A stretch of DNA of 38,130 nucleotides from a virus. Shown here piece by piece: positions 1 to 38,130 of the stretch (position 1 is the first letter of the stretch; each line of letters starts with the position of its first letter). The notes under the pieces are model-generated. The model ran no database searches and was not told the origin of the DNA. It was given only the letters and a program-made list of their open reading frames with translations. The DNA lies in the IMG/VR virus record IMGVR_UViG_3300030060_002320, positions 1 through 38,130 of that record. The stretch is one strand, 5' to 3'. The translations under genes were made by a program, and so were the position numbers.

Positions 1-78
1 AGCATTCTTTTTAACGGGGGTTTTCTTTTTTATTGACCCGATCCCGCCGTCTGATCCGCCTGATTTTCCCTTACTCAT
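1..78 (-). CDS. Partial small hypothetical protein, cut by left window edge
   Basis: An ATG at 78-76 opens a frame with no stop up to base 1 (26 codons, starting MSKGKSGGSD and becoming Lys-rich). The ATG lies inside the last codons of the HNH gene (8-nt overlap), the usual coupled arrangement in this genome. It is the last gene of the late operon inside the window. If the window is a circular map cut here, joining to base 38130 would add two codons and a TAG, giving a 28-residue peptide. Function is unknown. Confidence 0.4.
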   Translation of the reverse strand, partial: MSKGKSGGSDGGIGSIKKKTPVKKNA

Positions 79-298
79 ACTTAGTTCCTTTTTTTCTATT
101 AGTGGATCTAGACACGATCCTGAGGTTACTTCTAGCGTTCGTGCCGCCTTTACTGGACGGTCTCTTGTGATCTACTTCTCTAGGGTCTCCAGCCTTGAGT
201 CCGACTTTACGTCTCGCTCGGTTAGCTGCGGCTCTCGCTTTGCGGGCCTTAGGAGTACCGTGGTAGTCCCGGTATTCCTTTTTGTAGTTCCTAGTCAT
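71..298 (-). CDS. Small HNH endonuclease
   Basis: A 75-residue basic protein. The motif EVDHKRPSSKGG at residues 41-52, followed by Asn54, Asn58 and Asn67, matches the compact HNH nuclease fold: Asp-His core, then Asn metal and DNA ligands. Free-standing HNH proteins next to the terminase are common in tailed phages. They either assist packaging-associated cleavage or act as homing enzymes. It starts at an ATG two bases after the stop of the upstream 56-residue gene. Being on the TerL side of the genome suggests late expression. The family call is good; a packaging role is inference. Confidence 0.8.
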   Translation of the reverse strand: MTRNYKKEYRDYHGTPKARKARAAANRARRKVGLKAGDPREVDHKRPSSKGGTNARSNLRIVSRSTNRKKGTKYE

Positions 299-299
299 C

Positions 300-470
300 T
301 CAATACTTCTTTCGTTTACCTACGCGAGGCTTAGCCGTCTTTTTAGATTTCTTAAAGTCTTCCTTGGTAGGCCGACCTTTCTCTCCGGGTTTTCTCATCT
401 TCTCCCCAGATCCCGCAGCAATACGCTTACGTTTCGCATTGATATTCGCATATAGACCACGTTTAGTCAT
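300..470 (-). CDS. Conserved small basic phage protein (KRGLYANI type)
   Basis: A 56-residue, very Lys/Arg-rich protein beginning MTKRGLYANINAKRKRIAAG and carrying MRKPGEKGRPT in the middle. This N-terminal pattern recurs in short unannotated proteins of many marine podoviruses and siphoviruses, so it is conserved but has no known function. The longer frame reaching 551 is not the gene: a GAGGAG Shine-Dalgarno lies 7 nt upstream of the ATG at 470, and the extra N-terminus overlaps a separate Cys-rich ORF. Charge suggests nucleic-acid binding (inference only). Confidence 0.75.
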   Translation of the reverse strand: MTKRGLYANINAKRKRIAAGSGEKMRKPGEKGRPTKEDFKKSKKTAKPRVGKRKKY

Positions 471-555
471 TCTTGTTCTCCTCAGGACAGCCACCTGTAA
501 GGTGTTGCTCGCAGTCCTCAGGGTCACCACAGCAGGTCTTAGGTTTCTCATTCAT
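463..555 (-). CDS. Tiny Cys-rich ORF (30 aa)
   Basis: ATG at 555-553, stop TAA at 465-463. The peptide has Cys at residues 8, 9, 15 and 23 (KTCCGDPEDC, then GGCPEE), the spacing of a small metal-binding knuckle. The stop overlaps the start of the next gene by 8 nt, as other coupled pairs here do, and the reading frame differs from the long N-terminal extension of the neighbour. A purine-rich AGAAAGAG lies upstream as a weak ribosome site. Short length limits certainty; the Cys pattern and coupling are the support. Confidence 0.45.
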   Translation of the reverse strand: MNEKPKTCCGDPEDCEQHLTGGCPEENKND

Positions 556-769
556 GACTGTACTCTTTCTAGGTAGTGTAAGTGTTGTATCTTCTTTAGA
601 TGTCTATAGTTATCTCTAACCAATCCTTCACTCTAGATCCTTAAGCCCCCCTTACCCCCCACACGAATGTAGAGTTTAAGGAGAGCTAAGGTTTCAAGTG
701 ATCTTCACCTGAGTCCCATCGCCCCAGATACGCTTTGTATCCATATAGTCACCCTATTAGAATACATCG
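556..769 (-). other. Intergenic region downstream of terminase
   Basis: There are 214 bases between the large terminase stop and the Cys-rich ORF. On the minus strand it holds a possible 16-codon ORF (744-694, starting MDTKRIWGDG, with GGGTG before it), a GC-skewed stretch rich in G runs around 640-660, and the string AACTATAGACATC near 604-616. That string loosely resembles the CACTATAG core of T7-family promoters and could be a late or right-end promoter. I see no clear intrinsic terminator. Confidence 0.3.
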
Positions 770-2434
770 TCATATCCAACTGGGAGGACTAGGTTTACGA
801 CCGATGGAGTGATTCATGAAATTTTCTAGTTCATCCATCAGTTTCTTGTCTTTTCGATGTTGAATCTGATCATCGGCATCCTGAGCCATCTGGTCAGTCC
901 AGTAGGACACAGCCATCGCTAAGACATCTAGACGGTCATCGTGAGCTAAGGCTCCCTTATGTCTCGTGACCCGGCTCATCTGGTACATCAACTGGTATCT
1001 GAGAGCTTTCTCAGGGGGTAGGTGTCGAGTGCTGTCAAAGTCATTCTCAACGACCTTGCGATCTAGGATCAGCCGGTGGCTGTTCATGACGGGTTCTAAT
1101 GTGTCGCATATACGACGTTCCTTGGATGTGCTGTGTCTGACCTCTTCACACGTCACCCTGTAGATCTTTGACAGTACCGGCTTCAGGAGCTGCGTGAACA
1201 TGCCGTCACCGAAGTTACTTTCGATGAGTATCAGGTTGACTTCCTGCTCTTTCGCGGTCATCGCCAGTTGTTTCAGCGTGTCTTCTGAGTATCCTCCGGG
1301 GAGTCCTCCTGCTGAAGTCACGTATAGAAACCCGTTCAGCATCTTGACAACAGCCCAACTTGATTCGTCAGCACCTCGTCCACTGGGGTCTATCGCCATC
1401 ACAGAGCCTGTGTAGGAGGCCCAAGAGCCGTCACCTAGCGTCACAGGGCCGTAGAAGCGATCTCCGGGGAGTCCTACGTTAGGCAGGTCACCGATCATGT
1501 TTTCTGCTGAAGCCGCCCAGATGGGCTTCTGTGGCCCCTCTCTGGAGTTCAGTGACATGATAACGAGGTCGCTCAGCTTCAACGGGTATCTGTCGAGGTC
1601 GCTGAGGCTGGGGTCCAGCATGAACTGGAGGGAGAATCCGGTCCTACCGTAAGAAGCCTCACGCTCCATCAGATCCTCGGAGTCAAACCGTTTAGGGTCT
1701 GTGGGCTGACCAGAAATCTCTTCATTTTCTTTCATTTCCTCAATAATCTTTGGGGCTAGGGTTTCCCCGTATCGAGGTAGTTGTTTTGATTTAGGGTATC
1801 TCGCGGGCCATATGCGAGTCTTAAAGCCTCTTTCAGGCAATGCCGCGTAAATAGAAGACTCAGTCTGCGGAGTTCCGAGGAATAAAATGTTCCCATCAGG
1901 CTTAAGTACCGCGTCAAACTCTTTGATTGATTCACTGAGCTTATCTCTCATCATCTGAGTCTGACTATTGCTCAAGCTCTCCACGTCGTCTGCAATAATC
2001 AAGTCCGCCCTTGCCCCTGTTATCTGCGAGGTAATACCTTTAGACACCACGGACGGGGCGTGAGAAGCGGGTGCTGGGCCTACATCAAAGGCTACCTTAC
2101 TGTTCCTCTGAGATTCAGTAGGTTTAAGGTGCTTCAGTATCGGCATCTCTGTAATAAGACGGAGAGTAAACGTACTGAAGTCATCAGCTCTCTGTTTAGA
2201 CGCGGATACCACGAGGATGTTTTTAGTGGGATCTAGCAGTAACTGGTGAACAACGAAAGCTGAGGTGATCCAAGATTTACCGACTCCACGGAAAGCCTGA
2301 ACGACCCTTCTCTTAGGACCGTTTTGAATGTATTCCGCAATGTCATATTGAATAGGCGTGGGATCTGGAAGATTCAGATGACTCCACGTCAAGTACAGAA
2401 AGTTACGGAAATCTCGAAGTTGTTCGCTCACCAC
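770..2434 (-). CDS. Terminase large subunit (T7 gp19-like, DNA maturase B)
   Basis: A 554-residue ATPase/nuclease that drives DNA into the prohead through the portal. Walker A is AFRGVGKSW at residues 47-55, and Walker B is ADLIIADDVE at about 143-152. The C-terminal RNase H-like nuclease shows MAIDPSGRG (first catalytic Asp) and, later, HDDRLDVLA (last Asp cluster). Size is close to T7 gp19. The start is GTG at 2434 (or the adjacent GTG at 2431) behind AAGG, overlapping the upstream gene stop. The small subunit is two genes upstream, as in T7. Confidence 0.96.
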   Translation of the reverse strand: MVSEQLRDFRNFLYLTWSHLNLPDPTPIQYDIAEYIQNGPKRRVVQAFRGVGKSWITSAFVVHQLLLDPTKNILVVSASKQRADDFSTFTLRLITEMPILKHLKPTESQRNSKVAFDVGPAPASHAPSVVSKGITSQITGARADLIIADDVESLSNSQTQMMRDKLSESIKEFDAVLKPDGNILFLGTPQTESSIYAALPERGFKTRIWPARYPKSKQLPRYGETLAPKIIEEMKENEEISGQPTDPKRFDSEDLMEREASYGRTGFSLQFMLDPSLSDLDRYPLKLSDLVIMSLNSREGPQKPIWAASAENMIGDLPNVGLPGDRFYGPVTLGDGSWASYTGSVMAIDPSGRGADESSWAVVKMLNGFLYVTSAGGLPGGYSEDTLKQLAMTAKEQEVNLILIESNFGDGMFTQLLKPVLSKIYRVTCEEVRHSTSKERRICDTLEPVMNSHRLILDRKVVENDFDSTRHLPPEKALRYQLMYQMSRVTRHKGALAHDDRLDVLAMAVSYWTDQMAQDADDQIQHRKDKKLMDELENFMNHSIGRKPSPPSWI

Positions 2435-2718
2435 TTAACCTTGTTTGCCCAGTGAGCTGCTGACAGTGGGCCTTTGTTAATGTTCTTTCGGTGTCTGGCC
2501 TTAAAGCTTTTACGCTTAGCCTTCATTTTTGCAGACTCGCCCTCCTTAGGTTTGCCAGCAGTCTTCGCCCCTTGTTCACCAAAGCGTATTGTTTTAACTT
2601 TATCGCCTACCTTAGCGACTACTACATGGGACTTCGTTGGGTGATTAGGAGTTCTCTTAGGTTTGTTATACCCAGATACTCCAGTTTTTTTAATCCTTAA
2701 GTCTTTTTTAGCCGCCAC
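2428..2718 (-). CDS. Conserved basic phage protein before TerL
   Basis: A 96-residue Lys-rich protein with the string PNHPTKSHVVVAKVGDK, then KTIRFGEQGAKTAGKPK, and a C-terminal SAAHWANKVKW. This family is frequent in marine phages and has no assigned role. I chose the GTG at 2718 because GGGAG lies 8 nt upstream and the longer frame to 2868 would only shadow the preceding gene. It overlaps that gene by 11 nt and the terminase by 7 nt. Position suggests a packaging or virion accessory; that is inference. Confidence 0.75.
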   Translation of the reverse strand: MAAKKDLRIKKTGVSGYNKPKRTPNHPTKSHVVVAKVGDKVKTIRFGEQGAKTAGKPKEGESAKMKAKRKSFKARHRKNINKGPLSAAHWANKVKW

Positions 2719-3097
2719 CGCTACCACTCCCTGAGTTACCTGATCCAGTTTGATTTCCTGCCATGCCTGAGTTTGACCCTGCTTGTGTTTGATTCTGAAG
2801 TGAGGGCGCACTGCCGGGATTTCTTTGCAAAGTCTGCCGAGTAAATGGAACCGCTCCTCCTCCTCCAAAGCCAGCTTGACGCTGCTCTTCTCGCATCTTG
2901 AATACCCTCAACTGTTTATAGACGTGGTAATCAATAGGGATCATGGGTTCATCTTCATAGTAAGGAAGGTTATGTCCTACACGAACTTCGCCTTGTGAAA
3001 GATCAGGCTCTTCAATTGTCTTGTGAACCCTAGGGGTAAAGTCTTCTCTAGCCGGTTCTACTGATGTCTCATCTACGGGTTTAAACACGCGGATCAT
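2708..3097 (-). CDS. Hypothetical protein with Gly/Ser-rich tail
   Basis: A 129-residue protein that I do not recognise. Residues 1-75 are acidic and mixed (HNLPYYEDEPMIPIDYHVYK around 42-61). From about 77 onward it becomes a low-complexity Gly/Gln/Asn/Ser tail ending in GSGSGGG. It lies between the two terminase subunits, where T7 carries its Rz spanin gene (18.5), but it has no membrane segment or signal peptide and so is not a spanin. ATG overlaps the TerS stop (GCATGA). Confidence 0.65.
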   Translation of the reverse strand: MIRVFKPVDETSVEPAREDFTPRVHKTIEEPDLSQGEVRVGHNLPYYEDEPMIPIDYHVYKQLRVFKMREEQRQAGFGGGGAVPFTRQTLQRNPGSAPSLQNQTQAGSNSGMAGNQTGSGNSGSGSGGG

Positions 3098-3312
3098 GCG
3101 ACACCCTCTTTCATGTTGATATTGAAAGGTAAACTCTTAGCGAGATCAGCCATAGGTTCGTTCTGTTTGAGTCCCGCTTCAATACCGTTGTCTTTTAAAA
3201 ACCCTCTAGCGACGTTAAGGTCGGCTGAGGTGGCTTCTCCAGACATCACTCTATTCAGCAGTTCTTGTGCGACCGCTTTATGCAAGTCACTCATCATTTG
3301 CTCTTCAGTCAT
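3094..3312 (-). CDS. Terminase small subunit (T7 gp18-like, DNA maturase A)
   Basis: A 72-residue, mostly helical protein: LHKAVAQELLNRVMSGEATS then ADLNVARGFLKDNGIE. This layout matches short TerS proteins of T7-like phages (T7 gp18 is 89 aa), which recognise concatemer DNA and stimulate the large subunit. The order holin-like, TerS, two genes, TerL follows T7 17.5-18-19. Start ATG at 3312 overlaps the previous stop (ATATGA) with GGAG 7 nt upstream. The call rests on size, helical pattern and position rather than a hard motif. Confidence 0.75.
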   Translation of the reverse strand: MTEEQMMSDLHKAVAQELLNRVMSGEATSADLNVARGFLKDNGIEAGLKQNEPMADLAKSLPFNINMKEGVA

Positions 3313-3518
3313 ATTTTATCTCCAATGTAATTCATTATGAACGCAGAGACTGCTCCTATTACTCCAGCCGCTCCTAGGAACCACGATTTAGATTGCTCAA
3401 GATCTCGAAGACGTTTGTCGTGTCGATCTAGTTCCTCATCGTGAATTGCCTGTCTAGCTATGAGAGCATCAACTTTTCCCTCAAGCCTTCCAAGAGCAAT
3501 TAAAATCTCATTGTCCAT
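3309..3518 (-). CDS. Holin-like single-TM protein (XhlA-type layout)
   Basis: A 69-residue protein. Residues 1-44 form a charged heptad-like coiled coil (GRLEGKVDALIARQ, DRHDKRLRDLEQ), and residues about 46-65 form one hydrophobic helix (WFLGAAGVIGAVSAFIM), ending in a short charged tail. The layout matches XhlA/haemolysin-type phage membrane proteins, and the slot after the fibre gene equals T7 holin gene 17.5. It may be the holin or a partner of the two-TM candidate at 19861-20076. ATG is four bases after the upstream stop. Confidence 0.6.
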   Translation of the reverse strand: MDNEILIALGRLEGKVDALIARQAIHDEELDRHDKRLRDLEQSKSWFLGAAGVIGAVSAFIMNYIGDKI

Positions 3519-3521
3519 TTA

Positions 3522-3848
3522 TCAGACCCCACTAAAATCAACAAGCGTTGCAGTTTTAGTAGCTCCGCCTGCGGTTATCTTAATTAGTATGTCCCCGTCG
3601 TCTCCAGTTCCAGTCCCGTCAGACATCCAAATAACCGCAGATCCTTCAGCGGGGTTTCCCGGATCGCTGTTTCGTTCTGTAATCTCAAGTCCTGTTGACG
3701 GTGGGATAAGCGAACTAGAGATTAAACCCGCAGTATCTAACTGGACAATTTTACCATCGTTGGAAGCACTTTTCGATGCTGTTTTAGACGCTACTGTCGA
3801 TTGCTTAACGACCCCCGCAGTAAACGCGGAGTCAACTCGCGTAGTCAT
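3522..3848 (-). CDS. Small structural protein, fibre or head-decoration type
   Basis: A 108-residue Ser/Thr/Gly/Asp-rich protein. It starts MTTRVDSAFTAGVVKQSTVA, has NDGKIVQLDTAGLISSSLIP around residues 30-49, and ends DGTGTGDDGDILIKITAGG... LVDFSGV. This is the texture of short fibre, hinge or decoration proteins placed next to tail-fibre genes in T7-like marine phages. AAGGAG precedes the ATG at 3848. No enzymatic motif is visible. A role as virion accessory protein is inferred from context and composition. Confidence 0.65.
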   Translation of the reverse strand: MTTRVDSAFTAGVVKQSTVASKTASKSASNDGKIVQLDTAGLISSSLIPPSTGLEITERNSDPGNPAEGSAVIWMSDGTGTGDDGDILIKITAGGATKTATLVDFSGV

Positions 3849-3902
3849 ATTAGTTCTCCTTAAAGAGTATGCTGTGAATTTTAAGATTTATTAGGACTTG
3901 AA

Positions 3903-6113
3903 TTAACCGCCGATTTCTGTGGCCGTAATAGATGAAATCATAAGCTCATACTCTGGAGCGTTGCCAGAAGTTTTACCACGGTTTGTAAAAACTTTGTTAT
4001 TTGCGGTTCCAGAACACGTAGCTACAAGCGTGTAAGTCACACTAGAAGTTGAAGCAACCGTATCGAAGTATTTAAAATTGCAATGGCAAGGACGCGCTGC
4101 TACGCCGGTGTGAGATATTCCTATGGGAGCTATTCCTCCGATAGAGGTATTAGTCGAAGTATGCCGTAAATAAGAACTATTCCCATCAACTGTCTTTTTT
4201 AGAAGCATAAGAGTGTTATACCTGTCAGAATCATTATCACCAATGTCACCATTCCACATAACATCAATCATGATTTTACTAGAGGAGGCCGCAGGAGTAA
4301 TACTGACGTTCATGTTGGAAATATCGGTCAGTGTGTTTACACCTACATTATCCTCGGATGTTGATTCAGTTTGTGTGTATTGCACCTGTAAAACAGATCC
4401 CGGCCTGCGGTCAATCTGCTTTTTACAAGGAATGTCTTCATCGTTAATAGATGACCAGCCGACATTATAAAATGGTGCTGTAGTATCTTCGTTTTCTAGT
4501 GTATCGACGGTGTAATAACGAAGTCTTGCTGGAGTATCGTTTGCGTCTGGAAGATAACCGCCAACAAAGGGTCCAGTAGAGTCAACCCCTAAATACCCTG
4601 TTCTTTTACTTGTGCCGCCTGAACCTGAGTGAGTCAGCTTGTTGTCAAACCCTCCCCATCCTAAGAAGTGACCATTTGAAGTAAACCCTATACCTCCGGG
4701 TTGACTGGTTAGTCCAATTAAACGCTGAATGCCGTTCTGCCACTCTCTCATGCGAATACCTGAGACATTTTTAACGTCTAGGTTGTTTATGAAGAGATCG
4801 TCAGCCCCAGTGCCTACATTAATCTGTTTACTGTCGGCAATTTGAAGGTTTCCGAGTGTTGAGTCAGCGGTCGTCGAGTAGCCTCCTGAAGCCTCTACTG
4901 CTCCCCCGTAAGTAACTTTAAATACTTGAGAAACCGAACTATCGCTCTGTCCCTTATCGACTCTTAACGCTACGTCAGAAGTCGCAGTTGAGTTGTTTCC
5001 CTGTAGTGATAAAGATACTTCGTTGCTGCTTACTGTTTCAAGAATAGACCCGTAAGCCGTGTGTGAGCTTAAGTCGTGGTTAGCAATTTCAAGAGCAGAC
5101 GAACTTAAAGAAGACGTAGTGTTCGCGGCTACAGCCCCGTCACCAATGATTGCCGTACCATCAACCTGAACTCTAAAGTAATTAGTACCAGTAGCGTCGT
5201 CAGCTTTAATAAAGTCGCCGGTTTGACTGGCTATCTTTTCAAGTTCTAAAGTCGTCGCTGAAGTACCGTTGGCTTGAAAAGGTGCTTGGAAAGAAGTCCG
5301 TGCAATTCCGAAGTTTCTAATAACAACGGACACTCCATTAGCAATCTCTTGAGATTGGCCCGGAGCCGAGTTCATCATCTTAAGCGTGTAAGTACCGCCT
5401 GTTTCTGTTACGTGGTAATCTCCGTCAGTACCGTTCGTGCTGGGACGCTGCATTACTCCAGAGACTTCAACGATGTACAGGTTATTAACGGCTGATCCGG
5501 GTATTGGCGACGTTAGATTAAACACACGGTCGTTCCCGGTAATATCACCAGCAGCCGTAGTCCATGTCCAATACTGAGGTTCAGTAGCTCCGAAAGCGGC
5601 TCCGTATAAAGCTAAGTTATTTACTACTTGCAGAGTCACCGCGTCGTTGTCGTTAGTAGCTGTCCCAATGTTTTTAATGACTCGTCCGCCAGCATTGAAT
5701 TTACCGTCCGTTTCAATGGGAAGAGAAGTATCTGTGTTGTCCTTGGTCTCTTGAACTGAGTACAGAAACTGGTTGTTCTGAGCGTTCATGTCAGACGCTT
5801 TAAGAACTGAGCCGTCTACAAAAGTTCTTGTGAGTTCAGTTATGGGAGTCGCTCGGCCAATCCGAATTAAGTCCGTAGCCGCTATATCAATTCCGCCCTG
5901 AGCTGCGGTTTTAATTTGGATGCTGTTACTAGGAGAAGTCGTCACGGTAAACTGAGCAGAAGTTAAGTCAGTTTCAACTCCCGCCGAGGTGGTCCGAGTC
6001 ACGTAAATGTGTTCAGTAGATACAAATTCTAAAGTTGTCGGAGTGAATAGACCTCCTTGCTGATCGGCTGTCAGATCTCCTGACGTTCCGTAGTCGATAT
6101 ATGAGAATGCCAT
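3903..6113 (-). CDS. Tail fibre protein (T7 gp17-like N-terminus)
   Basis: A 736-residue receptor-binding protein. Residues 1-150 match the T7 gp17 tail-attachment domain: an early SYIDYGTSGDLT, then VLKASDMNAQNNQFLYSVQE at about 104-123, GRVIKNIGTATNDNDAVT and a YWTWTT segment. The remainder is beta-rich, repetitive Ser/Thr/Gly sequence ending in a C-terminal adhesin-like domain (about 560-736), with no similarity I can name, as expected for the host-specific part. AAGGA precedes the ATG. Adsorption to the host surface is the family role. Confidence 0.88.
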   Translation of the reverse strand: MAFSYIDYGTSGDLTADQQGGLFTPTTLEFVSTEHIYVTRTTSAGVETDLTSAQFTVTTSPSNSIQIKTAAQGGIDIAATDLIRIGRATPITELTRTFVDGSVLKASDMNAQNNQFLYSVQETKDNTDTSLPIETDGKFNAGGRVIKNIGTATNDNDAVTLQVVNNLALYGAAFGATEPQYWTWTTAAGDITGNDRVFNLTSPIPGSAVNNLYIVEVSGVMQRPSTNGTDGDYHVTETGGTYTLKMMNSAPGQSQEIANGVSVVIRNFGIARTSFQAPFQANGTSATTLELEKIASQTGDFIKADDATGTNYFRVQVDGTAIIGDGAVAANTTSSLSSSALEIANHDLSSHTAYGSILETVSSNEVSLSLQGNNSTATSDVALRVDKGQSDSSVSQVFKVTYGGAVEASGGYSTTADSTLGNLQIADSKQINVGTGADDLFINNLDVKNVSGIRMREWQNGIQRLIGLTSQPGGIGFTSNGHFLGWGGFDNKLTHSGSGGTSKRTGYLGVDSTGPFVGGYLPDANDTPARLRYYTVDTLENEDTTAPFYNVGWSSINDEDIPCKKQIDRRPGSVLQVQYTQTESTSEDNVGVNTLTDISNMNVSITPAASSSKIMIDVMWNGDIGDNDSDRYNTLMLLKKTVDGNSSYLRHTSTNTSIGGIAPIGISHTGVAARPCHCNFKYFDTVASTSSVTYTLVATCSGTANNKVFTNRGKTSGNAPEYELMISSITATEIGG

Positions 6114-6122
6114 GATTTATCC

Positions 6123-9100
6123 TTATTTGGGAGCGGTGTTAATGTAGAGCTTATCGATTGCCTGTTGAATTCCGGGCATCCTAGCCGCCCAGATTAACGA
6201 TTGAAAGTTCCTGAGATCATTCTGTGACATTTCTTTTCCTTGGAAACCCCACTGAGTTAAATCGCCAAGTCCTTTCTTTACTTTTGTGTACGTGCTAAAC
6301 GGAACTGATCCTGTAAGTGGGTCCAGCCCTAGACCTGTAGTTCTCATTGACGGATCAAATATTGCTTGACCTGTCGTAGCACTAGCGGCTGTGTCTAAAA
6401 GTGCAGGGAAGTAAGCGGCGTATGAAGATTTCATAACTCCCGCTTTAATAAGATTACTGGATGAGAACTTTTCTTTTAAGTAAACTGATCGATCTTTTTC
6501 ACTCATGCCGAGAGATCTGTAATAAGACTGAGCTTGGTAAGTGAGGACTCCGAGTCCTAAAGCCCCCACAACATTTGCAGCTTCATGTGCGTCACCTCTA
6601 GCAATACCAGCGGCTAACTGTTTAGACCTTGATACGAGAGAGAACACACGGTACTGCCCGATGATTTTACCGACAGGTCGGTTGACCCAGAAAGGCGTTT
6701 CACCGAGGCTCTGCCGTTGGACCATGTGGTCACTGTGTCTGCGGAGTGCTAAAGCAAATTTGTTAATAATCGCTTGGTCTTCAACAGCGTCGAGGTTTAA
6801 CCCTTTAACAGTGTATTTACCAAAGATGCCCGGTTCAGTATTCACAAGGTTAGGATCTCTAAGCGACTTCGACAGTCTCGTGATGTCGTCTTCATCTAGA
6901 CCGAGCTGTCTAAACCGCTCTTTAGAGTTCTTCCACCAACCACTGCTTAAAGAAGCTTTTCCGTCTGGGCCTATTCGGTACGCTTCGTTGACAAAGTGTT
7001 GAAAGGAGGATCGCACAGCCCACCGTCTTAAGAACGTATCCATAGGCATAATACCTAAGGGGTTGAGAGAGGCCATGTGTCTTCCGTACTCAAAGTATTT
7101 AGAAGCTCCTGCCGCTAAGTAATCGTCGTCAATCCCCATGTCATCTAAACGCCTCATGAAGTGGTCACCTCTTCGGTAATCCCCTCCAACGCCAGTAAAC
7201 GTTTCAAGACACGCACTGAAGTCATCTCTGAGCGTCGATAAGCCCTGACCCCAGTTCCCGGTTTTAACTCCTATTGCAAGATCTCGAATACCCATCGTAA
7301 AGATCTTTCCAACTTCCCCGAGGTTCAGTTGCTGTAAAGACGCTTGGACTCCTGTACGCATAACGATTGATGCGATTTCCGGAATCTGAGCAAAGCCGAG
7401 TGTCACTCCAATCGTCGCCTGAGCAAACGCACTTGAACCTAACGCAAACTTCATTAACTTGGGATGCCAGAATGCTGGAGATCCTGTGAGGTTGTTATAT
7501 GCGTGTTCAAAGATCGTCTCGACGAACTCGATAGCTTTATCGTCATCACCGCTCGCTTTAGCACTCGCCCTAAGAGCAGACTTAGCTCCTTCAAAGTCAA
7601 TGATGTCTTTGTCAGGGAACATTGCTTTAAGACCTTTACGAACTTCTACTCCACCAATAACTCTCTGAGCGTACTTAGAGACGTTTGGCAGGATGTTGTT
7701 GTTCATGAAGTCGTCTATGTGTACATCTTCACCGTTGATCTTTCCTTGGTATGTTTCGTCAAGGTCAATACGTCTCTTAGCAATCGAAAGGTGAGGCTCT
7801 CTGTCTACGTGAGGAATAATCGCATCAATGAAATCATTTACATCACTCTCAATATTCTTTGCGGACTTGTTTGCGTATGCAGAGTCTTCAGTAAATTCTT
7901 TAATGAGCTGATCTTTAATTTTACTGATGTGAAGCTGAGTGCCTTTCCAACTGCGAGTGGCTTCAGGGTCTAATCCGTAACCTACGATCCTCGAAGCGAT
8001 TCGTCGAGCGTTTGTTCGAGTCAGCTTGGCATCGATGTTTCTTTGGTGTTTAAGGACTGCATCTGTAAAGAAGTCAATAACTGCTGACTTGCCCTTTTCC
8101 CCTCCTCCTGCCTTTTCCACCATCCTAGTAAACGATGCCGTATTCCACCGTCTTGTGAAGTAAGTAAGAGACTCGGGAATCCCTCCGACAAACAGTCCGC
8201 CTTCTTTGCCCAGCGTCAGCATGTCTTTATAGAATTTACGAAGAGCTTCTACGACAATACCCTCGGCTCCCGTTGCTTCCTCACCACTTCTTAAAAGACG
8301 AACAATATCCCTGTCTTCAAGTTTTCGTCCTTCTTTAGCAGCAGCAGTCTTTGCTTCGTTAATCGCGTTGGTGACCCCCGCCACTGCCCGTTCTCTCATT
8401 GTGATGACGTTCGTGGTTACGTTATTCCCACCGTCTCTTGGTCGTTCAAGGAACACTTGTGCAAATCGCCTTGATAAAGCAGAGTTCATCTTTAACAGTC
8501 TGATGGCTGCGGGAGTAAATGCGACGGCAAGTAGAGGGCCGATCACTGGTATGTTTGTTTCTCCGAACTCTGCAAGACGAGCGAGTGTTTCTCTAAATCC
8601 TTTAGTGTGACCCGTCACCGTCAGTTGTTCAGGAGTTTCTCCCAGCTCTTCTATGTTGAGGCCATTTAAATCTTCTTCAGGACCGGCTGCGAGAGGCTTA
8701 CCGTCACTGCTTACCACGACTGCGTCAGGCTCTTCCATTGGATGTTTAGAGGCCACGGCCTGAGGAGCTATGTCGGGGTCTACACTCTGCTCATACTTTC
8801 TCTTCCGCATGAACAGCGACTCACCCTCACCGGGAGTAAACTTTCTACCTTTAATCATTCTAGAAGCTGACTTAAGTTTCATCGTTGTCATATCAGCGAC
8901 GATTGAACCTTCGACTTCAACAGCTTCTTTAGCTCGTCTACGTGCTTCAGTCACGAATTCTTTAGCAAGAGTCTCGGGGTCTTTTACGCCGTTCTTCTTG
9001 AGCCAATTAATAAGTATAAATCTATCTTCTTCACCGCCCAGTGTTCGGGCTGATTTAGCGGTATGTATTTTCCATAGAGCTTTTTCAAGATCTGTGTTTA

Positions 9101-10370
9101 GTACGATCTTTACTCCTTTGGAAGAAACCTGTTTTCTTAAAGACGCTCTGAGTTTAGGCAGTGCAGGGGCAAGGTCTTGCAAGACAAACCCTGTTTCCGC
9201 CGCAAACTTACGTGCAGCAACGATTGCGTTAGTAAGCTTCCGCCCTCCCTTTTTAATGATTTTCTCACTGATTCCTAAAGATCTCGCGTGCCTTTCTTTA
9301 GCCTTCGGCCTCGTCTTCATGTCATCAATATCTCGAAGAATCTGCTGCTCTACCTGATCTGGCTGAACTCTAGACTTACGTCGAGCCTCGACAACGTCAA
9401 GTTGTATATCCCCGTCGTCTCTTGCTTTCTTGCCTGTAAGAACATTTTTAGGGTCGTCTACCGATGTAGCAATGTTGCGAGACCTAGCTTCTTCTTTGAG
9501 TTTGGCCCTAGACAGTCCAAGCACTTCATTCCAGTCGTCGTCAAACGGGACAACCCTCGCAGATTGTTTAGTCTCTTCTGTTAAAGCTTTCGCGGTTACG
9601 TCGTCAGCAGTCTTCTCTGCAAGTTCTGCTGCTTCTCGTAGAGCTGCGGTACGCCCCATGCCCTGAAGTTCTTTAACGAACAAGTGAGGCTTCCAAGCAC
9701 CTAAGGCTCCACTTAAAGTCGTCGAAGCCCCAAGAGCAATGATTAGATCTTGAGGTCGAAGAGTCTTGTCTAAGTTGTACCGAGCTAGTTCGAGAGGAAC
9801 GTCCACAGCGGCTGCGGTTCCTGAGGCTTTTAGTATGGCTTGGATACGCTGTGCTTTAGACACTGTGGTGGCCGTCCCCGCAGCGACTGTCCCTCCCGCA
9901 CCTAAAGCAGTTCCAACTGCTCCTCCTAAAAGCGTCAGTGCGACAGCCTCACCACCCGCAGCTAGTAACGTCAAACCCAAGCCGGTAGTCATCCCAGTAA
10001 GACCGCCAGAGAATAACTCCTGCCGTCGTCGGTTTGTTTCTCGGACTTGGTTGACTTCATATAAGAACTCAGCAAAAGATTCACTACTTCCGGCAACTCT
10101 TTCAGCCGCTTCTCTTGGGATGTCTGAAGCGTACTTTTCATAATCCTCATCGTTAGGCTCATATCCAGTGGCGGCATAGCTGGGGCTGTTTATTTCTCTC
10201 CACAGTTCTCCAATAACAGTTTCACCGCCGAACGCTAAACCGAGCTTTGTCCCGAACCCTACTGAACTCGCCGCACGGCTTGAGTAGATGGCGTTCATCT
10301 CTCGTGTTGACTGCTCTTTTGGAGTCTGTGATCGGAAGTGCGTTGACCAAGGAACTGAGTTCGCAGTCAT
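6123..10370 (-). CDS. Internal virion protein, gp16-like
   Basis: A protein of 1415 residues, the largest gene, last in the gp14-gp15-gp16 series, so it should be the ejected core protein that spans the host envelope. Near the N-terminus (about 120-185) there is a long Gly/Ala/Leu hydrophobic block (LTGMTTGLGLTLLAAGG), a plausible membrane-inserting segment. The middle is charged and helical. Unlike T7 gp16, I see no lytic transglycosylase domain at the N-terminus. ATG at 10370 is preferred over 10385 because GGAAG lies 8 nt upstream. Confidence 0.82.
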   Translation of the reverse strand: MTANSVPWSTHFRSQTPKEQSTREMNAIYSSRAASSVGFGTKLGLAFGGETVIGELWREINSPSYAATGYEPNDEDYEKYASDIPREAAERVAGSSESFAEFLYEVNQVRETNRRRQELFSGGLTGMTTGLGLTLLAAGGEAVALTLLGGAVGTALGAGGTVAAGTATTVSKAQRIQAILKASGTAAAVDVPLELARYNLDKTLRPQDLIIALGASTTLSGALGAWKPHLFVKELQGMGRTAALREAAELAEKTADDVTAKALTEETKQSARVVPFDDDWNEVLGLSRAKLKEEARSRNIATSVDDPKNVLTGKKARDDGDIQLDVVEARRKSRVQPDQVEQQILRDIDDMKTRPKAKERHARSLGISEKIIKKGGRKLTNAIVAARKFAAETGFVLQDLAPALPKLRASLRKQVSSKGVKIVLNTDLEKALWKIHTAKSARTLGGEEDRFILINWLKKNGVKDPETLAKEFVTEARRRAKEAVEVEGSIVADMTTMKLKSASRMIKGRKFTPGEGESLFMRKRKYEQSVDPDIAPQAVASKHPMEEPDAVVVSSDGKPLAAGPEEDLNGLNIEELGETPEQLTVTGHTKGFRETLARLAEFGETNIPVIGPLLAVAFTPAAIRLLKMNSALSRRFAQVFLERPRDGGNNVTTNVITMRERAVAGVTNAINEAKTAAAKEGRKLEDRDIVRLLRSGEEATGAEGIVVEALRKFYKDMLTLGKEGGLFVGGIPESLTYFTRRWNTASFTRMVEKAGGGEKGKSAVIDFFTDAVLKHQRNIDAKLTRTNARRIASRIVGYGLDPEATRSWKGTQLHISKIKDQLIKEFTEDSAYANKSAKNIESDVNDFIDAIIPHVDREPHLSIAKRRIDLDETYQGKINGEDVHIDDFMNNNILPNVSKYAQRVIGGVEVRKGLKAMFPDKDIIDFEGAKSALRASAKASGDDDKAIEFVETIFEHAYNNLTGSPAFWHPKLMKFALGSSAFAQATIGVTLGFAQIPEIASIVMRTGVQASLQQLNLGEVGKIFTMGIRDLAIGVKTGNWGQGLSTLRDDFSACLETFTGVGGDYRRGDHFMRRLDDMGIDDDYLAAGASKYFEYGRHMASLNPLGIMPMDTFLRRWAVRSSFQHFVNEAYRIGPDGKASLSSGWWKNSKERFRQLGLDEDDITRLSKSLRDPNLVNTEPGIFGKYTVKGLNLDAVEDQAIINKFALALRRHSDHMVQRQSLGETPFWVNRPVGKIIGQYRVFSLVSRSKQLAAGIARGDAHEAANVVGALGLGVLTYQAQSYYRSLGMSEKDRSVYLKEKFSSSNLIKAGVMKSSYAAYFPALLDTAASATTGQAIFDPSMRTTGLGLDPLTGSVPFSTYTKVKKGLGDLTQWGFQGKEMSQNDLRNFQSLIWAARMPGIQQAIDKLYINTAPK

Positions 10371-10374
10371 GTTT

Positions 10375-13257
10375 TTATCTTCCATTGTTGTCGTCCAGAC
10401 GTACGGGGAACATTGTTCGAGTGAAGAAGTCTGTTTCTGGTACTACCGACTCTGAAATCTCCTTCATTATTTCAGTATGCTGATTTGTTCCATTTTTCTT
10501 AAACCACTCAGTGTACGTACCCCAGAGTCTTCCAAACCAACCGGGAGTTTCTTTGGCTCTAACAGCTAAATCATTAAGATCAGACATTGCGTAAAGTCCT
10601 GTCTTAGACTTCGGATTTATAAGATCTTGGGAAAGCTCGTCTGGACCCGTGCCTTCCATTTTAAATAAGCCTGTAAAGCCTCCCTGAGGGTGTTTTACAG
10701 GAATTATTCTAATTTCACTGAAAACTTCTCCCCCGTTTTCGTCAGTCCACCAGTCAGGCGGATTTGTTTGTATCCCCTTAATAGCGTGGTCTATAATTTC
10801 AGGATTAGTCATTTTAATTTTCTGGTTCTGAGCGGCCTGTGCGACGTTTGCTGTCCACTGTTGTCTAAGTTCAAATTGAGAGCGTTGAAGATCTGGGTCG
10901 CCCGTGAGCGTACCCCAGCCCGCCCGGATAACATCGTCTGTCATCATTATTCCTTCAGTAACCGATAGAATGCCAGTCTCAATACCGCTTGAGATCCATT
11001 CAAAAAGAGAGTCTTTATTCATCGCGTCGGTTTCTTTAGCGGGGACGGGAAGCCCAATAAACTCAGCAACTTTTCTATTAGCTTCGTATGCGCTAAACAG
11101 CAGATTTCCAATGTATCCACGGTCGTATTTAGTAGGGACTTTATCTTCAGGAATTCCGGGGTTAGCGTTTGTAGAGAAAAAGTTGGGATCTAAATCTTCC
11201 GGGTTTACCAGCACATTTCCAAGAGGTACTAAGTCTCCTAATTCGCTTTGCATTGCTATTCTCATCGCCTCGTTTAACTCAGGCACGATATCAAGCTGTG
11301 TAAGTGCTGACGCTAACGTCATGATTCTTTCGCGTTTAATAGGGCCGTTATGTATTTTATTTAAAGAATTAAACTCGGTTCCAACTTCATTAAATGCGTT
11401 TTCGTAATTTATGTCTGTAAATGGATTATCTGAAGATGCAATGGGGCTAGACATTGTCGCTAAAGTTCTCGTCCAGCTTCCGCCTTTTGAACGCATAATC
11501 TCTGGGTTCGTCATTAGCAGATCAATCATTGTCCATTTTGAGCGAGAGTTTTTGTCAGAAATGTACTGATTTAATTGGCCCGAAGCTCTGAGAATTTTAT
11601 AAGCGGCGTATCCGGCTCTGATCTGACTTTCAACTTCGCCATATCCATCAGTTTTGTCAATTGAAACCTGTGCTTCTGCCATCTGTTGTCGAAGAGGGCT
11701 GAGTAACGTCCATGCTGAGTTTAAAGATGCACTTAACTCTTCAGTTTTAAAACCGGGTAATCGAGCTGCGGCAAGAGCAACGGCTTCCATGTGAAGTTCT
11801 GATTCGATTTTTTTGGTGGCCGAGGCATCAAGCTCATTTACATGAGAAAGAACCCTGTACTCGTCATTAACTATTTTATTAAAAGCCGCTGTTTGTCCTT
11901 CTTTAAACAGAGCCTCGAATTGAAGAGTTACGGGTCCGGAAGTTATTCCAGAGTTAGCGTCTGGAGTGACTACAACATCCCCGCTCCCATTTAATCGCAG
12001 AGTGCCTCCGTCTATTGAAACTTCCCTGTTTCCTCCCATCCACGCCCTCTGCATGTTGGCCTTGAAATTTTCTTTAGTCAGAATTTCATTAGAATTTAAA
12101 ACTGATTCAAAGACTACTTCAACAAGATTTTCCCGCTCGCTGTCTATTGCTTTTAACCACTGATCGTTTTTAATCCCAGCTCGGCCTCTTGCAATGTTTC
12201 TTTCAATAGAGTCCAGATGTTTATCGTGGTAAATCTTAGTCTTTCCAGAGTTCAGCTTACCTCGGTTACCCGGAGGGCCAGTCTGAGCAGACTGAAGAGC
12301 TTTTAAGATAAGAGCCGCTTTTTCAGGGTCGTTTGATTCTCTAGCCATGTCCACGAGAAACATGCCGACTATTTCATTGTTTACTTTCGGCGTGAAAAGA
12401 CCACCCTTTGCTCCGTCTAGTTGATCAGAGATGGTAGCTGTGAGTGACGCAAGTTTGCGAGCTTCGAGTTCTTTTTCCGACTCTTTAACAAATATAGGAA
12501 AGCCTTTAGCCGTGTTCCCAATTACTTTAGGGTTTGGCTCCATAATCATGGTCTCATCAACTTCGCGGGTTACGCCTTCTTTAAGACTTAACTCAGCGTC
12601 TTCAATCGCTCTGTTACTGAGCCACTTGTCGTGCTTCGCTTTAAAGATTGCACGAGACTTCGATCTCGCTTTAATCCAAGTGTCAATCGCAACGTCCGGT
12701 CTAGGGATGCCGGGGGGTAACTTATCCATGACTTCTTGAGTCTGCTTGTCAAACTTACTTTCCATGTATAGAGGGTCTGTGAAGTTTGGGTTGCTTAAAG
12801 CTTCTTTATCGAAGCCCGCATTCATCTCAAGATCAGCATCACGGTTCAGCCTAAGCATGATCCCTTTACTAAGAGCCGCCGCAGCAGCAGGGTGTTCTAG
12901 AGCCTCCATAGCTCCTTTACTAACACCTTCAGCAAACGCTAAACCGTAGCCTTTTTTAGTCGCTTCTAAATCCACGAGTTCAGCTTGACGTTCTCCCCAC
13001 TCAGACATCGCGTTGTCACCGCGAGCTTCTGCTTGCCCTAGACGGCCAATAGCGTTTGACAGCATCCCGAATGATTGAGCAAGGTTCTGCATGTCCACTA
13101 CGGATTGGTTTGATGATGGAACAGGCATAGGAACTGATACGGGAGCCGTAGGCATTCCTGCTTTACCGGGAGATACAAAAGTATTTACCGGGGTTGCTTG
13201 GACAGAGGTCGAAACATCCGGAATTTGTATCTGTGGTTGCTGTGGTCTTTTAGCCAT
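10375..13257 (-). CDS. Internal virion protein, gp15-like
   Basis: A 960-residue, mostly helical protein between the gp14- and gp16-like genes, where T7 has gp15 (747 aa). A Pro/Val-rich N-terminus (about 1-55) leads to long Ala/Glu/Lys helices. No catalytic motif is seen. In T7 gp15 forms a tube with gp14 and gp16 and pulls DNA into the cell. Here the identity is assigned by order, size and helical composition. AAAGGAA precedes the ATG. The downstream gene begins right after the stop, which points to coupled translation of the core proteins. Confidence 0.8.
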   Translation of the reverse strand: MAKRPQQPQIQIPDVSTSVQATPVNTFVSPGKAGMPTAPVSVPMPVPSSNQSVVDMQNLAQSFGMLSNAIGRLGQAEARGDNAMSEWGERQAELVDLEATKKGYGLAFAEGVSKGAMEALEHPAAAAALSKGIMLRLNRDADLEMNAGFDKEALSNPNFTDPLYMESKFDKQTQEVMDKLPPGIPRPDVAIDTWIKARSKSRAIFKAKHDKWLSNRAIEDAELSLKEGVTREVDETMIMEPNPKVIGNTAKGFPIFVKESEKELEARKLASLTATISDQLDGAKGGLFTPKVNNEIVGMFLVDMARESNDPEKAALILKALQSAQTGPPGNRGKLNSGKTKIYHDKHLDSIERNIARGRAGIKNDQWLKAIDSERENLVEVVFESVLNSNEILTKENFKANMQRAWMGGNREVSIDGGTLRLNGSGDVVVTPDANSGITSGPVTLQFEALFKEGQTAAFNKIVNDEYRVLSHVNELDASATKKIESELHMEAVALAAARLPGFKTEELSASLNSAWTLLSPLRQQMAEAQVSIDKTDGYGEVESQIRAGYAAYKILRASGQLNQYISDKNSRSKWTMIDLLMTNPEIMRSKGGSWTRTLATMSSPIASSDNPFTDINYENAFNEVGTEFNSLNKIHNGPIKRERIMTLASALTQLDIVPELNEAMRIAMQSELGDLVPLGNVLVNPEDLDPNFFSTNANPGIPEDKVPTKYDRGYIGNLLFSAYEANRKVAEFIGLPVPAKETDAMNKDSLFEWISSGIETGILSVTEGIMMTDDVIRAGWGTLTGDPDLQRSQFELRQQWTANVAQAAQNQKIKMTNPEIIDHAIKGIQTNPPDWWTDENGGEVFSEIRIIPVKHPQGGFTGLFKMEGTGPDELSQDLINPKSKTGLYAMSDLNDLAVRAKETPGWFGRLWGTYTEWFKKNGTNQHTEIMKEISESVVPETDFFTRTMFPVRLDDNNGR

Positions 13258-13272
13258 TATAAATTTCCTTTA

Positions 13273-14013
13273 TCATGGTGCTGGTGGTCCTACAAAGGAT
13301 GAGCCGCCGCCACCCCACCTACTAGCGTAGTTTTCTGCCCCGCCCGGCGTGCCTACTCTGGAAGCGTCTATTTGCTGCTGATAAGCTGCCGCTCCAATAA
13401 TACTGCTGCCCCCCTGAATAATGTAAGGAAGCATTGAAGGAGACTGAACTTGTTGAATAGGTTGGACAGGATCAATTGGAGCCATCGGTGCGGGCATTGC
13501 TTGGTTAATAATGTTTTGAGACTGGGCCTGTATGCCGCCCATGTTTCTTTCAGCCTGAGCCAAACTGTTTTGTAAGTTTTTATATGAGATGTGAGACGCT
13601 CTAGCTTCAGCTAGTTCGTATTGTTGTTGAGCGAGCATGACTGAGCTGCCTGTGGTTCCTGTTTCAGCCGCAGACACTACAGCAAAAGATCGGCCCTTCT
13701 GAGCAGACCGTGAGTACTTCGCAATGTTTTCTAAAGTACGTTCTCGTACCTGATCCACTTGATCCATAACCGCAGCGTACTGACCATTGGCACTCGCTTT
13801 AGCGTTCGCTACGGTCTTGTAATAGTTTTCATTCTGCCACTTAGCAAGATCATTCTGGTAATCCACCGCTTGCTGGTATCGCTCATTTTGCCAAGACGAC
13901 AGTCTTCTATTGTGATTGGCTTGGTTGCGTGCTTGATCATCCGCAGCAGACGCAGAGGCAGCCGCTCCAGCCACGCCCACAATCGCCATCGTAATAGACA
14001 CTGGTTCACACAT
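13273..14013 (-). CDS. Internal virion protein, gp14-like
   Basis: A 246-residue protein. The N-terminus MCEPVSITMAIVGVAGAAAS is a hydrophobic Ala/Gly segment typical of podovirus gp14 homologues, which insert into the outer membrane. Residues 30-150 are Gln/Asn/Ala-rich helix with regular spacing, followed by a Pro-rich linker (about 172-195) and a Gly-rich tail. ATG at 14013 lies inside the gp13-like stop region, 7 nt after GAGG. The family and position calls agree. Confidence 0.87.
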   Translation of the reverse strand: MCEPVSITMAIVGVAGAAASASAADDQARNQANHNRRLSSWQNERYQQAVDYQNDLAKWQNENYYKTVANAKASANGQYAAVMDQVDQVRERTLENIAKYSRSAQKGRSFAVVSAAETGTTGSSVMLAQQQYELAEARASHISYKNLQNSLAQAERNMGGIQAQSQNIINQAMPAPMAPIDPVQPIQQVQSPSMLPYIIQGGSSIIGAAAYQQQIDASRVGTPGGAENYASRWGGGGSSFVGPPAP

Positions 14014-14638
14014 GATTTAGCCTCGCAAATTCGTAAAATGTCCTGTTCTCAGGTCCATGTTGTATTTCTCTAATGAATGAAAACCCTAACCATTTAATCC
14101 ACTTAATATGTACTTCGTTTCTCTTATCGACAATATTACAGACCATGTCGTAAGGCTCTAACAGAGTAGGCAGAAACCTCTTTGTCCACTTTAAAAACGT
14201 AATGGGAAATTTCTCAGTAATGTCGTCAGTCCCTAGGAGCCATATAGATCCCCATCGCTCATTGTCTTCAAAGGGAACCACCCCAAACATCGCAATAGGT
14301 ACTCCTCCTCCTAAAGCAGTGTAACACTTGGGCTTTGACCCAAAGTAACTTATTTCGAGAAGTTCTCGTGGGGTTTCTTTTCCGAGAGCTTTAATTTCGT
14401 TCAGATCTGGAGTACGCAGTCTTCCGACCATGTCATCAATATCTGAATGAAAAGCTTCTGTAGGGTAGTCGTCTCCTACAACGGAAAAACATGACGGCCT
14501 CGACAGTGCAAATCCACGCTGCAAAGAGTTAATTGGTTGGCTATTTGAAGAGGCCGCTATGTCTTTCCTGTCCGCCTCCCGCATATTCTGGGCGACGTAT
14601 GGGATGTCTTCCTCTAGAGTCTTTCTGATATAAGTCAT
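14006..14638 (-). CDS. gp13-like internal protein (DUF2833, GNAT-like fold)
   Basis: A 210-residue protein with the marks of DUF2833, the family of T7 gp13: PIAMFGVVPF, WGSIWLLGTDDI, FLKWTKRFLP and a C-terminal VDKRNEVHIKWIKWLGFSFI. The pattern resembles an acetyltransferase-like core, but no acetyl-CoA motif is clear. T7 gp13 is needed for virion assembly though not retained as a main component. It is longer than T7 gp13 (138 aa). ATG overlaps the gp12 stop (CAATGA), and AAGGA precedes it. Confidence 0.85.
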   Translation of the reverse strand: MTYIRKTLEEDIPYVAQNMREADRKDIAASSNSQPINSLQRGFALSRPSCFSVVGDDYPTEAFHSDIDDMVGRLRTPDLNEIKALGKETPRELLEISYFGSKPKCYTALGGGVPIAMFGVVPFEDNERWGSIWLLGTDDITEKFPITFLKWTKRFLPTLLEPYDMVCNIVDKRNEVHIKWIKWLGFSFIREIQHGPENRTFYEFARLNHV

Positions 14639-17580
14639 TGCATCCTTTGTGATCGCGTAGAGTATTGAGCTTCAAACTCGATTGACTGAATGTTACTCGG
14701 GAAGGGCGAATCATTCTCAATTTCGATTTTAATACTGTCTGACTGTGCGAACACGGGAAAGCGGAAATCACCACTAGAGGATGGTATAGATCCTAGGAAA
14801 CCGCCAGTCGAGAGGAATCTACCGCTAAATGGGTATTCGATTGCCGTCCCTTCACTTCCCGCGATTTCCGGAGTGACCTTTACCTTAAAATATGCGGTGT
14901 CATCGTAAACCACCGTCATATACCGAACTTGGTGACGACCCGTAGCTACCATCTCAAAACCACCGCCGACCTTAGGTCTTTTAAGCACTGGCTCAGTGAG
15001 GCCGTAAAGCATGGTGTAAGGAACGCCAACAAAGAATTTATCTGAAGCAGAAAACTCTTCTTTAAGAGTAATCGTGTTTGAAGTCTGAGAAGCAATAGTC
15101 ATCACTTCGCCGTCAGCAGATACTACTTGAATCGTATCTCCACTTTCAATCTCATAGTCAGGTCTTGCAGTGTTTTCTAGGTTTAGCGTGAAACCTCCTG
15201 AGGGCGAGTCTGTGCCGTCCCCAGTAACTTCAATGCGTCTGTCTAAGTTAGTAGTGTAAGTCGATCCTACGTCAGTCAGGCCGTTCTGGAGGTCCATGCG
15301 TTCAAGGTACGTCTTTGACCCCCGCTTGATTAGCAAGTAGAGAGACTGCTGAACAAAGTTAATATCAATAATCATCGAGTTGTTAAACGTGAATTTAAAC
15401 CACGCTGACTGAACTCGCTCCTGAGCGGTCTTAAAGTATTTGTAGACATACAGAGTAGTTTCGGATGACGACTGGACCACCATGAGGTCTTCCATTGTGG
15501 ACACGGCCATCTTCTTGATGACACCCTCAATGTACTTAGGAGCCTGAGCCGTAGACTCAATAGCGTCAAAGTTAATGTCAGTCTCGTTAGTTTTATAGAA
15601 TTCTCTGACACCGCTAAACGACCCCCGGTTAAAAGCGAAGAACATTGTGTTTCCCGCAGGTATCGGATCAGCCGAGGTAGTAATGTCAAAGTTAGTTGCT
15701 CTGGTAATTGAGGCGGTCAGCGGGCTGAGTACCGCTTCTCCTTGGAGTACAAACTGCGCTCTCTCTGAGAAGAGGATAAGCCGGTCACTAAATGGACTAG
15801 CTTTTTCTAACTTGTTTATCTCAGTTCCCCCTACACCCACATCAATAGGAGCAGTATCAAGAAGCTGCGTAGTGGTAGTCCTAAAGAAGTTAAATAACTC
15901 CGCTGCCTCACTGAGGCTGCAATTCTCACCGCTAAGAACAGTCAACCGATTCTTAAAGAAAGATATGTCAGTAATCTTCTGGTCTACAAACGACGGCAGA
16001 GGGTTCGTTAATTCAGACCCTGCTTCTCTACTCGTAAACTTAAAGTTAGGCCAAGTTGATACTAGGTCTGCATGTCCATTTGCTGAAGGTACTAAGCCAT
16101 CTGATTTTTTAACCACAAAGGTGTTATCAGGCTGCCTGACGATTATGTGAGGAAGAGTATCGTAGTTCCATTGGTAAACAATCCCCGGACCTATGGTCTC
16201 AATCCAGATGCCCTCACCGAAGTCTCCACCGCCGTTTGTTTCAAATTTAACGTAGTAGTCATCTACTTCAGACTCAGGCTCGCCCTTAACTAAGATAATC
16301 ATTCCGTTTTTAGCGATAGGGGGTAGGTCTGAGAAGCTCTGGACTTGATCTTTGATAATAGAAATAGCCTTCTGGCCGAAAGAATCATCTACGTCGAGCT
16401 GAAAATCCGCTGAGGCGTGTGATATGAAGATGACACTACCAGACGACTGAGCGGTTATGTCAGTAATGTTGTTGAGACCGCCAGAACTAGACGCACCTTC
16501 ATAAGTCACCACACAGTTTGTCGGAGTAGTGCCTGTTGCTAAAGACTCCGCAATCTCTGAAGTACCCGGAGGATTAGGAGGGTAAGCAAATTGATCTTCA
16601 CCCGGTGCAACTTTTAGCTCTACGGGATTTGTAGGCACATACGTTTGACTAGAGCCGTCATTAAAACCGCTGTAGCAGTTTGTAACTTGCACAGGGTTGA
16701 GGTTTGAAGACGAAGCTCCTACATCCCCGTCAACAGTAGCGTTCCAGTTAGTCTTCGCATTAATATGTGTCGCTATTTCTTCTATGGTGTCAAAGTTTGA
16801 CGAGTTGAAATAGTAGGTCTGAGATTGCGATGCTGTATTAGTATCATCACTGAGAATTCTTACGTAGCTCGTAGTGACTTCTACTGTGGCAAAATTGGGG
16901 GTTGGCGTGGGAGACGCTCCGTCATCCGCAGGACCAGAGTACCACACAGTAAGGCCGGGCTGTAACTGAACGTCGTCTATAGCAATTGGAGTAGGATTGT
17001 GTTTGACCTGTACAGAAGACAGCGACCCTCCTTCAGGAGTCACTCCAGCTTTAAAAGTCACTCCTTGAGCAGTATTCTTAATCCAAATTAAACCCTCGTT
17101 AGTTGCGGATGTTTCTGATCTTGAATACGGCGACAGGTCTGCCGCGTCCGTCTTCATGCTCGCGGTTATCTCAGTGTTCAATAAGAACGTCACGTCAGCA
17201 ATCGTTACCGCTCTAAAAGCAGTCTTTGGTGTAGCCGACTGAATGTATGAAGAGTTAGCGTCTGCGGAGTACACGGTTCTGGGAGTGCCATCAAGATCAT
17301 GTACAAAAATTCCACCTGTGTTTGGTTTAATGGAGACAAAGAATCTTTCGTTACTGTCTCGCTGCACAAGGTGGGTAAAGGAGTCGCTGAGGTCTAGAGC
17401 AGATCCGTCAGCTTTTTTAATCTCAGCAACGTGGTTTGTAGGAGGACGTTTAATAAGCCCCCCAACGATCAGTGGAAGAGCATTCTCTTGTTTCTCACAT
17501 TGGTTTGGCAGTCGTTGTGAAGACGGTTGTTGAGACACGCCCCCAGTGAGGTTAGGAAAACTCGTACTGATCAGAGGCAT
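14635..17580 (-). CDS. Tail tubular protein B / nozzle (T7 gp12-like)
   Basis: A 981-residue protein that forms the tail nozzle below the gp11 ring. The N-terminus is diagnostic: SFPNLTGGVSQQPSSQRLPN at about residues 7-26, then CEKQENALP and GGLIKRPPT. The body is a beta-propeller-type sequence rich in short strands and turns. Around residues 560-680 are FFKNRLTVLSGENCSLSEA and SPFSDRLILFSERAQFVL, both typical of gp12. ATG overlaps the gp11 stop as TAATG with GGAG just upstream. Confidence 0.95.
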   Translation of the reverse strand: MPLISTSFPNLTGGVSQQPSSQRLPNQCEKQENALPLIVGGLIKRPPTNHVAEIKKADGSALDLSDSFTHLVQRDSNERFFVSIKPNTGGIFVHDLDGTPRTVYSADANSSYIQSATPKTAFRAVTIADVTFLLNTEITASMKTDAADLSPYSRSETSATNEGLIWIKNTAQGVTFKAGVTPEGGSLSSVQVKHNPTPIAIDDVQLQPGLTVWYSGPADDGASPTPTPNFATVEVTTSYVRILSDDTNTASQSQTYYFNSSNFDTIEEIATHINAKTNWNATVDGDVGASSSNLNPVQVTNCYSGFNDGSSQTYVPTNPVELKVAPGEDQFAYPPNPPGTSEIAESLATGTTPTNCVVTYEGASSSGGLNNITDITAQSSGSVIFISHASADFQLDVDDSFGQKAISIIKDQVQSFSDLPPIAKNGMIILVKGEPESEVDDYYVKFETNGGGDFGEGIWIETIGPGIVYQWNYDTLPHIIVRQPDNTFVVKKSDGLVPSANGHADLVSTWPNFKFTSREAGSELTNPLPSFVDQKITDISFFKNRLTVLSGENCSLSEAAELFNFFRTTTTQLLDTAPIDVGVGGTEINKLEKASPFSDRLILFSERAQFVLQGEAVLSPLTASITRATNFDITTSADPIPAGNTMFFAFNRGSFSGVREFYKTNETDINFDAIESTAQAPKYIEGVIKKMAVSTMEDLMVVQSSSETTLYVYKYFKTAQERVQSAWFKFTFNNSMIIDINFVQQSLYLLIKRGSKTYLERMDLQNGLTDVGSTYTTNLDRRIEVTGDGTDSPSGGFTLNLENTARPDYEIESGDTIQVVSADGEVMTIASQTSNTITLKEEFSASDKFFVGVPYTMLYGLTEPVLKRPKVGGGFEMVATGRHQVRYMTVVYDDTAYFKVKVTPEIAGSEGTAIEYPFSGRFLSTGGFLGSIPSSSGDFRFPVFAQSDSIKIEIENDSPFPSNIQSIEFEAQYSTRSQRMQ

Positions 17581-18200
17581 TAGAGGCTCCTTCGCCGAGC
17601 GGCTGATGGTCTATCTATGATATTAAATACGTCATAGTTGCCGAAGATCGAATGGTCTGCGGTGTCCATCTCGAACTCCTTGAGCATAGCTCTGGCCCTG
17701 ACTTCATCTTCTTGTGAAAAAGCGTGGTGGGCCTGAGATCCAACCATACGGTCTTGGAAGATTCTTGAAGCCCTGACTGTGATGTATCTAAGCATTGGCT
17801 CAGGCATCTCAATCCATTCAAACAAATAGATAACGGTTGCAACTACTTCTTCGGTAAATGCATAGGTGTTATCTGTTTTATTGAAAAGTCTTTCCCCTCG
17901 TTGGGTGATGTCACGAGAGTCCGTAGACGCGGTAGAGTCGGACCAGCTTTCAATGTCCACTCGGACAACATTATCACTTAGCGTAATGAACGTGTCTGAG
18001 CCGGGTGTAAGGGTGACGTTTCGTTGGGTGTTAAAGTGCCAACCGTGTGTCTGAACATCTCGACTGACTTCAGTAAGAATGTTGCGAGCTATAGCTGCAT
18101 CAGCATTCTTCTGTCCGTCTAAGAAAGTAATAGGGGGTTCACCAACGGCAGAAAGCATGGTGTTGATTGCTTCTAATTCCGTCGTTCTAGAAATAGCCAT
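17580..18200 (-). CDS. Tail tubular protein A / adaptor (T7 gp11-like)
   Basis: A 206-residue adaptor that forms the ring between portal and nozzle. The N-terminus TTELEAINTMLSAVGEPPIT and the segment ILTEVSRDVQTHGWHFNTQR are hallmarks of the family, and PMLRYITVRASRIFQDR lies in the C-terminal half. Length is close to T7 gp11 (196 aa). It follows the capsid gene across an intrinsic terminator, as gene 11 follows T-phi in T7, and AAGGAG lies before the ATG. Confidence 0.95.
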   Translation of the reverse strand: MAISRTTELEAINTMLSAVGEPPITFLDGQKNADAAIARNILTEVSRDVQTHGWHFNTQRNVTLTPGSDTFITLSDNVVRVDIESWSDSTASTDSRDITQRGERLFNKTDNTYAFTEEVVATVIYLFEWIEMPEPMLRYITVRASRIFQDRMVGSQAHHAFSQEDEVRARAMLKEFEMDTADHSIFGNYDVFNIIDRPSAARRRSL

Positions 18201-18223
18201 TGGCTCTCCTTATTTAGTGAATG

Positions 18224-18259
18224 AAAAAGAGGCCACCCCAGCATAACTGAGATGGCCCC
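18224..18259 (-). terminator. Intrinsic terminator after capsid gene (T-phi-like)
   Basis: On the minus strand a 13-bp stem (with G-U pairs), GGGGCCATCTCAG / CTGGGGTGGCCTC, closes a 5-nt TTATG loop and is followed by TTTTT (18228-18224). It sits between the capsid gene and gp11, exactly where T7 has T-phi, which tempers transcription past gene 10 so that capsid message dominates. A small ACTCAT/ATGAGT inverted repeat (18269-18282) lies just before it. Confidence 0.85.
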
Positions 18260-18299
18260 ATTAGGAGGACTCATAAATGAGTATAACAGAAACTCAAGG

Positions 18300-19430
18300 T
18301 CACGCAGTGACAATAAGTTCACAGCATGCTTCTTCACGAAGAACGCCGTGGCCCATTGCGTAGCGAGCCATTAAGAGAGTACCGAGTCGTTCCATGTAGT
18401 ATTCGGATTCCATTGAAAGATCCATCAACTTCACAGTACCGACACCTTCTGTTTGGAAGACAATACCCTTAGTTTCAGCGTAGCTAGTAGCTTCATAGCC
18501 AACTCCACCACTACCGTAAATGTCATTACTGACATTGGCGTTTGAGTGGATGTTAGTACCGCCACCACCGCTGGTTGGGATGTGGTTGCTCTTGAGAATA
18601 CGGATACCTGCAACCGATACGATCTCTCCAGAAGCGGTTGAACCGTTTCCATCGTTACCGTAATCTCGGTTGATTGCGTCCTTACTTTCGTTAATGAGCT
18701 TGTAGTATTCCGCAGGTGGAAGCAGGGAGTACCGGCCTTCACTCGGCACATTTTTAGAGTCCATTACTTCTGCTGCTTTAAAGAGGCCAGCAATAAGAGA
18801 AGCACCAGTAGCGGCTGCTCCGTCGTTTACTTGATCAGTAGTACCGATGTGAACTTCGTTGACGGAATTGTCAACAGTTGTACCCATGTTGACGACAGCT
18901 CCACCAAACTGACTGATACCATCTCCGTTAGTACCACCGAAGCGGTCACTCATGTCTCTAGCACCCGCAATAACAGTACGGATCAAGTTACGGTCAGCGG
19001 TGTAAGCTAACTGTCGCCCGATTTCAGTGCTGTAGACCGAACGAACTTCGTAGTGGTTCTTGGCTTCATCGATATCTGCAAGGAATGCGGATGAAGTAAG
19101 GACACCATCGATAGCAATCGTTTTCTCTGAGTGAGTGACTCGGGAGAGATACTTGTTAGTACCAGTCGTGTCACTTGCATCATCGAACTCCTGAGTGAAC
19201 AGCGATTCACCGGGAGTGTGGTACTTAGCTTCAGCAACACCAGTTACGGGGAACTGAGCTGTCTTACCACTCTTAATAGTACGGACGCGGTGAAGAGGCA
19301 TCATTGCGTTGTTCTCTTCAAATACGGTAAGAACCTCGCCTGAAAACACCTTCAGGAACAAATCTTCATTTGCTCCAAGTTGATTTGAGCCGAGCCTTGA
19401 GGGCTGGACTCCATCGTAATTAATAGCCAT
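18300..19430 (-). CDS. Major capsid protein (T7 gp10-like)
   Basis: A 376-residue HK97-fold capsid protein. Family marks are the N-terminal LFLKVFSGEVLTVFEENNAM, then RTIKSGKTAQFPVTG, HTPGESL, and AIDGVLTSSAFLADIDEAKN in the E-loop to spine region. T7 gp10A is 345 aa. There is no sign of a slippery frameshift site or a gp10B-like extension. Expression signals are strong: AAGGA before the ATG, a leader with two hairpins, and a terminator directly behind the gene. A palindromic repeat lies 33 nt upstream of the start. Confidence 0.96.
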   Translation of the reverse strand: MAINYDGVQPSRLGSNQLGANEDLFLKVFSGEVLTVFEENNAMMPLHRVRTIKSGKTAQFPVTGVAEAKYHTPGESLFTQEFDDASDTTGTNKYLSRVTHSEKTIAIDGVLTSSAFLADIDEAKNHYEVRSVYSTEIGRQLAYTADRNLIRTVIAGARDMSDRFGGTNGDGISQFGGAVVNMGTTVDNSVNEVHIGTTDQVNDGAAATGASLIAGLFKAAEVMDSKNVPSEGRYSLLPPAEYYKLINESKDAINRDYGNDGNGSTASGEIVSVAGIRILKSNHIPTSGGGGTNIHSNANVSNDIYGSGGVGYEATSYAETKGIVFQTEGVGTVKLMDLSMESEYYMERLGTLLMARYAMGHGVLREEACCELIVTA

Positions 19431-19463
19431 TTTTAAATCCTTGGTTTAAAGTTAAATTAAGAA

Positions 19464-19478
19464 CCGGGGAGTCCCCGG
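19464..19478. repeat. Palindromic repeat copy 1 (capsid leader)
   Basis: CCGGGGAGTCCCCGG on the plus strand (ACT centre on the coding strand). The inverted repeat extends to AACCGGGGA/TCCCCGGTT, 9-bp arms around one base, the longest of the family. It lies 33 nt upstream of the capsid ATG, just after a second hairpin, and is the only copy in the morphogenesis half of the genome. Confidence 0.95.
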
Positions 19479-19483
19479 TTTTT

Positions 19484-19510
19484 CCGAGAGATATTGATGG
19501 TAAGTCTCGG
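19484..19510 (-). promoter_or_regulatory. Hairpin in capsid mRNA leader
   Basis: CCGAGA (coding-strand side 19510-19505) and TCTCGG (19489-19484) form a perfect 6-bp stem with a 15-nt loop, followed five bases later by palindromic repeat copy 1. Two stacked hairpins in front of the capsid gene suggest an mRNA processing or stabilising leader. The stem is short, so its role is a guess. Confidence 0.4.
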
Positions 19511-19524
19511 TAACCAAGAGTTTC

Positions 19525-19854
19525 TCAGTTATCCACCGCAGCGGGCCGGGAGTTATTAGATTCCTCGACATCGCCATCAATGCTTCCTGCATACCAGCCT
19601 TCTGGCAACAGGACTTTCTTAGAAGATAATTCCCATGAATTACCATTCCAATAATAGACATGACCCCGAACATCGGGACCAAGTCTTATAAGACCATCAG
19701 ACTCAGGAACGAATACGACTCTTGAACCGTCGCACCCTGTCAGACCAACGCTTACTAGCGTCAGCATTGTGACTAACGTCACGAGCCTGTTTAGGTTTCT
19801 TTGCGTCCTCAATAAAGAGGTTAATGATTGAAAGAATGAGTGTTCCAAGAGCAT
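19525..19854 (-). CDS. Small lipoprotein, outer-spanin-like
   Basis: 109 residues by the longest frame. After a basic stretch (RTQRNLNR) comes a hydrophobic segment and a lipobox VGLTGC with Cys41, so the mature protein should be anchored in the outer membrane. The mature part reads CDGSRVVFVPESDGLIRLGP and ends LPEGWYAGS plus a polar tail, a pattern I associate with small phage lipoproteins near lysis genes. Its 5' half lies inside the 52-residue ORF 19703-19861 in another frame, as Rz1 does in Rz. A later TTG start near 19812 would give a more usual signal length. Confidence 0.6.
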   Translation of the reverse strand: MLLEHSFFQSLTSLLRTQRNLNRLVTLVTMLTLVSVGLTGCDGSRVVFVPESDGLIRLGPDVRGHVYYWNGNSWELSSKKVLLPEGWYAGSIDGDVEESNNSRPAAVDN

Positions 19855-19861
19855 CCCACAT
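19703..19861 (-). CDS. Small membrane protein, possible inner spanin partner (52 aa)
   Basis: ATG at 19861-19859 overlaps the holin-like stop as TGATG, a strong translational coupling signal, with GAAGAG upstream. The product starts MWDALGTLILSIINLFIEDA (one short membrane helix, residues about 3-18) and continues as a polar, basic tail (KKPKQARDVSHN, RVRRFKSRIRS). The lipoprotein ORF starts 7 nt later in another frame, so 152 nt carry both. The pair resembles nested spanin genes, but it is short for an i-spanin. A regulatory membrane peptide is the alternative. Confidence 0.55.
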   Translation of the reverse strand: MWDALGTLILSIINLFIEDAKKPKQARDVSHNADASKRWSDRVRRFKSRIRS

Positions 19862-20076
19862 CACTCTTCTTCTTCTGATACTTCCGCAGCATTCTTCTTA
19901 AGGTTGAGTCTTGCACCTGTGTATCCAAGAGCTACAAGAGCTGCGGAAACCAGACCGATGACTTGGCCCCAAGGACCGTCCACGGGAAGGACATCAGCAG
20001 CGACAAGTCCACCCACAAGGGCAGCTCCGCAACTGAGCCAGAATTCTGTAGTTTTATATCCTGCTTTAGGTTCCAT
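19861..20076 (-). CDS. Two-TM holin candidate
   Basis: 71 residues. Helix 1 at about 12-30 (FWLSCGAALVGGLVAADVL), a short PVDGP turn, and helix 2 at about 37-55 (WGQVIGLVSAALVALGY), followed by a charged tail (NLKKNAAEVSEEEE). This matches small class II holins, which open the inner membrane to release endolysin. It lies between scaffold and capsid genes, followed by a nested pair of membrane/lipoprotein ORFs, which reads as a lysis cassette. AGGAG is 5 nt from the ATG. A second candidate is at 3309-3518. Confidence 0.65.
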   Translation of the reverse strand: MEPKAGYKTTEFWLSCGAALVGGLVAADVLPVDGPWGQVIGLVSAALVALGYTGARLNLKKNAAEVSEEEE

Positions 20077-20084
20077 GTTTACTC

Positions 20085-20867
20085 CTAGAGAATGTTTGAG
20101 TTAGAAAGTCTGTTCTGTACGTCCTGCCGGTAAGCGGGATCTTTGTGGTATCGAGGATCTTTCATTGCTTGAGTCATCTCAGCAAGAGATCGGAAAGCCC
20201 CCGAAGACCCTGTAGTTCCTGTACTTCCTTGGATAAGAGGAGCTGAAGTATTGCCTCCGCCGTCCATAGTCCAACGACTCGCCAAGCTGCGAATAGCAAA
20301 CATAGACTCCTCAGATGTACCGTTCATGACCTGCCTGTTAAACACGTCAATCTCAGACTCAGAAAGATTCTCACCGGCCCACTCGATCATCTGGTTGTAG
20401 TTTTCTTCACCGCCAACTTCGCTGTACACAGAGTTAAAGTGGCCGTCGAGGACAGCTTTCTGACCTTCGATGTACCCATCAATCATTTCTCGGGGAATGC
20501 CCCATGAAGAAATCTTCTCACGAGACTCTTCAGATACGTCACCTGTTTCTGCAAACTCTGAAGTAAAATCGCTAAAGTCTTCCATTGATAACGGCTCGAC
20601 GTTTGAGGAATCTTTAGTTTCTTCTTCTTGAGAACCTTGTCGTTCTTTAGTGAACTGAGACTGTAGTTCTTCGTAAGCCTTTGCCATTTCTTCGGGCGAG
20701 CCGAATTTCTCAGGGAGCCACTCGGGTCGTTCTTCATTACCCGACTCTTGGGCTTCCGTCTCGACTTCCTGCTCACGCTGTTCGATTTCCTCAATTTTAA
20801 TAAGGTCTTCTTGAGAGTAGGGCTGAGGCTCATCGCCGCCTACTTCTACTTTCTGGTAATCACTCAC
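20085..20867 (-). CDS. Scaffolding protein (T7 gp9-like)
   Basis: A 260-residue acidic protein, Glu/Gln/Ser-rich, between portal and capsid genes. EWLPEKFGSPEEMAKAYEEL at residues about 49-68 is the recurrent motif of podovirus scaffolds, and the C-terminus (DPRYHKDPAYRQDVQNRL) is basic and helical, the likely capsid-binding tail. Scaffold directs prohead assembly and is then lost. ATG overlaps the end of the portal gene by 8 nt. Confidence 0.9.
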   Translation of the reverse strand: MSDYQKVEVGGDEPQPYSQEDLIKIEEIEQREQEVETEAQESGNEERPEWLPEKFGSPEEMAKAYEELQSQFTKERQGSQEEETKDSSNVEPLSMEDFSDFTSEFAETGDVSEESREKISSWGIPREMIDGYIEGQKAVLDGHFNSVYSEVGGEENYNQMIEWAGENLSESEIDVFNRQVMNGTSEESMFAIRSLASRWTMDGGGNTSAPLIQGSTGTTGSSGAFRSLAEMTQAMKDPRYHKDPAYRQDVQNRLSNSNIL

Positions 20868-22389
20868 TGCTGTTCTCCATTTGACTGATCATTGCTTTCA
20901 TTGCATCCGGAGCCATCTGTTGACCCATCTGGGCCTGCTGGGCTTGCTGCTGCATCATAGCAATCTCTTCTTCAGTACGTACAAGATTTGACGTATCAAT
21001 CCCTAAAGCGGATGCTCGTCGATCCATGTACTCCCGAATATTGATGTACTGGCCTAGTACTTCCGGGCCTAATACCTGTGCAATTCCTTGGAGATATATG
21101 TCTAACCTGTTGAGGTCGTTGCCTCTTCCGAGGGCTTCAATACCAGTGACAATCGCCGGAGTGATCTTATCTCTCGGGATCTTTGGCATTCGTTTTTGTT
21201 TAGTCATTCGATCCATGATGCGGTTGACTAAGGGAAGCTGAAACTCTTGACTCAGTACGGAGTAAATACCGCCGAGCTGTCGTTCAATAGACTGCGTTAC
21301 GAGTCTGACTTCCTCTGCGGTAACTCGATCCGCATTACGAATAGTTGACTCTGTGAGGAGAAACGCATATGCCAGACGATCATTGATCTGCTGCATTGCA
21401 TTGAGAGCAACTGAAAAGTCGTTCGCCTTCTGAGTTTGCAATACACTGACATCTGCCGCACTCCCCTCACGAATAGCCCCGTTAGGACTATCGGCAAGCG
21501 TTCTTGCCCTAGTAGTTCCATTAGGGTTGACGAGGAACAGAACCTTACTGCTCGCAGCCGCACCCTCAACAATTGCTTTACTCAGCCCCTCTAGTGACCT
21601 GAGATCACCAAAGTACTGCTCAACGTATCCTCGACCGTAGTCCTCGCCGTCTACCCGAAGCATGCGAAGAGCGATGAAAGGTGATCGGTCCTTAGGAAAG
21701 ACTTGATGAGTCTCCTCAATAATCCGACCTTTGACTTCTTGGACTACTTCAACTTTGCCGTCTGGAAGAATCTCCTGCTTCGTGTAGACATCGCAAGTGT
21801 CTTCATACTCAGCCATCGTAGACTCTACATAAGCCCGGAGTTCTGGGGGTAATACGACTGGAGCAACCGTTTCTTTCATAATGATGCATTGAGCGTTACC
21901 CATTGGGTCTCGCTTGACAATGTATCGATCAAGATGAATTACTCGCATAGAGCCTTCATCGGGCATGTATAAAAGAGCGTTGCCTGTGACGACAAGATGT
22001 CGCAGAGCCTCGAAAGTGGCTACGCGGATGTTGTTGACTTCAATTTCACGGGCGACTGCACGCTCAATGTCAGCAAGAGATGTCTCAACTTCAGTCTTAA
22101 TACGGGGGTCAATTGCTTCCATTTTCTTCTTTTCAGCTTCGTCAATGACGAGTCGGAAGAAAGGAGCGTTAGGAGGCAGTAGTGATAGTAGAAGAGCTGA
22201 CGCTAAGTTATTAACCCCTCTAGCCCCTACAGATTGATAAGGAGTAGGGAAATTAGAGGAGGAGCTATTGCCATCTTCAGGCAGAATCGTAGGCACTGTA
22301 AGCCTAGAAGAGTCTCTACCCCGGTCTAGGTATGAAGACCTTTGAGCCTCACATTTACCGTAAAGAGCCGCGATAGAACCCTGATTCAT
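20860..22389 (-). CDS. Portal / head-tail connector (T7 gp8-like)
   Basis: A 509-residue protein that forms the ring at the packaging vertex. Recognisable stretches are FPTPYQSVGARGVNNLASAL with LLPPNAPFFRL (residues about 47-80), LVVTGNALLYMPDEG, IALRMLRVDGEDYGRGYVEQ and TAEEVRLVTQSIERQLGGIY, all in T7 gp8 order. The C-terminus is Gln/Met-rich. T7 gp8 is 536 aa. ATG overlaps the previous stop (TATGA). Confidence 0.96.
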   Translation of the reverse strand: MNQGSIAALYGKCEAQRSSYLDRGRDSSRLTVPTILPEDGNSSSSNFPTPYQSVGARGVNNLASALLLSLLPPNAPFFRLVIDEAEKKKMEAIDPRIKTEVETSLADIERAVAREIEVNNIRVATFEALRHLVVTGNALLYMPDEGSMRVIHLDRYIVKRDPMGNAQCIIMKETVAPVVLPPELRAYVESTMAEYEDTCDVYTKQEILPDGKVEVVQEVKGRIIEETHQVFPKDRSPFIALRMLRVDGEDYGRGYVEQYFGDLRSLEGLSKAIVEGAAASSKVLFLVNPNGTTRARTLADSPNGAIREGSAADVSVLQTQKANDFSVALNAMQQINDRLAYAFLLTESTIRNADRVTAEEVRLVTQSIERQLGGIYSVLSQEFQLPLVNRIMDRMTKQKRMPKIPRDKITPAIVTGIEALGRGNDLNRLDIYLQGIAQVLGPEVLGQYINIREYMDRRASALGIDTSNLVRTEEEIAMMQQQAQQAQMGQQMAPDAMKAMISQMENSSE

Positions 22390-22634
22390 ACATTTACTCC
22401 GGAGTTACCACTTCGGTTTAGAGGGATGGTAAATCGTTTCTTACCTGTAACGCCGCCTGCTGCTGATCGTCGTCTCTGAGATGCTGTCTTTACTTTCTTC
22501 TGAGCTTTTTCTTCAGCAGGTATAGTTGCGATCATAGGACCCGCGACTTGAGGCGGCGGTGGCTTCGGTGGGGCCGGTGCAGGTGCTGGGGGCGGCGGGG
22601 GTGCTGCTGCTTGAGGTTGACTTCCTCCACACAT
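22386..22634 (-). CDS. Proline-rich small protein upstream of portal
   Basis: 82 residues starting MCGGSQPQ, with a run of prolines and alanines to about residue 34, then GPMIATIPAEEKAQKKVKTA and a basic Arg/Ser segment. Similar MCGG-start proteins of low complexity sit upstream of the portal in marine T7-like phages; role unknown. I use ATG 22634 because CAGGAG lies just upstream, rather than the longer frame to 22658. Confidence 0.7.
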   Translation of the reverse strand: MCGGSQPQAAAPPPPPAPAPAPPKPPPPQVAGPMIATIPAEEKAQKKVKTASQRRRSAAGGVTGKKRFTIPLNRSGNSGVNV

Positions 22635-22635
22635 A

Positions 22636-22848
22636 TTAATCTCCTGTTCTAAGAACATTTTCTTGTTGTTGCTGATAATGGTGGTTTAAAAATCTGACAA
22701 CTGCCCGCTGTCCAGACACAAACCATACTTGTTTTTCTTCCCACTCTAGTTCCGCACAATGCTCAGGAAACCGGATGTTTAGCTCTTTAATTAGAGCGTC
22801 TGAGATTTGAGGAAATGGGGCTTGGTTATTAGTTTCTTCTGCATTCAT
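22636..22848 (-). CDS. Conserved small T7-like protein
   Basis: 70 residues. LIKELNIRFPEHC followed by WFVSGQRAVVRFLNHHYQQQ resembles a small protein found between exonuclease and portal genes in many T7-like phages (hydrophobic core with a GxRxVVxxL pattern), with no known function. ATG overlaps the upstream stop as ATGA. No membrane segment or catalytic motif is visible. Confidence 0.7.
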   Translation of the reverse strand: MNAEETNNQAPFPQISDALIKELNIRFPEHCAELEWEEKQVWFVSGQRAVVRFLNHHYQQQQENVLRTGD

Positions 22849-23195
22849 TCCGTATAGTCACCCTTTTCGTTCTGAGCGTAAGCGTAAAGCAATATGCTGT
22901 AGTTAATTAGGTCCAAAATAGTGTCTTTTAGAGCCTCATCCTTGGTTTTAAAAGATCCGTTCTGGATAAAAGTAATCAAACGCGACACTTTATCAGTCAT
23001 TCTAACCATGAAGCCCGTCTTAGTGTCCGTAATCCCCAGCCTTTCGACCCTCGTAAAGTTGAGGAAGGGGTCTGAAGCGTCCTTACCTCCGCTGTAATCG
23101 TGGTTCTTGACACCCATAAGGCTACAAGCCTCGCTGGTCAGCTTCTGGTGCAGTGCAAGTAAGTCTTCTCGGTTCATCTTAGTCATGGATTCCAT
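22845..23195 (-). CDS. DUF1599 / Nmad1-type protein
   Basis: 116 residues. KNHDYSGGKDASDPFLNF at about 30-47, MVRMTDKVSRL at about 63-73 and DEALKDTILDLINYSILLY at about 86-104 match the pattern of DUF1599, called nucleotide modification associated domain 1. The all-helical fold with paired acidic residues suggests a nucleotide-handling protein, possibly tied to DNA base modification. I see no partner transferase. It follows the exonuclease with a 13-nt overlap, and GGAGG lies 7 nt before the ATG at 23195. Confidence 0.7.
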   Translation of the reverse strand: MESMTKMNREDLLALHQKLTSEACSLMGVKNHDYSGGKDASDPFLNFTRVERLGITDTKTGFMVRMTDKVSRLITFIQNGSFKTKDEALKDTILDLINYSILLYAYAQNEKGDYTE

Positions 23196-23926
23196 AGTTG
23201 TACCTCCTTGGTTTTAATGTTGTATTCACCCCACCGTAAGATCCTTGCGACCCTAGCCTGAGTGAGTGCGTCGTCTTCTCCAATGCCTGCAAGTTCATAC
23301 GTATCAAGTACTTGGCCCCAATCAGGGCTTTCTTTAAGTATACGCTCAGCCCTCACAGGACCAATTCCCGGACATCCAGAATACCCATCAGTTGAATCCC
23401 CTGCAAGGGACTGGAGTAGATGGTTGAAATCAGCCTGCTCTTCAGACACTTGGATAATGCCGTCCTCAGGCTTGTTAGGGTAATAGTGGAAACCGGGAAT
23501 CGTCATCAAGTCTTTATCAATAGTGACAATGACCTTCTCACCCTTAATCCCTCCCAGTCCGGGGTCGCCAGCCAGCAGTCCTAAGACATCGTCAGCCTCT
23601 AAGTTATCAAACATATATGTTCGGTAGACTTCTTGAGCATATTCCTTAAGCGGTTTAAATGCCAAGGGTTTACGTTTAGGCTTTCTGTTGTGCTTATATG
23701 TGGGGAGAACAGTTTTTCTGAAGTTATTCATCCCAGATAAAGCGATCACAGACTTGTCAGCCTCAGTCACCTCTTCGATACGAGCGACCCAACCATCAAA
23801 CCGCTGCCTCGCTTCTTGGAGATCACTGTGTAAAGTCCAGAAGTCGTTGTCCCATTCAATAGCTTGCTCACATGCAGAACACACTTCATATAGAGCAATG
23901 TCTCCGTCAATCAACAAAGTTCTCAT
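23183..23926 (-). CDS. 5'-3' exonuclease (T7 gp6-like, FEN family)
   Basis: 247 residues. An N-terminal LLIDGDIALY gives the first metal Asp, NLEADDVLGLLAG carries the E-A-D-D cluster, VIVTIDKDLMTIPG the next Asp, and AGDSTDGYSGCPGIGPVRAE is the Asp pair plus helix-hairpin-helix of the flap nuclease family. The role is host DNA breakdown, primer removal and recombination. Length is somewhat below T7 gp6 (300 aa). AGGAGG lies 8 nt upstream of the ATG, which sits inside the preceding 72-residue gene. Confidence 0.94.
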   Translation of the reverse strand: MRTLLIDGDIALYEVCSACEQAIEWDNDFWTLHSDLQEARQRFDGWVARIEEVTEADKSVIALSGMNNFRKTVLPTYKHNRKPKRKPLAFKPLKEYAQEVYRTYMFDNLEADDVLGLLAGDPGLGGIKGEKVIVTIDKDLMTIPGFHYYPNKPEDGIIQVSEEQADFNHLLQSLAGDSTDGYSGCPGIGPVRAERILKESPDWGQVLDTYELAGIGEDDALTQARVARILRWGEYNIKTKEVQLWNP

Positions 23927-24125
23927 CGTCTGATCCTCCTGTCTGAACGGCCATGCGGCCCATTTCGATCAGCCCCACACAAGCATGGTAAGAGCCTGAG
24001 AAAGAAATCGTCAAGTCTTCAGTCTTCTGTGTCCGTTGAGCAGCTCCAATAAAAACCATTTCATCAAAGCGGTTCTGAAGTTCTTTAATAAGGTCTTCAC
24101 TAGGTACAAAGTTTAAGTCTTTCAT
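23907..24125 (-). CDS. Small hypothetical protein between homing nuclease and exonuclease
   Basis: 72 residues beginning MKDLNFVPSEDLIKELQNRF and containing FSGSYHACVGLIEMGRMAVQ. It is mixed and soluble in character, and I do not recognise a family. The ATG overlaps the upstream stop as TAATG with AGAGGA 7 nt before it. The last 20 nt overlap the exonuclease start. Tight coupling on both sides supports it as a real gene. Confidence 0.6.
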   Translation of the reverse strand: MKDLNFVPSEDLIKELQNRFDEMVFIGAAQRTQKTEDLTISFSGSYHACVGLIEMGRMAVQTGGSDDENFVD

Positions 24126-24469
24126 TACACGGTCCTCTTAAGGTCTTTCAGCCTTTTAATAAGTGATCGTCGCATTGCTGAGCGAGCTGGATATCTGTAG
24201 AACAGAAGTAATAACTCAGCTTGGAGTTTCTTCTCTACTAAAAAAGGCAACACTGAGTCGCACACATGAGTAGCCGCCTTCCCGTAGACAGACCATTTGA
24301 ATACTTGACGACCTGAGTTAGTCAGACGCTTCTCGGCTTTGCACTTGCCGCCAAAGACTTCGTAAAGCTTTTCTACAGTGGACTTAGAAGTAGACTCCAC
24401 GCATATCGTCGGCGTTTTACTAATACGAAAGCACCCTTCACCGTCAAGTAGGCCACCCACATAAGACAT
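24125..24469 (-). CDS. Free-standing LAGLIDADG-type homing endonuclease
   Basis: 114 residues from ATG 24469. Residues 2-13, SYVGGLLDGEGC, form a LAGLIDADG helix with the catalytic acidic residue in place. Then come strand-like segments (FRISKTPTICVES, FKWSVYGKA) and a basic C-terminus. One motif in a short chain means it would work as a homodimer, cutting a long DNA site. It begins one base after the DNA polymerase stop. Such enzymes usually target an intronless copy of the neighbouring gene in rival phages. No intron or intein is seen in the polymerase. Confidence 0.8.
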   Translation of the reverse strand: MSYVGGLLDGEGCFRISKTPTICVESTSKSTVEKLYEVFGGKCKAEKRLTNSGRQVFKWSVYGKAATHVCDSVLPFLVEKKLQAELLLLFYRYPARSAMRRSLIKRLKDLKRTV

Positions 24470-24470
24470 A

Positions 24471-26294
24471 TCAGTGGGTTTCTGCCCAGTTCCTCCCGAC
24501 TTTATACTCTCCGTCAAGGGGGCATCTAAATCCGAGGACTTCTCCAGACTCTTGAATCGACTGTATTGAAATTTTCCCGACATCGTCAGCGATCTCCTTT
24601 CGCACCTGCAATTGGATCTCATCATGAATGTGAGCCACCTGCATTACGTCATCTAGACCCCATCCTTGGGATCTAAGTTTTCTTTGAAGAATGCAGGTTG
24701 CCTCTTTCATGGCGATAGCACCTGCCGATTGTAACAAAGTATTAAGAGCGGAGTGATCGGATCGTATTTTTAACTTACGCCCGTCAATCCCAGTAAGAAA
24801 GTCTTGAGTCTTAAGACGAAACTTAATGCCTTCTTGAATCTTCTTAAGAGCGGGCATCTTTGCAAAGAATCTGTTCTTCATCGCACGCCCCTCATTACGC
24901 CCTCCACCGATAATCGATCCAATCTTTGAATCCCCAGCTCCATAACAAAGAGCGTAGATAAATGTCTTCGCATCGTTTCTATGTGGAAGCCCGGCAGCCA
25001 ACTGATTAGCTGTGTGGATGTCTCCCTCAAGAATTTCTTTAGAGTATTTACCTTCGTCGAATGGGTACGTGTAGTGAGCAAGACACCTAAGCTCAAGACC
25101 ACTAGCGTCTACGCCGACAAGGACATAACCCTCAGGAACCGTGAAAAGGCTTCGACACTCGGCTCCCCACTTAGCTCCTACCCTAGGTACTTGAGCTACA
25201 TTCGGGCCACTATGGGTACACCGGCTCGTCACAGCTCCACAGGGGTTCACTCGACCGTAGATCCTGCCGTCTTTCTCGACTTTGATCCAAGACTCTTTAC
25301 CATCAGCAATCTGCCCGAGGCGTTTAGTCAACGTAAGGTACTCAATCATCTTCTTAGCTTCAGGGTACTCAAGTTTACTAAGGACAGCTTCATCTACCTT
25401 AGGCTTCCCCTCAGCAGTGAAGTCTTGAGGCGACCACCCGCGTTTACTAATGAGTCCTTTAGCAATTTGATCACGAGAGCCGGGGTTGAATGGGATCTCC
25501 TTGACTCTTAGCTCACCATTAAGAAGACGAGCCTTGACATTAGATGGTGCGTCCTTCTTTCTCTCGTACTTCACCTTTGTCAACGGATCAACGTAGAAAG
25601 CTGGAGTCTTCATCGGTATTACCTGAGCCGGGAACATCGACTGCAATTCTTTGTGCAACGCATTCTTCTCATCAAGAAGAGTACTGTGCAAATCTCTAGC
25701 GGCGTTTACGTCGAAGGCGAATCCGTTTCGCTCTTGTTGAGAGATTGCTGCCGCGAAGTCGTGTTCCCGCACCGTGGGGTTTACTGGAGGGTTCTCCCCT
25801 TGGATCTTCTTCCAAAGAGCCTGCGTGACTCGTACATCCTGACAACAATACTCAACCATCTCAGGAGTACAGACATCCCAGTCAGTAGTCTCACCAAAGT
25901 CTCCCTTCAGTATCCCCAGTCGAACACCCCAAGACTTAAGAGATTGCTTACCGATCAAACTCTTGGGAAACTCAGGGATCTGCCAGTCGTCGTTCTGCAC
26001 GTCGGCCCACAGCATCCTCGACATGACTAACGTATCTCTAACGCAGCCCTCAGGTTTCCAGTCAGGGTGAAGCCGTTGGATTGCTCGGATGTCAAAGTCT
26101 TGGATGTTGTGTCCAACGATTACGTCAGCTAACCGAAGGCGTTCTAACGCTTCTTCAATCTCTTCAGGAGTCGAGTAGGAGTCTACTTCGCCGTCTTCAG
26201 TAGCCATGCAGATACAGTGAATTGTCTTAAGACCTAAAAGAGTCTTGAAGTTATTAATGCCGTTCGTTTCAATATCAAATATTAGCGTGTCCAT
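24471..26294 (-). CDS. DNA polymerase (T7 gp5-like, family A)
   Basis: 607 residues. The 3'-5' exonuclease domain has FDIETNG (Asp7, Glu9), VGHNIQDFDI at 60-69 and YCCQDVRVTQ near 149-158. Polymerase motif A is VDASGLELR with Asp396 and Glu401, the O-helix is RNDAKTFIY (439-447), and motif C is HDE at 557-559, so both activities should be present. T7 gp5 has 704 residues. Here the segment between thumb helices (about 225-270) is much shorter than the thioredoxin-binding loop. GGAGG lies 5 nt before the ATG, inside the upstream gene. Confidence 0.97.
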   Translation of the reverse strand: MDTLIFDIETNGINNFKTLLGLKTIHCICMATEDGEVDSYSTPEEIEEALERLRLADVIVGHNIQDFDIRAIQRLHPDWKPEGCVRDTLVMSRMLWADVQNDDWQIPEFPKSLIGKQSLKSWGVRLGILKGDFGETTDWDVCTPEMVEYCCQDVRVTQALWKKIQGENPPVNPTVREHDFAAAISQQERNGFAFDVNAARDLHSTLLDEKNALHKELQSMFPAQVIPMKTPAFYVDPLTKVKYERKKDAPSNVKARLLNGELRVKEIPFNPGSRDQIAKGLISKRGWSPQDFTAEGKPKVDEAVLSKLEYPEAKKMIEYLTLTKRLGQIADGKESWIKVEKDGRIYGRVNPCGAVTSRCTHSGPNVAQVPRVGAKWGAECRSLFTVPEGYVLVGVDASGLELRCLAHYTYPFDEGKYSKEILEGDIHTANQLAAGLPHRNDAKTFIYALCYGAGDSKIGSIIGGGRNEGRAMKNRFFAKMPALKKIQEGIKFRLKTQDFLTGIDGRKLKIRSDHSALNTLLQSAGAIAMKEATCILQRKLRSQGWGLDDVMQVAHIHDEIQLQVRKEIADDVGKISIQSIQESGEVLGFRCPLDGEYKVGRNWAETH

Positions 26295-26577
26295 TGCGTC
26301 CTCCTCGGATATCTCTTAAATCTCCAGTACTGAAGTCCACGCCTAACTGCTCGGCGTACTCTCGTATGTAGGGGTCATCAATTAGCATCCGTAGAATTTT
26401 AGTAAGCAGTTCGTTCGTCAACGCTTGAACTCTCTGCCTTGAAATAGGTATACCGTCTTCAGCTTCGATCCAATCAGCGATGTCTTGCCAAGGTACTGGG
26501 ACTCCTTCGTATTTGGGCGGAGACTTTCTCCCAGTATCGCACTGTAGCCTGTTTAGTCGCCCCCTTCGGACCCCCAT
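26275..26577 (-). CDS. Small HTH protein between lysozyme and DNA polymerase
   Basis: 100 residues from ATG 26577 (the open frame reaches 26655). The C-terminal 65 residues carry a likely helix-turn-helix: WQDIADWIEAEDGIPISRQR then VQALTNELLTKI, sigma-region-4 or MarR-like in texture. It overlaps the lysozyme gene by 104 nt and the polymerase by 20 nt. The start is uncertain because no Shine-Dalgarno stands out and the first 30 codons shadow the lysozyme frame. A DNA-binding regulator is a reasonable inference; a specific role is not. Confidence 0.55.
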   Translation of the reverse strand: MGVRRGRLNRLQCDTGRKSPPKYEGVPVPWQDIADWIEAEDGIPISRQRVQALTNELLTKILRMLIDDPYIREYAEQLGVDFSTGDLRDIRGGRNGHANI

Positions 26578-27100
26578 TATGGGATCTAGCTCGGCATTCC
26601 CACGACGCTCCGCTGCACCATCGATCCCAGTACGCACAGATGATTTTTTCTGCATAATCTTTGTTCCTTACGTCCTTGTAAGAGCCTCCCAGTTGAGGCC
26701 GGTAGTTAATAGCGTCTTTCCAGTATGCTTTAGATATCTGGTACGCACCAATAGAACGTCCCGAGTCACCAACAGCGTCATCAGCATCCGGGGAGTCCCC
26801 GGTTTCTACGAACCGTATAGCGTCCAGTAGTTCTCTAAATTCCTCAGGAGTTGACTCCGGGGATGTCGATAACTTCTGGCGAGACCCACTCGGAGAGCCT
26901 TCCATTAGTGTCTTCGTACTCAAGAGTGGTGGCGATGCCGGTGTGTCCACTGTACCTATTCTTGAGGATTCTAAGTGTGAGTTTGTTACGCATGCTTTCG
27001 TCTTGCTGATCTCTTTCGCATCCAATGCAGCAATCGGAAAGCTGAGCAATGCTGTGGCTGCCCCTAAGCTGAGCGAGGCTAGTAGTACCACCTTCTTCAT
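26474..27100 (-). CDS. Secreted lysozyme-like endolysin (i-type/destabilase-like fold)
   Basis: 208 residues from ATG 27100. A signal-like N-terminus, KKVVLLASLSLGAATALLSF, is followed by a Ser/Thr/Pro linker to about residue 85. The catalytic region is RFVETGDS (likely catalytic Glu), AVGDSGRSIGAYQISKAYW, then RARSHNGGPKGATKQATVRY with a YWEKV end, as in phage i-type lysozymes that cut peptidoglycan. GGGAG lies 5 nt before the ATG, although the first 257 nt lie inside the helicase gene in another frame. Palindromic repeat copy 2 codes the residues right after the Glu. A signal-anchor-release endolysin is possible. Confidence 0.75.
   Translation of the reverse strand: MKKVVLLASLSLGAATALLSFPIAALDAKEISKTKACVTNSHLESSRIGTVDTPASPPLLSTKTLMEGSPSGSRQKLSTSPESTPEEFRELLDAIRFVETGDSPDADDAVGDSGRSIGAYQISKAYWKDAINYRPQLGGSYKDVRNKDYAEKIICAYWDRWCSGASWECRARSHNGGPKGATKQATVRYWEKVSAQIRRSPSTLARHR
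26788..26802. repeat. Palindromic repeat copy 2 (inside lysozyme gene)
   Basis: CCGGGGAGTCCCCGG on the plus strand. In the lysozyme frame it codes T-G-D-S-P-D immediately after the presumed catalytic Glu. It lies 41 nt downstream of the helicase stop, so it is in the first stretch that is free of the overlapping helicase frame. Confidence 0.95.
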
Positions 27101-28442
27101 GTGATCTCCCATCTGGCCGACGTAGGTGTGAAACTAAAACAAGATGAACTCCGGTTTCCTCGACCAGTGATCGGAGTTTCGTCATCGTGTTGTCGATCAT
27201 TCGGCGTTCATCGCCGTCTTGCAAAGCACTCACCACGATGGATAAGTGATCTAAAATTATGAATTTACATTCCAAAGCTTTCGCCATGTATCTGACTCTG
27301 TTCAACAGATTAGTTGGGTCAATTGATCCCCAGTGGTCGTACAGAACTAAGTTGCCCGCACCCACAGTCTTATCGAAAGCTGCTCTTTTCTGTTGATCAG
27401 TTACTTCATCACGCTCCCAGTAGTGCGGAGGTTTATTCATCTCAAGGCCCATGATGTGTTCAGAAGTCTTACGAACAGATTCTTCCAGAGCAATGTATCC
27501 CACCTTCTCACCTAAGCCGAGTAGGTAGTGAGCGAGTTCACGAGTAACACTTGATTTACCGATGCCAGTACCCGCAGTCAATGTGACTAACTCACCACCT
27601 CGCATACCGAACAGCTTGTCATTGAGTCCTGACCACGGATAAGGAATAGACCGCCTCGTGTCTTTCTCGATGATCATGTCCCACACTTCTTCTCCGGGGA
27701 TGACACCATCAGGACGGAAACCCTTAGCTCCGTAGACTGAATCTATAAGCTCTTTGACTTGGCCTCCAACTAGGCACTCGTTAGCGTCCTTGCCGGGCAA
27801 GCTGGTGACAATCTTAGCCTTACCGGGACTTAACATCTGGGCCGCCTCGACAGCCGCTGAACGTCCCTGAGTATCTTGATCAAAGCAAAGGATGACTGAC
27901 TCGAAAGACTCCAGCCAATCTAAATGTTTAGCCACAATCTTCGATGCAGACTTCGCACCGTTAGGTATAGAAACAACAGGCCACTTAAGATTGAAACACT
28001 GACTCAAGCTGAGAGCATCAAGCTCTCCCTCGACCACAGTCACCATCTTTCCCTCGTCTCTCCATAAATGAGAACCGTAGAGTCCGACCTTAGAGGTATC
28101 GCCTAGCCACCTAAAAGTCTTGTCGTGGAACCGTAGCTTCTGAGCCACGATGGTCCCAGTGTCGTCGCAGTAGTTAGCTACCTGAACATCTCTGCCGTCG
28201 TAAGTACCTACTCCATACTTCCACTTCTTGCATGTCTCAACGTCGATGCCTCTCTTTGCGAGATGACTTATTTCATACTCAATTAATCCAGTCACTTTGC
28301 GAGCCTCCTTAATGCTGCTAGTGCCATCACCGTGTTCGTAATATTCACACCCGAAACAATAGGCGTGTCCGTCTGTATACCTAGCCAGATTGTCCCTTGA
28401 GGAACAGTTTGGACAAGGCTCGTGCCTTAGGAATTCCGTCAA
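26844..28442 (-). CDS. DNA primase-helicase (T7 gp4-like)
   Basis: 532 residues from TTG 28442. The zinc-binding domain has CPNC at 10-13 and CFGC at 29-32, which read template primase sites. The Toprim-like primase core contains VVEGELDALSLSQ and ESVILCFDQDTQG. The RecA-type helicase shows Walker A GTGIGKSS, FIILDHLSIVV (Walker B) and RGSHSIAQLSDCCIGCERDQ. Length is near T7 gp4A (566 aa), but the long acidic tail is absent. TTG is chosen because GGAGG is 9 nt upstream; an ATG at 28538 has no ribosome site. It overlaps the RusA-type gene by 62 nt. Confidence 0.93.
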   Translation of the reverse strand: MTEFLRHEPCPNCSSRDNLARYTDGHAYCFGCEYYEHGDGTSSIKEARKVTGLIEYEISHLAKRGIDVETCKKWKYGVGTYDGRDVQVANYCDDTGTIVAQKLRFHDKTFRWLGDTSKVGLYGSHLWRDEGKMVTVVEGELDALSLSQCFNLKWPVVSIPNGAKSASKIVAKHLDWLESFESVILCFDQDTQGRSAAVEAAQMLSPGKAKIVTSLPGKDANECLVGGQVKELIDSVYGAKGFRPDGVIPGEEVWDMIIEKDTRRSIPYPWSGLNDKLFGMRGGELVTLTAGTGIGKSSVTRELAHYLLGLGEKVGYIALEESVRKTSEHIMGLEMNKPPHYWERDEVTDQQKRAAFDKTVGAGNLVLYDHWGSIDPTNLLNRVRYMAKALECKFIILDHLSIVVSALQDGDERRMIDNTMTKLRSLVEETGVHLVLVSHLRRPDGRSHEEGGTTSLAQLRGSHSIAQLSDCCIGCERDQQDESMRNKLTLRILKNRYSGHTGIATTLEYEDTNGRLSEWVSPEVIDIPGVNS

Positions 28443-28905
28443 CTTGCATAACCTCCACCTCAATTCCTGTTCGTTCACCAAACTCTTTTGACATAGAGGC
28501 CCAGACGATTTGATCGTCGTCCCACCAGACAAACCCATTTAGCACGTCGAGCGTCTTGAAGTAATTATCTACATCACCCCGAGGAGAGATGCGTTTAGTT
28601 TTCTTGGGAGGTGCAACCACGAACTTAGAGGACACCACCAAGGGACCACTTAAAGGAAACTCAATTGGAAAAGCTGATGTAGTAAACAAAACATCTGCTT
28701 GTTTTCTGAAGGCCGTATAGTTCTTCCCATAGTAGACCCGCCCGGACCTCGCAAACCTTGGTCTGGAGGCCGGGACAGGATCTAGGGGAAGGAAAAGGGA
28801 CCAACAGTTTCCCTCAAGAGACGACTCAATACTCCGATCAGAAATCAAATCCGGAGTCGTGAGTTTCTTCCGGGGACTCCCCGGTTTGTTGCTTCGTTTT
28901 GCCAT
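28381..28905 (-). CDS. RusA-type Holliday junction resolvase
   Basis: 174 residues from ATG 28905; the homologous core starts near residue 40. LPLDPVPASRPRFARSGRVY, then SPRGDVDNYFKTLDVLNG and WWDDDQIVWAS reproduce RusA: the Asp trio (D-V-D-N and D-D) binds metal and cuts four-way junctions. It fills the place of T7 endonuclease I (gene 3), resolving branched concatemers before packaging. The start is uncertain. The chosen ATG (AAGGG upstream) overlaps the SSB gene by 68 nt, and the N-terminus then reads through a palindromic repeat as PGSPR. A later TTG is an alternative. Confidence 0.85.
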   Translation of the reverse strand: MAKRSNKPGSPRKKLTTPDLISDRSIESSLEGNCWSLFLPLDPVPASRPRFARSGRVYYGKNYTAFRKQADVLFTTSAFPIEFPLSGPLVVSSKFVVAPPKKTKRISPRGDVDNYFKTLDVLNGFVWWDDDQIVWASMSKEFGERTGIEVEVMQVDGIPKARALSKLFLKGQSG

Positions 28906-29449
28906 CCGTGACGAACCCTTCTTCTTCAGAGAACGCCCACGAATCAAAGCCGTCACCCTTGCTGTACTCAACCAGCTTGATGACCTGAACAGCCTTGAGG
29001 CGAAGGGTTACTCCAGTACCTGCCATCGCGGTGGAGTAAGGAACAATCTCACAGCCCACCTTAATTTGAGAACCTCCGCCAATCTGCTCAGCCATTGGTA
29101 CACCCTTGGCATCAAACAGTGCAGGACGTTGTTCCCAACGATCAGGACCGTTCTGACCAACAGCTTTCAACTTAAATTTAATCTCAACTTCACCCGTTGG
29201 ATGGCCGTTGTCATCTTCAACATCTTTGACAGGCATCGCTGACATCTTCTTACTCTTGGCACGGCCAGAAGAAACAAACTCACTGACTACTGTCTCCATT
29301 TTCGAGATCAGAGTTTCTGCATGTTCCTTCGTGAGCCTAAGAGCTACGTGGTAGATGCCGTCCTTATCAAACTTAGTGTCTGGTGAGTTAAGGTGAGGCC
29401 ATTGAGCTGTACCAACCTCAGTAGTAAATCGTTCGTTACGCTTTTTCAT
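28838..29449 (-). CDS. Single-stranded DNA-binding protein (T7 gp2.5-like)
   Basis: 203 residues with an OB-fold-like core (GIYHVALRLTKEHAETLISK, GEVEIKFKLKAVG, QIKVGCEIVPYS, VTLRLKAVQVIKLVEY) and an acidic C-terminal tail ending DSGFDF. The acidic tail with terminal Phe is the mark of gp2.5, which uses it to bind polymerase and helicase. Gene order RNA polymerase, SSB, endonuclease equals T7. The ATG follows the RNA polymerase stop, whose TAG is part of the AGGAGA ribosome site. Palindromic repeat copy 3 lies in the tail as T-G-E-S-P-E. Confidence 0.9.
   Translation of the reverse strand: MKKRNERFTTEVGTAQWPHLNSPDTKFDKDGIYHVALRLTKEHAETLISKMETVVSEFVSSGRAKSKKMSAMPVKDVEDDNGHPTGEVEIKFKLKAVGQNGPDRWEQRPALFDAKGVPMAEQIGGGSQIKVGCEIVPYSTAMAGTGVTLRLKAVQVIKLVEYSKGDGFDSWAFSEEEGFVTDGKTKQQTGESPEETHDSGFDF
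28870..28884. repeat. Palindromic repeat copy 3 (SSB 3' end / RusA 5' end)
   Basis: CCGGGGACTCCCCGG on the plus strand. It is read as T-G-E-S-P-E in the acidic tail of SSB and as P-G-S-P-R if the RusA-type gene starts at 28905. So it marks the SSB/RusA gene boundary. Confidence 0.95.
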
Positions 29450-29458
29450 GTAAGTCTC

Positions 29459-31873
29459 CTAATTAAAATAGTATTTGGATTTCAGGACATCTGAAACCTC
29501 AAGAGTACCCATGTCTGGGACACTAGGTAATGATACACCAATAGGTAGTAACATTTCAAGTTGACGGGCGAGTATCTCTAACTGATTCAACTGAAAGAGA
29601 TCGACCGTAGCTTGTCGGACACTGTGGTGCATGGTGTCCACGTCTGATGCAAGAACATTTATCGAGTCGTGAATAGTCATGACTGATTTAGTTCCTGATG
29701 CACTTGCTAGATTTAATGTATGGCCTAACAGGCCGCCAATGCCATCAAGTGAATGAATAAAGTTAGGACAGATCGCGTTGACTGTCTTTCGTCTGTTTGT
29801 CTCGCCATTCGGAATCCGAAGACGGTGCTGTCTCAATGTACCCCCGACCAAAGTCTTAATTGTGTACTTGTTAGTGTTCTCATAGTGCATTTTCACAGGA
29901 AAACCTAGGGGTGTACTCCACCGAGGGATAATGTCGTTCTCTACGAACAGTGCCGCACACTCACGAAGCCAATCCATGCCCACCCTCGCTGACTGAACGA
30001 CCTCACCTATGGCTTCCCATATTTTTTCTGCAAGGTAGTTGCAGGGGCTGTATGTCTCGTCACCAAACGGATTTTCTCGGCCCTTCTTCAGCTCCTCATA
30101 AAACCACTCAGTTGTATACGTCCTGCATGAAAAGAAAACAGAGCCGTAGCAGAGAGTCATCGTCTGACGCTTTGTAGTCTTCCTTGTGATGCCGAAGTCG
30201 AGCCACTTCTTGCCGTAAGGGTGACTGTCTTCATACAAAAGTCTCCTAACAATATCGGCTACTTGTTTATAAACATCCTGTGGGTGAACACTGGGTACGA
30301 CATTCGTCGCTAAGCCTGCAACTGGATCTCTCAACAACATCGAGTAAATCTGCAAGCCTTGATTAGTCGCATCCATACTTACTGGCATCGAAGTGCGGAA
30401 AGATGAGCCTTGTGAATGCAGTCGGTGAACCTCCATGCATGCTCTTACAAACGCCCACGGTTCATCCGCGTCTGTCCAAGTCATATCAGAAAGCGGGGAC
30501 TCCCCGGTTCTCTTTAGTAACTCAATGTTGTCCTCGGCCCACTTAATTCTTTCTGAGTAAGGCTCTTTGTCTAAACCCCAGCGAGATGCAGCGTGGCTGT
30601 ATAACCAAGTAACGGCTGAGTCTCCGACAGCCGCCGTCTCATCGAAGTTCAATAAACTCTTTGCCCAGTCCGGCCCTTGAGGCTGCAAGAAATAAGGGAC
30701 AGGGTAAATACGCATTCTGAAATCAGCGGACACTGGATAATACAACGTGTCATTCGCAAACTTACTCGACAGGTTCAAGACCTTCATCACCTGTATACGC
30801 TTAGACTTCTGGCTCTCGTTCTCAAAGTGTGTCCTAGCTGCTGATTTACGCCAAGCCCTACGAGCCTCTGGATCTGTCTTGATATTCTGAGGCTTCGGCG
30901 GCATCGGAAGATCATCTAGCGACGGCAGCCCTCCAATGGGAAGACCCTTGTCCCAGCAGTGCCTCAACAGCTCCACCATCTGACCGTCGATCCTGTAGCC
31001 CGTGTTCTGCACTGTATTGACAGCGGAATAAACCTCAGGCATCTCTGTACCAGCTAAGTCCTCTAGATATGGGATGTCAAACGTCTTAACCAGCGGTCTC
31101 CTCTTGAATGAGAGAGATTTATAGCCTCCAATGTACGGGTTGTTCCAATCAATTGGTTTCTCAATCATCGGCAGCCACACTGGAGACAACGCCTCGTTGT
31201 ACTCATGCGACTTCTTGATCCAAGACATCAGCTCATCAGTCGGACGTATCGAGGTATACGCTTTACCCCTCGCATCTTTCCGGGTCTTAATATCTATGAC
31301 CCCCGTAGACTGCCGCATCAACTCAATACACGTAAGGCCAACAGATGCTGCGACCTTGCGATCCCACGAGGGCACTACCAGATCATGAAACTTGATTGTC
31401 TTATTAATAAACTTAGACTTAGTCTTCTGAGATTTGAAACGATCAAGGACTCTGTTGATCTGCTGCCAGAGAGCAGGCTCTTCCTCTTTGATCTTACGAA
31501 ACTTAATCTCATCCTCTAACAGGCGACCAATGAACACCGAGGCACTGACGATCTTCCTCTCGATACTGATGCAGTCGAGGATACAACGAGCAGTCAACCC
31601 AGCGATAACCTTTGGAGGCAACTGCTTTAAATACTGGTAAGCTTTGTGTCGTCTACCGGGAACAACCGCTGCTGTCTGAATCCAAGCCTCGACCGCCTCA
31701 GTCATTTTATTAATTGATTCGCCTAGTAGGTATTGACCTACCGATGTCGTTGACTCAAGAGATGTCTCTTTAGCCCTCTTCAGTTTATGGTGGTATCTCT
31801 CAACACCTAAGTCCACCATCTCTTCTTCAAGCTTCGATTGGTTATTGTTCTTTTCAGCCACGGTACTTGTCAC
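29459..31873 (-). CDS. Single-subunit RNA polymerase (T7 gp1-like)
   Basis: 804 residues, shorter than T7 RNAP (883). Motif A is PVSMDATNQGLQ with Asp501. The O-helix, ITRKTTKRQTMTLCYGS, holds Arg564, Lys568 and Tyr576. Motif C is MTIHDSINV with Asp736. All catalytic residues are present, so it should transcribe middle and late genes from its own promoters. Start GTG 31873 is the earliest in frame after an upstream stop; GTG 31861 is an alternative. Palindromic repeat copy 4 codes T-G-E-S-P-L at residues 456-461, in a loop before motif A. The gene is directly downstream of the integrase. Confidence 0.97.
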   Translation of the reverse strand: MTSTVAEKNNNQSKLEEEMVDLGVERYHHKLKRAKETSLESTTSVGQYLLGESINKMTEAVEAWIQTAAVVPGRRHKAYQYLKQLPPKVIAGLTARCILDCISIERKIVSASVFIGRLLEDEIKFRKIKEEEPALWQQINRVLDRFKSQKTKSKFINKTIKFHDLVVPSWDRKVAASVGLTCIELMRQSTGVIDIKTRKDARGKAYTSIRPTDELMSWIKKSHEYNEALSPVWLPMIEKPIDWNNPYIGGYKSLSFKRRPLVKTFDIPYLEDLAGTEMPEVYSAVNTVQNTGYRIDGQMVELLRHCWDKGLPIGGLPSLDDLPMPPKPQNIKTDPEARRAWRKSAARTHFENESQKSKRIQVMKVLNLSSKFANDTLYYPVSADFRMRIYPVPYFLQPQGPDWAKSLLNFDETAAVGDSAVTWLYSHAASRWGLDKEPYSERIKWAEDNIELLKRTGESPLSDMTWTDADEPWAFVRACMEVHRLHSQGSSFRTSMPVSMDATNQGLQIYSMLLRDPVAGLATNVVPSVHPQDVYKQVADIVRRLLYEDSHPYGKKWLDFGITRKTTKRQTMTLCYGSVFFSCRTYTTEWFYEELKKGRENPFGDETYSPCNYLAEKIWEAIGEVVQSARVGMDWLRECAALFVENDIIPRWSTPLGFPVKMHYENTNKYTIKTLVGGTLRQHRLRIPNGETNRRKTVNAICPNFIHSLDGIGGLLGHTLNLASASGTKSVMTIHDSINVLASDVDTMHHSVRQATVDLFQLNQLEILARQLEMLLPIGVSLPSVPDMGTLEVSDVLKSKYYFN
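30493..30507. repeat. Palindromic repeat copy 4 (inside RNA polymerase gene)
   Basis: GCGGGGACTCCCCGG on the plus strand: the only copy with a mismatch in the 15-bp core (G for the first C). It is read as T-G-E-S-P-L at residues 456-461 of the RNA polymerase, in a region of variable length between T7-like polymerases. Confidence 0.9.
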
Positions 31874-31937
31874 ACTCCATTGTGTTTTTGGTGTTGACGA
31901 TTGAGTCCTCCATCATCCATGTGAAGGACTTTTAAAA
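31874..31937 (-). other. Integrase-RNAP gap, candidate attP region
   Basis: 64 bases between the integrase stop and the RNA polymerase start. On the coding strand there is a 6-bp inverted repeat AGTCCT/AGGACT (15-nt loop), a GGACTCAATC string that loosely recalls a tRNA anticodon arm, and a 16-codon ORF starting ATGGATGATGG whose TGA overlaps the polymerase GTG. In related integrase-bearing podoviruses attP lies next to int, often as a tRNA-gene segment. I cannot show a core here without a host genome. Confidence 0.25.
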
Positions 31938-32933
31938 CTAACTCTCCTCTAATAGCAGAACCGCATCGGTCATATTGTTGGGGGCTAAGTGAGCATACCT
32001 CATGGTTGTCTGGATCGACCGATGCCCCGCAAGAGTCTTTACAGTAACCAATGGTACACCTTTCTGGATCAACCGAGAGATAAAAGTGTGCCTACAGGTA
32101 TGAAACAATGCAGACTCAACGCTACTCAGCAATCCCTTGCGTCTGAGCTTCGCTAATGTGTGATCGATCACGCTACTCGTAAACGGAAAGGGCCATTCAA
32201 GATTGTCGGAAAGCCTTCGGTACAGTATGTCCGCCACACGTTTAGTCATCGGAATGCTTCTCGGCAAAGATGTCTTGATCATGTCAGGATCAGAAAGGTT
32301 AATTTGATTCGCGGTAAAATTCACATCAAACCACTCCACACTCAAGGCTTCTCCTCGACGCATCCCCGTGTCAATCAGGACTGCAAAGAAGTCTTGTAGA
32401 TCAGGCTCGGAAGCTAGGTCTTCAAGTATTTTCAACTCGTCTTCCTTGGAGTAAAACTTCATACGTCCGTTCGGCTCCCTCTGCTTGGCTACGGTCGGCT
32501 TGATCTTGATAAGACCATGACGGTGAGCGTAGTTAAACACCTTGCCAGCTATAGCAATCTTCCGGTTAATCGTTGCAGGCCCATTGCCCTCACTCCGTAA
32601 ACCTAAGACGTAAGCCTCAAGGTCGTAAGATGTAATGTCGGACACATCTCGGTCATCCCCGAAATGATCAATGACTTTAAGCATTCTATTGAATGTATGA
32701 TCCGCAGATTTCTGACGAGACCACTCTAATTTCCAGATGTGATTCGCCATACCTCCGAAGGTAGTAGGGATTCCCTCTTTTTTCTTGACTGGCTCACGGC
32801 CCTCAATGAGATCTGCTTTGGCAGTCAGCTCGAACATCTGTGCTTTGTATAGATCTTTGAAATCCCTACGAATCCGTTTGCCCTCGTGCATAACAGACAC
32901 TTGCCAAGAGTTTTTTCGTTTAGTAATACTCAT
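31938..32933 (-). CDS. int: Tyrosine-type phage integrase
   Basis: 331 residues. An N-terminal arm-binding segment (SITKRKNSWQVSVMHEGKR) and a core-binding SAM-like domain (about 55-150) precede the catalytic domain. The catalytic residues read as Arg192 in DTGMRRGEAL, Lys220, His278-x-x-Arg281 in FHTCRHTF, His304 in AGHRSIQTT and the nucleophile Tyr313 in MRYAHL. All are present, so it should integrate and, with a partner, excise the genome. ATG overlaps the upstream stop (AAATGA) behind AAGGAG. Confidence 0.96.
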   Translation of the reverse strand: MSITKRKNSWQVSVMHEGKRIRRDFKDLYKAQMFELTAKADLIEGREPVKKKEGIPTTFGGMANHIWKLEWSRQKSADHTFNRMLKVIDHFGDDRDVSDITSYDLEAYVLGLRSEGNGPATINRKIAIAGKVFNYAHRHGLIKIKPTVAKQREPNGRMKFYSKEDELKILEDLASEPDLQDFFAVLIDTGMRRGEALSVEWFDVNFTANQINLSDPDMIKTSLPRSIPMTKRVADILYRRLSDNLEWPFPFTSSVIDHTLAKLRRKGLLSSVESALFHTCRHTFISRLIQKGVPLVTVKTLAGHRSIQTTMRYAHLAPNNMTDAVLLLEES

Positions 32934-33172
32934 TTGTTCTCCTTACTGTCGAAGCTTCGCAGTGTCTTTCTAAGAGTGAAGCTCTCGAACTTATTAGCTC
33001 TCTTCAAGAGCCGATCTCTGCACAGCTTTCGTTTGTACTTGATGTCCTCTACATGGTTTTCCCAGAAGTGAGAACCCGGATGCATCTTCGCTTTATTCTC
33101 AGCACGGTAAAGCTGCTCGATGAATTGACCGTAGTTAATACAGTCACACACTAAATCGTCTATGTCTGACAT
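32930..33172 (-). CDS. Small protein coupled to integrase
   Basis: 80 residues, basic, with two Cys near the N-terminus (LVCDCINYGQFIEQLYRAEN) and a Lys/Arg-rich second half (KYKRKLCRDRLLKRANKF). It is the first gene after a strong terminator and shares its stop with the integrase start, so the two are co-translated. That place would suit an excisionase or recombination directionality factor, but I see no winged-helix signature and the role is a guess. AAAGGA is 7 nt from the ATG. Confidence 0.6.
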   Translation of the reverse strand: MSDIDDLVCDCINYGQFIEQLYRAENKAKMHPGSHFWENHVEDIKYKRKLCRDRLLKRANKFESFTLRKTLRSFDSKENK

Positions 33173-33187
33173 GAAAACATCCTTTGT

Positions 33188-33242
33188 AAAAAGGACCGCC
33201 GCCTAGCGTAAAGCACCCCATTGGCTCCACTAGGCGGGGTCC
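33188..33242 (-). terminator. Intrinsic terminator between early block and integrase/RNAP
   Basis: On the coding strand GGACC plus CCGCCTAG pairs with CTAGGCGG and GGTCC (13 bp, one bulged C), closing a 23-nt loop, and is followed by TTTTT (33192-33188). It lies 6 bases after the DUF932-type gene and before the integrase/RNA polymerase genes. Early transcripts from the promoter near 37.15 kb would have to pass it to reach the RNA polymerase gene. Confidence 0.85.
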
Positions 33243-33248
33243 ATACAA

Positions 33249-34124
33249 TCAGAAATCAGCGGCGGAGTTAGTGACTAGATCCGGGGACTCCCCGGATAAC
33301 TCAGGACCAAAGCGTTCATTAAGAATAGTGTCTAACTTATGGAACCGCAGTGACTGAGTCAATACGTTACGTCCACGGTCATGACTCGTGAATGCGTTGT
33401 TCAATGACCACACACTGCGATCCTTAAACACTGCGTGTTCGGGAGTCTCCCAGTGTTCGAGTACTTTCATAGTACCGGCAGCTCCGATGATGTCTTTCTT
33501 TGCTGCCTGCATGATGATGTACCGAGCGTCGTCGTCAGTGCATTCGATACGCTGCATGCGTTCAATGCGATCAGCTCGATCATCTAACTGGGTGAACAGT
33601 TGCCCGATACTGTGGTCTACTAAATCATAGATGTGTTGGAACAGGCCGTCACGGTGACGATCTATGCCGGACGTATGCTTACGCCTGAATCCGGAAGACG
33701 CATAAAGAAACTGCCCGTTTGCACACTCTACTATACGCTCACCGCCACCAAGAGTAGCCGCTAACGACATATCGTAAGAGTTCATTGCACCTGCTTCCCA
33801 CCACAGTCCTTTAACAAAGGGAAGCCGAGCGTGAGCGATGCCATAGAGGCTGAGGAATCGACCCCACTCAGGAAGATCCCTGATTAAATCAGCGTTCTTC
33901 TTACGAGAGTTAGCTCGGTAATGCGTAGGCTCTGAAATCTCAAAGCCGTGGCGTTCAAACGCCTGCTCTACCATCTGAGTGAACGCAGCGTGAGGCAGTG
34001 GTCTCCATGTGTCAGGCCCGAGAGCAGGCACTGGAATCTTTTCAATTGTCTTAATATCGACACGCTCACCCCAGCCTTTAGTCGAGTGCGGGGTCGGAAC
34101 GCGAGGTTTTTGTAATGAAACCAT
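33249..34124 (-). CDS. DUF932-type phage protein
   Basis: 291 residues. SLYGIAHARLPFVKGLWWEA and a C-terminal SVWSLNNAFTSHDRGRNVLT fit the DUF932 (phage/plasmid-related) family, whose members end in a W-x-x-N-A-x-T motif and are common in early regions of phages and on plasmids; their biochemical role is not settled. It is expressed with the early genes. ATG 34124 has GGAGA upstream. Palindromic repeat copy 5 codes S-G-E-S-P-D nine residues from the end, and the transcription terminator follows directly. Confidence 0.7.
   Translation of the reverse strand: MVSLQKPRVPTPHSTKGWGERVDIKTIEKIPVPALGPDTWRPLPHAAFTQMVEQAFERHGFEISEPTHYRANSRKKNADLIRDLPEWGRFLSLYGIAHARLPFVKGLWWEAGAMNSYDMSLAATLGGGERIVECANGQFLYASSGFRRKHTSGIDRHRDGLFQHIYDLVDHSIGQLFTQLDDRADRIERMQRIECTDDDARYIIMQAAKKDIIGAAGTMKVLEHWETPEHAVFKDRSVWSLNNAFTSHDRGRNVLTQSLRFHKLDTILNERFGPELSGESPDLVTNSAADF
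33281..33295. repeat. Palindromic repeat copy 5 (3' end of DUF932-type gene)
   Basis: CCGGGGACTCCCCGG on the plus strand, with AT/AT flanks making ATCCGGGGACTCCCCGGAT. It is read as S-G-E-S-P-D near the C-terminus of the DUF932-type protein, about 40 bp upstream (in the transcription sense) of the intrinsic terminator. Confidence 0.95.
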
Positions 34125-34202
34125 TATGAGTCTCCATAAATTAGGGTTAGAAAAGTATGCGTGATTGCCCTACGAGGTATGCGCATCCCACCTCTGGAGA
34201 AA

Positions 34203-34517
34203 TTACTCAGAGATTAGGAAGTCAGAGTGAAACATGATGATGACATGTACAACGTCACCCTTGATTTTACGCTGGACAACTTTAAGGTTGTTGCCAAACC
34301 TCTTGGATACGGATTTCGCACCGCTCTTAAAACCGGCGACCCTGCTACGCCCAGAGAGTTCGGTGACGCTAGAGTGACCCGGCCCCATCTTGACGAGACC
34401 CATTGCGGCCTCCTTACCCTTAGCGTATGGCCCTTGTGTATGTGACGGATGGCCTAGAATATGCTGGGGAATCCCCTTGTGAATTACTGTTTTAGGTGTT
34501 GTATATTTGTCAGTCAT
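34203..34517 (-). CDS. Hypothetical basic early protein
   Basis: 104 residues from ATG 34517, rich in Gly, Lys, Ser and His (HKGIPQHILGHPSHTQGPYA, GFKSGAKSVSKRFGNN), with a hydrophobic strand near the end (GDVVHVIIMFHSDFLI). I do not recognise the family. The ATG overlaps the upstream stop and has GGAG 6 nt before it. Early location and basic charge would fit a host-takeover or DNA-binding protein, but nothing proves it. Confidence 0.6.
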   Translation of the reverse strand: MTDKYTTPKTVIHKGIPQHILGHPSHTQGPYAKGKEAAMGLVKMGPGHSSVTELSGRSRVAGFKSGAKSVSKRFGNNLKVVQRKIKGDVVHVIIMFHSDFLISE

Positions 34518-34731
34518 TTGAGTCTCCAAAGAGATCGTCTAAAGTTTTTAGATCTTTGATCTCAGGTAATTTAATGATGAGCTTGAGGTACGTCAACTCG
34601 TCTTCACTGAGCATCAGCTCAGCATCCTCACGCTCCAGTGTGCGTTTAGCAAATTTCTTTGCACGATTGAGATTGTTAGCTTCGATATGTGCATCGACGA
34701 TGTCTAACAAATTAGTCCATTGTATTCGCAA
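34510..34731 (-). CDS. Small helical early protein
   Basis: 73 residues from TTG 34731: QWTNLLDIVDAHIEANNLNR, then KKFAKRTLEREDAELMLSED and a tail LPEIKDLKTLDDLFGDSND. It is entirely helical and acidic at the end. The open frame extends to 34977, but that part shadows the GP88-like gene. TTG with AAAGGA about 11 nt upstream and a 20-nt overlap with the preceding stop fit the genome style. The start is tentative and the function unknown. Confidence 0.5.
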   Translation of the reverse strand: MRIQWTNLLDIVDAHIEANNLNRAKKFAKRTLEREDAELMLSEDELTYLKLIIKLPEIKDLKTLDDLFGDSND

Positions 34732-35488
34732 TATGCATCGATTCCTTTCTGTTTGTATCCGGGGAGTCCCCGGAAATGGTGAGTGGTGTAAACAATTCTT
34801 GTGAGTCAGCAAAGAAGGGGCCAGCATTCTTGACAGAACCCTTGGTACGCAAGCCTGCAATAACACCGGGAGCCTCAAGCCATCGACAGTCGTCCTCGTC
34901 CGCATCGACAACAGGGAACCCACGCCACTCGGTAGGCAGTGGATTGTCCCAGCAATCCTTGAAGACGACGGCGACATTGCGAGTAGTCGTTAGCCACTCG
35001 ACGCACTGCTCCCAGTTGTACCCTGTATATGACAAGGTCAGATGGTAGTTCTTGGGAAGATCCCAGCGACGATGCATCTTGGTGTAGTCGTAGAACTGGA
35101 TGTCTGAAAACTCCCTGAATATCTCAGGATGCTTCTTCTCCCAGACAATGTCTGAGTATGTATTGAGACGGACAACAGGCTTCTTGCCTAGACGATCACA
35201 GTACTTGCGATGGTTGTTAAGCTCACGGAATAACAGAGCCATGAACGTCTCGTTGTCCTCGAAGAATAACTTAGTCTTACGGATCTTTGCCTGCTTCGCT
35301 GGATTGAAACGATTGTGTCCAGACTTGACACCGATGCAGGCTTTGGTGCAGTCAGGGGTACGCATTGGACACGTCTCGTATCCGCTGAGATTTGCGGGAG
35401 CTAAGGACAGGCCGCGTAAAACGTATGGCTCGCCCCGTGATGATTGCTTAGATAACTTATTGTTAGTACCAAGTAATTTCTCAGGCAT
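34712..35488 (-). CDS. Cysteine-motif phage protein (GP88/DUF7227-like)
   Basis: 258 residues from ATG 35488. The first third has RGLSLAPANLSGYETCPMRT then PDCTKACIGVKSGHNRF with three closely spaced Cys, and the middle has VVRLNTYSDIVWEK and IQFYDYTKMHRRW, followed by NYHLTLSYTGYN and FPVVDADEDDCRW. This matches a widespread phage family (gene 88-like) of unknown biochemical role, whose Cys cluster may bind metal or an Fe-S centre. Repeat copy 7 lies in the leader and copy 6 near the 3' end (S-G-D-S-P-D). Confidence 0.7.
   Translation of the reverse strand: MPEKLLGTNNKLSKQSSRGEPYVLRGLSLAPANLSGYETCPMRTPDCTKACIGVKSGHNRFNPAKQAKIRKTKLFFEDNETFMALLFRELNNHRKYCDRLGKKPVVRLNTYSDIVWEKKHPEIFREFSDIQFYDYTKMHRRWDLPKNYHLTLSYTGYNWEQCVEWLTTTRNVAVVFKDCWDNPLPTEWRGFPVVDADEDDCRWLEAPGVIAGLRTKGSVKNAGPFFADSQELFTPLTISGDSPDTNRKESMHIANTMD
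34759..34773. repeat. Palindromic repeat copy 6 (3' end of GP88-like gene)
   Basis: CCGGGGAGTCCCCGG on the plus strand, read as S-G-D-S-P-D about 20 residues before the end of the GP88-like protein. It also lies 27 nt upstream of the TTG start proposed for the next gene, so here too it precedes a start codon. Confidence 0.95.
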
Positions 35489-35512
35489 GATGTTCTCCAA
35501 TGTAGGTAGGAA

Positions 35513-35527
35513 CCGGGGAGTCCCCGG
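35513..35527. repeat. Palindromic repeat copy 7 (leader of GP88-like gene)
   Basis: CCGGGGAGTCCCCGG on the plus strand, in the non-coding gap 35489-35612, 24 nt upstream of the ATG and just upstream of the TTGGAGAA ribosome site. Confidence 0.95.
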
Positions 35528-35612
35528 ATTGAAGGGAAGAGGTAGGTCTCTTGGCCCATGTATATTAGAGCAGATATGCTCACGGTTTACAAGTTTTTGG
35601 GGCTGTTATAAA

Positions 35613-35747
35613 CTACTTTTTCCGTTTCTTAAAAGACCATTTAGGATTGCGTTTAGATTTAGAACGGTTTTTACCGCCATGCTTATTTAAAGACACTGCT
35701 TTAAACTCATCACGAGTCATCTTTGACATCTTATGTATTGAAGCCAC
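35613..35747 (-). CDS. Small Lys/Arg-rich protein (44 aa)
   Basis: GTG at 35747 with AGGAG 6 nt upstream; the ribosome site begins in the stop codon of the preceding gene. The product reads ASIHKMSKMTRDEFKAVSLN, then NKHGGKNRSKSKRNPKW and a KKRKK end. It is strongly basic and probably binds nucleic acid or acidic host proteins. An internal ATG would give 38 residues. Coupling and the ribosome site make this a likely real gene despite its size. Confidence 0.6.
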   Translation of the reverse strand: MASIHKMSKMTRDEFKAVSLNKHGGKNRSKSKRNPKWSFKKRKK

Positions 35748-35756
35748 TGGATACTC

Positions 35757-36122
35757 CTATTTAGGGGCTGAGAAGTGAATGATTTCCTTGACCGCCCGCA
35801 CGATCTTGTTGATGAACGTGAGACTCTCCTCTGCATACTCCATCGTGAGCTGTAGAGTCTCCAGTTTGCGAGATAACTCATTGATACGATCCTTGAGAGG
35901 GTCTGTAGCCTTCTCGATCTCAAGTTCAATGGTCTTGTTTATAGTTGTTTCGAGTTCAAAACATTTGTTGTCAACGTAACCTAGGTCTTGTATGCCACAA
36001 GAAACAACATCCTCCACTTCTTCTTTGATCTTGTCCTCCATGTCGCTTTCAAAGGTCTCAAGAGCTTCACGGATAATAGGTTCAATTTCACATTGATCGA
36101 TGTCTACTGTAATTAAAGGCAT
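35757..36122 (-). CDS. Acidic coiled-coil early protein
   Basis: 121 residues, Glu/Asp/Lys-rich, predicted as nearly continuous helix with heptad-like leucine and isoleucine spacing (EIEKATDPLKDRINELSRKL, ETLQLTMEYAEESLTFINKI). There is no family I can name. Repeat copy 8 lies 17 nt upstream of the ATG, next to TGGAGAA. Acidic helical early proteins often act as inhibitors of host factors or DNA mimics, which is speculation here. Confidence 0.65.
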   Translation of the reverse strand: MPLITVDIDQCEIEPIIREALETFESDMEDKIKEEVEDVVSCGIQDLGYVDNKCFELETTINKTIELEIEKATDPLKDRINELSRKLETLQLTMEYAEESLTFINKIVRAVKEIIHFSAPK

Positions 36123-36139
36123 TTGAGTTCTCCATGAAT

Positions 36140-36154
36140 CCGGGGAGTCCCCGG
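36140..36154. repeat. Palindromic repeat copy 8 (leader of coiled-coil gene)
   Basis: CCGGGGAGTCCCCGG on the plus strand with AT flanks (ATCCGGGGAGTCCCCGGAT). It is 17 nt upstream of the ATG at 36122 and one base after the stop of the upstream gene. Confidence 0.95.
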
Positions 36155-36155
36155 A

Positions 36156-36410
36156 TCAGTTAAGGTTTTCTGGATAAAATTTAAGTGTTGATTGGCCCTC
36201 AATGTGATCACGGCGATCACGTAAGAATTGAACGGGCTTCTCTGGAAGTACGTCGTCAAGCTTTCGGACATCGGCAGCGAGCCGAGCAATAGCCACGTCA
36301 AGCTTATGGTCACCTGTGGATTCGACTACCTCCGCAGTGACTACGGTATCGATTGCACCTGCAATGATGCGACAGGCTAGGTCTGGATCTAACGAACTAT
36401 CATGGGACAT
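36156..36410 (-). CDS. Small early protein of unknown function
   Basis: 84 residues with an Ala/Val/Asp-rich helical first half (LACRIIAGAIDTVVTAEVVE, KLDVAIARLAADVRKLDDVL) and a charged end. I do not recognise it. GGAGAA lies before the ATG at 36410. It is one of the few early genes without a palindromic repeat in its leader; only 15 bases separate it from the upstream gene. Confidence 0.6.
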   Translation of the reverse strand: MSHDSSLDPDLACRIIAGAIDTVVTAEVVESTGDHKLDVAIARLAADVRKLDDVLPEKPVQFLRDRRDHIEGQSTLKFYPENLN

Positions 36411-36425
36411 TTGGGTTCTCCTTGT

Positions 36426-36818
36426 TTAGTGGATTGATGTGCAGAACGATCCGGGTTCTGGTGAATCGAATTCGGTTACTAAAAACCAGCAGTCTGGAAA
36501 CCAATCGGCTCCACGCTCAGGGTAGTAATCTTCCCCGCACTCCTCGTAATATGCACCGATCAACTGCTTGTATTTTCGGAAACTTTTCCTACACGTCTTC
36601 TCCCAGTACCATAGTTGTTTATGCAAGAAATCAATATGATCGGTGAGTGAAACGCGAACGTCGCACTTCGGGGAAAGCTGCACCTTATTCGCTTCCCGGT
36701 CGAGTGCGTAAAACTTTGTGATGAGACTGTCCGCATTCTCGTATTCGCCAATTCCATGTGCGAGAAGATCCGCAAGAGTGTCGAGTTCGACTCCAATGCT
36801 GGTTGATTCGTTGTTCAT
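36426..36818 (-). CDS. Early protein of unknown function (130 aa)
   Basis: 130 residues, acidic, with many aromatic residues (LHKQLWYWEKTCRKSFRKYK, IGAYYEECGEDYYPERGADW, FPDCWFLVTEF) and five Cys. No family recognised. Repeat copy 9 lies 24 nt upstream of the ATG, with AGGAGA between them. As a soluble early protein it is a candidate host-interaction factor by position only. Confidence 0.65.
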   Translation of the reverse strand: MNNESTSIGVELDTLADLLAHGIGEYENADSLITKFYALDREANKVQLSPKCDVRVSLTDHIDFLHKQLWYWEKTCRKSFRKYKQLIGAYYEECGEDYYPERGADWFPDCWFLVTEFDSPEPGSFCTSIH

Positions 36819-36842
36819 GTGTGTTCTCCTAATTTAGGTAAT

Positions 36843-36857
36843 CCGGGGACTCCCCGG
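36843..36857. repeat. Palindromic repeat copy 9 (leader of 130-aa gene)
   Basis: CCGGGGACTCCCCGG on the plus strand with AT flanks, directly after the stop of the 68-residue gene and 24 nt before the next ATG. Confidence 0.95.
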
Positions 36858-36858
36858 A

Positions 36859-37065
36859 TCAGTTCTTAACTTTGATGATGTGGCCGTTTTTAATAACAAC
36901 ACGTACATACCATTTGTGAGCCTCTGGAAAGTGTGGGCCTTCACAAGTATCCGTCCCGTCTCTAAGGTCAGGCCCGAAGGGGCCGGGTTGAAACGCTGGT
37001 ACTGGGCCGAGTGCTACGGCCTCCTTAAGAGCTTTCTTGGTGCGGTAGTTGTAAGTCGCGTACAT
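36859..37065 (-). CDS. First early gene after host promoter (68 aa)
   Basis: 68 residues from ATG 37065: MYATYNYRTKKALKEAVALG, a Pro/Gly/Phe stretch (PAFQPGPFGPDLRDGTDTC) and a C-terminal WYVRVVIKNGHIIKVKN. It is the first gene downstream of the sigma70-type promoter and the leader hairpin, and so should be expressed immediately on infection, like T7 gene 0.3. No homology is recognised. GGAG lies 7 nt before the ATG; repeat copy 10 is 17 nt upstream. Confidence 0.65.
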   Translation of the reverse strand: MYATYNYRTKKALKEAVALGPVPAFQPGPFGPDLRDGTDTCEGPHFPEAHKWYVRVVIKNGHIIKVKN

Positions 37066-37082
37066 TGGTATCTCCAAATAAT

Positions 37083-37097
37083 CCGGGGACTCCCCGG
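37083..37097. repeat. Palindromic repeat copy 10 (leader of first early gene)
   Basis: CCGGGGACTCCCCGG on the plus strand with AT flanks. It lies about 45 nt downstream of the predicted -10 box and 17 nt before the first early ATG, so a protein bound here would act as a roadblock and the RNA would form a second leader hairpin. Confidence 0.95.
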
Positions 37098-37109
37098 ATA
37101 TGTGTAGGG

Positions 37110-37130
37110 AAAATCAGGGGCAATCCCTGA
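37110..37130 (-). terminator. Leader hairpin, attenuator-like
   Basis: On the coding strand TCAGGG-ATTGC-CCCTGA forms a 6-bp stem and 5-nt loop, followed by TTTT. It begins about 12 nt after the -10 box, inside the first part of the transcript. The stem and U run are short for a full terminator, so a pause or attenuator is more likely. Confidence 0.5.
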
Positions 37131-37141
37131 CTCATAAGTAA

Positions 37142-37169
37142 ATTTTACCATACTGATATTTCAAGTCAA
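37142..37169 (-). promoter_or_regulatory. Host sigma70-type early promoter
   Basis: On the minus strand: -35 TTGACT (37169-37164), a 16-nt spacer, and -10 TAAAAT (37147-37142), preceded by TGG, an extended -10 element. It has one mismatch in each hexamer. It faces the early genes and is the best sigma70 match I found in a non-coding region. In T7 the host polymerase reads early genes from such promoters before phage RNA polymerase is made. Confidence 0.75.
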
Positions 37170-37364
37170 ACTTATCTCGCTTCTGAAAAGAGTTCTTCGG
37201 GAGAATAGAACACTAAAATTTTCGGCTGGATAATACTCTATCACGCTACCCTAGAGAACCCGTCTACTATCACCTCAGTCGCCGGTGAGGCTTTCCGGAG
37301 GAAGGCAAGAAGGTACGCTCCGCTTCCTTCTATGACGCGGCCGGAGGCCGCTATCACGGCTGGC
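37170..37364 (-). other. Gene-free structured stretch upstream of early promoter
   Basis: About 195 bases with no credible ORF. Inverted repeats on the coding strand: GCGGCC-TCC-GGCCGC (37352-37338), AGAAGG/CCTTCT with a 12-nt loop (about 37331-37308), and CCTCA/TGAGG with an 8-nt loop (about 37291-37274). The heptamer GTGATAG occurs three times (plus-strand CTATCAC at 37238, 37267 and 37351), and TCACC-N9-GGTGA spans 37270-37288 on the plus strand. These could be operator sites, a small RNA or a replication origin. Confidence 0.4.
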
Positions 37365-37402
37365 AAAAAAAATCCTCGTACCATCCGAAGACAGTACGAG
37401 GA
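37365..37402 (-). terminator. Strong intrinsic terminator after zinc-ribbon ORF
   Basis: On the coding strand TCCTCGTAC and GTACGAGGA form a perfect 9-bp stem with a 12-nt loop (containing CTTCGG), followed by eight T residues (37372-37365). It ends transcription coming from the right-edge HTH gene and the zinc-ribbon ORF, and so separates that unit from the early promoter. Confidence 0.9.
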
Positions 37403-37423
37403 CATGACAAAAAGATCTAGGGG

Positions 37424-37537
37424 CTAGGGTTTACACTTGGGGCAATGAGTGCCGGGAAGGTCGTGGAGACCATAGCAGCGAGCGCACCGCGTGAAAGGGT
37501 AGGGTTTAAATAGGTTTTTAAAGAAGCGAAGAATCAT
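37424..37537 (-). CDS. Tiny zinc-ribbon protein (37 aa)
   Basis: ATG 37537 to TAG 37424. After a basic-aromatic start (MILRFFKNLFKPYPF) it has RCARCYGLHD and then THCPKCKP: two CxxC knuckles 10 residues apart, a classic minimal zinc ribbon. TTTGGAG precedes the ATG by 9 nt, and a strong terminator follows the stop. Zinc ribbons of this size bind nucleic acid or RNA polymerase. It shares a transcript with the HTH gene, so a regulatory role is plausible. Confidence 0.6.
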   Translation of the reverse strand: MILRFFKNLFKPYPFTRCARCYGLHDLPGTHCPKCKP

Positions 37538-37564
37538 AGGTATATGCTCCAAAGTAGGAAAGTA

Positions 37565-37582
37565 GGGGGACCGGAGTCCCCC
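37565..37582. repeat. GC-rich inverted repeat after HTH gene
   Basis: GGGGGAC/GTCCCCC, a perfect 7-bp stem with a 4-nt loop, 6 bases after the HTH gene stop. No T run follows, so it is not a clean terminator. It shares the string GGGGACTCC with the 15-bp palindrome family and may be a diverged relative. Confidence 0.6.
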
Positions 37583-37588
37583 CAAGAA

Positions 37589-38130
37589 TCACTTAAGCCG
37601 ACGCGCTTGGGTTGTAGCGATTGCTCGCATACGCTTTATGCACTCCTCCGCGATCTCGTCAGTGAGATCATCAACGTCAAACCGATTCGCAACCGTTTCA
37701 ATAGCTTCTACAAGCTTCTGATCGGACGACTTAGGACTACGCGCGGTATCGGTAGCGCCCTGACCTCGTACGGTTTTCGCCGCTTCTAACTCTTTCGTGC
37801 CTGAGGAAACTAACTCAGAGAATTCACGAAGTCTCGTATGAAACTCGGGTATCTGTTGATGACGGGGAGCCCTAGCCGATTTACCGGTGTCGGGATCTAC
37901 GATATCCCCACAAAGGGTTTTGGCAGCGTCAACGGATTCAGGAACGTGTAATCCTAGCTCGTCGGACGTATCCCGAACCATGCCCAGAAGGCGGTAATTC
38001 CTCAGGGTAGTATCATCAGACATGCCCCAATGATCCGCAAGCGTTTTCCATGTCCAACCGCGCTCTTTCAACGACGGCCCTTGATGAATGTAGGGGAAGA
38101 AGTCGTCCGCAAAAGCAGCGCCTAGCTTAT
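37589..38130 (-). CDS. HTH-type DNA-binding protein, cut by right window edge
   Basis: The frame is open to base 38130. A TTG at 38071 with AAGGG 6 nt upstream would give 160 residues, but the frame also codes KLGAAFADDFFPYIHQGPS before it. Residues KERGWTWKTLADHWGMSDDT then TLRNYRLLG look like a helix-turn-helix. The rest is polar helix (PEFHTRLREFSELVSSGTKE, DDLTDEIAEECIKRMRAIA). It is the only clear DNA-binding candidate at this end of a temperate phage, so it could be the lysogeny repressor or another regulator; this is inference. Confidence 0.55.
   Translation of the reverse strand, partial: KLGAAFADDFFPYIHQGPSLKERGWTWKTLADHWGMSDDTTLRNYRLLGMVRDTSDELGLHVPESVDAAKTLCGDIVDPDTGKSARAPRHQQIPEFHTRLREFSELVSSGTKELEAAKTVRGQGATDTARSPKSSDQKLVEAIETVANRFDVDDLTDEIAEECIKRMRAIATTQARRLK

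Follow-up and report, generated by a model that had tools for sequence, protein, structure and literature searches.

What a T7-like phage would do with a dozen nearly identical palindromes is the question raised by this locus. T7-like phages are the textbook example of a strictly lytic programme. The window (the whole stretch of DNA analysed here, 38,130 nucleotides of a 39.1 kb contig that extends 988 bp past its right end) belongs to a T7-like phage of bacteria, with a single-subunit RNA polymerase of its own (gene at 29459..31873, minus strand; PHROG 414, E 1e-212) and a gene order, judged from that gene and the structural genes, that is T7-like. It also encodes a tyrosine integrase (31938..32933, minus strand; PHROG 1, E 1.5e-59; PF00589), and a sigma70-like early promoter (TTGACT-16-TAAAAT) can be predicted from the sequence at 37142..37169 on the minus strand. 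A search by DNA found no close cultured relative (the best RNA polymerase identity was 34-35%), and prophage scans of 385 genomes (class of G043) and 369 genomes (class of G044) returned distant polymerases only.

The palindrome, CCGGGGASTCCCCGG, is present in 12 copies on the contig, ten in the window and two past its right end, all of them among the early and replication genes apart from the one in the capsid leader. The original prediction, which listed the ten, was right on every coordinate (nine copies are exact and one, at 30493, has a single mismatch), on the centres (ACT in five copies and AGT in five on the plus strand) and on the AT...AT extension of four of them (33281, 36140, 36843 and 37083), and its observation was, if anything, slightly understated. 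The two further copies lie at 38434 (exact) and at 38277, where the sequence is GCGGGGACTCCCCGC, both outer bases being altered and the palindrome preserved. When up to three mismatches are allowed, the window holds 12 matches, whereas shuffled sequences average 0.44 and never exceed 3, and in a second-order Markov control the largest palindrome family has 3-4 members against the 12 observed. The structural half is indeed free of copies, none with two mismatches or fewer being found left of 19464; two partial matches with three mismatches (1296, 1464) fall in the terminase gene. Among the matches listed for the exact motif in bacterial genome contigs, there was one palindrome per fetched stretch. 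The standout feature is therefore the clustering, and the motif itself may not be specific to phages.

Only some copies are truly intergenic. The leftmost (19464..19478) occupies the leader that separates ORF 19525-19854 from the capsid gene (18300-19430), and four others lie in leaders at the right: 35513..35527 (GP88-like gene, 34712-35500), 36140..36154 (ORF 35757-36122), 36843..36857 (ORF 36426-36818) and 37083..37097 (ORF 36859-37077), the last being about 40 bp downstream of the expected start of the sigma70-like promoter. The remaining five are inside reading frames, where they translate as G-(D/E)-S-P. Three of these are at the extreme 3' end of a gene: 28870..28884 (the ssDNA-binding protein gene, as GESP, and also the 5' end of ORF 28381-28971), 33281..33295 (the DUF932-like ORF 33249-34124) and 34759..34773 (the GP88-like gene). 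Because of this position, and because two of them (28870 and 34759) adjoin or enter the start of the next gene, the gene-end copies resemble leader sites. Only 26788..26802 (GDSP, in ORF 26474-27112) and 30493..30507 (GESP, around codon 458 of the RNA polymerase) are deep within genes.

The original prediction proposed to look for the motif in related phages. Where the early region of a relative has been sequenced, it mostly contains a private palindrome of 13-16 bp in up to 15 copies (controls mostly give 1-4), with more than 15 distinct sequences in all, such as TCGGAGASTCTCCGA (9 copies), GTTGGGAWTCCCAAC (9), TTCTAGGATCCTAGAA (15), TTCTAGTCACTAGAA (11), TCTGTAGTGCTACAGA (8) and CTGGGACGTCCCAG (10), plus others, and each phage has one type only. 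In LUZ100, HTVC019P, S2B and CRP-125, no clear array rises above background. Orthologous positions are occupied by different palindromes in different phages. The polymerase site at codon ~458 has orthologues in G003 and G009 (RNA polymerase alignment), with different palindromes, so that the protein reads GESP, GESP or GNPN depending on the palindrome, and GSDP or GTDP in relatives devoid of the site; gene and site maps likewise pair 33281 with sites in G003 (5065) and G009 (30663), and 35513 with one in G003 (2866). In several phages, the first early gene, together with its sigma70-like promoter, has sites on either side.

These maps bear on the idea that the palindromes are selfish or mobile elements spreading in genomes, for which one could cite the tolerated frame (GDSP/GESP) of the in-gene copies. 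Mobile elements would hardly keep their positions from one phage to another while their sequence is exchanged, occupy the early half and be of a single type in each phage. We regard this explanation as contradicted by the fixed positions and give it almost no credit. Most relatives carrying a different word at comparable places, the most likely function of the sites is to be docking points for a fast-changing viral switch protein. We thus think it probable that the palindromes form a dispersed array of operators or stoperators for a phage-encoded, sequence-specific DNA-binding protein, the best candidate being the protein encoded by the first early gene. This is the first of the two models of the original prediction, and it is supported by the private palindromes of most relatives, the concerted change of orthologous sites, the co-switching described below, and the finding that the window's HTH-candidate gene is this first early gene, with a site immediately before its start.

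Two pairs of near-identical phages, whose RNA polymerases are 98-99% identical, differ at essentially all of their 11-15 sites, the words being switched and the flanks retained. In one pair (G015/G020; polymerase 98%) the first early genes are 35% identical, and in the other (L332/L333; polymerase 99%, aligned flanks 74-97%) they have no significant BLASTP match. Other small early genes, too, are not the same in G015 and G020, an observation that we counted against the candidate. The distance between candidate proteins tracks the distance between half-sites when polymerase distance is taken into account (partial Mantel r 0.47, p 0.007, n 11). The sites could in principle be promoters, or be recognised by the phage polymerase or a host factor, as they lie upstream of genes in a phage that brings its own RNA polymerase. 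Such readers are unlikely precisely because sisters with nearly the same polymerase, and presumably common hosts, differ in their sites and in their first early gene; in addition, their palindromic form sets the sites apart from T7-type promoters. We regard this possibility as strongly contradicted and its chances as negligible.

In the window's phage, the first early gene runs on the minus strand from 37589 to about 38257 (37589..38071 in the window, with the ATG near 38257, beyond it) and encodes about 222 aa with an HTH-like stretch. One palindrome (38277) is directly upstream of its start and another (38434) upstream of its promoter. It is the gene of the right-end HTH protein already suspected in the original prediction, and by analogy with the sister pairs we infer that its product is the best candidate for binding the sites.

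Should the sites be read as RNA rather than as DNA? The second model of the original prediction made them mRNA hairpins close to ribosome-binding sites, controlling stability, processing or translation, and it was right about position: 143 of 276 sites (52%) end no more than 40 nt (mostly 10-25 nt) before a start that has a Shine-Dalgarno-like sequence, while only 8.8% of random positions do so. The geometry, with 6-bp stems and a 3-nt loop, would also be feasible. However, mismatched pairs show no preference for wobble in the mRNA sense (28 A.C against 19 G.U), the central base in the window's phage is C or G in 12 of 12 copies (6 C and 6 G in the mRNA sense) and never A or U, and L363 and G016 contain variants with an asymmetric mid-stem mismatch in either orientation. 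The patterns of mismatches and central bases therefore argue for double-stranded DNA. All copies of a phage, moreover, have the same sequence and change together, and one site lies in the middle of the RNA polymerase gene. A primary function as hairpins is thus largely contradicted, and we hold it to be improbable.

If the sites are operators, a phage-encoded protein, probably a dimer with one half-site per subunit, would recognise them in double-stranded DNA, both in the region of the early promoter and immediately before many genes of the early, replication and capsid sets, where it could block the initiation of transcription or act as a road-block to elongation. Its specificity would shift quickly, with all sites shifting alongside, as expected for an immunity-type repressor.

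The candidate protein matched no Pfam or PHROG family. The AlphaFold model of one relative's first early protein is all-helical (pLDDT 87), and its best aligned chains include the DNA-binding domains of ParB, KorB and Noc (Z 5.1 at best); several ParB-family chains are among the VIA matches (Z 2-5), and Pfam gave no match for a ParB-type helix-turn-helix. This resemblance is a lead only, of a degree that common helical arrangements also reach. In the L363 model, a disordered N-terminus and one long helix precede the DNA-binding region. The model of the window's protein is poor (pLDDT 66), its fold matches being mostly to C-terminal helices, with no ParB-type chain among those listed; a sequence search of the PDB gave a single weak match (7bqq Gogy, E 0.005). 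The first early protein of the window's clade has no detectable relation to the better-supported family of the TCTAG clade (hhalign probability 0.2), no sequence homology to that family was found for the L361 and L321 proteins, and a search for further relatives of the window's protein found none. It has a weak likeness to the protein of G007, which has the same operator (4 of 500 shuffles reach the score; DDTT.R is shared; BLASTP is not significant).

Does this array serve lysogeny? The window's phage and four site-bearing relatives (G003, G009, G027, G041) have the integrase, which most other site-bearing relatives lack, and nearly complete relatives devoid of it hold 7-15 sites; in the part read of G028/L315, which bears an integrase, there is no array. 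The original prediction named an equal frequency of the motif in related lytic phages lacking integrase as a refutation; sites do occur in such relatives, and what falls is a strict link with lysogeny, the operator reading being unaffected. Since integrase-less relatives retain arrays, lysogeny is not the whole story. One may therefore ask whether array and protein have a purely lytic role, in the shut-off of early transcription by the host polymerase or in DNA organisation, with no part in lysogeny or immunity. ParA and resolvase were looked for and not found, and the protein comes from the first early gene, all of which would suit such a role. Quick changes of specificity in otherwise near-identical phages are, however, typical of immunity systems, and integrases do occur in five of the array-bearing phages, so that we find a purely lytic role rather unlikely. 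The switch protein that we favour would shut genes off and may confer immunity to related viruses. The broader proposal, of a widespread and undescribed immunity-type control of T7-like phages, in which a diversifying early DNA-binding protein would read 10-15 palindromes with more than 15 specificities, the arrays switching in step and being kept when no integrase is present, seems to us evenly balanced between right and wrong. A dispersed operator array under a single fast-changing protein would provide a concrete and testable answer to how temperate T7-like phages silence the phage polymerase, and immunity groups would become predictable from sequence alone; the sister pairs are natural material on how 10-15 scattered operators switch along with their repressor.

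Among known systems, the stoperators of cluster A mycobacteriophages such as L5 (temperate phages) come to mind: many ~13-bp copies in promoters and short intergenic spaces, in phage-specific versions whose distances correlate with those of the repressors (PMC9283540, PMC6550527). Here too, many short sites (12 copies, up to 15 in relatives) are dispersed in early and intergenic DNA, and their motif covaries with a candidate protein in relatives. L5 sites, in contrast, are asymmetric, oriented with transcription and recognised by a monomer that has two DNA-binding domains (PMC9283540, PMC6550527), whereas ours are palindromes of 13-16 bp (in the window's phage the centre is 6 C:6 G in the mRNA sense), and the T7-like phages that carry them encode an RNA polymerase and often lack an integrase. 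The SAS/ESAS elements of cluster K mycobacteriophages (11-19 copies, near start codons and in the non-structural half only, some with inverted repeats; PMC3203893) are similar in number and in their confinement, but SAS are asymmetric, mostly in one orientation and 3-7 bp from the start, and variation with a phage protein is not reported for them (PMC3203893). LUZ100 and pelagiphages share with our phage a T7-like organisation, an integrase beside the RNA polymerase gene and the proposal of a repressor encoded by the phage, in their case MarR-based (PMC10134795); here, a search for a MarR gene found none, PF12802 being absent in 16 of 16 records. Finally, KorB of plasmid RK2 is a global repressor that reads near-palindromic OB operators near or far upstream of promoters (PMC11790492), present, according to the title of a reference cited there, in 12 copies on one replicon. 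The site of one relative, TCTAGCSGCTAGA, resembles the OB core TTTAGCGGCTAAA (from an oligonucleotide in PMC11790492), and a modelled relative's protein aligns weakly to KorB, ParB and Noc DNA-binding domains; homology would at most be a possibility. KorB has, however, an N-terminal CTPase clamp domain (PMC11790492), for which the candidate gave no Pfam match. The logic of the array would be comparable to that of L5 and KorB, except that the sites are palindromic, occur in T7-like phages and have an uncharacterised candidate reader.

All ten palindromes claimed for the window by the original prediction were found at their predicted positions, and the structural half does lack them, with no copy left of 19464 at up to two mismatches. 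At up to three mismatches the window has 12 matches (shuffles: mean 0.44, maximum 3). The phage's own contig (G000) extends 988 bp rightwards past the window and holds two further copies there, one exact (contig 38434) and one, GCGGGGACTCCCCGC, with the outer pair altered at both ends (contig 38277); the 12 copies observed in G000 compare with a largest palindrome family of at most 4 in a second-order Markov control. The terminase gene contains two partial matches, CCGGGGAGTCC(T), at a spacing of 168 bp (1296-1310 and 1464-1478); they are either half-site relics or chance. A degenerate palindrome at 34464-34478, CTGGGGAATCCCCTT, has an A/T centre as in the relative G001 and is possibly a decayed site.

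All major genes of G000 are on the minus strand. PHROG matches include terminase, T7-type tail, capsid, scaffold and portal proteins, an exonuclease, DNA polymerase, primase/helicase and ssDNA-binding protein, together with a single-subunit RNA polymerase and a tyrosine integrase. Megablast against phage records gave no match, and the closest cultured RNA polymerases (34% identity) belong to roseobacter and pelagibacter phages; closer relatives are present in IMG/VR. A GP88-like gene (PF17338, 34712-35500) and a DUF932-like gene (33249-34124) are kept in both clades and adjoin sites.

When these relatives were searched phage by phage for repeated palindromes, each phage with an array had one dominant family (controls reach 1-4): CCGGGGASTCCCCGG in G000 (12 copies) and G007 (7), CCGGGGAATCCCCSG in G001 (about 4-5), TCGGAGASTCTCCGA in G003 (9), GTTGGGAWTCCCAAC in G009 (9), TTCTAGGATCCTAGAA in G015 (15), TTCTAGTCACTAGAA in G020 (11), GTCTAGNNNCTAGAC types in G016 and others, and TCTGTAGTGCTACAGA, TCTTGTCATGACAAGA, TCGGGTGATCACCCGA, CTGGGACGTCCCAG, TCTAAGACTTAGA, TATAGACTCTATA and more elsewhere. 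Arrays did not exceed their own controls in G017, G021 and L315, among others, and none was clear over background in cultured LUZ100, HTVC019P, S2B and CRP-125. GANTC, the CcrM/HinfI word, is central in many palindromes (the window, G001, G003, G007, G009, L312, L319, L333, L363) but not universally, being absent from those of G015, G020, L332 and L361.

The words are exchanged while positions are conserved. Around codon 458 of the RNA polymerase gene, G000 has CCGGGGAGTCCCCGC and G003 TCGGAGAGTCTCCGA, both read GESP, and G009 has GTTGGGAATCCCAAC, read GNPN; G007 (GSDP) and G001 (GTDP) have no site there. Orthologous sites also occur at the 3' end of the DUF932-like gene and in the GP88-like gene leader. 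In the sister pair L332/L333, whose RNA polymerases are 99% identical and aligned flanks 74-97% identical, the words are GTCTAAGNCTTAGAC versus TTATAGANTCTATAA; at one site 'ttcaactga' upstream and 'aggagag' downstream are common to both and the word between them differs. The pair G015/G020 follows this pattern too, with words whose cores are GATC and TCA between conserved flanks. A single TCTAGACTCTAGA site amid the TATAGASTCTATA sites of L333 (at 3219) may be left over from a change of operator.

Of the two models originally proposed, we think that repressor operators or stoperators are to be preferred: the palindromes very probably serve as operators for a DNA-binding protein that the phage itself encodes, the product of the first early gene being the most likely one. 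Together the sites would form a dispersed array for repression or road-blocking, with a specificity that changes in an immunity-like manner. Core replication genes are 95-100% identical within both sister pairs, whereas the first early proteins share 35% identity in G015/G020 and have no significant BLASTP match in L332/L333. With RNA polymerase distance controlled for, the distances between first early proteins and between half-sites are correlated across 11 phages (partial r 0.47, permutation p 0.007), and sites surround the gene, upstream of or just past its promoter and shortly after its stop codon. No Pfam or PHROG family matched the protein. The predicted L363 model is all-helical (pLDDT 87); Foldseek found nothing significant in the PDB, VIA listed DNA-binding domains of ParB, Noc, KorB, SopB and VirB (best Z 5.1, a value that clamp-loader fragments equalled), and a viral library listed one Spo0J/ParB-like and two DUF3102 proteins with weak E-values. 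We take this modelled ParB-type resemblance as a lead, not as family membership.

In G000 the gene runs from 37589 to contig ~38257, has a sigma70-like promoter (TTGATG-17-TATGAT) and has site 38277 immediately upstream of its start. A run of 10 N directly right of the window (contig 38131-38140) lies inside it, so that the full protein sequence is not readable. Its relation to the protein of G007, which shares the operator, is weak, and none is detectable to the TCTAG-clade family; the G000 candidate therefore stands on position and an HTH-like stretch.

The other model, mRNA hairpins just ahead of ribosome sites, draws on a placement that was indeed found, 143 of 276 sites ending within 40 nt ahead of a start codon (control 8.8%). 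Both the free room left in compact genomes and a road-block set ahead of genes may account for this proximity. A mismatched pair occurs in 111 of 315 sites and, in mRNA sense, A.C (28) against G.U (19) indicates no preference for wobble. G000 sites are centred on C and on G equally often (6:6), never on A or U, and every G009 site is centred on A or U; asymmetric variants in L363 and G016 occur in either orientation. Such patterns are instead as expected if a symmetric protein reads the sites as double-stranded DNA.

A PF00589 integrase is present in 6 of 29 records (G000, G003, G009, G027, G028, G041); the 18 examined for resolvases had none. Sites in integrase-less relatives, which the original prediction held to count against it, do exist: eight long records of 39-42 kb (G007, G015, G016, G020, G033, G035, G036, G038) have 7-15 each. 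Conversely G028, in the part read (L315), combines an integrase and a different early region with no array. The array is thus not tied to integrase, and a strict link to lysogeny falls while the operator reading is kept. Among T7-like cyanophages, integration that does not lead to stable lysogeny is known (PMC8776855). For LUZ100, MarR-based control has been proposed (PMC10134795); a MarR-type gene (PF12802) was absent from all 16 records searched here. Adjoining a G003 site, a tRNA-like T-arm sequence, CCGGGTTCGAGTCCCGG (L275, ~590-635), in which ARAGORN found no tRNA, is perhaps an attachment-site remnant.

Our searches, made among open-access papers, brought up no description of such arrays in T7-like phages. 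In their logic they are similar to the stoperators of L5 (PMC9283540, PMC6550527) and to the KorB operators of RK2 (PMC11790492), from which their palindromic form, T7-like setting and uncharacterised protein set them apart.
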